A stretch of 64,000 bases of DNA from Aphrocallistes beatrix (lineage: Eukaryota; Porifera; Hexactinellida; Sceptrulophora; Aphrocallistidae): assembly GCA_963281255.1 (NCBI GenBank), contig OY725488.1, positions 3,681,925 through 3,745,924 on the forward strand, given 5' to 3'. The notes under the pieces were generated by a model. That model searched no databases. It was not told the DNA's origin and worked only from the letters and a program-made list of their open reading frames with translations. Numbering within the stretch: the stretch's first letter is position 1; each line of letters starts with the position of its first letter. The position numbers and the translations under genes were made by a program. Shown here in pieces: positions 1-64,000 of this stretch.

Positions 1-396
1 GATAAATTGGATCGTATTGTTCTTAGCAATAATTAATAATATTGGTCATCGCATCAAAGCACTACTATGTCAGTTATTATTCAGTAGCTTCATGTTTACG
101 TAAGATGTTGAGTATAAGCTTACTACTACTATAGTATATATAGAATATCTCGCAAATTCTTGGAATATTTCAATTCTGATCATTTTTAGCTTCCACAATA
201 TTTTTCGACATTTTCTTTGAAGAGCAATTATTTTCAAGTTTCAACCCAGGTAAACCGTTAATTAGAATTGAAAATTATTAATTAATGTACTCCCCCAATA
301 ATCCACTACCGTGTATTTTTACGAACCCCGGTGATTATTTAAAACCTGCAATTATTAATTATTTAACACCATATAACACATGACATATTTATCTCA

Positions 397-3300
397 TTGG
401 CTGTTCTAAATCAAACAAATCTACTTACATACGTTTTGTATGCAGTAAGCTTACAAATATGTGTTACAAATACAATGTTTCCATATGATTCCAACCGGAG
501 TGTATTTAACCTGACAATTTTACGAGACCCGCCGATTGTTCATCGAGATTTTAGTCAATATGATATCTTAATGAAAAGTAATTGAGTGTTTGTTGACGGA
601 AGACTATTTATATATAATACATCTTATTTAGTAATATACAAGATTCAATCCATGGCTTCTCCTGATGAATTCACCCGTGCCCTTCTTCAGTTGGGATACA
701 GGGATTTCGGGACCGTGAAACTTGCTCTGGACAAAGGATGTAGGAGTAGTCCGAAGTCTATCTGGGGGAAATTATCAACTCTAATATTTGGGAAAAACAA
801 AGACTCAAAGCGCAATTCCCTCTCGATCAAATGGAGAATGAACCGAGCTAACTTTCAGCAGCTCGTTAAATCAGGACTTGAAAAAGTTACTCCCAGCAAC
901 AGTAGTAAGCCCATTACTAGCTATTCTGATATTCCCTGTTTGGCCATCGAACACATCTCTCCTAAATTAGAATCAGCTCCTTATTATAATGATAGTTTAG
1001 ATCTCAGTAGTAATAGGTTTCGTGAATTAGTTTTTAGTAGTAATAGGTTTCGTAAATTAGATTTTAGTATTAGTAGTTTATAGAGAGTAGTGTTTGATGA
1101 CCAATTTTTAGCATTGTTGGCATCTGGTTGTAGAGATCCTGGCCTCCATAGTATGAGGATTGCAATGGCTTCATCCCCTCCTCATTCAGGGACCACTGAT
1201 ACTCACCATTGGACCTACGCTAACTGCGATAATCTGTTATGGTTGAGTGCAGTCAATTTTTTGGCTTAGACTGCCCCTATATTAATGGCGAGTTTATTCT
1301 AGTGAATGATGAACTCTACGAAAGTTCCCATAAGTTTAGCGATCTTTTGTTCGAAAATTTTGAACATGTTAGTTTAGTTAAGGGAAATAATAGTCTACTA
1401 ACTGCCTGGGTATTGGTTGAAAAAATACGTTGTCAAGTGTTGGAACTTTTTGACAATCCTATATATTAATTCCTGTTGAAAAACTAGAATTGTTAGTTAA
1501 TTTTATCATGTCAGCACGAGATAATTTGTGCTTATTAACATCTTTTCATTTATCACTTACTGAACTGATTAAGTGTAATTCTTCTGTTTTCCAACCAACC
1601 TCGCTGCCTACTGATTTGAGTCCAGCTGCAGATATATTGGATATAACACCAGATATTAATGTTATATCCAATATATCTGCAGGTCCTGAATTGTTTGTAA
1701 CACTAGGAGATGATGCTGTCGTCAATGAAATTATTGTTGAAGACGAATTAATTTGCAATGAAAATCGAGGTGAATTTTTAATTGGCTTAGATGAATGGAA
1801 TAAGGTTTGCCATATTAAGGGCGATTCAGTCATATTTTCAAAAGACTGGACTAACTTGTTTAATTCCAAATTAGAAGGAATTGTTATATGCGTACTTAGT
1901 TTTAAATACAAAAGAATTAATAAGCTGAATAGTAGGAAAAATAATAACTGTTTTTTCAGAGCGAAAGCTGAATGTAAATTCAAAAACTGCCTCAAGTATA
2001 CTTTCACAATTAAAAAGGATACATTTGAGCTTAAACCTAATAACTATATAGTTGTAGAATATCTAGTTTCTGGTTCCTTATCTGAGGAGCATTCGGATGA
2101 CAAAATTGTTCATTCTCGAAATTTATCAAATACACTTAGGTTAGAAGTTGCAACACAATTGACAGAAAAATCCATAAGTAAATACTTTTACAATCAATTC
2201 GAATTAAGTAAGAATACTCAATTTGCCCTTAATAGCGGGAATTTTAATAAAATAAAAAGTGCATCTGTTCTTAGAAAAGCTAAATTTGATTTGTCTAGCT
2301 TACAAAGATATTCAAATGATAATTGGAGTGATTTGATTAATTTGCAGCAACACTATCAGGAAACTTTAGTTGGTTGCCATGTAAGGGGTTACATCCAGTA
2401 TTTGGGACATAATTCTTTCATTATTCATCTGTACACAGAAGAACAAATAAACTTTTTGAAAAGTTTTAAAAAAACAAGTATAATTCTCCATTTAGATGCT
2501 ACCGGGTCAATTGTTAGAAGGATTGAACCCTCTCAGAAAAAGGTATTTTACTACGCTTTAACTGTACAACACCCTACTTATACCACTAGCCCAGTCCCCC
2601 TAGCTGAGATGATCAGTTCATCTCATACTAGTGCTGAAATAAGCTATTTCTTGCATAAATGGTTCCTTGATGCCAAGAAAATTTTATGTGGAAATTTTAA
2701 TATAGGACAAATAGAAGTAGATTTTAGCTGGGCTTTAATTCGCAGTACTTGTAATGTTTTTCTCAATTGTAACATAGAAAGCTATCTTGATACTTGTTGG
2801 AATTGCTCAGGTTTAAACTCTTCTGTTAAAGATTTAAACGTTATTGTACATTTATGTTCTGCTCATCTAATGCACGGCATCGGATTTCACATAAATAAGA
2901 AATTTAAAATAAATAAAGATGTAAGGAGACTATTTCTACATGTAATAGGATTTATGGTGCGCTGTACTGAATTATCTAAAATAAATGATATATTTAATTC
3001 CTTATGTCGAGTATTTATGAGTAAATATCTTGATGAATCAGTTTTGTCTAATATTGATAAGTTAGAAACTTACATTAGTGAGGATTCCCAAATTTCACCT
3101 GATATAAGTAATAATTTAGAAACTGATATAACAGATACCAATTCAATAATAGATAAGGATGTTAAAACTTATAAAGAGAAGTCTCCATTTGGTAGACATT
3201 TCGTAAAAATAGCCAGAAATTGTCAAGATGATATCAAAAATACCATTTCCAATACTGCCGAAAAATTTGATTCAAATATTTGTTATCATCCTGATATCAT

Positions 3301-3860
3301 AGAATATTTATTAACTTTCTATTTGCCAATTTTACCATTATGGAGTGGAATTATATTAGGCCCCAAAAGTATTTCAGTTGGTAATAATTACTCACATTAT
3401 AGTAACGCAACAGTTGAAAACTGGATGCGTATTCTTAGGTTAGACATTTTAAGATCAAAAACAAATTTGAGGCCTGGGGATCTGATTAAAATATTGTATC
3501 CAAGTATTGAAAGTAGGATTTCAGCCTTTAACTTTGCTTTCCATCCTAGAGCAACTAAAGTATTTTAAAATCTTAAACGCCCAAGAGACGTTTCAGAAGA
3601 ACACTGTAGTGAAGAGTGGTCAAGGAAAAATAAACGTCATTGTGGTTATTTAAATTCAAAACAATTTAAATTCTCTCTAAAAAATAAAACTAAAAGAGAA
3701 AATACATATAAAAATAATATAGATAAAAAGAAAATATCTAAATTTATCCCAAAGAAGCGTGAAAAGTTGTCAAAGCTACGTAAGGATATTGAAGTAACTG
3801 ACACAAAAATAGCTTCCGTAATAACTGATGACGAAATAATTGAAATAGGAATTGAAGTGG
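397..3860 (+). pseudogene. Decayed DDE (MULE-like) transposase gene with start of an OTU-protease tail
   Basis: The main open stretch is 1490-3568 (692 codons). Open pieces at 397-585, 586-1083 and 1239-1469 look like its broken N-terminal part. In the main stretch, CFFRAKAECKFKNC (about residue 155) resembles a zinc-binding entry domain. HLDATGSIV (about 333) gives a first acidic residue, EVDFSWALI (about 407) a second, LCSAH (about 457) a Cys-x-x-His motif, and NATVENWM (about 640) a likely catalytic Glu. This order is that of MULE-like DDE transposases; the superfamily name is inferred. After one in-frame TAA the same frame continues to about 3860 with a basic linker whose motif SEEWSRKNKRHCG closely matches SEEWARKLKRHCG in the OTU gene at 40402-42235. 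The tail is cut off before the OTU catalytic core. Role inferred: transposition; this copy is dead. Confidence 0.7.
1626..1682. repeat. Perfect 22-bp inverted repeat inside the transposase frame
   Basis: Arms at 1626-1647 and 1661-1682 (CTGCAGATATATTGGATATA...) are exact reverse complements around a 13-bp loop. The segment is 57 bp, 19 codons, so it does not break the frame. It lies in a region without conserved motifs and may be a small foldback insertion. Confidence 0.85.
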
Positions 3861-6204
3861 TTCACTACCATTTTTGTCCCACTTTTTGAGTGGCGAAAAT
3901 TGACAAAATTTCCACTAAAAGTGGCATGATATTTTTTCAAATCGAGCAATACTGTTGAACACCTCCCGTTTATTTTTTCACATCGGTTCTTAATTATTTA
4001 ACCTTTTAATGACCTTATTCTACGATTTTCACAACTTTTATTCTCCAAATTTAGTTTTAAGTCATTTTCAATGGGAAGAATCCAACTTTTCGACACTACC
4101 CTAAACCGATGCACAAATATCTAATATAGGAACCACAATAATTGTCCTTTTAAAATAAAGCAATATATAAATTGGAAGCTGATCCCTTAAGGAATACAAT
4201 GGACAAATTGAAAATATCCTATTTTCACTCTCATTTGAGATACAGATTTGGGACGAGAACTTTTGGAATGCCCTATGTAAATAGATCAACGCATTATTAA
4301 TTTTAAGAGATACCATTTTGTTGTTAAATATTGTTTTTATTTCCAAACATTAAAACCGTCTTATCACACAATCATTCAATTATCACTATTCTTTTGATGG
4401 TTTTAGATTTGGATATGATGACAAGATGACTCCTCGACTTATTTTCTGTTTATACATTCCAGAAATGATTGACGCATTTCACAACGAAGATGATTACTAC
4501 CTTCTTGTTCTGAGAATTCGTATCTGTATTAACCCTTGAAAGCATTTGGGATTTTTCTATTTATAGTAGTAACCCCAAACTTGTATGGCTTCCCCATTGA
4601 AAATGGCTTAAACCGGAAATGACGCAACACATTCCTGTGGCAAGCGTGGGTTAATGCAATCCAACTTTTATTTCAAGCTGACCGATGCGACGTTAACATT
4701 TACTTCTGATTATTCATTTATTGATTTGTTTGAACAGTTTGCTCATGCTTGTTTACATGTTCTAATATTGTTTTTATGCATAATAAAAATTGAGATTATA
4801 CATACTGTGTCAATTTAAATACGTTACTCAATTAATCTGGACAACTTGGTTCCGGAAATTTTGTCCCGATTAAGCAGGGATTCCAATTAACCGTTGAAAT
4901 TTAGTTTTGGCTTATAAGTATGGGGACCATTCCGTTCCAGGAGACTTGTCCCAATAATCGGTTGTCCTGATTGACCGATTTCCTCCAATTGAGCATATTC
5001 ACTAACATTTCAAATGTTCATAATTCTTTTAAAAATCAATATTTTGAGACAATATTTGAAATATAAAATAGATCGAAACGTAAATAAATGTGTTCCAAAG
5101 GAAATATTTCTAGCATCAATATTTCAAGAGTTTGATGGAAAAACTGGGGCAAATTATTTCTATGTGATTTATATTGCAAAAATTCAGACGTTAATAATTT
5201 TCTCAAAAGTTAATATTTTTGTTTGAAAATTAAAATGCGGAATACCCATTTTGAGAAATAAGTGTCATCCAAAGGAAAAACTATTTCTTCCAATTACTTT
5301 CAGAGATATTCACAAAAAACTGAGACAAGAATTCACTTTCAAAATGCTAAGTCACCTTAGGAAATTTGACACATTTGAGGCGTTTTATGAAATACCCAAA
5401 TGCTCTTCTTTACACTGGTATAATTATTTTTAACATAGAACGCATACTTTTTGAGTTATTTGCGTTTTAGTGAGGATTTTGAATCCGTCGCTGAATCCGT
5501 CGCTAAGATAACACTCGTGCATTTTGGTCTCATTTTAAAAATCAACCCATAACTTGAAATCCGTTGAATTTGAATTGTCTATTCATATCAAAAGGTTCAC
5601 ATTTGAATACCTAGTTGTACAATATGGCCTAAACTGACAAAATATATTTACCATAGCAACGTAGGAATGTAGCACCATTCCATTGAAAAAAATTAAATTT
5701 TCAAATCAATTAGTACTAATCTCGGTTTTGCACATAAATCATACCTTAATAATATTTAGAAGTAGGATCCATACATGATTTTGTAAGATATTTCACAAAA
5801 TTTACAATTAAATTTGTTAGATGTTGTATTAGTTTTTTGGAATTTATTTGTAAAAATATACATCATTATGCATACTTGTCAACATTATCAGATTTTTATC
5901 ACTTTATATGATCTATTTCTATTTTTCGGCAATTTTTATATTTTATAGTAATCAAAACAATGCAAAAATAAAAATATAAGTATGGTACTTGTAAAAAAGG
6001 AAAATAGAATTAAAATATAGCCTGTTGTAGGTGTTAAATAAATAATTGAATACTATTTTGAGAAATACCAATAATGATCAATTTTAAACACAATGAATAT
6101 GCCCATGCAATATAATAATGGAGTATAATTTATATACTAATCGAAAGTTAATTTGTGTAAACGAGTATAAAAATACAAAAAGATAGAATTACATCAGTGA
6201 TTAC
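3861..6204. other. Intronic DNA downstream of the second PKC exon
   Basis: No exon or protein motif was found on either strand; the short open frames near 4.1, 5.0 and 5.3 kb are AT-rich and featureless. 4828-4990 is a degraded pogo-like short element with iterated motifs of the type TTGTCCCGATTAA, related to 22491-22661. 4530-4650 resembles, in inverse orientation, 13970-14100. About 5490-5790 is a fragment of the CATAGCC foldback family. The next PKC exon was not found here and may lie outside the window. Confidence 0.5.
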
Positions 6205-6432
6205 CTCTTTACTAAATCCCCACATGAGTTCGTGACATAGAGAACAGTAGGCTGGTTGACGAAATATCTTTTTGAAAAATTGATGACACTGGACTTCATT
6301 TACATTGCCAAATTTAATGGCACCTCTTCTACCACGAAGAGCAGTAGCATTCTTAGGAAGATCCTCAGTAAATGGAATTGGATTCGACTCAGAAAAAACA
6401 TCTTCATCACCTTTATCACCATAAACTTTAAC
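6205..6432 (-). CDS. PRKCD: Novel PKC (delta/theta type), exon with pseudosubstrate and first half of C1A
   Basis: This exon is 228 bp, exactly 76 codons, bounded on the minus strand by an acceptor TTCAATTAG (6433 upward) and a donor GTAATC (6204 downward), phase 0 at both ends. Residues 35-40, RRGAIK, match the autoinhibitory pseudosubstrate of PKC delta. Residues 50-66 read H-x12-C-x2-C (HQFF...AYCSLC), the first zinc ligands of a C1 domain, followed by WGFSKE where vertebrate PKC delta has WGLNKQ before its next exon. The C1A domain binds diacylglycerol or phorbol ester at membranes; the other half must lie in a further exon that I could not find. The encoded protein is a diacylglycerol-responsive, calcium-independent Ser/Thr kinase. 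The exon was too short to show as a long frame and was found by reading the minus strand. Confidence 0.88.
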
Positions 6433-7290
6433 CTAATTGAAGAAAATTGTCAATATCCAACCCTCAGATTATCCATGCAAGTATTTTAAACAAAATAATA
6501 TCAATATGATTATCTGCACTATTAGCATTCGATATATTTTGTACTATTTAAAATGTGGATTAATTACAATTTTGATTTTAAATACGAGCGACACAAATAC
6601 ATTTATTGTTGTGTCACTTTTCATTTAATTTAGATACTTAAGTGTAGTTGTATAGTTTTTGAGTTATTGATGCCTGACTATTTCACAAGTGTAGATAATG
6701 AAATCAAAGTCAAATATTATTGCAGTTTACCTAGTGCATAATCCTTGATGATAAACCCATTATAGACATGATATTTCTATAAACCATTTGTTGGTGGATG
6801 AATATCTCTGTCAAGTATTTACTAACCATGAAATTATCCATAGAAATAAAGTTCAAGGGGACATATTTCTGGTCTCACAGTTGAAGGTTATGAAGTTAAA
6901 GTGCAGAGAGGCTAGATAATTGATCTTAATTGTTATTTATGCTATCAAAATTAAAACTTTTCACATTTTGCCATACACATCACCATTAATAAATTTCAGA
7001 TTAGTGAGGATCCTGCTATTCAGAATTACAATCACTATTTTAGAACGAAAACCCATAATTTTCACTACGGATTTACAACCAATATTCCAAACAATTAGTA
7101 TACTATGTACGCGCACATGCGTAAATATTCTCTATTGAATTGTTGAAATGTAAACAATCACATGAAGAGAGTCCATATAGTAGCTGAGGTACAGGTAATA
7201 ACCAGGTAATAACTTAACAAACAACATTACAAAATGATCAACTTATAAAGGAATGCAAAGCCCATTGAAATGGTTTCAAATAGTTAGAAA
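6433..7290. other. PKC intron sequence, nothing recognised
   Basis: AT-rich DNA with two short open frames (6437-6628, 6920-7138) that show no motif and overlap the intron side of the PKC exon. No terminal repeats were seen. Confidence 0.4.
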
Positions 7291-7292
7291 GA

Positions 7293-7845
7293 GTCGCTGG
7301 AATAAGACCTAATTCGAAGTCGGAATAAGACCAAAAACGTGCGAAGTAGGAATAAGATCTAAAATATGTTCGCAGTAGGAATAAGATCTAAAACGTGCGA
7401 AGTAGGAAAAAGACTTAAAATTTGCGAAATGGGAATAAGACCAAAACGTGCGAAGTAAGAATAAGATCTAAAACGTGCGAAGGAGGAATAAGAACTAAAA
7501 TATTTCCGAAGTAGGAATAAGACCTGAAAACTGCTAAGTAGGATTAAGACCTAAAATGCCAAACAGTACCCCCCTTACGAATAGAAATGCCACTTTACAC
7601 TCAATTGAACACTATTTCAAACCTAAATGCTCACTATCTCTCTCCCTCCAATTTTAGGTCATATTCCTACTTCACACTTTTTAGGTCTTATTCCTACTTC
7701 GAATGGTTTAGGTCTTATCCCTAATTCGAAAATATTTTAATGTCTTATTCCTAATTCACACGTTTTAGGTCTTATTTCTACATAGTATGTTTTTGGTCTT
7801 ATTCCAACATCAATTTAGGTGTAATTCCGATTCCCCATAGAAACA
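7293..7845. repeat. Foldback of opposed 27-bp iterons
   Basis: 7296-7560 holds about ten diverged copies of a 26-29 bp unit, GGAATAAGACCTAAAACGTG followed by CGAAGTA. 7640-7845 holds about seven copies in inverted orientation (TTTTAGGTCTTATTCCTACT...). The two arrays face each other across an 80-bp unique spacer. The layout suggests a non-autonomous foldback element. A 19-bp stretch of one unit recurs inside the PKC C2 exon. Confidence 0.8.
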
Positions 7846-7895
7846 GCCTAATTTGAATTCATAAAGTAATTAAATAAATTTTCAAATCAAGTTAA

Positions 7896-10676
7896 GGATA
7901 CCGCCCTCGAAAAACCATATGATTTGGCTTACAGCATAGGATAAAAGTAGAGCTATAAGAGATGTTAAGCGTGGGCAGGTATCTCCGTCAAGAAATATTC
8001 GCACATCCCAAACCGTTTTTCATTCTCCTTTCTAGTTTTTGAGATACAGTGTCTCAAAGTCTGTTTTTTTCGTTTATCGCTAGCACATTTTAATGGTAGA
8101 AATCCGGTCACTCAAGTAATTGTTTAGGACATACCAAGGAAACAAATGCTTCTAAAATCAAAAAATAGATAGTATATCATATTTGCCACTTCATAGGACC
8201 AAAAGAAAGTTAAAATGACAAAAATTGCAAATTTTATCAGTATACGAAAAAAAAGGAGAAAAATGTCTGTTTTTTGGGAAATCAGGAATCACCAAGTTAT
8301 AAGAAATCGAAAATAATGTGGTCCTACGTCCATCGCTTAATGATATGGAATAACTCTTGAAAATTTCAAACCTCTATCTCAAACCAATTTTGAGATAAAA
8401 TCTGGAAAGACGGTCAGTTTTGAAATTTTAAAGTCCCGAGATATAGAGATTTTAAGTTTGGATGTTAAGAAGAATGTAAAATGAGTTATTAAAAATGAAC
8501 AAAAGCATTCACAGACATTATTCACATTTACACTGCTGATTTAGGTATATTTGAACCAAATATTTACATAAAATAGCAAGAGTACCCTGAAAATCCACAA
8601 ATTTACTTGAGCCCCCTAACCCCTAATATTTTGAGATAAATGTTAATAATAATTCATATTCCTAGCACTACGAAGTATAATCTATCAGTTTAGAATGAAT
8701 AAAGAGCTTCCAAAAAGTATATTAGGAAGTTAGAGCGAAAGTCTATGACTTATAGTTTCCAAGTTAGGATTTTCAAAAATGCTACGTCATCATACGCTAA
8801 AAATCTAAAACTTACATTCCATAGGATGTAGTGTAATTATTATCAATGAATCATAAATGTACCCTCATAAAAAGTATATTAGGAAGTGAGAACTAAGAAT
8901 TTGGGCATATAATTACAACGATAGAGAGATATCTCTTTTTGGACCCTAAATGGGGGTTTTTGAACGAAAATAATTATCAAAAGTTTCCAATTTTTCTGGA
9001 CACATTATTAGCGACAATTGTATTCAATATTTGCATAATAGCCACATTTGGATACATGTTTAATGATTAGATTCGGCATTTTCTAATTTATTGAAAGTTC
9101 TCCATAGAATTAGTATTACAATTAAATCAATGATAAGTCGATAAATATTTATTTTTTGACAAAGGATTGTTTGAGGAACCTATATACTTTCGCATATATC
9201 CTTTTATTTAAGATTATAATATATTATATATCTCCAATAGATTTTAAGGTATGACATCGGCCTCTTTCGGGAACATAGAGAGATATTATTCCCGAACTTG
9301 ACCTATAATATGTAAAATATCACGAACAAATGGTCGGATCCGAACAAATTTTTTTCTTGAAATGATCAGAATTTTATTTCTGATCCAGTGATCGCTAAAT
9401 ATCTGATATCAAACAGGCGATTTCCCGAGCATTATATAAATGAACTCCCTTATAGAGCTATTTTGTTTGGATTTTATTTGGCCATTCTAAAAATTATCAA
9501 ATAAGTTAAAAACTAATTGGTGAATGCGTCAAAAACCTCCACTAATTTTTAGTAACGCTAAACTTTAGGAGGTTAACTCATAAAAATCAAAATAAATATC
9601 GTCCAACTAGCACTATCTAGTGGTGCGGCATAGCAAACAATTGTGCATTTTGTGATAAAAGCACCAAAATTGGTACACATGTAGTACATTGAAATACTAT
9701 GAACATTTTTGGATATTGGACCACATGAAACGATGTCAGCAATGACAGCTGGCCCCAAATTATCACGTCCAATAGTATTGCCGGAATTGTCCTCTATCAT
9801 TAACTTCTTTTAATCACACCAGATCATATTTTGATTGTTAAATTCGTGTCCAGCACAAAATTTCCAGCAATTTGATATATGTATATATTGACCATATTTG
9901 GAGAATCTTTTAGGTTGCCCGTTCCTAGCAACGGCCTGGAATGTTGAAAAATTCCTAATTAAATTTTTGAGGAACCATATCGAGTGACCCCTTGTTCTTC
10001 TCGGCTAGGTTCAGCGAGTACGAATATGCTAATTAGAACGCTCTGATATATCATATATAGAATATATAAATGTTTTAGCACATTCAACAATACCTTCCAC
10101 TATGGCATACCACAAAACTTTCATATACTCCACATATGACATATCAGAGCATTCTAATTAGCATATTCGTACTCGCTGAACCTAGCCGAGAAGAACAAGG
10201 GGTCACTCGATATGGTTCCTCCAAAATTTGGAGATCGGAATTTTTCAACATTCCTGGCCATTGCTAGGGACAGACAACCAAAAAAATTCCTCAAATATGG
10301 TCAATATATATATCAAATTGCTGAAAATTTCGTGCTGGACACGAATTTAACAATTAAAATATGATCTGTTGTGATTAAAAGAAGTTATTGATAGGGGACC
10401 ATTCTAGCAATACTATCGGACGTGGTAATTTGGGGCCAGCTGTCATGCCTGAAATAGGCATCGTTTCAGGTGGCCCAATATCCAAAAATGTTCATAGTAT
10501 ATCAAAGTACATGTGTACCAATTTTGGTGTTTTTATCACAAAATGCACAATTGTTATAAATTTCATGCTATGCCGCACCACTAATCAGATGGTAGACCGC
10601 TCAGACTCAGTAATACAATGAAATTAACAATAAAAACTTTTTTTTACGCAGTCAAAGTTTTTCGAGGGCGGTATCC
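7896..10676. mobile_element. Family B TTAA element, copy B1 (with nested foldback)
   Basis: Ends are GGATACCGCCCTCGAAAAAC and its inverse GTTTTTCGAGGGCGGTATCC, flanked by TTAA at 7892-7895 and 10677-10680. The body has no coding capacity. One arm starts CATATGATTTGGCTTACAGC and the other ends in the CCTGGCG/AAATTAGC-type arm, recognisable in all copies. A 966-bp foldback is nested at 9618-10583. TTAA duplication is typical of the piggyBac and Kolobok superfamilies; without a transposase I cannot choose. Confidence 0.85.
9618..10583. mobile_element. 966-bp foldback element with 3-bp ATC target duplication
   Basis: Terminal repeats TAGTGGTGCGGCATAG are perfect at both ends, and ATC flanks the element at 9615-9617 and 10584-10586. 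Other B copies show the uninterrupted target (TATCAGATGG). The two halves are inverted copies over about 400-450 bp with a loop near 10030-10140. Mirror-image open frames at 9573-9800 (minus) and 10388-10621 (plus) are products of this symmetry. The arms carry a module shared with family A (CAGCAATTTGATATAT and CCTAGCAACGGCC). A 3-bp duplication fits PIF/Harbinger-type integration, by inference. Confidence 0.85.
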
Positions 10677-10683
10677 TTAATTA

Positions 10684-11133
10684 GTAGTGAAGTAGGTCTT
10701 TTCTCAGTAAATTTAATTTTGAACAGAACCCCATTAAGAATATCCCAATTAAGTGAAACAATTTGAACGTATTGTTTGGGTATAACCCTACGGATTGTTT
10801 TCACAATACTGTGTCATCTGAGTAACTAGTAAGTATATATTTCAATTCATAATTCTGATTTACTTGATAAGTTACAAGTAAATAAATATGTACAATGTCG
10901 GAGTAGAGAACCCGAGAAGAAAAGTCTGGTATGCTTTTTGTGACTCTAGACAATATTAAATATTGATTATTCGATTCCCTTTGTAAGAAATTTTCTCAAA
11001 TAATAAAAGAAATATGAGTAAATTAATTGAATTCAAATAAACATATTTCTTCTAACATTTGAGAAAAATTCTTACAAAGGAATTGAGTAACCAATCTTTA
11101 TTATTATATTACCTTTGGTATGCGTAGAAATTG
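10684..11133. other. Unique sequence with a short hairpin element
   Basis: 10965-11105 holds an inverted pair around TTTGTAAGAAATTTTCTCAA and its complement TTGAGAAAAATTCTTACAAA, spaced by about 60 bp, probably a small non-autonomous element. No gene seen in the rest. Confidence 0.5.
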
Positions 11134-11140
11134 GTTAATA

Positions 11141-11963
11141 CATAGCCTACTGTATATAAGGCCTCACAGTAACTTGCGGATTTGGGACTAGGGATGCGGA
11201 GGAAGACCGTTGAACTAATACATGAGCTGCCTTAGATCATTTACAAAGCACAATAGAGCTTAGGAATGTATTATCAGCATATATAAATATGGTGTCAAAG
11301 TACCCATATCCGTTGTAAAAAAATTGATTAGTCACCATATGGTTGCGCAATAGGTTATATTTGACAAATTTGGTGATTTTCAGAAGCCGTTTAGGGGCAC
11401 TTCTAAGTGTTTTTATAGTAAAATTTTTCGCATAGAACTGAGATGTGAATGGGTTAAACGAAAAATTTGGAAGTTTCTCATGTAATGTTGGTACATTTCA
11501 GTGTTGCTATGGAAACGTGTTTTGGTCAGTTGGCGTTATATCTTGAAAACTGCAAAGGCTACACATTCAAATGTAATTCCATCTGATAGCGAATATACTA
11601 CTTCCTATTAAGTGATAAATTAATTTCGACCTCTAAATTCAATAGTTTATGAGATATTCGACAAATTATCAAATGTGACCAATATGGTACATGCCCCTAA
11701 ACGGCCCCTAAACGGCCTCTGAAAATCACCAAATTTGTCACAAATATAACCTATTGCGCAACCATATGGTGACTAATCAACTTTTTAACAACTGATATGG
11801 ATACTTTGACACCATATTTATATATGCTGATAATACATTCCTAAGCTCTATTGTGCTTTATAAATGATCTAAGGCAGCTCATGTATTAGTTCAACGGTCT
11901 TCGTTCGCATCCCTAGTCCCAAATCTGCAAGTTACTGTGAGGCCTTATATACAGTAGGCTATG
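11141..11963. mobile_element. CATAGCC foldback element (family D), complete copy
   Basis: Ends CATAGCCTACTGTATATAAG and inverse; target duplication GTTAATA at 11134-11140 and 11964-11970. The terminal inverted repeats are about 250 bp or more and include GCCTCACAGTAACTTGC and GGTGTCAAAGTACCCATAT. No coding capacity. A second complete copy (46614-53297) is heavily invaded but also has a 7-bp duplication. Confidence 0.85.
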
Positions 11964-12221
11964 GTTAATATAAAATTATATCTCCTTACAGATTTTTGCG
12001 AAGTATTTACTATTTATCCTGATTGGAAAAGTAAACATATAGAAACATCTATGAGAAGTATTTTATGTAGAGGACATTTAAATATTGACGAAATTATATT
12101 TGTGATAAATTATTAAGCATTATTATCACACATAAAATATTGGACGTTGGTCTCGTGATGACATTGGTTCTAAAGACACAAACTGGTGGATAAATTATTC
12201 AAAATCAAAAATATGGAACAC

Positions 12222-12599
12222 CATATCCATTAAGAAAACCTGCATTATTAGTTGACCAGTAGGAATAAGATCTAATGCGAGTTTTACAGCATTACCACTC
12301 ATATCAGAACGATAATGATCGGCAAGCATCAGTAATTCTACAGTTACTTCTAAAAGTGCATTCTCGGGCCCGTCCATAATTATAATTTGAATTCTCCGCC
12401 CATCATGAATATGAGAATCGAAACATCGTCCCCATTGAGGGTAGAAAGTTTTTTTCTTCTGTGCATATTCTGCTGTGCCATCAATTTTGAATTCCTTTTC
12501 TTTAACAGAAACCGCAGCAAAAGGTTCATGTGTAAATAGGTTTCCAGAATTTGAAAGTTTAACTTCAATAAGCTTAATTCTTATAAATGATCTTGACAT
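12222..12599 (-). CDS. PRKCD: Novel PKC (delta/theta type), first coding exon with C2-like domain
   Basis: Reading from ATG at 12599, the frame gives an N-terminal MSRSFIRIKLIEVKL, then QKKKTFYPQWGRCFDSHIHD, GRRIQIIIM, EVTVELLMLADH and LALDLIPTGQLIM. This matches, block by block, the C2-like domain of PKC delta (FDAHI, GRVIQIVLM, EVTV, LDLQP). The Ca-binding aspartates of classical C2 domains are absent, as expected for this group, where the domain serves protein or phosphotyrosine contacts. The exon is followed by a possible donor (ATG then GTGTTC) at 12221; an alternative donor is CAG then GTTTTC 18 bp earlier. The open frame running on to 12195 is intron. Next known exon: 6205-6432. The sequence contains a 19-bp match to the iterons at 7.3 kb. 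Confidence 0.88.
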
Positions 12600-12752
12600 C
12601 GGGATTGATAATTCATAGACATAAAAAGGGGCTTTCAGATGTCAACACTTCTACGATAACTATATTTAAAGGAGGTTATTGGTACTATATACTGGGAAAT
12701 ATTGGGAAAATATAAGTGAAAATTAAGTTGGACAAACATTGTATTTATTTAA

Positions 12753-13946
12753 GGTTGGTGTTTCCCATGCGAAACTTGTTTTTTATTATAAATGTGCCCA
12801 AATTGCTTTTTGAACATTTTTAGATCCTTATAGGGGTTCTAAAAAATAAACCCGATTTTTATAACTCCAGCCCCAATATTTCGCCACTTTGAGCCACTTG
12901 TATCACCTGGTGTCGCTCTAAAAACGACACATTTTAAATGCGAAATGTCTCACAGCTATAACTTCTTACAACAGTGTCAGATCATCTTTTTAATGCTGAA
13001 TTCATGCTCAGAACTAGATTTCCAGCAATTTGATATATATATTGGCCATATTTGGAAACATTTTTGTTTGACCGTGCCTAGCAACGGACAGGAATTTTTT
13101 AACATTCCTGACCGTTGCTAGGAAAAGGCAACCAAAAATATTTCCAAAATATGGTCAATATATATATCAAATTGCTGGAAATTTAGTGCTGAGTACGAAT
13201 TCAGTATTCAAATAACGACCTGGCATAGTCAAATAAAGTTATAGGTATGGGATTTCGGCGGAAACAGTCGGACATGGTCATTTTTGGGCCCCCAGTGATA
13301 ACTGTCAACTTTTTCACACTTTTGAAGGTGACATGATGTTAAAATATTTGATATGTCATATTTTGAAGTTAAGTATTACTATAAGTTGTTGATTTAGGAT
13401 GTTTTGATGTTATTTATTATCACAATACAGTAAAAACAAATGGAAATCAAGCCTTTCCGAAGAAAATTGCTTTGTAGCCAGTTTTTAGCACTTAAAAAAA
13501 TCAATTTACAAAGGAGGAATCTCTAGCTACAAAGATCGTAGAGTTTGTCACGTAGAACAAAATGATAGAGACAGATTTTTGATATTCTATACTTTAGAAA
13601 AAAGTTAAAATATTTTTCCTTACGAAAATCTGCCTCTAAATTTTGTATAAACGAAATTTGAAAGAAAAAATTATTTGGGTTAAAATTGAAAATTCTATTC
13701 CTATTATTTTCTTAATTTAACCATTTCGTGCAAGAATAATTGAGTAAAAGAGGTATAAGGCATTAAAGTTTCTTTGAATGTCCTCTATAAATTAGGTCAT
13801 TTGGGAAAAAAAAAATTTTTCTCTTACTTCTTGGGCTCCCGAAAAGTGTATTTTTGCAGATAACTCATCGAGAATAGTTTCCACCAAAAATTTCAGGATA
13901 AAATAATGAAAACTTTTAAAGTTAGTTCTGGAAGGAAACACCAACC
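12753..13946. mobile_element. Family A TTAA element, copy A1
   Basis: Ends GGTTGGTGTTTCCC and GGAAACACCAACC, flanked by TTAA at 12749-12752 and 13947-13950. Length 1194 bp, non-coding. A palindrome near 13020-13190 (CCAGCAATTTGATATATA ... and complement) surrounds CCTAGCAACGG and its inverse. Good match to A2, A4 and the copy at 27.9-29.1 kb. Confidence 0.9.
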
Positions 13947-13950
13947 TTAA

Positions 13951-14992
13951 TAATAGCAATATTCGATTAAAACCCCTTCGTTGCTTAGCAATATTGCTGC
14001 GTCATTCCGGTTTAAGCGATTTAGTAGGGAAGGCAAACAAGTTTGGGGTAGTTACTACAAATAGAAAAATCCAAGGTGTAAATTGAGGTTAAAAGATAAA
14101 TTTGGACAATTTAAAAAAACCGACCGCAAAAAATCTAAGATTTTGCCAGCACACATCTTAAAAAAAAGAGATGCATAAGATGTTAAGCGTGGGGAGGTAT
14201 CGCCACAAAACCATAGTGACGCATTCAAAACCATTTAGGTTTGCATTTCTAGTTTTTTAGTATCAGAAACTCAAAGTCGGTTTGTTTAGTTTATAGCTAG
14301 CAAATCTTAATGGTAGACCCCACTCCACTCTGTATAAAGTTTGGAACATACTATAAGAACCAAATGCTTCCAAAATTGAATGATAGAAAAGTAACCATAT
14401 TGCTATTCATAGGACCAGAAGATAATTAAAAAGAAAAAAATTGTAAAATATATAGGGGTCTGAAAAAAAGCACCAAAAAACACTTTTCGGTAATCAACAA
14501 TAAAATATCCAAGTTATATGATATCGAAAATCGAGTGTTCCTTGTTTCTCACATAAGGATAAGGGATAGCTATTGAAATTTTCAGCCTTATATCTCAAAC
14601 CAATGTTAACTTTTTTATTCCGAAAACTGTCAATTTTGAAATTTAAACTCCCGAGAAATAAGCTTTTAAAATTTAAATTATAAGGAGCTTGCTCGAGAAA
14701 AACAATTGGATTTAGCTAACAGGATACGATGAAAGGAAAGCTATGAGATGTTAAGCGTGGGCACGTATCTCCTAGAAATACTAACGCATTCTAAACCGAT
14801 TTTAATTTTCATTTCAAGTTTTTGAGATAAGCTGTCTCAAAGTTAGTTTAATTTTTACGCTAGCACATCCTAACGGTAGACCCCCGGACATTAATAATAT
14901 TTTTAGGACAAGCCAAGGAAACAAATGCTTCCAAAATAGAACCATAGATAGTCTATCATATTTGCTACTTCATTATATCAAAAGAAAGTTAA
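13951..14992. repeat. Fragments of family B and an older repeat
   Basis: 13970-14100 matches, inverted, the segment near 4530-4650. 14160-14690 and 14700-14988 are two partial family B arms, each with the sub-terminal motif GATGTTAAGCGTGGG. No gene is seen. Confidence 0.6.
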
Positions 14993-15289
14993 GGTTGGTG
15001 TTTCCTTCCAGAACTAAATCAAAAATATTTCATTATTTTCTCCTGAATTTTTTTGTGGAAACTGTTCTCGATGAGTTATCTGCAAAAATACACTTTTCGG
15101 GACCTCAAGAAGCAAGAAAAATTTTTATTTCCCTCAAATCACCTAAATTATAGAGGACATTCAAGGAAACTTCAATGGCTTATGCCTCTTTTACTCAATT
15201 ATTCTTTCACGATATGGTTGAATAAAGAAAATAATAGGAATAGAATTTTAACCCAATTAAAGAAATTATAGATGTGGAACATTTCGTTC
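14993..15289. mobile_element. Truncated family A copy (A3), reverse orientation
   Basis: It starts with GGTTGGTGTTTCCTTCCAGA directly after TTAA (14989-14992), inside a B fragment, and follows the end of family A in reverse for about 270 bp before losing similarity. The 15053-15271 open frame is incidental. Confidence 0.7.
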
Positions 15290-15293
15290 TTAA

Positions 15294-16508
15294 GGTTGGT
15301 GTTTCCCATGCGAAACTTTTTTATTATAAATGTGCCCAAATTGCTTTTTGATCATTTTTAGATCCTTATAGGGGTTCTAAAAATCATCCCGATTTTTATA
15401 ACTCCAGCCCCAATATTTCGCCACTTTGAGCCACTTGTATCACCTGGTGTCGCTCTAAAAACGACACATTTTAAATGCGAAATGTCCCACAGCTATAACT
15501 TCTTTCAACAGTGTCAGATCATCTTTTTAATGCTGAATTCATGCTCAGAACTAGATTTCCAGCAATTTGATATATATATTGGCCATATTTGGAAACATTT
15601 TTGTTTGACCGTGCCTAGCAACGGCCAGGAATTTTTAACATTCCTGACCGTTGCTAGGAAAAGGCAACCAAAAATATTTCCAAATATGGTCAATATATAT
15701 ATCAAATTGCTGGAAATTTAGTGCTGAGTACGATTTCAGTATTCAAATAACGACCTGGCATAGTCAAATAAAGTTATAGGTATGGGATTTCGGCGGAAAC
15801 TGTCGGACATGGGCATTTTTGGGCCCCCAGTGATAACTGTCAACTTTTTCACACTTTTGAAGGTGACATGATGTTAAAATATTTGATATGTCATATTTTG
15901 AAGTTAAGTACTACTATAAGTTGTTGATTTAGGATGTTTTAATGTTATTTATTATCAGAATACAGTAAAAACTAATGGAAATCAAGCCTTTCTGAAGAAA
16001 ATTGCTTTGTAGCCAGTTTTTAGCACTTAAAAAAATCAATTTACAAAGGAGGAATCTCTAGTTACAAAGGTCGTAGAGTTAAAAACTAGACGGTTTTAGA
16101 AAGATCTCGTCATGTAGAACAAAATGATAGAGACAGATTTTTGATATTCTACTTTAGAAAAAAGTTAAAATATTTTTCCTTACGAAAATCTGCCTCTAAA
16201 TTTGTATAAACGAAATTTGAAAGAAAAAATTATTTGGGTTAAAATTGAAAATTCTATTCCAATTATTTTCTTAATTTAACCATTTCGTGCAAGAATAATT
16301 GAGTAAAAGAGGCATAAGGCATTGAAGTTTCTTTGAATGTCCTCTATAAATTATGTAGGTCATTTGGGAAAAAAAAATTTTTCTCTTACTTCTTGGGCTC
16401 TCGAAAAGTGTATTTTTGCAGATAACTCATCGAGAATAGTTTCCACCAAAAATTTCAGGATAAAATAATGAAAACTTTTAAAGTTAGTTCTGGAAGGAAA
16501 CACCAACC
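15294..16508. mobile_element. Family A TTAA element, copy A2
   Basis: 1215 bp with both ends intact; TTAA at 15290-15293 and 16509-16512. Nearly collinear with A1, including the central palindrome. It is followed at once by a truncated, inverted A piece (16513-16693) that again ends in TTAA, shared with the start of B2. Confidence 0.9.
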
Positions 16509-17236
16509 TTAAAATGTGTCGTTTTTAGAGCGAGACCTGGTGATACAAGTAGCTCCAAGTGGCGAAATATTGGCATTGGAGTTATAAAAATCGAAAATAA
16601 TATTGAGAACCCCTATAAGGATCAAGAAACGATAAAAAAAGCACTTTGGGGAAATTTTTATAAAAAACAAATGTCCCATGGGAAACACCACCCTTAAGGA
16701 TTCCGCCCTCGAAAAATCTTGCCTGGCGTAAAAAAAACCAGCAAAATGTGTTATTGCTAATTTCATTGTATTACTGATCGGTCTACCATCTGATAGCACT
16801 ATTTGAACGGCATTTTCTTTCATTTTTTGCTAAATAACCCCCTAAAGTTTAGCGTTAATAAAAATTGAAAAATTATTAGAGGATTTTAACTCATTTACCA
16901 ATTAGTTTTTAACTTATTTGATATTTTTTTAATGATATGAACCTTAAAATTGTTTTAGCACCTTTGGAGATTATAAAACACAAAGATTTAAAAGATTGTG
17001 CAAATAAAATCCAAACAAAATAGCTCTATAAGGGAGTTCATTTATATAATCCTCGGGAAATCGCAAGTTTGATCTCAGATATTTAGCGATCCCTGGGTCA
17101 GAAATAAAATTCTGATCGTTTCAAAAAAAAAATTTTTCAGATCCGACCATTTGTTCTTGAGATATCGCATATTATAGGTAAAGTTCGGCCATAATATCCC
17201 TCTAAGGTCCCGAAAGAGGCTGATGTCATATCTTAA

Positions 17237-17353
17237 CCCGAGCACGTCCAGGAATGTTGAATTGAAAGTGAAAGTTAATTGAAAGTAAACTGAAAATGAA
17301 AGTGAAAGCTGGGTCATTTCTATTTATACCTTTGACCCCAAGTAATCCTCGGG
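17237..17353. mobile_element. 117-bp TTAA mini-element, copy 1
   Basis: Starts CCCGAGCACGTCCAGG and ends ATCCTCGGG, flanked by TTAA (17233-17236 and 17354-17357). The inside repeats GAAAGT/TGAAAG units. It interrupts B2 at a point where other B copies have TTAAAAACTATT. Confidence 0.85.
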
Positions 17354-18143
17354 TTAAAAACTATTGTAAATATATAATATATTATATCCTTAAATAAAAG
17401 GATATATGCAAAAATATATAGGTTCCTCGACCATTCCTTTGTCAAAAAATAAATAATTCTCGACTTATCATTGATTTAATTGTAATACAAATTCTATGGA
17501 GAACTTTGAATCTATTAGAAAATGGCGAATCTAATCATTAAATACGTGTCCAAATTTAGCTATTATGCTAAATAGTGAATACAATTGCCGTTAATAATAT
17601 GTACAGAAAAATTGGAGAACTTTTGATAATTATTTTGAAAGTTCTGGCCTTGGACCTCGCAGATTCGGTCAAAAACCCCGATTTAGGGTCCAAAAAGAGA
17701 TATCTATCTTTATAAATACAAGTCCAAATTCTTAGTTCTCACTTCCTAATATACTTTTTATGAGTGTGCATATATGATTCTTTGATAATAATTGCTCTAC
17801 ACCCTATGGAATGTTAAGTTTTAAATTTTTGTCATATGATGACGTAGCATTTTTCGAAAATCCTAACTTCGAAACTAAAAGTCGTAGACTTTCGCTCTAA
17901 TTTCCTAATATACTTTTTGGAACCTTTTTTATTCATTCTAAACTGATAGATTATACTTCGCAGTGCCAGGAATATGAAATATTATCTACAATTATCTCAA
18001 AATATTCGGAGTTAGGGGCCTCAAGGAAATTTGTGGATTTTCAGGGTACTTTTGCTGTTTTTGGTAAATATTTGGCTTTCATATACCTAAATCAGCAGTA
18101 TGGATGCGAATAAATGTCTGTGGATGCTTATGTGCATTATTAA

Positions 18144-18260
18144 CCCGAGCACGTCCAGGAATGTTGAATTGAAAGTGAAAGTTAATTGAAAGTAAACTGA
18201 AAATGAAAGTGAAAGCTGGGTCATTTCTATTTATACCTTTGACCCCAAGTAATCCTCGGG
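18144..18260. mobile_element. 117-bp TTAA mini-element, copy 2
   Basis: Identical in sequence and orientation to 17237-17353 as far as I can read, flanked by TTAA (18140-18143 and 18261-18264). Identity of two copies 0.8 kb apart indicates recent movement or conversion. Confidence 0.85.
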
Positions 18261-19020
18261 TTAATAACTCATTTACATTCTTCTTAATACCTAAACTTAA
18301 AATCTCTATATCTCGGGACTTTAAAATTTCAAAATTGACCGTCTTTACAGAATTATTTCTCAAATTTGGTTGAGATAGAGGTTTGAAAATTTCAAGAGTT
18401 GTTTCATATCATTTGGCGATGAACGTAGGACCACCATTTTTTGGATATATTCTAACTCGGTGATTTTATTCATGATTTCCCCAAAAAAAACATTTTTCGC
18501 CCTTTTTTTTCGGACACCGATAAAATTTACAATATTTGTCATTTTAACTTTCTTCTGGTCCTATGAATTTGCAAATTTGGTAGACTATCTATGATTCGAT
18601 TTTGGAAGCGTTTGATTCCTTGGTATGTCCTAAACAATTCATTGAGTGCCTAAATTTCTACCATTAAGATGTGCTAGCAGAAAATTAAAAAAACAGACTT
18701 TGAGACACTGTATCTCAAAATCTAGAAATGAGAATCAAAAACGGTTTGGAATGTGCCAGTATTTCTTGATGGAGATACCTCCCCACGCTTAACATCTCTT
18801 ATAGCTCTACTTTCATCGTATGCTGTAATGCAAATCATATGTTTTTTCGAGTGCGGTATCCTTAAGGTTGGTGTTTCCCATGGGACACTTGTTTTTACTA
18901 AAAATGTACTCAAAATGCTTTTTTATCATTTTTAGATCCTTATAGGGGTTCTAAAAATAATTCCGATTTTTATAACTCCAGGCCCAATATTTCACCAATT
19001 TGAGCCACTTGTATCACCTG

Positions 19021-21528
19021 CGGCCGTATTTACTATGAACTTAAGATCGATCTTAGTGCAAAGTTCGATCTTAAGTAGTATTCACTAAGATTTAAGTTCG
19101 ATCTTAAGACCGAACTTAAGACCGAACTTTATCAACCTAGTGAGGTGTCTTAAGTATTGGAATTGATTCGATTTCCACTAATTACTCCATAAATGTTATT
19201 CAAATTTACTTCTATCGAACATTGAATCTACCTTGATTGATATTAGACTTCAAATAAAATTTAAATATTTTAAAAAACATTTCTCTTATTGTGTGTAACA
19301 TCGCAACATGTATCACATGCTATAATTCGTGGCAGATTCTTCTTGGGTTTGTATGAATAAACAAACATACATTCTTTGATTATATATCTTACACTCATTC
19401 TAACATGCATAATTATAGAGATACGCTCTATATATTGATTCACATGACTGATAATCACTTTGATCATAAGATTTTCCCATTTACAAGGATTTTTCCAACA
19501 GTCTCTGACGTTACAATTTATAAGTCCCTCTGCTCCTCTATCAACTGTAGCTGTGCTGAGAATACAGCCATATATTGAAACAAAACTTCCTGAATTCGAC
19601 CGACTCATCTTGCTCATCAACAGTTCGCCTTCTCTTCCGACTTTTCTTTGATGTCTTACGAGTATATGTTGTCGGGATTTCAACTTCTGAAGACTCTAAA
19701 ATTGGAGTACTGTACTTTCAAATTCAACGGGACCTGCAGCTGATACTGTTGATGCTATTGGAATTTCGTTGTTCTCAGCTGGTGCTTTGAAAAAGATCAA
19801 CAGCACCTGTAATTCCGCGAAAAGCAAGGATGTTTTGAAACATCTTTGTTACCCGATCTGCAGTCAGAATACTTCTATCAGCTGATATAATTGCATGTCC
19901 TCGTCTTCTACCTGTCCAGCAGTGTTTGTATCCCCTCCAGTCTTTCTGGCTTCCTGTTTTTGTTAGCAGAATTTCCTGAGCCTCTCAAAATATCACCTGC
20001 TGATTCAATTTCATTAATAATACTGCACTCTTCTTCTCTGTTCTAATTTGCTTTGCGGGATTTGTCCATTTGTTTCGGTAATATTAAAGCAAGTAATCAG
20101 CAGCAAATTATATACACGGGAGGACGCCGACTTACCATAACCACTAATGACACCATTTATTTTTGTAACACCAAATGACGCAGAAATTTTAACGTCGCTC
20201 GAGTTCAATTTATTGTACTTCTCATATCCAGTGTTTATAATTTGTTTTTATGTTTAATGTTACAATATACAAAGACAGTTGTTGTTTATGTTTTGTTTAA
20301 TATAATATTATGAATGCATGAGATATGTACAACTTATGCTCTTTGATAGCTCTACCTTTGATATTGACTAGTGTAGAATAATTATAGATTACATGCATGA
20401 AACATTGAATTTCATAATATAATTCAATCAAGTCAAAAACAACGATTTACCACAGATATTGTAAGAGAGACTCACCAGGCATTCCAGGCGGTACAACTAC
20501 ATAGATAGAAGCTATGTCTTACAGTAGTGGGTTAATCAATCTTCATCTAATATTTTGACATTAATTGCCTCAATTTTGCTCAAAAAGAAGAAATATAGTT
20601 TATTTTCACTAGATCAATGATAAATGACTACTTACCATTACTACTAATATTATACTCTAGTTTTGTATTTTATTAGTATAATGCTATATTCTAATCATAT
20701 TAACCTTAACGTTATTTCCAAGTTCGATCTTAAGGTGACAGGCCCTCAAATTTCGAAAAAAATTGCCAGAACCAAATATATTGTAATTTAGTTTTTATTC
20801 AATTCTAAGATGTCTAAATAATCCGATAATCAGATATTTTGTCAATCCGATGATTGTTTATGTACTTGTAGCAGGTAGAATCTGGCCTTTCTCAATCAAA
20901 ATCTATTAATTTAAATTTTTTAAATTTTCAATTGGCGCACATCCGTTTGATTACCCTAACTCAAAAAATATTCACATTATAAACGCAAACATATTGTTAA
21001 AAACACGCTAAATCCTCTGATTAAGCTAGTAGCGAAGCCCGATTTTCAAATAAAAGAAACGTTTAAAAACTGAAAATTATTTTGTCCCAAAAATTCCTGA
21101 GTAAATGGCTCGACAAAATATTTTTCAACATAAAAAATTATTAAAGTTAAAATTGAACAAAATAGCTTCGCTACTAGCTCAACCATTCGCTAATAATGAT
21201 ATTTGAACAGTAAAATCAACCTGATCCTAGTCAATAGTTAGTTATGACGAACGGCACAACCACGGATATTGTATAGGATTTAGACTTTGAGTGACTATAA
21301 CTTCATATTTATTCCTAGTTCGCAACTCATATTATGCATTAATTATTGTACTAACTAGTACTATCCAAAAACAGTATAACAATGGTTGAATTAAGACTTT
21401 GATTTTTTGGGGTTTTGTCTCCTTAACTAAGATCGATCTTAAGTTCGATCTTAATTCTTAGTGAATAGCTCTAAGTTTGGTCTTAAGATCGATCTTAGTG
21501 CTTAATAAGATCTTAGTGAATACGGCTG
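19021..21528. mobile_element. Harbinger-like element, 2.5 kb
   Basis: Ends are CGGCCGTATTTACTA and, inverted, CAGCCGTATTCACTA. The target triplet CTG is duplicated (19018-19020, 21529-21531); intact A copies show the empty site CACCTGGTGTCGC. Sub-terminal zones repeat TTAAGATCGATCTTA and GTTCGATCTTAAG. On the minus strand 20210-19270 holds broken coding sequence with possible splice sites and basic stretches, which could be the Myb/SANT-like partner gene of Harbinger elements; this is weak. No DDE transposase motif was seen. Right of 20260 no coding signal was seen. Confidence 0.75.
19270..20208 (-). pseudogene. Unrecognised broken gene inside the Harbinger-like element
   Basis: Two open frames (20208-20014 and 19683-19270) are separated by stops and frame changes; GC content is above the surroundings. 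The frames show basic and serine-rich stretches but no motif I can name. Harbinger elements usually carry a DDE nuclease and a Myb-like protein; position and composition would suit the latter. An unrelated captured fragment is equally possible. Confidence 0.3.
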
Positions 21529-22308
21529 CTGGCGTCGCTCTAAAAAATACACTTTTTAGATGCGAAATGACCCACAGCTGTAACTTCTTTTAACAGTGCC
21601 AGATCATCTTTTTAATGCTGAATTCATGCTCAGCACTAGATTTCCAGCAATTTGAAATATATATATTGGACATATTTGGAAACATTTTCTTTTGACCGTG
21701 CCTAGTAACGGTCAGGAATTTTTTCACATTCCTGGCCGTTGCTAGGAAAAAGCAACCAAAATATTTTCCAAATATGGTCAATATATATATCAAATTGCTG
21801 GAAATTTAGTGCTGAGCACGAATTCAGTATTAAAATAACGACCTGGCATAGTCAAATAAAGTTATAGATATGGGATTTCGGCGGATAGTATCGGACATGG
21901 TCATTTTTGGGTCCCCAGTCATAACTGACATCTTTTTCACACTTTTGAAGGTGTCATGATGTGAAAATATTTGATATTCCATATTTTGAAGTACTACTAT
22001 AAGTTGTTGATTTAGGATATTTGGATGTTATTTAATACAAGGATCCCGTAAAAACTAATGGAAATCAAGCCTTTCCAAACAAAATTGCTTTGTAGCCTGT
22101 TTTTGCACTTAAAAAAATTTTTACAAAGGAGGAATCTTGAGTTACAAAGGTCGTAGAGTAAAAAACTCGACGGTTTTGGAAAGATCTCGTCACGTAGAAC
22201 AAAATGATAGAGACAGATTTTCGATATTCATCTGCTTCTAAATATTGTAGCAACGAAATTGGAAAGAAAAAATTAATTGGGTTAAAATTGAAAATTCTAT
22301 TCCTATTA

Positions 22309-23255
22309 CACTGCAGTATCGATTTACGAACTATTTGGAACCTAAACTGTTCGTAAAATAGAATAATTCGTAAAATCGATCATCTTTTATAACTTAATTT
22401 AAAATTTTGTTCAAGACTTGTGGTTGGAAATAAATACAAATATTTTTGTATTTTATAACACCGTTCAATTCTCTGATCCGAAATGTAATACAGGTGACTC
22501 CGCTTAATCGGGACACTTTGCTCCCGGATATTTTGTCCCGATTAACCGATGAAATATAGTATTAGCATCTATGTATGAGAACCATTTCATGACTTGGAGA
22601 CTTGTCCTAATTAAGCGGTTGTCCTGATTAACCGGTGTCCCGATTAAGTGGAGTTGCCCTGTATAGAGTTATACATATACGAGTAGTATTATTCATTAAA
22701 CAAACATTATTTCGCTCAATAAACTGGATGCTGAACTAGTCCTAGAAAAGTTGTAACCATTTTATATTTCTAATTTAGGCTTGTTTGGAACTACAAACTT
22801 CAAGTTTCAGATTACGCAATGCATTGTATATTTCAATCTTCATTTCTAAGCCAACCATGACTTCATCAGAATCATGTATCTATTGATATGAATTAGTAAA
22901 ATCAATACCTAGTTTGAGTTCGTAAAATCGATAGTTCGAGTTCGTAAAATCGATAATTTCAGTTCGTAAAATTTATAATTTCAGTTCGTAAAATCGATAA
23001 TTTCAGTACGTAAAATCGATAGTGTGAGTTCTTAAAATCGATAGTTTGAGTTCGTAAAATCGATAATTTCAGTACGTAAAATCGATAGTTTGAGTTCGTA
23101 AAATCGATAGTTTGAGTTTGTAAATACTACGTAATTTGTATACATACTACGTATGCAATATTGATATAAAAGACAACCAAAATTGTTTTACAAGATACAA
23201 ATATTATAAGTATTATTAAAATGAATTTGGAGAGGGAAATTCAAAAAATCGATAA
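22309..23255. repeat. Pogo-like element with TTCGTAAAATCGAT iterons
   Basis: After TA at 22307-22308 it begins CACTGCAGTATCGATTTACG. The motif TTCGTAAAATCGAT is repeated about ten times at 22920-23120, and also near 22350 at the left end. The right terminus is not intact. A different pogo-like element is nested at 22491-22661. Confidence 0.65.
22491..22661. mobile_element. 171-bp pogo-like element, TA target
   Basis: Begins CAGGTGACTCCGCTTAATCG after TA (22489-22490) and ends GATTAAGTGGAGTTGCCCTG before TA (22662-22663). The motif of the ends, CTTAATCGGGACA, recurs inside several times (TTGTCCCGATTAACC, TTAAGCGGTTGTCC, GGTGTCCCGATTAAG). Non-autonomous Tc1/mariner-pogo type by ends and TA target. 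Confidence 0.8.
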
Positions 23256-23326
23256 ATACGCAAAAAATTTCAGGAGAAAATAATGAAAATTTTTGAGTTA
23301 GTTCTGGAAGGAAACACCAACATTAA

Positions 23327-25043
23327 GGATACCGCCCTCGAAAAACTTTGCCGGGCGTAAAAAACGCCAAAATTTTTAATTGTTCATTTCATTGTATTAC
23401 TGAGCGATCTACCATCTGATAGTACTAGTTGGACGGTATTTATTTTGATTTTTATGAGTTAATTAACCCCCTAAAGTCTAGCGTTAGTAAAAATTGAATT
23501 TTTTAATGATATGGACCTAAACATTGTTTTGGCACCTTTGGAGATTATATAACACAAGGATTTAGAAGAATGGCCAAATAAAGTCCAAACAAAATAGCTC
23601 TATAAGTGAGTTCATTTATATAATGCTCGGGAAATCGCCTGTTTGATATCAGATATTTAGCGATCACTGGATCAGAAACAAAAATCTGATCGTGTCAAAA
23701 AAAAATTTGCTCAGATTTGTCCGTGAGATATTGCATATTATAGGTAAAGTTCGGGCATAATATCTCTCTATAGTCCCGAAAGAAGCCAATGTCATATCTT
23801 AAAAACCATTGAAAATATATAATCTATTATATTCCTAAATAAAAGGATATATATATGTGAAAATATATAGGTTCCTCAAACATTCCTTTGTCAAAAAATA
23901 AATATTTCTCGACTTATCTTTGATTTAATTGTAATAAAAATTCTATGGAGAACTTTGAATATATTTGAAAATGGCGAATCTAATCATTAAATATGTATCC
24001 AAATATGGCAATTAAGCAAAATAATGAACACAATTCTCGTTAATAATGTGTACAGAAAAATTGGGGAACTTTTGATAATTATTTTGAAATTTCTGGCTAT
24101 GGACCTCACTTATTCGGTCAAAAACCCCCATTTAGGGTCCAAAAAGAGATATCTCTCTATCTCTGTAAATATAAGACAAATTCTTAGTTCTCACTTCCTA
24201 ATATACTTTTTGGAAGCACTTTATTCATTCTAAACTGATGGAGTATACTTCGTAGCGCTAGGAATATGAATTATTATTCACAAGTATCTCAAAATATTCG
24301 AGGTTAGGGGCCTCAAGGAAATTTCTGGATTTCAAGGTCCTCTTGCAATTTTATGTAAATATTTGGTTGGAATATACCTAAATCAGCAGTTAAATGCGAA
24401 TAAATGTCTTATAAATGCGAATAAATGTCTGCGAATGCTTTTGTTCATTTGTATTAACTCATTTTACATTCTTCTTAACATCTAAACTTAAAATGTCTAT
24501 ATCTCGGGGCTTTAAAATTGAAAATTGACCGTATTTACAGAATTATATGTCAAAATTGGTTTGAGATAGAGGTTTGAAAATGTCGAGTTGTTCCATATCA
24601 TTAGGCGATGAACGTAGGACCACTTTACTTTCGATATCTTATAACTTGATGATTTTATTCCTGATTTCCATAAAAAAACAGACATTTTTCGCCCTTTTTT
24701 TTTGGACACCGATAAAATTTACAATTTTTGTCATTTTAACTTTCTTTTGGTCCTATGAGGTGGCAAATATGATAGACTATCTATGAGTCGAATTTTTTTC
24801 CTTGGTATGTCTTAAATAATTCTTGGAGTGGCCGGATTTATACCATTAAGATGTGCTAGCGATAAATTAAAAAAACAGACTTTGAGACACTGTATCTCGA
24901 AAACTAGAAATGAGAATGAAAAACGGTTTGGGATGTGCGAATATTTCTTGAAGGAGATACCTGCCCACGCTTAACATCTCTTATAGCTCTACTTTCATCG
25001 TATGCTGTAAGCCAAATCATATGGTTTTTCGAGGGCGGTATCC
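23327..25043. mobile_element. Family B TTAA element, copy B3
   Basis: TTAA at 23323-23326 is shared with A4, and TTAA at 25044-25047 with an A fragment that follows (TTAACAGTGCCAGATCA, an internal family A site). So B3 entered an A copy at its internal TTAA. 1717 bp, non-coding; frames at 24024-24786 are incidental. Confidence 0.88.
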
Positions 25044-25990
25044 TTAACAGTGCCAGATCATTTTCATGCTGAATTCATGCCCAACAATAGATTTCCAGCA
25101 ATTTTGAAAGATTTTTGTTTGACCGCGCCTTGCAACGGCCAGGAATTTTCACACATTCCTGGCCGTTGCTAGGAACAGGCAACTAAAATATTCTCCAAAT
25201 ATGTTCAATATATATATCAAATGACTGGAAATTTAGTGCTAAGCACGAATTCAGTGTTAAAATAACGATCTGGCATGGTCAAATAAAGTTATAAATTTGG
25301 AATTTCGGCGGATACTATCAGACGTGGTCATTTTTGGGTCCCCAGTCATAACTGAGAACTTTTTCACACTTTTGAAAGTGTCATGATGTGAAAACTTTTG
25401 ATATACGTGTTTCATATTTTGAAGTTAAGTACAACTATAAGTTGTGGATTAAGGATGTTTGGATGTTATATAATATTAGAATACAATAAAAATTAATAGA
25501 AATCAAGACTTTCCAAAAAATGCTTTCTAGCTTGTTTTTAGCAATAAAAAAATCAATTTTGCACAGGGGGTATCTTCAGTTACTAAGATCGTAGAGTAGA
25601 AAACTAGACGGTTCTGGAAAGATCTTTTCACGTAGAACATAGTGACAGATTTTCGATATTCTACTTTAGAAAAACTTATTTTTTATTATGAAAATCTGCT
25701 AGTAAATATTGTATCTACGAAACCAGAAAGAAAAATTTAATTGGGCTGAAATTGAAAATTCTATTCTTATTATTTTCTCTATTCAACCATTTCGAGCAAG
25801 AATAATTGAGTAAATGTGCATAAGCCATTGTAGTATATTTGAATGTCCTCTACAAAATAGATGAGTTTTTGTAAAAAAATATTTTTTCTTGTTTCGAGAG
25901 CTCCCAAAAAGTGTATTTTTGCATTTAATTTATCGAGAACAGTTAGCACAAAAAATAATGAAAACTTTTTGAGTTAGTTTTGGAAGGAAC
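25044..25990. mobile_element. Family A fragment (A5)
   Basis: Continues family A from its internal TTAACAGTGCC to a decayed right end, GGAAGGAACCACCGCACT. The left part is absent. Confidence 0.75.
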
Positions 25991-27400
25991 CACCGCACTC
26001 AAAATGAGAAAAATTATAAATTTCATATGGGTCTGAAAAAAGTACCAAAAAAAACCGGAAAACATCTGTTTTTATTGGCAAATCAGCAAAAATATCACTA
26101 AGTTATAAGATATCGAAAATCGAGTGGTCCTACGTTCATCGCATAATGATATTGAAAAACTCTTTAAATTTCAACCCTCTATCTCAAACCAATTTTGACT
26201 TTTTTATTTTATAAACGGTCAATTTTAAATTTAAGTCCCGAGATATAGTAGTAAAGTAATTTTAAGTTTAAACGTTAAGAACAATGTAAAATGAGTTCTT
26301 AAGGTAAATAAAAGTACTCAAAGGCAATTATTCGCATTTATACTAATGATTTATATATATTCCAAGCATAGGCGTCGTAACCCACCCGGTTACCCGGCAA
26401 TGGCCGGGCGGCCCAGAGTGAATGCCGGGTGCTACCCGGTAAAAAGCTTAGTGCTATTATGTACTGGTAATTGACTGTTACTAATTCCTCATGTAGATCA
26501 AGGGTTCACGGCCCATTTGGCTGACGGTAACGCTGGATCAGCTGAAAATACGGCCCGATTAACTGACTGAACGGCCCTGGATTATTGTGGCCGGGCCAAG
26601 GGTAGGAAATAAAGTTTACGACGCCTATGATTCCAACCAAATTTTTGGGAAAATAGCAAAGGTACACTGAAAATCCAAAATTTCCTTGTGGACCCTAATT
26701 CTCAATATTTTGAGATAATCGTGAATAATAATTCATATTCCTAGCACTACAAAGTATAATCCATTTGTTTAGAATGAATACAGTGCTTCTAAAAGGGTTG
26801 AACGAGAGTCTACAAATTTTAGTTCACAAGTTAGAATTTTTGAAAAATGCTACTTTATCACATAATAAATATCTAAAACATTCCATGGGATGTAGTGCAG
26901 TTATTTTCAATGAATCATATATATACCTTTATAAAAAGTATATTAGGAATTGAGAACTAAGAATTTGGGCATATATTTACAGAGATAGAGAAATATCTCT
27001 TTGGGACCCCAAATGAGGGGGGTTTTGACAGAATCTGGGATGTCTAAGGCCAGAACTTCCAAAATAATCATGAAAAGTGCTCCAATTTTTCTGTACACCT
27101 AATTAAGGACAATTGCATTAATTGTTTAGCATAATAGCCACATTTGGACACATATTTCATGATTAGAATCGCCATTTCCAATATATTCAAAGTTCTCCAT
27201 AGAATTGGTGTAGCATCAAAGTCGATAAGTTGAGAAATATTTATTTTTTTGGCAAAGAGATGTTTGAGGTACCTAAATATTTTCGCATATATCCTTTTAT
27301 TTATGGTTATAATAGATTATATAGATTATATCTTCAATAGTTTTTACGATATGACATCGGCCTCTTTCGGGACCATATACAGGTATTATGCGTGAATTTC
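25991..27400. mobile_element. Family B fragment
   Basis: Follows family B from the middle of one arm (GAGAAAAATTATAAATTTCA) to the CATCGGCCTCTTTCGGGACC region, then stops. It contains a hAT-like element at 26367-26629. No TTAA-flanked end is visible. Confidence 0.7.
26367..26629. mobile_element. 263-bp hAT-like mini-element, GC-rich
   Basis: Ends CATAGGCGTCGTAA and inverse TTTACGACGCCTATG; 8-bp target duplication ATTCCAAG/ATTCCAAC (one mismatch) at 26359-26366 and 26630-26637. The inside repeats ACCCGGTTACCCGGCA and CGGCCC motifs. Its base composition contrasts sharply with the AT-rich surroundings. Non-coding. Confidence 0.8.
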
Positions 27401-27891
27401 TTTGGGTGCATATATCTTTTCGCCCATTTGATGCTATAAAGACTGTCCTTTTAGCTTAACATTGGTGGCTTGGAAAGAAGGCTTTTTTAGGATGGAGATC
27501 TTTTCGAGCCCTACGGACTGTGGAAAATGAGGTATCAATTGTGAGTTGAGAAGCAAGTTTCCGTAATGATAGGAATGGTTTTCTTCTAATCTGCTAGGAT
27601 AGAATCGGTTTAATAGCGTTTCTCAAGGTTGTAGGTCTTCTTGCTCCCTTTTTATGCTGGAGTTTAGAAGATGTCTTCTGTCGAGAATTGACATTATATA
27701 CAGTGACCAAGCTAACCTTGGCAATACGAATAATCTCATTCGTAGTATAACTTTAGGATTAAGGAGAGTATAATAAAAATGCAAATAAAAAAAATACATT
27801 TACTTGCATTGAATTGTGAATACGCCATCAATTTTTAACCGTTTCGATTACTTTGGAAAGAAGAAAGAATTGATCGCATATTTTCTCGATT
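27401..27891. other. Unassigned sequence
   Basis: Mixed sequence between a B fragment and a family A copy. No terminal repeats, long frame or motif seen. Confidence 0.4.
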
Positions 27892-27895
27892 AAGG

Positions 27896-29103
27896 TTGGT
27901 GTTTCCTTCCAGAACTAACTTTAAAAGTTTTCTTTATTTTCTCCTGAAACTTTTTGTGGAAACTATTCTCGATGAGTTATCTGCAAAAATATACTTTTCG
28001 GGAGCCCAAGAAGTAAGAGAAAAATTTTTTTTCCCCAAATGACCTAATTTATAGAGGACATTCAAGGAAACTTCAATGCCTTATGCCTCTTTTACTCAAT
28101 TATTCACAAAATGGTTGAATAAAGAAAATAATAGGAATAGAATTTTCAATTTTAACCCAAATAACTTTTTCTTTCAAATTTCGTTTATACAAAATTTAGA
28201 GGCAGATTTTCGTAAGGAAAAATATTTTAACTTTTTTCTAAAGTAGAATATCAAAAAAACTGTCTCTATCATTTTGTGCTACGTGACGAGATCTTTCTAA
28301 AACCGTCGAGTTTTTAACTCTACGACCTTTGTAACTAGAGATTCCTCCTTTGTAAAATTGATTTTTTTAAGTGCTAAAAACAGGTTACAAAGCAATTTTC
28401 TTCGGAAAGGCTTGATTTCCATTTGTTTTACGGTATTCTGATAATATATAACATCAAAACATCCTCAATCAACAACTTATAGTAGTACTTAACTTCAAAA
28501 TATGACATATCAAATATTTTCACATCATGACACCTTCAAAAGTGTGAAAAAGTTGACAGTTATCACTGGGGGCCCAAAAATGACCATGTCCGATAGTTTC
28601 CGCCGAAATCCCATACCTATAACTTTATTTGACTATGCCAGGTCGTTATTTTATAACTGAATTCGTACTCAGCACTAAATTTCCAGCAATTTGGTATATA
28701 TATTGACCATATTTGGAAATATTTTTGGTTGCATTTTCCTAGCAACGGTGAGGAATGCTAAAAAATTCCTGGCCGTTGCTAGGCACGGTCAAACAAAAAT
28801 GTTCCCAAATATGGTCAATACACATATCAAATTGCTGGAAATCTAGTGCTGAGCATGAATTCAGCACTAAAAAGATGATCTGGCACTGTTTAAAGAAGTT
28901 AGAGCTGTGGGACATTTGCATTTAAAATGTGTCGTTTTTAGAGCGACACCAGGTGATACAAGTGGCTCAAAGTGGCGAAATATTGGGGCTGGAGTTACAA
29001 AAATCGGGATTATTGTTTAGAACCCCTATAAAGATCTAAAAATGATATAAAAGCAATTTGGGCACATTTTTAATAAAAAACAAGTTTTGCATAGGAAACA
29101 CCA
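27896..29103. mobile_element. Family A TTAA element, reverse orientation
   Basis: Starts GGTTGGTGTTTCCTTCCAGA after TTAA (about 27892) and ends GGAAACACCAACC before TTAACC (about 29107). It is a complete inverted copy of the type seen at 12753 and 15294, including the central palindrome near 28690-28850. Confidence 0.85.
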
Positions 29104-29109
29104 ACCTTA

Positions 29110-29790
29110 ACCTAGAAAATAATAGATGCTAATTTTCCTCATATTGAATCGGCTTTGCTCCTGTTAGACCTTTGTAGGACATATTTCAGGGTTAATCGTA
29201 AAACGTAAGGGACAATAGGGCTTCTAGGAATTTGTCGTCGCTAAAATTTACAGCATGCCTATAAAAAACAATTGTTTATAGCTTCACGAAAACATTAGAA
29301 AATATGAAGTTTAATAACTTACCCTATTCAAGATCGATAGTGATAGATTGAAAATGAATTTAAATGAAAGAAGTAGAATTAAATTGAAATAGATGAAAAT
29401 ATAAATGCTGAAATAATGTAAGATAGTTGAAATGACAATCAAGACGAAATCTAACATTATATACAAGCACATAGGATATGCCAAAACAAGACCACATTTT
29501 AAAAAATACGCAAATTCTCAAAAATGCATATTTTTATCTGAAGTTTTAAACATGGAGTATCCCAAGGGTAGACATTAACATTATTTAAGTAAATAATTTT
29601 AGATGGATATTTTCAAGTCATTAACTGTTATCTGTGACATGGACAAAATGTACCCATCCATGGTCACCATATAATATTCTGATCTTTTGAGCATGATATA
29701 TGAATCTCCAAACCCTCTACTATACGTTGGTATAATTTGTATCTTAATATCTCTCATATTTTTTGATTTATAAACGATTTTGTCTGACAT
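29110..29790. other. Unassigned AT-rich DNA
   Basis: No repeat ends or protein motif seen. The minus frame at 29599-29790 lacks recognisable features. Confidence 0.4.
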
Positions 29791-30400
29791 ACGATTCCGT
29801 TGCTAAGATAACGCTCGTTCCATTGGTCAGTGATTTCACCGATGTCAAGCTGGCTCAGAATTTCATTGTGTGTTACACAAAGCGCATGCATGTAGTCTGT
29901 CTGCAACCCATAGTGGTGCAAAGATGTGTCTTGATACGTCTTGAGCAGCTATGGGCCCCGTTCGGTAGAACATTATGTGCATTATGTGTTTTGGTAATAT
30001 TAATCAAGGCTGATAATTTGGTAAATAATTGGCTAAAAACATTTAATCCACGCATTGAAGTCCCAATAACCATCAATATATTTTGAAATGCTGGTTATAT
30101 CGACTGTATTACTCAATCTCTAGCAATAAATTCCCAGTAGATGAAATATAAAGGGATACTGATCCCAATAATGATAATAATGACAATAGATGCGATAACT
30201 AAATATTGATGATGGCGGAGGAGCTGAAACCAACTAACAGTGGCCCATACTAGTATCAACGGATTGTTGTTTAATTGAAAAAATGTGAGATGATTGGATA
30301 ATAGAAGTCGACGTTGACTCCAAAATTTGGCAATAAGAAGTATTATAGTTTGAACCCGACATTTGACACTATAAGCTGAAATGATTTTCCAATAGGTCAT
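29790..30400 (-). pseudogene. Possible gene remnant, unrecognised
   Basis: 29800-29990 is clearly richer in GC than its surroundings and reads in three different minus-strand frames as plausible protein (for example FYRTGPIAAQDVSRHIFAPL, then SQLDIGEITDQWNERYL after a frame change). 30113-30400 on the same strand is an open frame of 95 codons with one strongly hydrophobic stretch (YLVIASIVIIIIIGISIPLY), a possible membrane segment. A plus-strand frame (29763-30086) covers the same DNA, so the strand is uncertain. I do not recognise a family. Confidence 0.25.
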
Positions 30401-31541
30401 TTTTTATTGAATATTTAGCAAAGACAAAAAAATTCTGAAATAATTTTTTTGTAAAATCCAGAATAATTAGGGACATGAGCCATCAAGCCGAAGTCGCTTA
30501 GAAAGAAGATCTGAAAATGAACTGACTAAAACGTATCTACCATTCTTCGTAGTCAATTATGCCCTAAGAATAGGTAGATTCTATAGGCAAACGTTCTTTG
30601 TGATCCAAAGAAAGACTCATAGGGTTAATAATCAGTTAATGAAACATATAAATTGTAGAAACTTTCTTTAATTTACGTGTTTGTTTCCTAGTCTTTCCGT
30701 GGGGAGAGAATTACCTCAAATCATCATAGATTAACATGATATAAAGTTTATATATCCGTTGTCAAAATTTCAAAATTTCAAGCTACAATAGTGCTATTTA
30801 TTGAAAGATTTAGTTTTGCGATAGATTGTTGTTACATTCCTGCGTGGCAATTGTAAAGCATTTTGGTCAGTTTAGGCCTTATCGTGAAAAATGTAATAAC
30901 TAGGTCTTCAAATTTGATCATATTTGATAGTTAATGGGCTACTCCCTATTAAGTGACAATTCAATTTGAACTTCTAAATTTAGTATAGAGTCATGCGGCA
31001 ATTTAGTATTTTGGTCACATTCTTAAAAGCGACACATAACTCAAAACACGTTGAATTTAGGAGTACAAATAGTATTATTACCCAATAAGATGAGTCTATT
31101 GCCCATCGAATACGATCTAATTTGAAGATCTAGTTACTACAGTTTGGACGATATGGCTTAAACTGACTAAAAAAGCTTTACCATAGCAGAGTAGGAATTT
31201 AGCAGCATTCCATTGAAAATTTTTAATTTTTAGATCAACAAGTACAAATCTTGGTTCTACGCAAATCATTTTATAAGATTTAATATTAAGCTTTGAAAAA
31301 GCGTAGAAAATGACTAAAATCGTCCTTACAGTAACACGTTGTGCAATGATATAATGATTAATCAACATTATATCAACAGATATACATACTCAGATATCAT
31401 CTATTATATACGCTGAAAATAAATTCTTAGGGTCTATTCTGCATGGTTATCGATTTTAGCTAATCATGCACTATTTCAGACTGCCACTACCACTTCATCC
31501 CTAGGCTATAATTTTCGGTCAATTGTGAGGCATCCTTTCTA
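30401..31541. repeat. Unassigned DNA with a degraded family D copy
   Basis: About 30745-31535 follows family D (GCATTTTGGTCAGTTTAGGCC, AAGATCTAGTTACTACAGTT, then GTGAGGCATCC) with many changes. No gene is seen; the 31117-31368 minus frame is repeat sequence. Confidence 0.55.
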
Positions 31542-32990
31542 TTAAAATTCGATTAATGTATATTTATATGCAACCGCGATAAGCTTGCTTGTGCTACGAG
31601 GTTGACGGACTCTTGTGCTCGCCAGAGGCGGCCTTTGGGCGCCTAGGCTCACATTGATTAATTTATGGTAGATAACATCTCTCTAAAAACGTCTCTCTCT
31701 CTCTCTCTCTATGAATATATATATATATAATAAGGTGCTCCAAAAAATTCGAAAGTTTAAATCCTTAGATGCACACTCTTATGGGATTTGTCTGGTTTGG
31801 AAATTAAACTTACAAAAGGAGTCATTCTGATATGCACAGAAACTAGTAACTTCATTTTTGAGATATAATTAATGATGCTATATCCCAGCATAATTAACCA
31901 CTTTCCACAACTTTCAGAAAATCAACCTGTCCGAGACATATGGATTTTCAATTTAAAATGATAATCTACCATCTAATTGCACTAATTAGACGATAGCTAG
32001 TTTTATTTTCATGAGTTTACCCCCCTAACTTTTAGCACTATTAAAAATTAACTGCATATTAGAGGGTTTTGAAATCTACCTCAAACATTGTTTTGGCCCC
32101 AATTGAGATTATATAATGCAAATATTTAGATAAAAGGTCAATAAAATTCATTCAAAATAGATCTAAAAGACAGTTCCTTTCTATAACACTCGGAGAATGG
32201 CTGGCTTTATAGCAGATATTGGTGATAATTGCATCCGAAATAAAATTCTGATCATTTTGAAGAAAACTCTTGTCAGATCCGACTATCCGATTATTGCTTC
32301 GTGAGTAATGGCTTATTATAGATAACGTTCGGGTATAAAAACAATCTAGGTCCCAAAAGATGCCGATGCCCAATTTCTTAGTTCTCAATTGCTAACAGAT
32401 TTTATAACGATATATAGATGATTTATTGAGTTTTTTTCTAATAATTGCCATGTGATAACTTGTCATACTTACTATTAAAATTCGATTAATGTTTGTACAT
32501 ATATATATATATCTTTAAGAAATTGATTGAAGAAACTTCCAGGCACAGAAGACAGATTTTTGGCATGTGGGAGTCTTTTGTCTATGGCTCCATTAAGTTC
32601 TGAGCTCAGACGAAAATGTCGAGACATCATGGAATTCTAAAGTCATTGTCACCTTTTATATAATTATAAATTTTAGTTTATCTACCATAACCAGTCATTT
32701 TAAGTGATAAAAGGCTGAAATTTTAACAGAATATGTATATTAATATATTCTTCACATATGATACTACTATCATAAAATGATGACTCATCATTCTGTTATG
32801 ACGTCATCATTACGCATCAAAATTGTAGCAGCGGATTAGCATGTCACAGGAAACACCTTATATCTTAAAAACTATATAAGCTACATGAAAAAAATCATAT
32901 CAGCGTATAAAGGAGCGTTGGTATACCTATGTGACGATATTTGTTTCTCGATTTTATCCATGATGACTCAGCATTTTCACTTTTACTAAT
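31542..32990. mobile_element. Helitron-like non-autonomous fragments
   Basis: 31542 begins TCCTTTCTATTAAAATTCGA, and 31585-31690 carries the GC-rich end (GATAAGCTTGCTTGTGCTAC ... GCGCCTAGGC) in opposite orientation. 32465-32910 is a plus-oriented copy of the internal part (GGGAGTCTTTTGTCTATGG, TGACGTCATCATTACGCATC). CT and TA microsatellites lie at 31690-31730. A family B-like segment lies at 32030-32390. No gene seen. Confidence 0.6.
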
Positions 32991-33127
32991 GCTTGTCACA
33001 CCTTTTTAATTGTATCTCAGAAGTTATCCGAGATATCAATTTCTCCTTTTATATACTTATTACTCTTATTTGGTACACCTTATGTTTCAAATTTCAAGTT
33101 GATATCTCCCTTTTTGGGCAAAGTCTG

Positions 33128-33434
33128 CTGCAAATTACTAACAATATGGTTGTCAAATTACCAACAGATTTATGTTGTGACCCGTATTGAAGAAATTGAT
33201 CATTATCATGCCCCTTGGTATTTTACAACATTGTTGGTAATTTGCAGGCCTTTATTTCTGCATATGACCAACAATAGACTTTCTATTGTTGGTAATTTGA
33301 AGACATGTGTTGGTAATTTGAAGACATGTGTTGGTAATTTGAAGACATCTGTTGGTAATTTGAAGATATATGTTGGTAATTTGACAACATAGAATCTGTT
33401 GGTAATTTGACAACCATATTGTTGGTAATTTGCA
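33128..33434. mobile_element. Foldback element with TGTTGGTAATTTGAAGACAT iterons
   Basis: Terminal repeats of about 44 bp: CTGCAAATTACTAACAATAT on the left and the inverse ATATTGTTGGTAATTTGCAG on the right. 33285-33390 holds five tandem 22-bp units of TGTTGGTAATTTGAAGACAT. Translations of the units look like a repeat protein but are artefacts. Confidence 0.75.
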
Positions 33435-33435
33435 G

Positions 33436-33545
33436 GCGTCCCATACGGCCACTCTATATAACGGTCACCTGTCTATAGCGGTCACCAATGAACAGTCCCG
33501 TCCGAAATTCCATAATATTGAACCTGTGTATAGCGGTCACCTGCT
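33436..33545. repeat. TATAACGGTCACC iterons next to the hAT remnant
   Basis: The motif TATA[AG]CGGTCACCTGTCTA occurs three times, matching the TATAACGGCCA motifs at 35365-35435 on the other side of the transposase remnant, in the same direction. Probably parts of a pogo-like element. Confidence 0.6.
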
Positions 33546-35003
33546 CAACGCCAGGGGCTTCACGAAAGGGGGGAGTCTCACATAGGAGTTTGAACTTCCT
33601 TTTGGAAATGAGTAACTTGTCCTGCGATCGCTCATTCACTTGTTCCACAATGGATTCCAGTTTACGCTTTCGCTTGGGTGAGTATTTGAGGAACACTCCA
33701 AGAGCTTTCAGTGATGAAATCATTCTGTGAATTTCTGGGATACTGCATGCCTTGGATATGGCTAGATTAAGCTGGTGGCTGCTACAGTGATAGTAAACAG
33801 CTTGTGAACTTCTGCCTTAAGACGTGCTTGACAACCTTTCAAAGCCCCAGCCATCGCACCAGCGCCATCATAGCCCTGGCCACGATACAGTTTGATGTCA
33901 AGACCACAACTTGAGATGAAGGCCTTAATCTTAAGAAATATGTCCTCTCCACGAACACTTTCACAAGATACAAATCCAAGCAATTTCTCAATAGCTTGTC
34001 CATCATTGACGTATCGGAACACAATCCCAAGTTGTTCCCAGTTGGATACATCAGTCACTTCATCCGCGGAAACCGAGAAAAACTTAGACTTTTTTATTTC
34101 TGCAATAATTTGATCGCGAATAAAATCACCCATGCAATGAAGGAGGTCATTCTGTGTGGTCTTAGAGATGTAGGTTTCCCGGCTGGAGTACGACTCGAGG
34201 TGTTCTCGCAGGACTTCATCTCCTGAATCCACACGAAAGTTCACAACAGCTTTAAACTTACCTTGAGACAGAAGAGTAGACGTGTTGTCATCGCGATGAC
34301 CTCGGAGTGCTATACCCTGTCTGCCACACAGCTCCACACACTTCACAATAGATGTGAGAACGGCTCGGTTTGTTTTCACACGTTCCTGCATGGCGGTAGA
34401 CAGTGACATATCTACTCGCTTTGAAAGATATATCATGGTATGTAGAAATGCATCCATCTTCGCCTCAGATGTGAGGTGGTATTCCAAGTGACTATGAGTA
34501 GTTAGGTCAATCACAGCATCTTTCCAATTGACAAGTGGACGTGTTACCAAGTTTAGAGCACGGCCACTTGTTCGCTGCTCTACCGGAAATAGCATACATG
34601 AAAGGCAAAAAATACCTTGCGCAGAACTTGAGAAGGATATAAATGGGAATTTCTCAAACCAATCGCGACAGCAAAACCTTAGTCTTACGCCACAAGTGCG
34701 ACATTTGTCAGTATATTGACGGCTCGGCATGGGAACATTGGTTGCTGGAGTGCGAAACTTTATGAGGTTCAACTTGTTAGACTCACTAATAGCGCCACAA
34801 CACACAAACTCGGCAATATCTAATACAGAATCTTCTCCAGGCGTGGATACACTAGCAAGAGAAACATCAGGCACAGGCATAACCGTAGCCTCACTTGAAT
34901 CTTGGCAGAGATTCGATCGTTTAGTTGGAGGACCGAAAAATGATATGATATCTGAGCCTGCTTTCTTCATATCGTAGCTAATAAAGTATCCCAGAATTGT
35001 CAT
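33546..35003 (-). pseudogene. ZMYM1-like hAT transposase, truncated
   Basis: Frame 35003-33762 (413 codons) starts with a low-complexity N-terminus (SFFGPP), then a TTF-type zinc finger region (CRTCGVRLRFCCRDW, FCLSCMLFP, about residues 100-140) and a DUF4371-type core with FSVSADEVTDVSNWEQLGIV (about 310) and GYDGAGAMAG (about 380). A frameshift near 33785 separates it from the continuing sequence HQLNLAISKACSIPEI and KYSPKRKRKLE (down to about 33546), where the gene stops abruptly at the iteron block. The catalytic SADE-type acidic residue and the second region with D are visible; the C-terminal dimerisation region is missing. Family role: hAT-superfamily transposition. Also retained in some host proteins (ZMYM1), but the break argues for a dead copy. 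Confidence 0.85.
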
Positions 35004-35299
35004 ATATATTTATGATTACAAAGTCTTACTCAATGATATAGCATTACTTAGCCTTATGGTAAGGTTTCAAATTTAGGTACAGAATATATATATAGTCTTG
35101 AAAAAGAAACAAACCTTAAATATCCATAAAAATACATGAATATTATCGGAATAGTGATATTTACTGAGAAAATTCCCCATGCGCAGACCAATCTGGAAAG
35201 GGTCGCCTTTCTAGATTGGCCTAAAGAAAATGGGGCACCCAAATATGTAACAAGGAATATACTACTACGAGAACGAGTGCATTAGGCTAGTCCTCGAAG
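35004..35299. other. Flanking DNA of the hAT remnant
   Basis: AT-rich; a short minus frame (35054-35242) has no motif. No terminal repeat was identified. Confidence 0.35.
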
Positions 35300-35636
35300 A
35301 GGGGGCCCCCCCTGGATCCGCTTATGAACGCAGCCAGCGGCCACTCGTTTGTAGTCCCTTACTGACCCTAAAACTGTGTATAACGGCCATCACCTGTCTA
35401 TAACGGCCACTACCTGTCTATAACGGCCATCACCTTTTACACCTGTTTATGCATCTATTACAGAACCTGTTACGAACGATAAACAAGTTTCATGTAATTA
35501 CTTCAAGTAATGGATTTCTAAAAACTTGATATTTATTGCACTACGTTGATACCTTTTGGGGATTAAGACAAACACCAGTGTATAACGGCCAATTTTGTCC
35601 AGTCCCTTGGGTGGCCGTTATATACAGGTTCCACTG
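35300..35636. mobile_element. Pogo-like element with TATAACGGCCA iterons
   Basis: Four or more copies of TATAACGGCCA[TC] (35365-35435, 35580) and a right end GGCCGTTATATACAGGTTCC then ACTG, before TA (35637-35638). The left terminus is uncertain. The same motif flanks the hAT remnant on its other side. Confidence 0.65.
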
Positions 35637-35638
35637 TA

Positions 35639-35697
35639 TCTCTATTATGAACAGATTTTTTAGTCCCCTGGTGGTTCACAATAAGCGACCCTGACTG
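35639..35697. mobile_element. Right-end fragment of the 185-bp pogo-like element
   Basis: Matches the last 59 bp of the elements at 39253 and 40673 (TCTCTATTATGAACAG ... AGCGACCCTGACTG) with two differences, and is followed by TA. Confidence 0.75.
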
Positions 35698-35699
35698 TA

Positions 35700-36392
35700 C
35701 TTGTTTATACGCATACGATGGAGGTTAACATCAAAAATTTCTGTTTCCCTCAATCCTCAAACCAATGCATCTTAGAAGACTAGGTTAACCCCAAACATAG
35801 GCATCTCTTATAGCTATTCCCACTGCACTATGATAAACAACTGATTGATGGGTAGAACTAACTTAAACTTGGGGCACATATATTTTGTTTAGATTTGTGG
35901 CTAATCGTTGACAAATATATTTGAATTTAGTACACTTCCAACCCTTATTAATATCAGAAAAAAAAATAAAAGAAAATTATTTTCTAATTAAATGTTTTAA
36001 CCTTTTATTTGTTTGGTGAGCATCGCACTTGTTTCTGATCTTTATCTTACACTTATACTTCAAAATTAAAGCAACAGTTTCTCTGAATTAGTTACTGATC
36101 AGTTAATGATAGTGTTTAATCAAACAAAGATATTCATAATTACAATATTGAAGACCCCTTAATTTAATAAAACCTTTAACAAAATATTGAGAAATAATTA
36201 ATTCTAGATCATGACAAAGAATTCTTTAGGAAATCAGATACTTAATTAATACTGCATAAATAATGGAATGTTCAAATTCTTCTTTTCAGGTTCTGTATTG
36301 CGTCAATGCCTTAGAAATAGCTGTAGTGGGTGTTATCAGAAATAATTTGATAATGGCAAAATAACATTCTCAATTTATGCAAGTCATGGAAG
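35700..36392. other. Unassigned AT-rich DNA
   Basis: No repeat ends, frames or motifs recognised. Confidence 0.4.
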
Positions 36393-36396
36393 TTAA

Positions 36397-38520
36397 GGAT
36401 ACCGCCCTCGAAAAACCTTGCCTGGCGTAAAAAAATTTTTTTATTGCTAATTTCATTGTATTACTGATCGGTCTACCATCTGATAGCACTATTTGGACGG
36501 TATTTTTTTTATTTTTTGTGAGATAACCCCCTAAAGTTTAGCGTTAATAAAAATTGAAAAATTATTGGAGGTTTTTAACTCATTTACCAATTAGTTTTTA
36601 ACTTATTTGATATTGTTTTAATGATATGGACCTCAACATTGTTTTGGTACCTTTGGATATTATATAACACAAAGTTTTAAAGAATGGGCAAATAAAATCC
36701 AAACAAAATAGCTCTATAAGGGAGTTCATTTATATAATGCTCGGGAAATCCCAAGTTTGATATTTAGCGATTACTGGCTCAGAAATAAAATTCTGATCGT
36801 TTCACAAAAAAAATTTGTTCGGATCCGATCATTTTTTCCTGAGATATCGCTTATTATAGGTAAAGTTCGGGCATAATATCCCTCTAAGGTCCCGAAAGAG
36901 GCCGATGTCATATCTTAAAAACTATTGTAGATATATAATATATTATATCCTTAAATAAAAGGATATATGCGAAAATATATAGGTTCCTCGAACATTCGTT
37001 GGTCAAAAAATAAATAATTCTCGACTTATCATTGATTTAATTGTAATACAAATTCTATGTGGAGAACTTTGAATCTATTAGAAAATGGCGAATCTAATCA
37101 TTAAATAGGTGTTCAAATTTAGCTATTATGCTAAATAATGAATACAATTGTCGTTAATAATATGTACATAAAAATTGGTGAACTTTTGATAATTATTTTG
37201 AAAGTTCTGGCCTTGGACCTCGCAGATTCGGTCAAAAACCGCAATTTAGGGTCCAAAAAGAGATATCTCTCTATCTCTGTAAATATAAGTCCAAATTCTT
37301 AGTTCTCACTTCCTAATATACTATTTATGTGTACATATATGATTCTTTGATAATAATTGCACTACACCCTATGGAATGTTAAGTTTTACATTTTTGTCAT
37401 ATGATGACGTAACATTTTTAGAAAATCCCAACTTCGAAGCTAAAAGTCGTAGACTTTCGCTCTAACTTCCTAATATACTTTTTGGAAGCTTTTTATTCAT
37501 TCTAAACTGATGGATTATACTTCGCAGTGCCAGGAATATGAATTATTATTTACAATTATCTCAAAATATTCAGAATTAGGGGCCTCAAGGAAATTCGTGG
37601 ATTTTCAGGTTACTTTTGCAGTTTTTTGTAAATATTTGGTTCTAATATACCTAAATCAGCAGTATGAATGCGAATAAATGTCTGTTAATGCTTTTGTTCA
37701 TTATTAATAACTCATTTTACATTCTTCTTAACACCTAAACTTAAAATCTCTATATCTCGGGACTTTAAAATTTCAAAATTGACCGTCTTTACAGAATTAT
37801 TTCTCAAATTTGGTTTGAGATAGAAGTTTGAAAATTTCAAGAGTTGTTCCATATCATTAGGCGATGAACGTAGGACCACCATTTTTTTGAGATATTCTAA
37901 CTCGGTGATTTTATTCCTGATTTCCCCCAAAAAAACAGACATTTTTGGCCCTTCTTTTTCGGACACCGATAAAATTTACAATTTTTGTCATTATAACTTT
38001 CTTCTGGTCCTATGAATTTGCAAATATGGTAGACTATCTATGATTCGATTTTGGAAGCATTTGATTCCTTGGTAAGTCCTAAACAATTCCTTGAGTGCCC
38101 AAATTTCTACCATTAAGATGTGCTAGCGGAAAACTAAAAAAACAGACTTTGAGACACTGTATCTCAAAAACTAGAAATGGTAATCAAAAACGGTTTGGAA
38201 TGTGCCAGTATTTCTTGATGGAGATACCTCCCCATGCTTAACATCTCCTATAGTTCTACTTTCATCGTATGCTGTAAGCAGGGTTTCATCCTGCTTTCCG
38301 AAGTCATACGCCTAAATGGGCGCCACCATTTTTCTACGCGCCTAGACTCTGCATTTTTATGTATGTTTTATGCCACGCGCCTAAGTAGGCGTATGCCGCG
38401 CCTAAATCATACGCCTAATTCTAATCCATGGGATCAAATACGCGCCTCTAGCCGCGCCCAGTACGCCTGGATGAAAGCCTGGCTGTAAGCCAAATCATAT
38501 GTTTTTTGAGGGCGGTATCC
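36397..38520. mobile_element. Family B TTAA element, copy B5, with nested hAT-like element
   Basis: TTAA at 36393-36396 and 38521-38524; ends GGATACCGCCCTCGAAAAAC and GGGCGGTATCC. Same orientation and content as B2. A 203-bp hAT-like element is nested at 38279-38481. Non-coding. Confidence 0.9.
38279..38481. mobile_element. 203-bp hAT-like mini-element with perfect 8-bp duplication
   Basis: Ends CAGGGTTTCATCC and inverse GGATGAAAGCCTG. The 8-bp sequence GCTGTAAG is duplicated exactly (38271-38278, 38482-38489); other B copies have it once. The inside repeats ACGCCTA and GCGCCTA several times on both strands. Non-coding; the 38234-38488 frame is incidental. Confidence 0.9.
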
Positions 38521-38524
38521 TTAA

Positions 38525-39200
38525 CATCGTATTTGGATATCGTGAGTGTTGAGATTATGTATTCAGCTGTTAGAAGGTTTATCGAGGTAGTCATCGTCAC
38601 AGATATGTTGCGTAAAAATCACGTTTTGTCAGAAGATCTAATGAATCAAGAAAAAAGTAAGAGAATTTCAAATACTTAATGAATTATGAATCGGTTACCT
38701 CTAGTCGAAGGATATCCGAATATGTCTGATCACCTTTGCTTTACATAAATTTCTTTTCCTCAACAAAGTAGGGTTTGCCATTTCAAAAATGGAATGTAAA
38801 AAAATGCTAAGGAGGTTAAATATACAAAAATCAGAAAAATGTAAGATACAATACAATCAGAAAAATATATATTTGAAACACATACAAAAGTTTAGCTTAG
38901 TTTTCCGACTATACAATGTATCGTGTCTAATTATTACTTAATCGAATGAAGATCTCTATATACTTATGGTCAGTTTCTCGGTTGTAGTCGAAGTAGAAGC
39001 TGGATAAACTCCTTTTTTCTATCGCGAATTAAATCTATGTTATATTTACTCTCCTGGATTCAATGGAAACCTTAGAATGGAACATGGCTTGTGTTGACCA
39101 ATTCATTGAAAAGTGGCAAGAAATATAACAATAAGAAATATAACAAAAAACACATCATGAAATAAATAAATTTTAAGTATTCGAAATCATAGATAGGAAC
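38525..39200. other. Unassigned DNA
   Basis: No terminal repeats or motifs seen on either strand. Confidence 0.4.
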
Positions 39201-39202
39201 TA

Positions 39203-39864
39203 CACCAAGCGGACAAAAGTATTTCAACACTTGATTCTTTCCCATACAAATACAGTCAGGGTCGCTTATTATGAACCCGCTTAATATGAACATTCGTTTA
39301 TTATGAACCAACCTCCTGGTCCCAATTTCATTATTTAGATAGGATTTGTATTGAATCAAGTTCGCTTAATATGAAGTATCTCTATTATGAACAGATTTTT
39401 TGGTCCCCTGGAGGTTCACAATAAGCGACCCTGACTGTAGTACTAAAATGGGTATATTCATGAAGAGGGTTACTTCTAAACGGTATGGGATACAGCTAAT
39501 CGGATTCCAGATTCGAAAAATACGCAATTAAATTAGTCACAGGTTAATTTTTCTAATTAATCCTAACTTTTTGTAATAATCAATCAGTGCCACTTTATGC
39601 CACATACACCCATTTTGAACTCTATTGATGATGGCAATAAATTACCTTAGGTGGCTCAGTATGATAAGATTGTTCATTGAGTTGAGTAGAGTAATTTATT
39701 AGTTATGTTCACTATGACTAATTTGAATGTGTAGATTTCGAAACTGAAATCAGATTTTTAGTATCTCTTTGAATTTGAACGTATTGCCGTCCATGAAAAA
39801 AATCCAATTTAGTATTATTTGTATGGGAAAGAACGAAGTGTTGAATACTTTTGTCCGGTTGGTG
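39203..39864. mobile_element. Tc1-like non-autonomous element, TA target
   Basis: Ends CACCAAGCGGACAAAAGTAT and inverse, with inner arm AACACTTGATTCTTTCCCAT. TA at 39201-39202 and 39865-39866. The terminal repeats are about 50 bp. The 185-bp pogo-like element is nested near its left end (39253-39437). Confidence 0.8.
39253..39437. mobile_element. 185-bp pogo-like element, copy 1
   Basis: Ends CAGTCAGGGTCGCTTATTAT and inverse, TA on both sides (39251-39252, 39438-39439). Identical as far as I can read to 40673-40857. The motif TTATTATGAAC recurs inside four times. It makes the first 37 codons of the minus frame at 39072-39359 identical to those of the frame at 40402-40779. Confidence 0.9.
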
Positions 39865-39866
39865 TA

Positions 39867-40401
39867 TATTAAATAATTTTTAAGTATGTAATTTTAAATG
39901 GAATGCATATGTAAGTACTGTATTTTCTTGAATAGTAGCTAGGGTTGCTAGATTTTCAAAAGGCCAAACCCGGACATAATTTATTCTCTAAAAAATTAAC
40001 CATATGTACTACCTGTTACTGCATCTTCTAAGTGAAACTGAGTGTTGGATGAAAAATGCTTATTGTAATGTTATCTAATTTTAAATTTGTATCAATAACT
40101 TATCGTCAAAATATACAGAATACATAAATAATCAAGAGAAATAACAGATCAAAACACAAAAGTAAACTGATCTGATCTAAGAATGGCAAATCACACCCTT
40201 AGATCAGATCAGTTCTCGTCATAGGCTATCTCTACAAACAACATTGTTGCATCTCTATTTTGAATATATTTGAAACTGACTAAATGTTTGAATCTGGCGG
40301 TGAATACAGGTAATTCAAATGACCTGATGTGATCAATTATCTGTGTTTTACCTAAACATGTATTTCACCAGACCAGATTCAAACATTCAGTCAGACCTTT
40401 G
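39867..40401. other. Unassigned DNA
   Basis: 40150-40220 and 40240-40400 contain imperfect inverted pairs (GATCTGATCTAAG / TTAGATCAGATC; CTGACTAAATGTTTGAATC / GATTCAAACATTCAGTCAG), probably small hairpin elements. No gene seen downstream of the OTU frame. Confidence 0.45.
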
Positions 40402-40672
40402 TTAAATTGTATTAATTTTAGGTTTAACTGACAGTACAGGCTCATAATGACAACCTAGATTTTGAATATAGTACATAGCATTACTAGTAGGTTCTTTTAA
40501 AAATTTAGCTAAACTATACCCATTTCCTGAAAACCCAGCCCAGCGAGTTCCTTCCTGTCCCAAAAACACCCAAATATCTATTTTGAATAGCAATGCAGTC
40601 GCAAATATTTCCAGATCTGTGGCCCAAGTCCCCGGTCTAGACATTCCTCTTTTATTAAACCAATCCTGAATA

Positions 40673-40857
40673 CAGTCAGGGTCGCTTATTATGAACCCGC
40701 TTAATATGAACATTCGTTTATTATGAACCAACCTCCTGGTCCCAATTTCATTATTTAGATAGGATTTGTATTGAATCAAGTTCGCTTAATATGAAGTATC
40801 TCTATTATGAACAGATTTTTTGGTCCCCTGGAGGTTCACAATAAGCGACCCTGACTG
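40673..40857. mobile_element. 185-bp pogo-like element, copy 2, inside the OTU gene
   Basis: Same sequence as 39253-39437, TA at 40671-40672 and 40858-40859. It separates the sequence ending near 40860 from the exon part starting DWFNKRGMSRPG. Confidence 0.9.
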
Positions 40858-40899
40858 TATTTCTATAATTACTGCTTTGATAAACAAATTTTGTCTTAA

Positions 40900-41595
40900 G
40901 GCCAGTACTGGTAGCTGACGCTATTTTTTGAAAAATTTTAGATTTGAAGTTTTGTGTATTTTTAAGTTCATATATGTATTCTTAATATTCGTACGAAACA
41001 GCTTTTGGAAATTCAAAGTAGTTTTACCGTTATGTCACCTTTAGTAGGTGCCAATTCAATGGGTATGATTGGGGATAAAAAATTATTTTAAATAGTTGAA
41101 GTGAGATTTGATGCGCACTCCTAGAAAATTTTTTTTCCATCAATTGCCGTTCTTAGTGTTTTAATCCATTGTAGGTATTTTGCTTTAGCTAACTGACTAG
41201 AATCTAAGCAGTTTTCAGTAGAATTATTCAACAGTATTTTGTAAATTTGCCTAATTTTAGCCACTATTTTGGGATTTCACCAAAAATTGGAAAATATCTC
41301 TGGAATGTGTGTTCTGAATTGAATGATTCTGGTCACATTTTATCAACAGTATGCATAGATCAGATTGCAAGCCTAATAACCATGATTGCAATCAAACTAT
41401 TTTAGTTATTTTTGCACACATTTTTATACTCGGTATAGGAATTAAATATCGCGCGATCTGGAACTATAGCTTTAAAGTCAGAACATTCGATGAGAGAACA
41501 ATTAAATGGTAAATAATAACCACTATGGGTAGCTTTAAAGGAGTTAAAACAATGGATAAGATAGCATAAGAAAACCTAAGCACCCAGTACTGGCC
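40900..41595. mobile_element. 696-bp element with palindromic ends GGCCAGTACTGG
   Basis: Left end GGCCAGTACTGGTAGC, right end (inverted) GGCCAGTACTGGGTGC. Flanks are TTAA (40896-40899) and TTGA (41596-41599), a likely TTAA duplication with one change. Non-coding; it interrupts the OTU gene between the catalytic Cys half and the His half. Confidence 0.75.
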
Positions 41596-42235
41596 TTGAG
41601 GAATTCATTACAACTATTTCTCAACTTATTTAAAATGTTGTCTACTACTTTGTTCTTAATTTAGCATGATAACAAGTACTACCAGTTAATAAATAAGATA
41701 CGGTAGAAAAATAGCAATTTCCGTCACCTAGAATAGGTACAATTTTATTAGGAACAAATTTTCTTTGATTTTCTTTCCCTATTGAAGCATCATATTCAAG
41801 AGAGGAATTAAATGGAATATTAAATAGTCTACAAATCATAATTTGCCAAGCACTATCAGGTAGACGGAATCCTGGCAAATCAGGACATAAAACATCTTGC
41901 TCTACTATTTCTTCGTCAGTTATTACATTAGACGCAGGTTCAGGTGCTAGATTCTTAGCTGAATAAGAAGAATCACTCCTTAATTCAGATAATTTCTGAC
42001 GTTTTCTAATTATTAGTGGACGCTTATTATTTCCTTTAATTTCTTTAGAATCGTTGATATTTTTATTTTCACCGACCAATTTCTTGCAAACAAGAGGAAA
42101 AGTAGTACTTTTCGATTCTAGATCGCCACAATGCCTTTTAAGTTTCCTTGCCCATTCTTCACTACTGTATTCCTCTAAAGAATTCCTATTACGTTTATGA
42201 AACTTACTCATAATTGACAGTTTCAAATCAATCAC

Positions 42236-42379
42236 TTATTCTTATGTAAAAAATTATCAACCTATGCCACTTTGTGTCACTAAACGCCATCATATATAAT
42301 GGCTGTGACTTGGGACAAGTAGCATCAAGTATCAAATGTTGATATTTATCATCTTGGGAGTTAGTAATTAAGCATTGAC
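42236..42379. other. 5' flank of the OTU gene
   Basis: No transposase sequence is found here, unlike at the first locus. Short AT-rich sequence with no motif. Confidence 0.4.
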
Positions 42380-42896
42380 ATCGAGCATTTTCGGGGCCAT
42401 AGAGAGGTTTGATGTCCGAACTTTACCTACAATATACTATAACTTACGAACTAATGGTCGGATCTGAACAAATCTTTTTTTTAAATGTTCAGAATTCTTT
42501 TCTATACACAATAGCTAATATCACAACGGCCATTTCCCGAGCATTTTAGAAATGAAGTCCCTCATAAAGATACTTTTGATTGGATTGTAAGTGCCTCTTT
42601 TACTAAATTCATCTGTTTTATAATATTTAATGGGGCCAAAACCATTTTGAGGTTCATATATTTGAAAAAATATCAGATAAGTTAGAAAATATTTGATGAA
42701 TGCGCCGCAAAACCACGAATAACTTTCCGATTTTTAGTACGACTGAGCTTTAGGTGCTCAGTTCATAAATATCAAAATAAATACCATCCAACTAGTACGA
42801 TTAGATGGTAGACTACTCAATAATCCAATGGAATTAACAATAAAAAATTTCAGCATTTTTTAAAATGTCAGGCGATGTTTTTCGAGGGCGGTATCC
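42380..42896. mobile_element. Family B end fragment (B6)
   Basis: Follows family B from the CGGGGCCATAGAGAGG region to the right end TTTTTCGAGGGCGGTATCC, then TTAA (42897-42900). It appears inserted at a TTAA of the next B copy (TTAATAATGAACAAAAGC). Confidence 0.75.
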
Positions 42897-42971
42897 TTAA
42901 TAATGAACAAAAGCATTCACAGACATTTATTCGCATTCATACTGCTGATTTAGGTATATCAGAACCAAATA

Positions 42972-43158
42972 CAGTCGACTCCGCTTAATTGGGCCACTGT
43001 TTAATCGGGTCAACCGCTTAATTGGGCCACTTTTGGTAGGACCAGAATAGCTCTCACACATAGAAGCTAATATAAAATATTTTCGGTTAATAGGGTTCTC
43101 CGCTAATCGGGGCAAAATGTTCTCTGACCGATGTGGCCCTATTAAGCGGAGTCGAATG
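42972..43158. mobile_element. 187-bp pogo-like element, TA target
   Basis: Begins CAGTCGACTCCGCTTAATTG, ends TTAAGCGGAGTCGAATG, with TA at 42970-42971 and 43159-43160. The end motif CGCTTAATTGGGCCAC recurs inside three or four times. Confidence 0.85.
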
Positions 43159-43937
43159 TATTTACAAAAAATTGCAAAAGTACCCAGAAAATCCACAAAA
43201 TTCCATGAGGTCCCTAACTCAGAATATTTTGAGATAATTGTAAATAATAATTCATATTCCTGGCACTGCGAAGTATAATCTATCAGTTTAGAATGAATAA
43301 AAAGCTTCCAAAAAGTATATTAGAAAGTTAGAGCGAAAGTCTACGACTTTTAGTTTCGAAGTTAGGATTTTGGAAAAATGCTACGTCATCATATGACAAA
43401 AATCTAAAACTTAACATTCCATAGGGTGTAGTGCAATTAGTATCAAAGAATCATATATGTACTCTCATAAAAAGTACATTAGGAAGTGAGAACTAAGAAT
43501 TTGGACATATATTTACAGAGATAGAGATATATCTTTTTGGACGCTAAATGGGGGTTTTTGACCGAATCAGCGAGGTCCAAGGCCAGAACATTGAAAATAA
43601 TTATCAAAAGTTCACCAATTTTTCTGTACACATTATTAACGACCATTGTATTCATTATTCAGCATAATAGCTAAATTTGGACACATATTTAATGATTAGA
43701 TTCGCCATTTTCAAATAGATTCAAAGTTCTCCATATAATTTGTATTACAATTAAATCAATGTTAAGTCGAGAATTATTTATTTTTTGACAAAGGAATGTT
43801 CGAGGGACCTATATATTTTCGCATATATCCTTTTATTTAAGGATATAATATATTATATATCTACAATAGTTTTTGAGATAAGACATCGGCCTCTTTCGGG
43901 ACATTATAGGGATATTATGCCCGAACTGTATCTATAA

Positions 43938-44480
43938 CAAGCGCGCTTCGCTTGCTTGCGCTGCGCGGCTGGCGGACACTTTGTGTCCGCCGGAGGCTCC
44001 CTTCGGTCGCCTGGAAGTGACATTGGTTAATTACGGATATATAATCTCTAAATATGTCCATCTTAGTTTAAAATCGATATCACTCGAAAAAACACCAAAT
44101 TTGTCAATTTTTAAAATTTTGATGAGTAATGATGACGTCATAGCAAAGTAATGAGTCATTATTTTTTTTGATAGTTGCACCATATGTGAGATGTGTTAGG
44201 ATACAGATTCTATTAAAATTTCAGCCTTCTATTTCCTACAATAACGACTGAGTTATGCCCGAATAACTGTGTTGCTTAACTTTAAAAATGTGACAATGAC
44301 GTCATAATTCCATGATGAGTCGACATTTTCGTCTGAGCTCAGAACTTACTGGAGCCATAGCCAAAAGACTCCCACATGCCAAAAATCAGCTTTCTGTGCC
44401 TGGCAGTTTCTTCAATCAATTCGTTACAGAGATATATATATATACGCACACAAACAATAATCGAGTTTTAATAGTAAGGA
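43938..44480 (-). mobile_element. Helitron-like non-autonomous element, copy 1
   Basis: Read on the minus strand it starts TCCTTACTATTAAAACTCGA and ends in a GC-rich, hairpin-forming tail (GGCGGACACAAAGTGTCCGCC ... AAGCGCGCTTG). There are no inverted terminal repeats and no target duplication; the insertion point in family B is between A and T. Start with TC, 3' hairpin and A/T insertion are Helitron traits; the last bases CTTG differ from the usual CTRR. Confidence 0.75.
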
Positions 44481-45015
44481 CAAGCGCGCTTCGCGCTTGC
44501 TTGCGCTGCGCGCCTGGCGGACACTTTGTGTCCGCCGGAGGCTCCCTTCGGTCGCCTGGAATCACATTGGTTAATTATAAGGGAGATAACATCTCTAAAT
44601 ATGTCTGTTCTACTGTGCTAATCGATATCACTCGAAAAATCACCAAATTTGTCAATTTTAAAATTTTTGATGCGTAATGATGACGTCATAACAAAGTGAT
44701 GAGTCATCATTTTTTGATGAAAGTCGCATTATATGTGAGGTATGTTAGTATACAGATTCTATTAAAATTTCAGCCTTCTATCTCCTATAATGGATGAGTT
44801 ATGCCCGAATAACTGTGTTGCTTAACTTTTAAAAATGTGACAATGACGTCATAATTCCATGATGAGTCGACATTTTGCTCTGAACTCAGAACTTACTGGA
44901 TCCATAGCCAAAAGACTCCCACATGCCAAAAATCAGCCTTCTGCGCCCGGCAGTTTCTTCAATCAATTCGTTACAGATATATATATATACAATCATCGAG
45001 TTTTAATAGTAAGGA
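44481..45015 (-). mobile_element. Helitron-like non-autonomous element, copy 2 (tandem)
   Basis: Directly abuts copy 1 head to tail with no spacer: the 3' end ...GCGCGCTTG of this copy is followed on the minus strand by TCCTTACTATT of copy 1. Its 5' end at 45015 is preceded by A. Content is collinear with copy 1 (TGACGTCATAA, GGGAGTCTTTTGGCTATGG). Confidence 0.75.
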
Positions 45016-45487
45016 TATTCGATATCTCAAGAACAAATGGTCGGATCCGAAAAAATTTTTTTTTTGAAACGATTAGAACTATATTTCTGACCCAGTGATC
45101 GCTAAATATCTGAGATCAAACTTGCGATTTCCCGAGCATTATGTAAATGAACTCCCTTTTAGAGCTATTTTGTTTGGATTTTTTTTGCCCATTCGTTTAA
45201 ATTTTTGTGTTATATAATCTCCAAAGCTGCCAAAACAATGTTAAGGTCCATATCATTAAAAAATATCAAATAATTTAATAACTAACTGGTAAATGAGTCA
45301 AAACCTCCAATAATTTTTCGATTTTTATTAACGCTAAACTTTCGGGGGTTATCTCACAAAAAATTAAAAAAAATATCGTCCAAATAGTGCTATCAGATGG
45401 TAGACCGATCAGTAATACAATGAAATTAGCAGTAAAAATTTTGTTTTTTTTAAGCCAGGCAAGGTCTTTCGAGGGCGGTATCCTTAA

Positions 45488-46192
45488 ATGCACTACTCCC
45501 GCAATTTTATACCTTTGATTTGAAAAGAAATGAATTGTACTGATTCTGGAATAATTTGACTTTATTTGCTTGTTTTATTTTAACATTTCGTCATTTAAAT
45601 ATACATATTAACCATTAGTGCATAAAAAACGTAAGAGAGCACAAATTCGTCTCAAGGTATATCTGCACGTAAGAGAGTCGCATTCGTCTCATGGTATATC
45701 TGCACGTAAGAGAGTCGATCTGCTTAGTATTATCTCCAACACGTTATCCTCTGAAAGTATTAGATATCTAGCTTATCGTATTTCGTGAAAGTACTCTACT
45801 GGTAGCTGTAATAACCTATCAATACAAAACTTTAGCGGAACAGTTGGTAGATTATGACTTACCTACCTGGATGTTTATGATTCAATTACGCTACATTAAA
45901 GAAATGTATTGAAATTTGGATTTTGATCAAATTACTATTCAATTTGCTAAGTGATAATAATAGAATGATTCATAATTAATCATTGTTTCAAAAATAATTA
46001 AGTTTAAAAGAAATAAACATTGTAATTCCAATCAAGGCTGAAAATAGATTTTTAAAAACTTTGTAATCGTTTTTCAAAACATAGTTCTAGTTCAATGGTA
46101 TTTCGATCGTAATTTTATCTCTCAATAACAACTATTCCCGAACTAATGAGGAAATCTTAATGTGAGTTCAAACCAAATTAATAAGGTTCAAG
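45488..46192. repeat. Unassigned DNA with a short tandem repeat
   Basis: 45630-45722 has about two and a half copies of a 37-38 bp unit (CGTAAGAGAGTCGCATTCGT, then CTCATGGTATATCTGCA). Nothing else recognised. Confidence 0.55.
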
Positions 46193-46445
46193 CATAGCCT
46201 ACTCTAATAATGCCTCACAGTAAAATAACCAAGGATGCAGTAATAGCCGAATGGATTAATACACGATTAGCCTAAAATCGTTAACAATGTAGAATAGGCA
46301 TTAAGAATGTATTACCAGCATATATAAACATGGTATCAAAGTACATATATCCGTTGGAAAAATTTCGATTAGTCATCATATCATTGCGCAACTTGTCATT
46401 CTAAGGACAATTTTTGCGATTTTCCAAGCTGTTTTAACCCTATTT
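46193..46445. mobile_element. Partial family D element
   Basis: Starts CATAGCCTACTCTAATAATG and follows the same order as the complete copy just downstream, then ends after TTTTAACCCTATTTTT. Right half missing. Confidence 0.7.
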
Positions 46446-46714
46446 TTTTACATATCAATATAACTCACACTGATATCTCCTTCAAAACATATATATATGA
46501 ATAAATCTATTAGTAAAGAAAAATACCTATAAGCAGTTGAAATGTTCTCACAACGAATGCAATGAGTTGTAAATACCATCTTAGTAATCAATTGAATCAG
46601 TAATATAGTAATTCATAGCCTACGCTAATAATGCCTCACAGTAAAATAACCAAGGATGCGGTAATAAGATAAGTACACGATTAGCCTAAATCGTTAACCA
46701 TGTAGGATAGGCAT

Positions 46715-47237
46715 TAGGCATCTTGCCTGGCGTAAAAAAAAACGTAAAATTTTTTATCGCTAATTTCATTACTGAGCGGTCTAGCATCTGATAGTACTAG
46801 TTGGACGGTATTTATTTTGATTTTTATGAGTTAACCCCTTAAAATTTAGCTGTACTAAAAATTGAAAAAATTATTGGAGGTTTTTGACGCATTCACCAAT
46901 TAGTTTTTAACTTTATTTTGATAATTTTTTTATGATATGGACCTTAACATTGTTTTGGCACCTTTGGAGATTATATAACACAAATATTTAGAAGAACGGC
47001 CAAATAAAATCCAAACAAAATAGCTCTACTATAAGGGAGTTCATTTATATAATATTCGTGAAATCGCTTGTTTGATATCAGATATTTAGCGATCATTGGA
47101 TCAGAAATAAAACTATGATCGTTTTTTTAAAAAATATATTTCTTGACGGAGACACCTTTCCACGCTTAACATATCTTATAACACTACTTTCATCGTATGC
47201 TGTAAGCCAAATCATATGTTTTTCGAGGGCGGTATCC
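46715..47237. mobile_element. Family B fragment (B8)
   Basis: Left end truncated (starts near CTTGCCTGGCGTAAAA); right end TTTTCGAGGGCGGTATCC before TTAA (47238-47241), where family D sequence resumes (AAGAATGTATTACC). A central part is deleted. Confidence 0.75.
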
Positions 47238-47835
47238 TTAAGAATGTATTACCAGCACACATAAACATGGTATCAAAGTACATATAACCGTTGTCAAAAT
47301 TTCGATTAGTCATCATATCATTGCGCAACAGGTCATTATAAGCACGATTTTGGCAATTTTCTAAGCTGTTTTAAACCTACTTCTAAATGTTATTAAGGTA
47401 GAATTTTTGTGTAGAACTGCTGCATAGATTTTTGACCCCCATAGAATTATGACCCCCCTTAATAGAGACACCATGGATACTCCAGTGGGGGTCATTTTCC
47501 TATGCATCAGCATAGAAAAATGACCCCCCTTATACTGAATACTCATTCTTTACCTAGCAAATCACACTAGCATCATGAATCATCAGATGCTTATCATCAT
47601 AGTACTTACCTCTACACATTTCTGCTTCAAATGTGAACACATTTGATGACAATTATTACTACTACGTAGTTAGAAAATTATCATGTTGAATACATTAAAA
47701 TTCGCTTACGACACTCTTGTGAACCTCAAGAGTAATTCGGTGCTAAACAACATATACAGAGATCACCCCAAAATTACGTTCCTTAAACAATATATTAACT
47801 AATAAACTGAATAATTAACATCTACTTGGAGAGTA

Positions 47836-49555
47836 ATGGATGTAACTGAACATACTGAACTATGTGATTTTTTATTGCATGAAAAATACCCCGATCGTGT
47901 GGATACTAAAAATCTAAAAAGAAATTTCAGAAGGAAGGCGTCAAAGTATCATGCAAATGAAGAAAGGAGACTTTATCAAGTAAGTTCAATGTATATTTAT
48001 AAACTGATATACTATGTATGCATTCGCATTTTAATTTTACTTCATTAAAAATTCTATTATTTGCTAGAAGGTTCAGGTTCAATGTGGAAACGAAAAAGTC
48101 CCATTAAAGGCCAAAATACCCGAGATCCTAAGCCTCTATCACGACTCCCATCAACCTGGCATTAATGCTACACTAGCCAATATTCGCAGGGAGTACCACT
48201 GGAAAGGAATGTATAATGAAGTTGAGCAATATGTAAGAAAATTTTATATACTATGATTATCTTTAGAATTTGATTTGATACAGTAGGAATTGGATATAGT
48301 GATACCGTGGAGACATAACGTGGATCACATTATTATAATACATCAATGTTTACCCAGGAGCGCGGTGAAATTTTAAATATTTTCATACTGTTTTAAGAGT
48401 ATTACAATTTGTGAGGTTACAATGATCGCGTGCTGTTTGCTGCATCCAATGGATATATCTAATATCTACAGTAATTAGCTTACGAATTAGAAAATTTACT
48501 TGTCGTATTTAGACTTGAGAATTAGCGCATAGTTTGAGTCGATAAGCTTTGGAACCTTTTGTTTAGGTACAAACATGTGACATAGGTACAAACATGTGAC
48601 AAGGTTAGTTAACATTTCCACGAGTCGTTAAAAATAGTAAACAGGTCTACAGCTGCGTATCACCCACAGAGCAACGGCCTTGTGGAAGCACACAATAAGA
48701 TATTGAAAGTGTAAGTTATGAAATACTTGAGAAAAAAATCACATTTGTTTTTCGAAAACATTCTAGCTCTATGCTCTCTATAAACATAATTGAAAAACTG
48801 TAATTATCAGAACAATCCGTTTAGTAAGATTGATAAGTTTCGCGCAAATGCAGATGTTGAATGGCCAGATCGAACACAAGAGGCTTGTTTTGCTGCGAAT
48901 ACGCACTTGAAAAAAGCTACCAAGGCTACACCCTTCAGGTTAATGTTTGGGCGAGACTTTAACCCGGCTTATCTCTTTCACGCTTCAAATGCTGATATGG
49001 ATGACTATACTACTTCTGAGGATGAACCTTTGATTGAAGATGAGACAAATGAGTGCATTTATGAGCCAGCAGAAGATCCAGATGAATGGACCGAAATCAA
49101 GGACAATCAGCGAAATGTTGACATTGAAGTAGCCTCTAACAACATCAGGCAAGAACAAACACGACAAAAGCGAGTATATGATAATAAAGTTCAGCAAAAC
49201 AGGTATATTATAAGACTTAATTTGATGCTAAACTATTTTCTGATAAATACAAATTAGCCCAGTACCTATCTAGAAAATACTTGTGGTTGAAATAAATCAA
49301 TTAAAATACACTTGAGTAATATAATTTATGCTCCCCTTTAGATCAGATATTCAAACGTCAGATCACATACTAATACGTAATATATGCAAAGATAAGAGAC
49401 TACCTGGCACAAAGACACAACCAAAGTACTTTGGGCCATACCCTGTGGAAAAAGTTACAAAAGGCCATATTGTTGTTTCCAAAGATGCGAAAAAATCAAA
49501 ACATGTCCCACTCCATCTTGCTAAAAAGTATATGCAATGCAATACTCAGGTATAA
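47836..49555 (+). pseudogene. Spliced Ginger-type integrase, core partly deleted
   Basis: Likely exons: 47836-47979, 48068-48232, about 48645-48708, 48811-49202 and 49342-49555, each with GT/AG borders. Exon 2 has the zinc-binding half YHDSHQPGINATLANIRREY, with YHWKGM. Exon 3 has AYHPQSNGLVEAHN, the last catalytic Glu region of the retroviral-type core. Exon 4 has VEWPDRTQEACFAANTH and TPFRLMFGRDFNP. Exon 5 has a GPY/F module (PKYFGPYPVEKVT). The CxxC half of the zinc finger and the two core Asp regions, expected between exons 2 and 3, were not found in 48233-48640, so this copy is probably inactive. Family role: DNA strand transfer at the element ends. Confidence 0.8.
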
Positions 49556-50066
49556 ATTTATAATTAAACTTCTTACTTTTGGTATTTGTGTATAAAAAAA
49601 GATTCAGCAACGACGGCAGTCAAAACTATCAAAAGAAAGTCAACTACTGAACCTTTAAAATGTCCTAAGGGGGTTGTTAAATTATAATACTTTGATGTGA
49701 CTGAGTAAGGATTTTATTGTCACCATCTTTCATCTAGGTACAATCTCAAACAATGTTTTCCTGCTCTAATTCAAACGAAGAGGAATTAGTCAACTGCTAC
49801 CCTAGTTCTAGTAGAGCATGTAAGTGAACATCTCATGTTATTAGTACTACAATTTTAATTCTAATAACATTACAAATACTTTAAAAATACAAAATATTAG
49901 ATAAAATGGAATGCCTAATAGTAGCATTATTTCTGATTTGGGTGACATTGATCCTCCGTATATCAGGTTCTTTATTTAATCTCGGTTTAGGATTCCTTTA
50001 CGTATTAAGTCTTCTTTTAATATAGTAATAATATCGTTCCTACATTTTATTGGCTACTTTTAACAG

Positions 50067-51266
50067 GTGGAGATGAAAATATACTTACCTACTTCAGAAG
50101 TATTGCAGGATGTTTTAGCTAGCATCAAGCCTAAAATGCTAAATGCACTTCATGAAAAGTCGTTTTTGTCTAACTTACATAGAGAGCTGGATGAGAAATC
50201 GAAGTACATGCGTTTTAACGTCATTATTTCCTACCATCCGAGTACTTGCATTCCTTACGCATTCAAAGAAGAAATAGCTAACCAAGTTAACCAGTGGTAT
50301 ACATAATATCTCGATCTTAACCAAATGAGAACAGATGACTTTTCAACCCGAGACTACCCATTAACAGTACTTTTACCTGTTGCCCTTGAATGCATTAGAA
50401 ATTCCGAAACCATGGAAATCGAATCCGATAGTGTACCAACGTTGTCCAATCGTAACCATCTAGCATCTGATGTCGGGGGTAATTTTCACAACACAATTTT
50501 CGGACTTGAGACTTTATGTCCAATTTGGAATGGAGAATTTGGTGGAATTATACACATAAATACTTGTTCAATAGACAATATGATTTCTTTACTCAGTCTA
50601 CATCAAATAACGATACAGAAGGCTAATGAAATGGCAGCAAACCCACAAAATCCAGATGCTATAAAAATTTTCTCATGAATTCGCAATCTAAAGTTCAACG
50701 AACTTCGTGACTCAATCGCTAAATTAACCGCTATTTCAATCTCATATGATCTTATTGTGCAGACATACGACTTTTTCGGTACTGAATCGAAATTTATACA
50801 ACTACTTCGCGAATTTAATATTTGCAACGACGTATATTACTCTACACTTCAATGTTTTGGCTGCTGTAGTGATTTTACTATTACAGTTCAGCTTGGGAGC
50901 ATCACCTATGTCGCAAGCACTTTACAAACCTGTGTTAATGATAAACTTCTTCCAAAAAAATGTAAAAAATGTCTGGCAACTGATACGAATATCGAACTAC
51001 TCAGAGGTCACTTTCAAGCGACACCACCTTTACTTGTAGTCGAACTTGGTCATCTACCAGAGCTTAAATGTCAGCTGGTGCCTAACGATCTCGACGAATC
51101 TATATACATCACGAATCATAGCAAAACACTTTGCTACAAACTTGCGGGTTATACTCTATTAAACGCCAGCCACTTCTTTCTGCTGATAAACATTGACAAT
51201 GTTTGGTATAAATATAATGACATAATGGCACCTAAACTTGTTGAATGGGGAAAACATTGTTCTTAA
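50067..51266 (+). pseudogene. USP-like (peptidase C19) protease gene in the Ginger-like element
   Basis: One frame of 399 codons is broken only by a TAA near 50304 and a TGA at 50676; all three pieces are in the same phase. In order: an N-terminal part of unknown function; IWNGEFGGIIHINTCSIDNM (near codon 165), a Cys-box with catalytic-type Cys; a zinc-ribbon-like pair, CFGCCSD and KKCKKC; LLVVELGHL; and a His-box YKLAGYTLLNASHFFLLINI followed by WYKYND. The order Cys box, zinc ribbon, His box is that of ubiquitin-specific proteases. A splice acceptor (TTTAACAG) precedes the gene and a possible upstream exon lies at 49740-49820. Expected role, inferred: protecting transposition proteins from ubiquitin-dependent control. 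It is degenerate by two stops only. Confidence 0.72.
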
Positions 51267-52192
51267 GGGAAGTTGAATTCTGCATTTTACATATTACAGG
51301 AAGAAAAAAAGAATTTGTAGTTATTCCCAGCAGACATCGTTAGATTTTAATGGTCATAAGTTAGTTTTGGTGATGATATCATATTATCATGTCCTTAATT
51401 TTGTTGATTAATTAATGCTAGTATTGATCTTAATTTGTTATTTTTGAGAATTTAATACAATAATTAGCGTGTCACGAATGTATTTAGTCAAATTAAATTT
51501 GGTCCCCGAATTCGTACAAACATGATTTTTAGTTATTCTTGAGGTTCACAAGAGTGTCGTAAGCGAATTTTAATGTATTCAACATGATAATTTTCTAACT
51601 ACGTAGTAGTAGTAATTGTCATCAAATGTGTTCACATTTGAAGCATAAATGTGTAGAGGTAAGTACTATGATGATAAGCATCTGATGATTCATGATGCTA
51701 GTGTGATTTGCCAGGTAAAGAATGAGTATTCAGTATAAGGGGGATCATTTTTCTATGGGGGTCATTTTCAATGCTGATGCATAGGAAAATGACCCCCACT
51801 GGAGTATCCATGGTCTCTCTATTAAGGGGGGGTCATAATTCTATGGGGGTCAAAAATCTATGCAACAGAACTAAGATTAGTACGAGTTGATTTGAAAAAT
51901 TTAGAATTTTTCAATGGAATGTTGCTACATTCCTGCGTTGTTATGGTAAAGCATTTTGATCAATTTTGAGCCATATCCTGCAAACTGTAAGAACTAGGTC
52001 TTCAAATTTGATCGTATTAGATAGGCAATTGGCTACTTCCTATTAGGTAATAATACAATTTAAACTCCTAAATTCACAGACTAAAGAGTTATGCGACAAT
52101 TTAGTGTTTTGGTCACATTCTTAAAATCAACCCATAACTCAAAACTCATTGAATTTAGAAGTTCAAGTTGTATTATCACTTAATAGGAAGTA

Positions 52193-52835
52193 CATTCGAA
52201 ATCGGGTTATTTTGTCCATTTGATTGCACTGCCAAAACGACAAAATAACCCGATAGACAAAATAACCCGGTAGACAAAATAACCCGATTGACAAAATAAA
52301 CTAATAGACAAAAAAATCCGATTATTTTATAATCGAATTATGAATAAAACAATTTTTACACTAACTTGACGACAAAATAACCCAATGGGACAAAAAATCC
52401 GGTGTCAAAATAACCCGATTTCGACTGTATACGAAATGGCCTGCTTTCTTATACCATAATCCTTCCCAAGCTGTATTGTGGATGGACGCGAAGAATCTGG
52501 GAACATGCTTTTCATCACGATAGCATACTTTTTCTCAAGGGACAAACGATAATGCTTGATAGGTTTGGATGAACAAGCTGTTGGAGTTTTCTTCTTTGAA
52601 AAAGACAACCAAAAAAACAGCTAATATTAAATAAAGGACAAAATAAGCCAACAAATTATCAATTGTTTACACACCAGATAGACAAAATAATCCGATAAGA
52701 CAAAAAACCCGAAGACAAAAAAATCCGATTATTTTATAATTGAATTATGAATAACACAATTTTTATACTGACTTGACGACAAAATAACCCAATGGGACAA
52801 AAAAACCCGGTATCAAAATAACCCGATTTCGACTG
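52193..52835. mobile_element. Pogo-like element with GACAAAATAACCCGAT iterons
   Basis: TA at 52191-52192 and 52836-52837; family D shows the empty site. End motif GACAAAATAACCCGATTTCG then ACTG. GACAAAATAACCC occurs more than eight times inside, and a second inner end (GATTTCGACTG) lies at 52418-52428. A fragment of the transposase gene lies between inner and outer ends (52432-52608). Confidence 0.85.
52432..52608 (-). pseudogene. N-terminal DNA-binding fragment of a pogo/Tigger-type transposase
   Basis: From ATG at 52608: a basic lead, then YRLSLEKKYAIVMKSMFP and IQLGKDYGIRKQAIS, which fit the first helix-turn-helix of CENP-B/pogo transposases (K-Y-x-I, then G-I-x-x-x-x-I-S). The frame then enters the inner element end, so only about 58 residues are original. 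No DDE domain. It gives an independent identity to the TA-flanked elements of this window. Confidence 0.75.
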
Positions 52836-53459
52836 TAGTCCATTGCCTATCAAACACGATCAAATTTGAAGATCTAGTCACTACAGTTTGCACAAAATGG
52901 TCCAAACTGTCCACAATGCTTTACCATAGCAACACAGGAATGTAACAACATTCTATTTAAAAATTCTAAATTCTTCAAATCAACTCGTACTACTAATCTT
53001 GGTTCTCTACAAAAGTCACACTTTAATACCATTTAGAAATAGGATTAAAACAGCTTAGAAAATCGCTAAAATTGTCCTTGAATGACCTGTTGCGAAATGA
53101 TATGATGACTAATCGAAAATTTTCCAACGGATATATGTACTTTGATACCATGTTTATATATGCTGGTAATACATTCTTAATGCATATTCTGCATGGTTAA
53201 CGATTTAGGCTAATCGTGTATTAATCCATTCGGCTACCACTTCATCCCTAGTCCATAATTTTCAGTCTACTGTGAGGCATTATTAGTGTAGGCTATGAGT
53301 AATTGTATTTGGTGTCATCTAATCGTGTTGAATGAGGTAATATGCGCTATCTTTGTACTATTTTAGATAGAAGAATATATTACATGAGTCGATGCTACTT
53401 TAATTAATAATAGTATATACTTACGAAATAGGAGATTTGTTGAGATTATTATACAGAGG

Positions 53460-53790
53460 GTGATAATTTCGCCATTTATAGTAGCTCAAAATACAATCGG
53501 GTCGCTCAAAGTAGCCACACATGACATAAAGTCAAGAAAGGCGCCACTTACAAGAACTCCAGCTCGCCAGCTTTCAAATCCTGAATTCGTCTGCACAAAA
53601 ATTCCTATGAGCTACTGTATTAAAATGGATCGAAATGGTATAGCATGTCGCTGTTGTGTAGTCGATGTAGTACTACACCCAACCTCTACCATTAAAGGTA
53701 GGGTCACATAGGGAAAGAATGGGCACAATATTGTGTGCATAAATGGTGTCCACTCTCCAAAACTGGTGATCATTATTAGTTGCATTGATC
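53460..53790. other. Region between family D element and Helitron gene
   Basis: The plus frame 53460-53711 has no motif. Read on the minus strand, 53770-53680 may continue the OTU-like tail (SFGEWTPFMHT). Confidence 0.3.
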
Positions 53791-53791
53791 A

Positions 53792-53977
53792 CTAAATAAC
53801 TAGATGCGCAAGAGCACCTAAAATAGCTAATTCTACATTTGTACCCCATTCGTTTGGAATGTTGATTAGCTCAAAATAATCGTCCAACTCCTCTTCACTT
53901 GTAATGCCTGACATGTGCATGACATTTAAGGTGTGTTCTGGACTATTACGGAATTTTGTAATCAATTTTGATTTCAA
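53792..53977 (-). pseudogene. Probable OTU protease remnant at the Helitron C-terminus
   Basis: Motifs LDDYFELINIPNEWGTNVEL and ILGAL match the pattern W-G-x-x-x-E-(I/L)-x-A-L that precedes the His region of OTU domains; compare WATDLEIFA in the gene at 40402. It follows the helicase part with a one-base shift. The Asp-Gly-Asn-Cys half was not found. OTU domains are known in some animal Helitrons. Confidence 0.5.
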
Positions 53978-55587
53978 ATCGTCTCATAGGCTGCAATCAA
54001 CTCCATGTCGATACAAATGGCTAACTGAGTCCTCATGTTAAGTGAGAAGCGATTGACAGTACCTGTTGGAGATACTGCTGCTCTAATAGGAATTGAGGGT
54101 TGACTGGGAGCTGGATCCCTGTCATCTCTGTCATCCTTAGAGCGATTCCTTAAGTCTGCAGTAGAAAATGAAATTTCACTCAATGATATATCCATTTGAG
54201 AAAGATCCATTGTATCATTAAGGGATGGAATGATACTATGGTTTTGGAATACCTCACGGTAGACCACATTCCTAATCCAAACGCCACTCGAAGTGGAATA
54301 GTTTGCTCCGCAAACCATGACTTTCAAGCCCTTAGGGTTCTTAACTCGACTCAGGGCAACGTACAATTGCCCATGACTGAATATAGCATCAGGAGATGGT
54401 AGAAAGATACCAACAGATTCTAGACTCTGCCCCTGCCCTTTGTTAATTATTATACGATAGGCAGGGCGAATGGAAAACTGTTTCTGTCTCAGAACAAATG
54501 GAAAATCTGCTTCAGAAGGAGTCATTATAATGCGAGGAATGAACACTCGTTTGCCACAATGGATACCTGTGGCAATTTCAGCAACTATAACATTGTTTTT
54601 AAATGCTCTAATTAGCAATCGGGTGCCATTACACATCCCATTCTCTTTAATGTTGCCATATATAGCAGTGGCTAAGTCTGCAATAGACTCACCACGTACT
54701 ACATATTTGTGATCTAAATGAATCATGTTATTCACATCATGAGGCTCAGTACCTTCTCCTACCCTCAATAAAAGGTCAGGGAAGTTACTCACCTCTTCAT
54801 GATTCTGACATGAATCCATTCGAAGACGCATAATTATGGTCAATTTCATCACTTTGACATGGTGCCAAAGTGAAGATCTGTTAAGGCAGGCTGATACGAC
54901 AATAGCTCTATCATGGCCCTTATACACATACTTGTAGAGGTATTTAACAGCACTAATTGAGCAAATCTAAATATTTATATGAGCATTGTATTTCAAAAGT
55001 AAATAAGGGTTGTATGGAACAACCCACCTATTGTCCAGCTGAATCCCATTCACAATAACTGTACGGCCGTTATTTCGATGTTTGTACATAGCATAGCTGT
55101 CATTACCGGTTGGGGTAAACTGAGAAAATACTTTGGGGTATTTCTTACTGCATTTTCTATCGCACATACAGGCAGCATGTTTCCTTACAACGCCGCATGG
55201 GCTGTGGATCATGCAGTACTTCACAATATGATAAAGTTTAGGATTGAGATCCTTGTCAGGAATCTCAGCACAAACTTTCTTATCATACATAGTAGGATCT
55301 CTAGGTTAATCCTGATCAGATAGGATGATCAGGAAATGCGTATGAGGGAGACTGCGCGCTTTTGAAACTCGGTGTATACATGCGCGAGTGGTCTCCCTAG
55401 AACATGCTTAACGCAGATGTCATTAAGCAGTTCACGCAATTTCATTCTAAATACTCTTATAGTTATGTATGGACGGTCAGTCGCTTTCTGATTCAATAAA
55501 AGAGCAGAAGAAATATCTTCCCATTTCGGGTTGCATGTAAATGTAATAAATAAATCATGTTTACCGTATTTCCGTACGATAGATATA

Positions 55588-55974
55588 CACTGCCTGGACA
55601 AATGTATTCGTACACTCCATAATTCCCCATACAAATAGTTATAATACTGATTTATTTAGCGAGTCAAGGTATTTAATTGGTAAGAGATACACTTAATTTG
55701 ACTTAAAATTCGAATTCTCCACATTCAAATTACCCACTTTATAAGTTTTCAAATTAATTACTCTTCTTCAAGATTAAGTATTTTCAGCATTTGCTTTCCT
55801 ATGCCACATGTCGCGAGTGATCACCATTGTATATGATATATGGAGAATTCGAATTTGAGGTTAAATTAAGCGTATCTCTTACCAATTAAATACCTTGACT
55901 CGCTAAATAAATCAGTGTTATAACTATTTGTATGGGAAATTATGGGGTGTACGAATACTTTTGTTCAGGAAGTG
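55588..55974. mobile_element. 387-bp Tc1-like foldback element inside the Helitron gene
   Basis: Ends CACTGCCTGGACAAATGTAT and inverse (ATACTTTTGTTCAGGAAGTG); TA at 55586-55587 and 55975-55976. Terminal repeats run about 130 bp (including AGCGAGTCAAGGTATTTAAT). End sequence resembles the Tc1-like element at 39203 (GGACAAAAGTAT). Confidence 0.85.
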
Positions 55975-57511
55975 TACTGTCCTGATAGAGCTCGAACATC
56001 TGTCGAGGACTGCAGTGAAGGAAGAAGGTAGTATGATCCTCTTTCCATACGCCATATGATTGACGTCATCTGCAGATACTGCATCAGCCAGACCTTTGTA
56101 CAGATCTACTCTGATCTTTTCCTGGTTTAATTTTATGTAGTTCAACCTTTGCTGCTCAACTTTAGCGTACATGTCCACGATATAGATCGCTCAGCGAGCT
56201 CCTCATCATCAGGCGGTAAGAGTAGAACTCCATTGCATTAACCTAGCCTTTCCCTCTACTGTGGGGAATGCCCAGGTGCCAGCCGCTCTCTCCTGAAGGA
56301 AACAATAAAACATAATGGAGGCTATCGTATGCACAATTGGTTTCAGTGATACGTTTTAAACCGCCTGTATGTACATGCAGCACTATATCCCTTGTAGCTA
56401 CACCTTCAGTGTAGCCATCTCCAGGCATTATGACTGTTATTTCGGGAGCAGTTGGAGCGTTGTAGCGTCTCGGATCTGGTACACCATCAGCTCTGATGGT
56501 CGTCCTAACGTCCACTTCCCTCTTGTCTCTCATCATATCGACACCTTGTCTGAAGTAAGAGACGTAGAGATTCACTTCATGCAGTAAGTTCTGCAGTTGT
56601 CGCAGCTCGTGGAGACTCGCATCCCCAAGGTGTCGCTGGCGATTCTCCAGCTCTCTCTCAGGAGTTCCATCATGGATGTAAATTTGTGCAAATGAAGCAA
56701 CTTTTCCCGCTCGAGTAGTCGACTGCCCAATGTAATGATGCACAACACCATGGATACGGAATGTGTACACTCCGCGCCTAGCGCAAGCAAAATCTTTATC
56801 GAGATTAACGCCGAGTGAAGCGAACTCTAGAGCCGAGTTATAAGCTCGAATGTGCTCTCTGAATGCTCTGCCTCGACTATCAGCAGCCGTCAGCAGATGT
56901 ATCAGCAGCTCAGGGGGGGAAGGTAAGGCGAGAATAACCACCTTCCCTTGTCCGCAGCAGATGAAAAACTTTTTCAAATTTAGCATTACAATGTGAACAG
57001 TGATATTCCATCCGACCAACTGAAAATTCGTCAATTATCTCATCAGAAGTTTCAGTCACTTGCATAGAACGTGCAATATTAAGAAATGTAAGTTAGTTTT
57101 ACCTCTACTCTTGGCTAACTGATATGTCCTCTGATATCTCAGGCGAACATACCTCTGTAAAGAGTTCTGCTTTGTATTCCTAGCAGTCTGGTACCTCAAC
57201 TGCGCTTCAAGTCGCTCAGCCTTCTGAGAGCTCTGCATCTCGCGATAAGCAGTCTGGTATTCCAGCTGCGGTTCAAGCCGCTCAGCTTTTTCCTGAGAGC
57301 TCTGCTTCGCGTAATGAGCAGCCTGGTATTCCATTTGGCGATTAAGGCGGGCCTCCCTTGCCTCCGAGGTATCACTCAACCGCGCAAATTTCTTACGCTG
57401 CGCATCACTATCAAAACGTTTCTCGCAAGAACGTCCACGTTTACTCTTTAAACGGGGCATTTCCAATGAGAAAAAATTGAACAGAGAACAAAACAAAATT
57501 TTATGATCCAT

Positions 57512-58140
57512 AAGTAGTTAAAGAGTCATTATATTAATTATTTAGGACAATAGTTCAAGAATTTGGATAATTAAAAATTGAATGAAAAGAAAATTTCTAT
57601 AGTATACTTAAAATAGAGCTCAGTGCTTAGCGCTAACTCTGTATCGAGATTAACGCTGAGTGAAGCGAACGCTAGAGCCGAGTAATAAGCTCGAATGTGC
57701 TTTTCCTTTATATAAATATTGTAAACAAAAGTTAACGAATAATTTATCATATCGATCTGAAAATATAATATTCAAAATCTACACCCCTAAAAAACCCCAT
57801 GTCAACCGTTGAAAGCAAGTTTCTAACATATTTTTAAGATTTGTTTACTTTATGTATCTATTTTGAACAAAAGTAAACAAATAATTTATCATATCGATCT
57901 GAAAATATGATATTCGAAATCTCTACCCCTAAAAAAACCCATGTCAACCGTTGAAAGCAAGTTTCTAACATATTTTTAAGATTTGTTTACGTACTTAATG
58001 TATCTAATCTAAACAAAAGTAAACAAATAATTTACCATTTCGATCTGAAAATATGATATTCAAAATCTACAACACTAAAAACCCCATGCCAATTGGAAGC
58101 TAGTTGGAAGCTAGTCTCTAGCATAATTTTCAAAATTTGT
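57512..58140. repeat. Three tandem units of about 144 bp
   Basis: Units start near 57721, 57863 and 58010; each has GTAAACAAATAATTTATCAT, ATCGATCTGAAAATATGATA and (in the first two) CATGTCAACCGTTGAAAGCA. Spacing is 142 and 146 bp. At 57640-57700 a short copy of Helitron coding sequence recurs (TCGAGATTAACGC..., compare 56795). Confidence 0.8.
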
Positions 58141-58885
58141 CAAATCGTGTGAAAATATTTACGCATATAAAAGTGTGAAAATTTACAAATAACCTTTTTT
58201 ACTGCCATACACTATAATATATAATTGAGACATTTCTATAAGTTATTGCATTGAAGTATTAAGAACAATGACAGCCTACAATAGTGTCGCATAATGATTT
58301 CTATTGTGAGAGTAAAGCCGTCCATAGTATTGTATAGAAAAGGTGTGAAAAGTTGTCTTCTATTTTTTTGCAGAGGTGTGTAAATTTCGCTTAGATTTCG
58401 AACTTAATCCTAGATTCATCATTTGACACCTACATGGCAATTTTCGTATCTCTACGACTTGCCAATTCTTCAATCAATTCGGACAAACAAACTTTGTATC
58501 CGCCGGAGGCGCCCTGTGGTCACCATTGATTAATTATATGGGAGATAACTTCTCTAAATACTTCTGTCCTACTGTTATAATCAATATCGGAAGAAAAATC
58601 ACAAAATTTTGTCGATTTTAAAAATTTTGATGTGTAATGATGACATCGTTATCATTTTTTGATGATAGTTTCATCATATGTGAGGTATATTAATATACAT
58701 ATTCTATTAAAATTTCAGCCTTCTATCGCCTAAAATGGTTGAGGTATAGTCGAAAAACAGAAATTTCTAATTGTAAAAAAGGTGACAATGACGTCATAAT
58801 TCCATGATTAGTCGACATTTTCTTCTGAGGCTAGAACATTACTGGAGCCAAAGTCAAAAGACTCCCACATGCAAAAAATCTGCTT
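58141..58885. mobile_element. Unassigned DNA and a Helitron-like fragment
   Basis: About 58480-58885 matches the Helitron-like family (CCGCCGGAGGCGCCCT, TGACGTCATAATTCCATGAT, GACTCCCACATGC), without the 5' end. Nothing recognised in 58141-58470. Confidence 0.6.
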
Positions 58886-59117
58886 TCCCGAGCATTTTAA
58901 AAATGAACTCCCTCATAGAGCTATTTTGATTTGATTTTATATGTTTTTTTTTCTAAATTTTTGCGTTTTATAATTTCTAAAGGGGCCAAAACAAAAATCA
59001 AAACAAATACCGTCCAACTCGTACAATCATATTGTAGACCGCTCAGTAATACAATGAAATTAACCAAATTTTGCCGGTTTTTTTTACTCCAGGCAAGGTT
59101 TTTCGAGGGCGGTATCC
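58886..59117. mobile_element. Family B right-end fragment (B9)
   Basis: Starts CCCGAGCATTTTAAAAATGA and ends TTTTTCGAGGGCGGTATCC before TTAA (59118-59121). Inserted next to the second Ginger-like remnant; it supplies most of the start of the open frame at 58931. Confidence 0.75.
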
Positions 59118-59121
59118 TTAA

Positions 59122-59640
59122 CCTGAGTAAAAGCCACTCGACCTATCCAACAGAGCAGTCATCTGAAGATGTATCAATTCATCCTGATCCTCTAAGGGAT
59201 CCTTATGTTATTGAAATCGAAAACATCGATGATATTGGTCATGAAATGAAACTTATTCGCAAGCAGAATGAGTCTCTGAATATCAAAGTAGACCAGGTCA
59301 GACAAAAGCGTATCTATGATAAAAAAGTAAAAACCACTGGTAATTGATAGCTAGATGCTGATTTTTTTTATTATTTACAACATGCTGCGATACCCGCTAT
59401 AATATTATTTATTGAACATTTTATTTATAGATCTGATATTCAGGAAAGAGAAAAGTTTATCGTACGTAATATCAAAAAGGACAAAAGGCTTCCAAAGATG
59501 AAGAGCCAACCAATTTATCTTGGATCTTTTATTGCTAAAAATTTACAAAAAGTCATCTCGTTACTGATGTCAAACAGAAAAGTTTTTCATACCCTATTCA
59601 AATCTCGAAAAAATATACACAACACGAGGAGCAGGTATTT
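59122..59640 (+). pseudogene. C-terminal integrase remnant of a second Ginger-like copy
   Basis: Open to 59339, an intron (GTAATTGAT ... TTATTTATAG), then from 59431. Exon text QVRQKRIYDKKV corresponds to TRQKRVYDNKV at 49160, and RSDIQEREKFIVRNIKKDKR to RSDIQTSDHILIRNICKDKR at 49342; the intron sits at the same codon in both. The acidic upstream part (SSEDVSIHPDPLRDPYVIEI) aligns loosely with its counterpart. The GPY/F region is degenerate (YLGSFIAKN). Frames break after about 59545. Family B sequence truncates it on the left. Confidence 0.8.
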
Positions 59641-59685
59641 AGTTAAAATGAGCAAGTTGTAATATATGTTGGAAAATATTATAGA

Positions 59686-60129
59686 CAAGCGCGCTTCGCT
59701 TGCTTGCGCTGCGCGGCTAGCGGAAACTTCATGTCCACCGGAGGCTCCCTTCGGTCGCCTGGGGGTGACATTGGTTAATTATAAGGGAGATATCATCACT
59801 AAATATGTCCATCTTAGTTTGAAAATCGATATCACTCGAAAAATCAGCAAATTTGTCAATTCTAAATTTTTTGATGCGTAGTGATGACGTCATAACAGAA
59901 TGATGAGTCATCATTTTTGATGATAGTTGCATCATATGTGAGGCGTGTTAGTATACAGATTCTATTAAAATTTCAGCCTTCTATCTCCTATAATGGCTGA
60001 GTTATGCCCGAATAACTGTGTTGCTTAACTTTTTGCTCTGAGCTCAGAACTTACTGTAGCCATAGCCAAAAGACTCCCACATGCTAAAAATCAGCTTTCT
60101 GCGCCTGGCAGTTTCTTTAATCAATTCGT

Positions 60130-60174
<45 letters not shown>

Positions 60175-60201
60175 ACATTAATCGAGTTTTAATAGTAAGG
60201 A
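59686..60201 (-). mobile_element. Helitron-like non-autonomous element, copy 3
   Basis: Minus strand start TCCTTACTATTAAAACTCGA at 60201 (preceded by A), GC-rich hairpin tail ending GCGCGCTTG at 59686. A long TA microsatellite at 60123-60170. Same content as the copies at 43938 and 44481. It separates the integrase and OTU parts of the second Ginger-like copy. Confidence 0.75.
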
Positions 60202-60269
60202 TATACAGTCCATATATTTTTTTTCTCTATACAAATAGCCAAATCTTGAAGATAAGTTTTAATTCATCT

Positions 60270-60850
60270 ACCCCAGATGAAGTGTTCTAAAAGAAGAAGC
60301 ACAGATGTGATAAATCAAATTGACATTAAGAAATCGAAGGTAATATTAATGATTATATTTTTTAAGGCAGTAAATAACCTTAATTTATTTATATAAGGCT
60401 ACATCCGAGGTCTGTTTATGGCATTTCGTGGAAATCAATCCATGAAGAATTAAATTTTCTGAAAGCAAATTCCAATTAAATTTACCCATGTGGTATGGCA
60501 TGAAAATCCAACGTACAGTGGAATTTGCTTATTAGCAACATTGCTCTATTAGCAACCAATCTTCAGGTCCCAGGTGAAGATTTTGTGTTAATTCTGTTCA
60601 CTTATTTGCAACTTCGCGTATTAGCAACCATTTTATGAGCAAAACTCGAGCTGCTAATAAGCGAATTCCACTGTACGCATCTATAAATACTAAATTATAC
60701 ATTCTCTTTATTCTTCTTAAAGAACGATGCCATCCGAAAATAAAAAAGGCGATTTATTCATTTCACCATTGCATGAGACTCTCTACAACACGAATGTGAG
60801 ACAGATGTGTCTGTCCAATGACAACCGTTCTGTTCTCGGTTCTTAAAGAT
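60270..60850 (+). other. Possible 5' exons of the OTU gene in the second Ginger-like copy
   Basis: 60279 starts MKCSKRRSTDVINQIDIKKS, followed by a donor (AAGGTAATA). 60727-60845 is a 39-codon frame (MPSENKKGDLFISPLHE...). A pogo-like element lies between them (60516-60673). Neither piece has a recognised domain; assignment is by position only. Confidence 0.3.
60516..60673. mobile_element. 158-bp pogo-like element, TA target
   Basis: Ends CAGTGGAATTTGCTTATTAG and inverse CTAATAAGCGAATTCCACTG, TA at 60514-60515 and 60674-60675. TATTAGCAAC occurs four times inside. Confidence 0.85.
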
Positions 60851-61020
60851 ACCACTCCTTTTGACATGGTTGTTCCATTTAATAAATAATTATGATATTT
60901 GAATGTGGAATTTATTGATGTTTAATTTACAAATCAACATATTACAAGTATATGCACTTTAAAAATGTAAATATAATTTGGGAATTAAAGAAATTGCTTC
61001 GTAGAGAGAAGAAATTTTAA

Positions 61021-61905
61021 ACGCACTTCAACGATGGGCACAAGTAGCATACCCTGGAAAATTCGAAAATTGCAGTTTGCAAAGTCGACAATGCATCAAC
61101 TACCCTCAAGGTTTTATACCAAGTTGTAAGTTAATCATTCTTACTTATTTATCAATGAAAGTATTTGATTGTTTTCGATAAAAAAAATCGTTTTGTTTTA
61201 GATTTGTGAATTGCTGGAAGTGGAATTGATTAGCAGGGAATTTTGGTCAATGACTGAACAATTCCCTTTCAAGTTACCACCTCTATCTAAAACGGGCCAT
61301 TCTATCAGGCGGTTACAGAACAATGGCAAAAGATGAAATGTTTACAACTTGGAGTCACCTTCAAAGAATATTTTGATCAATAATCATCACTGACCGGTGC
61401 ACTATTATCAAAATTTATTCCGTGGCAAACTAGCAGAATTGGGATGGACGGTAACTGTTTTTTTAGATGCCTATCTAAAATTATATCAGGCACAGAAGAG
61501 CATCATGCAAAGCTTAGGGCTGAAACATGTAGGTACTATATGGTGACGAATGGAAAACCTATCATCACTCGGTATCTAAAGACATTTAATAAGGATTTGT
61601 CTACGATTTCCTATATAAATACATCAGCCATGTCTGAAGACGGTATTTGGGCGAAAGATGTCTAGGTAATGGCGATATTGAGCATATTAAATTCTGATGT
61701 TTACATTGCTTCGGAGTAGCATGATCCTAGAAAACTCAACAGATGCGAGTCATTTGGAACAGATACTCAGGGTGTATCGAGTTTATTAGACATCCTAAAA
61801 ATATATGCCTCTATATTTCAAATTCTCATCAACTTCATTATGAGCCAGTTATCCGGCTAATAAACTCAGAATACGATTCTTTCAAATTACAGGACACTAG
61901 CAAAA
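61021..61905 (+). pseudogene. OTU-family protease remnant of the second Ginger-like copy
   Basis: From about 61400 one frame reads FIPWQTSRIGMDGNCFFRCL, with the Asp-Gly-Asn-Cys motif, then EEHHAKLRAE, SAMSEDGIWAKDV, stop, VMAILSILNSDVYIASE, stop. The final HYEPVI (about 61840) is in another frame after SNSHQL. Spacing from DGNC to HYEPV fits a whole OTU domain, about 140 residues. Upstream, 61205-61345 (FWSMTEQFPFKLPPLSKTGH) may belong to the same protein. At least two stops and two frame changes make it dead. OTU proteases are known in Ginger1-type elements. Confidence 0.75.
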
Positions 61906-64000
61906 ACCCTTATTTCTGTTAGAATTAACAGCATTCCTATCCCATCAAAAGTCGATCTGTCTCCTGTTATTATTGACATTTAATTTAAAAAGTATCAATA
62001 TTTATGTAAATTTTAATTATAACTGCGTTGATAGCCAAAATCAAATCTAAAAATATACATATTATTGGTACTACATTGTTTAAAGGATTAAAGATTATTC
62101 GGATTCTTATTGATATATTGCCGTCCCTACTAGATTTATTGAGGTTGTGCAATAGAAAATGTTTAATAAAACTGAGAAAATAAATAATTGAAGCATAAAG
62201 ACAAAGTCTTTTGATTAGCTAAAGAACGAGCGAGCCAAAATAGCTGTTAGATAAATATACTACACTGTATCAAGTTACTTACAATGGCTATTAATTCAAG
62301 CAAATTAGAGAGATCATATCTGGTTTCTAGAGATATTATGGATGCATGGTAATATTCAAGTTTTAATATGGTAATCAAGTTACGATAGAAGTTGTGAATC
62401 CATGGTGGTTATCAAGTTACGATAAACCGACTTAAGTGGATTATCGACAATTAATGTTACATCCGAGGTTATGATATCTGAGATCAAGTAAGATACTTAC
62501 AAATTCGGACACCAACACTCAATTTAGTTGCAGATACCGTATTAGTTATTAGTTACATATAGGAATTCAACAATTCCAGTCTCGTCTATAAGTTATCCTT
62601 TTTGATTTTGTAAATTTGTGTTTGTGATCTAGGATTTCTACATACGTATGTGGCATTATTTGGTATAATTGTTTTTAGATCATTCGTTTGTATATCTGGC
62701 TGTTCTCTATATTAATAAGCTTGCTTTACAGGAGTGAAACCCCTGTAGTTGTATGCATATATCCCAGTATGCACTATTGTGAACAAAGATTTCGGGGTAA
62801 TCTTTAATTTCGCAATGTCAAGGGTACATGTAACAAAATATCAAACAGGAGGGATACGAAGAGGGAAAAAGTTTGAGAACGAATGCCTTAACTAATTTTC
62901 TCAAATGATAATTAATTGCATCAGGAACCGCAGGTTGAGGGGCATCCGTAGCAGTTTGAGTTAAATAGCCACTTCAGTAAGGAAACTCATGCGCAACAGT
63001 ACATCATTGATTGCTGATGTCAGGGTGTTAGCAATAACGGCGTTAACGTTTTACAATTATATAAAATATTCATGGTATGCGACGGTTTCATCTTACAAAC
63101 TTCTCTTTGTTTGCAAAGTCAGTACACACATCAGCCATAATCGTAAAATCCATTCCAGACAAAACTAGCCCCAAATGTGGAAGAATGCCAAGGGCCATGA
63201 TCTGCAAGTGCTCATTCTGGATGGCACTTAAAATGTATTTATGTTTCCTCGCCACCCAATACAGCTACATAATAAGAAGTCGAGTGCACATGGATACTGA
63301 AGTGCGCATACTGATATTTATAGGCACAACAGCATTTTTACATATTACATACATTTTCTCAGTATATTCTGTATTTCTCAATATTTTACCGAGAATGACC
63401 ATGGCGAACGCAAAAAGTTATGCTGCAAAGAATATTAACTCGCTTCAAGCTAATAACCAGACAGGTAGGTGCAGCCTACATATGGGAAGGGGGCATATCG
63501 GTATTGGGAAGTACGATATACACAGATTTTACACACGAGCATACTTCTGAAGTGTGGGGGAGTTTTCCATGCCTCAATGCAAATTCCTCTATTCTGGCTC
63601 AGGAATTCGAGATGGCTGCCTATATCGAAGGTGACCTTAAGAAATTAAACATAACGGCTCTTTATTGGGTCACTCAGAAGTCCGTCGGTTAGTTTAAGGA
63701 TTTAATCCTATAAAAAGTACAATCCTGGATAGATAACATCATTGCAAGTGGATGTTCGAGAATGATCTCCTATACATTCATTGAGAACAGATCGTGTAGA
63801 AGAAGATACTTTATTTTTGTCATCAAAAGAAATGACTATTGTGAGAGATTGCAATGACGATCATATTCATTTTCTCTGGGGGGCAAGCACCCCAGGCCGC
63901 CCTTACCGTCGCTCGCTCTTGGATCCCCCAGATTTTATTTTTCCAAAACGTGGCGCATATGATTTCATCCACGATCGTTTCCCACCATTTGGAACCTATA
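61906..64000. other. Unassigned right end of the window
   Basis: 62220-62560 has short repeats (ATGGTAATATTCAAG, ATCAAGTTACGATA twice). 63077-63692 has two overlapping plus frames (157 and 90 codons) with higher GC than the surroundings; the longer has a hydrophobic stretch (ILIFIGTTAFLHITYIFSVY). No family is recognised and coding is unproven. 63870-63930 is markedly GC-rich (GCAAGCACCCCAGGCCGCCC) and could be the edge of another repeat. Confidence 0.3.

Follow-up and report, generated by a model that had tools for sequence, protein, structure and literature searches.

The window (the whole 64-kb stretch of DNA analysed) probably holds the remains of four DNA transposon families whose mobile unit includes a deubiquitinase-type cysteine protease: a MULE-like transposase-OTU family, a Helitron Rep-helicase-OTU family, and two Ginger1-like families, one carrying OTU and the other a USP-fold protease. 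This degree of confidence applies to the four-family reading jointly with the mechanism proposed below. More tentatively, Ginger transposons may possess a standing slot for a ubiquitin- or SUMO-removing enzyme, filled by unrelated folds, OTU and USP here and Ulp1 elsewhere, that supplant each other over the evolution of the integrase lineages, and with an extended OTU module shared with MULE-like elements, the activity itself being a working part of transposition. The protease is a C-terminal fusion in a single ORF in the MULE, the Helitron, and one Ginger-USP lineage and is otherwise encoded by a separate ORF located downstream within the element. The features in the window are as follows.

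586-1083, plus strand: N-terminal piece of a MULE-like transposase, frame-broken copy (ORF; the L022 MULE-OTU ORF matches 658-1284, 33%)
1454-3568, plus strand: MULE-like transposase ORF, 704 aa; the long open copies of the lineage end in OTU
3569-3886, plus strand: linker that precedes OTU in relatives; OTU core not found in this copy
40405-40785, minus strand: C-terminal half of a MULE-type OTU, HYEPV (catalytic His), 73% to L022 residues 1166-1249
41645-42235, minus strand: MULE linker and N-terminal half of the same OTU, GDGNC (catalytic Cys), 48% to L022 residues 954-1134
47418-51867, plus strand: Ginger1-like element with USP-fold protease, 4,450 bp (inverted repeats, ends, target duplication)
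48790-49257, plus strand: ORF for the C-terminal part of the integrase of this element (62.5% to the L043 ORF, E 9e-54)
50064-51263, plus strand: USP-fold (C19-like) protease gene, with in-frame stops after 50303, 50675, and 51263
50064-50303, 50307-50675, and 50679-51263, plus strand: ORFs of the broken USP gene
53608-56566, minus strand: Helitron Rep-helicase relic (matches L045 ORF residues 2-1496 with gaps; PIF1 E 2.6e-10)
53608-53983, minus strand: C-terminal half of the fused OTU of the Helitron (94-96% to the open relative)
61258-61907, plus strand: Ginger-type OTU, frame-broken near 61737 (57% to the L050 OTU, E 4e-65)

The protease motifs quoted in a sequence-only reading of this DNA were all located by a motif position search.

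GDGNC: 41714-41728, minus strand
MDGNC: 61444-61458, plus strand
HYEPV: 40435-40449, minus strand, and 61836-61850, plus strand
NTCSIDN: 50559-50579, plus strand
ASHFFLL: 51165-51185, plus strand
EWGTNVE: 53831-53851, minus strand

These motifs are not chance occurrences, because pieces of the window have matching open copies at other genomic loci. Profile searches, which the sequence-only reading had put forward as a check, failed in the window itself: no scanned protease piece is significant at the curated Pfam cut-offs, the OTU pieces scoring 18.5 bits (E 0.003, for the half at 40405-40785) and 14.8 bits against a cut-off of 23.3 and the USP pieces having zero Pfam matches. The identification of the window proteases rests on open relatives and on structure prediction. 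Both the observation made in that reading and its interpretation were borne out in part, the former with corrections at individual loci. The claim that several element classes carry such enzymes holds for three classes in the genome, with OTU and USP as the two folds. The protease is part of the element, being either encoded in one ORF with its other domains or located between delimited ends that are flanked by target duplications.

The MULE-like transposase reported at 397-3860 is present and belongs to an OTU-bearing lineage, but this copy (586-3886) consists of transposase and linker, and a downstream OTU match is absent. Residues 268-1060 of L022 match window positions 1448-3886, and the 704-aa ORF has at least 70 matches in the genome (best 63 of 431 candidates scored), with relatives containing open frames of 1,006 to 1,272 codons at 37 to 56% identity. 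The OTU at 40402-42235, previously related to the tail of this transposase, is indeed the tail of a MULE-OTU gene, but it is on the minus strand, is broken between its halves, and has no transposase part beside it that MULE queries could find. The stretches that align to the 1257-aa MULE-OTU ORF of L022 are 42199-41651 (48%) and 40671-40417 (73%). Inverted repeats around this OTU were considered as element ends and rejected, as they end in TTAAGGATACCGCCCTCGA; this sequence has 12 occurrences in the window and is present at 3 of 109 loci, and the repeats are therefore taken as another, TTAA-ended family rather than as the boundaries of the OTU.

MULEs are characterized by a DDE RNase H transposase with C-x2-H before the E. 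D464, C509/H512, and E695 are kept in all six MULE transposase rows that reach them, and the first D lies in an HLDxTGS consensus. Pfam gives no transposase match for the MULE-OTU ORFs scanned, the predicted model of the transposase part is weak (mean pLDDT of 51), and the matches listed in a fold search with this model are to OTU only. Target duplications of 9 bp in L042, L047, and L048, together with inverted repeats of ~840 and ~1,090 bp, agree with the 8- to 11-bp duplications and TIRs of the MULE superfamily. Some MULE-OTU copies are identical over 5.5 kb, and a WQxxKC segment precedes the OTU in these elements.

Behind the Helitron helicase, an OTU-like half had been noted; the fused OTU tail is confirmed, but the part with the catalytic Cys is missing, as residues 1314-1370 are among those absent from the window copy. 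The L045 ORF contains, in order, Helitron_like_N (7.6e-59), PIF1 (8.4e-79), and OTU (1.1e-6) Pfam domains and thus has Rep (HUH) and PIF1 helicase in one protein, as defines a Helitron.

The OTU with MDGNC (1.5e-59 for 61258-61907 in the genome-wide search) is of Ginger type, as the sequence-only reading had it, but no significant match was found to the Ginger-like integrase said to lie beside it; with 48 Ginger integrase rows as queries, the top match reaches only E 0.06, at 59735-59779. Relatives of this OTU elsewhere do have an integrase, e.g., that at C18:1899108 with the OTU at C18:1901858. In the L044 fragment, rve is below the cut-off (1.4e-6; 29.0 bits versus 32.6) and OTU is matched at 4.5e-11 in Pfam. 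A Ginger-OTU element at C11 is delimited, with the target duplication GTCC, whereas the low end of its twin at C4 has been replaced by another repeat, so that this copy is not delimited. The OTU fold occurs with catalytic Cys and His, as in OTU proteases, and no relatives of the L050 OTU were found in viral contigs.

The Ginger-USP element in the window has TG(C)TG...CAACA ends, GAAC flanking both sides, and inverted repeats at 47412-47735 and 51533-51873 (92%); integrase queries did not find an integrase core within it. Positions 50109-51305 match the 448-aa ORF of L043 (51%, E 1e-127). Structure prediction and a fold search place a USP fold over about residues 177 to 442 of the Ginger USP, which upholds the C19-like domain claimed for this element, although Pfam is blind to it: no USP-family match (PF00443 or other) was obtained at E 1 for L043, L051, L052, L053, P0018, or P0022, and a Ginger USP profile search against PDB gave zero matches at E 10. 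The name “USP-fold” is used because a sequence profile match is absent. In L052, one 911-aa ORF encodes H2C2 (2.3e-13) and rve (1.4e-12), both above the cut-off, plus the USP domain. Two Ginger-USP copies, C7 (GTCC/GTCC) and C3 (GCAC/GCAC), are delimited and are 98 to 99% identical to each other. L052, for which the outermost of several candidate ends were taken, has the duplication GAAC; the ends of L053 are ambiguous, and it stands outside the five delimited elements. A 4-bp target duplication is thus present in 5/5 delimited Ginger elements (GTCC, GCAC, GAAC, GAAC, and GTCC). Ginger1 ends are of the form TGTNR; the terminal letters here are TGTTG in C7 and C3 and TGTTT in L052 and C11, and the window element has TGTTG at one end and TGCTG at the other. 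Read by eye for the GPY/F motif of Ginger1, L052 has LGPYNV, but L003, L004, and L006 have IGPM.

The OTUs of MULE and Ginger elements have an extended module in common, and their tree (in which L065, whose element was not determined, is counted with Ginger) consists of two blocks with a 100/100 split; the tree is unrooted and gives no direction of exchange. The shared module and two blocks suggest that these OTUs go back to a common source or to a single old exchange, and not to independent captures that occurred repeatedly. A separate gain is possible for the Helitron OTU, because it is more distant and lacks the segment shared by the MULE and Ginger OTUs. A joint tree to which host OTUs and Helitrons were added was set aside as too noisy, the host branches having ~6 changes per column; there, MULE OTUs form two groups, one MULE clade is not rejected (AU p 0.30), and a single MULE-plus-Ginger clade (p 0.24) is neither shown nor rejected.

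Within the Ginger class, OTU and USP appear to substitute for one another, an exchange that the sequence-only reading, with its “independently gained or exchanged” enzymes, had not seen. A same-strand downstream protease lies within 6 kb of 101 of the best 150 integrase matches (150 of 623 candidates scored), this being OTU for 77 and USP for 24; a protease lies on the opposite strand in 0/150 and upstream on the same strand in 1/150. The label is given by the nearest downstream protease within 6 kb, and the counts use 150/150 integrase rows, 136 OTU rows among the matches listed (of 154; MULE copies and most second pieces of a locus omitted), and 97/113 USP rows (second pieces omitted). Integrase pieces were taken from 40 chosen matches out of the 101 with protease, and 48 integrase rows were made, of which the 47-row tree omits L053 and the 42-row tree omits L052, L053, L054, L082, L083, and L109. 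At least two OTU/USP changes are forced by starred branches in the 42-row tree; the 47-row tree needs three, of which starred branches force only one. One change suffices in 0% of 200 bootstrap trees in either case. These results, and the USP of L052 despite an integrase ~33% identical to that of L044, speak against the USP-bearing Gingers being one old clade and the repeated change an artefact of short, noisy integrase sequences. That alternative is rather unlikely, but it draws on an AU p of 0.0525 when all 15 USP rows are held together and on an alignment of 104 columns with many open forks; a single USP clade would still equal one replacement between Ginger lineages. A change of protease fold on the integrase tree is therefore likely, not certain. 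As related Ginger integrases carry OTU or USP, folds that, so far as can be recognized, share only the type of activity, the activity seems to be what is kept. Such elements represent a natural replacement experiment, which argues that the shared enzyme activity matters.

The protease domains are under purifying selection. The dN/dS ratio of OTU between the MULE lineages L022 and L047 is 0.21, whereas close OTU copies show no more than mild constraint; for USP, pN/pS is 0.28 to 0.62 in 28/28 pairs (8 rows), although synonymous sites are nearly saturated. Lineages as little as ~30% identical still retain the catalytic residues. We infer catalytic activity, its substrate, and a benefit to transposition: the protease would probably strip ubiquitin, or SUMO, both from its tethered transposase or integrase partner and from host proteins of the transposition complex, resulting in a longer-lived complex and altered repair at the cut site. 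The presence of either of two unrelated enzymes in related Ginger elements suggests that ubiquitin-cutting activity itself may help the elements to move. MULE-OTU copies (identical over 5.5 kb) and Ginger-USP copies (98 to 99%) provide matched, open, recently moved copies for a direct test of ubiquitin or SUMO removal.

Viral-type polyprotein processing, in which the proteases cut their own fused transposase into parts and ubiquitin removal is incidental or absent, would fit the single ORF of MULE, Helitron, and L052. It is unlikely, however, as Gingers of the L044 and L043 types have a separate downstream protease ORF, as read in genomic sequence; OTU and USP enzymes are known to cut after a ubiquitin-like tail; and a switch between the two folds would demand matching cleavage sites. 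Transposons of these classes also capture host sequence, host-like USPs and OTUs occur in the genome, and the constraint among close OTU copies is mild, all of which would be expected if captured host deubiquitinase exons were passengers hitchhiking with the transposase without benefit to transposition. Retention of catalytic residues, the purifying selection on OTU between MULE lineages, and the recurrence of OTU or USP within 6 kb downstream of 101/150 related integrase matches make this improbable, and the divergence of the Ginger USP beyond Pfam recognition of USPs suggests an old capture.

Removal of ubiquitin or SUMO at the transposition complex is favored by cis fusion over host targets outside it (ubiquitin-dependent silencing or DNA damage signalling), on which the proteases would act like viral deubiquitinases, fusion serving chromatin delivery only. 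Such targets are a less probable explanation, although the regulation of repair by ubiquitin and SUMO was raised by Bao et al. in 2010 (PMC2836005) and the 2022 VTD paper suggests that a restriction on the inheritance of transposons in the male germline is overcome (PMC9741609). Participation of the ubiquitin pathway in transposition was likewise proposed by Bao et al. (PMC2836005), and protection of Helitron transposition proteins from the proteasome was suggested in the VTD paper, which describes transposon OTUs as never tested for activity (PMC9741609). The literature examined contains no test of the purpose of transposon-borne OTU or Ulp1.

OTU or Ulp1 on some transposons has been in print since 2010 (PMC2836005). 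As described there, Ginger1 resembles the present elements in its Gypsy-like integrase with H2C2 zinc finger and rve core, TGT...ACA ends, 4-bp target duplication, and C-terminal protease, OTU being one of its two described proteases (a likeness for OTU-bearing lineages only). It differs in its target duplications (CCGG or CCGT/ACGG, versus GTCC, GCAC, and GAAC, i.e., GNNC, here, hence “Ginger1-like”), in its TIRs (40 to 270 bp, versus up to ~320 bp), and in being listed with only OTU or Ulp1, whereas some lineages here have a USP fold (PMC2836005). No earlier report of USP/C19 in Ginger elements was among the matches listed in an open-licence literature search.

OTU in a MULE is already noted for the cnidarian MuDR-6_HM group, annotated “Ovarian Tumour Gene” in Table 1 of PMC6446971. 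By the table description, that group has TIR “None” and no target duplication indicated, unlike the present elements, in which the TIRs are long and consist of tandem repeats, the duplications are 9 bp, identical copies occur, and a WQxxKC segment precedes OTU. The same table gives minisatellites and duplications of 9 bp for Rehavkus and, where indicated, 8 to 10 bp for Phantom, but lists neither with OTU; Rehavkus also has a PHD finger (PMC6446971), which Pfam does not list in the scanned MULE-OTU ORFs. The Helitron OTU itself is nothing new relative to the Helitrons and Helentrons with OTU or VTD domains of PMC9741609 and PMC6431247, whose Rep-helicase ORF plus OTU is also that of L045 and the window relic, although Pfam lists no AP endonuclease and no VTD-type domain in L045. 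A Trichomonas vaginalis protein similarly joins Peptidase C19 to a DNA transposase (Transposase_11), but of another family (pfam01609), as one protein with no element ends given (PMC2836005). The catalytic domains of human USPL1 and USP30/USP12/USP46 (PDB) share the predicted fold of the Ginger USP and its order of NTC Cys box and His box, but at 10 to 17% identity in the listed alignments, and the Ginger USP is transposon-borne.

The proteases of the Ginger-like elements lie inside the mobile unit and alternate between two deubiquitinase-type folds, OTU and USP. The window (C1:3681925-3745924) belongs to a eukaryote genome of 100.5 Mb in 28 contigs, and the protein motifs quoted from it in the sequence-only reading are all present at or near the places reported there. 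The window copies are worn, and open copies from the same genome were therefore analysed. The integrase fragment adjoining the OTU ORF of L044, a Ginger-like element with a separate downstream protease frame, was used as the genome query, and 150 of 623 candidates were scored, all of which (150/150) match. In 77 of the 150 matches an OTU follows downstream, on the same strand and no more than 6 kb away, and a USP domain, previously described as C19-like and recognised here by predicted structure, occupies that position in 24 of 150. The protease is on the opposite strand in 0/150 matches and upstream on the same strand in 1/150. Ends and target duplications were delimited as follows.

Ends of protease-bearing Ginger-like elements
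Contig C11, Ginger-OTU: first 20 bases of both terminal inverted repeats (TIRs) identical; GTCC on either side
Contigs C7 and C3, Ginger-USP, two copies with 98-99% mutual identity: TIRs of ~300 bp; duplications GTCC and GCAC
L052, Ginger-USP: single 911-aa ORF with H2C2, rve, GPY motif and protease; several candidate ends, the outermost with GAAC
Window 47418-51867, Ginger-USP: TIRs 92% identical; GAAC

The ends and target are of the same kind in OTU- and USP-bearing elements, and together these ends and duplications place the protease inside the mobile unit, bearing out for the Ginger-like elements the earlier proposal that the proteases are part of the transposons. No integrase core is detectable in the window element at 47418-51867. 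A further Ginger architecture is found at L053:879-3317 (minus strand) and in the USP-bearing protein P0022, where one protein joins part of a Ginger integrase to a PHD- or RING-like finger (with matches under the Pfam cut-offs), a Cys-rich stretch and a USP domain.

The distribution of the two folds on the integrase tree suggests that one has replaced the other repeatedly. A tree of 42 rows (27 OTU and 15 USP) and 104 columns requires at least two OTU/USP changes, forced by starred branches; when the distant L052 lineage is added (47 rows), three changes are needed, one of them forced by starred branches. Uniting all 15 USP rows as one clade gave an AU value of 0.0525, and the corresponding value was 0.007 for two groups picked after the tree was seen. 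One fold has thus likely, but not certainly, taken the place of the other in several Ginger lineages, an exchange inside the Ginger class that the sequence-only reading had not seen.

For the OTUs of MULE and Ginger elements, the evidence points to a common extended module. The two sets form a clean two-way split in the tree (100/100, nine rows each), and both carry a WQxxKC segment 40-odd residues ahead of the core. Comparison of MULE and Ginger profiles of the pre-core region alone gave a probability of 95.8% (P 8e-9, 25 columns), against a maximum of 1.6% in 30 column shuffles, and nothing was found for the Helitron pre-core region in the same comparison. The WQxxKC segment and the pre-core match therefore support a module shared by MULE and Ginger OTUs. 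The 1,257-aa MULE-OTU protein of L022 (523-4293, plus strand) has an extra N-terminal region (residues ~160-265, WHGNNCD...FFGLECP), which is also found in the window copy and has no Pfam match. A further MULE fragment, at 29115-29310 (minus strand), is a short piece matching residues 1-67 of this protein (75-85% identical).

The Helitron architecture of Rep, PIF1 helicase and OTU is already known. All three are contained in a single ORF in the open copy L045, and open frames of this kind reach 1,970 codons. The window Helitron copy (56566-53608, minus strand) has lost the part bearing the OTU Cys, among other parts.

Selection figures fit proteins that have been kept active. The dN/dS of the OTU is 0.21 between MULE lineages L022 and L047 and 0.38-0.54 among close Ginger-OTU copies (six pairs). 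Transposase ratios between near-identical MULE copies (0.71-1.22) rest on few changes, close pairs carrying little information, and pN/pS for USP pairs (0.28-0.62) is limited by saturation of synonymous sites.

OTU and USP folds are known removers of ubiquitin-like modifiers. Two folds known for this activity occupy the same slot, and removal of such modifiers is therefore probably the feature retained. The enzyme would be supplied either in cis with the transposase or as another product of the same element, and may shield the transposase from degradation; alternatively, it could edit ubiquitin or SUMO marks at the break. Involvement of the ubiquitin pathway, chiefly in repair, was proposed earlier by Bao et al. 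(PMC2836005), and protection from the proteasome by the VTD authors (PMC9741609).

PMC2836005 also describes OTU domains in both Ginger1 and Helitrons, Ulp1 in both Ginger1 and MULEs, and a C19 domain together with a transposase of Trichomonas; PMC9741609 describes VTD and OTU in Helitrons, and Table 1 of PMC6446971 lists OTU in one cnidarian MULE group. Among the open-licence literature matches listed, there is nothing further on MULE-OTU beyond the cnidarian group and no report of a USP-fold protease in Ginger or of OTU/USP alternation; judged from these matches, the latter two are apparently new.

Other repeats and genes were also observed. At least 13 PF00443 (USP) matches, plus small pieces, lie on one strand within ~37 kb of contig C17 (3630818-3668145) and are apparently tandem host genes. 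A 415-aa ORF at 33762-35009 (minus strand) matches DUF4371 (E 2.4e-18) and is presumably hAT/ZMYM-like. The sequence TTAAGGATACCGCCCTCGA occurs 12 times in the window with up to three mismatches (0 expected from shuffles), mostly as facing pairs, and these sites are taken as the ends of a repeat family starting with TTAA.

Sites of the repeat ends in the window, both strands
7892-10680
16694-18865
23323-25047
36393-47241
59103-59121
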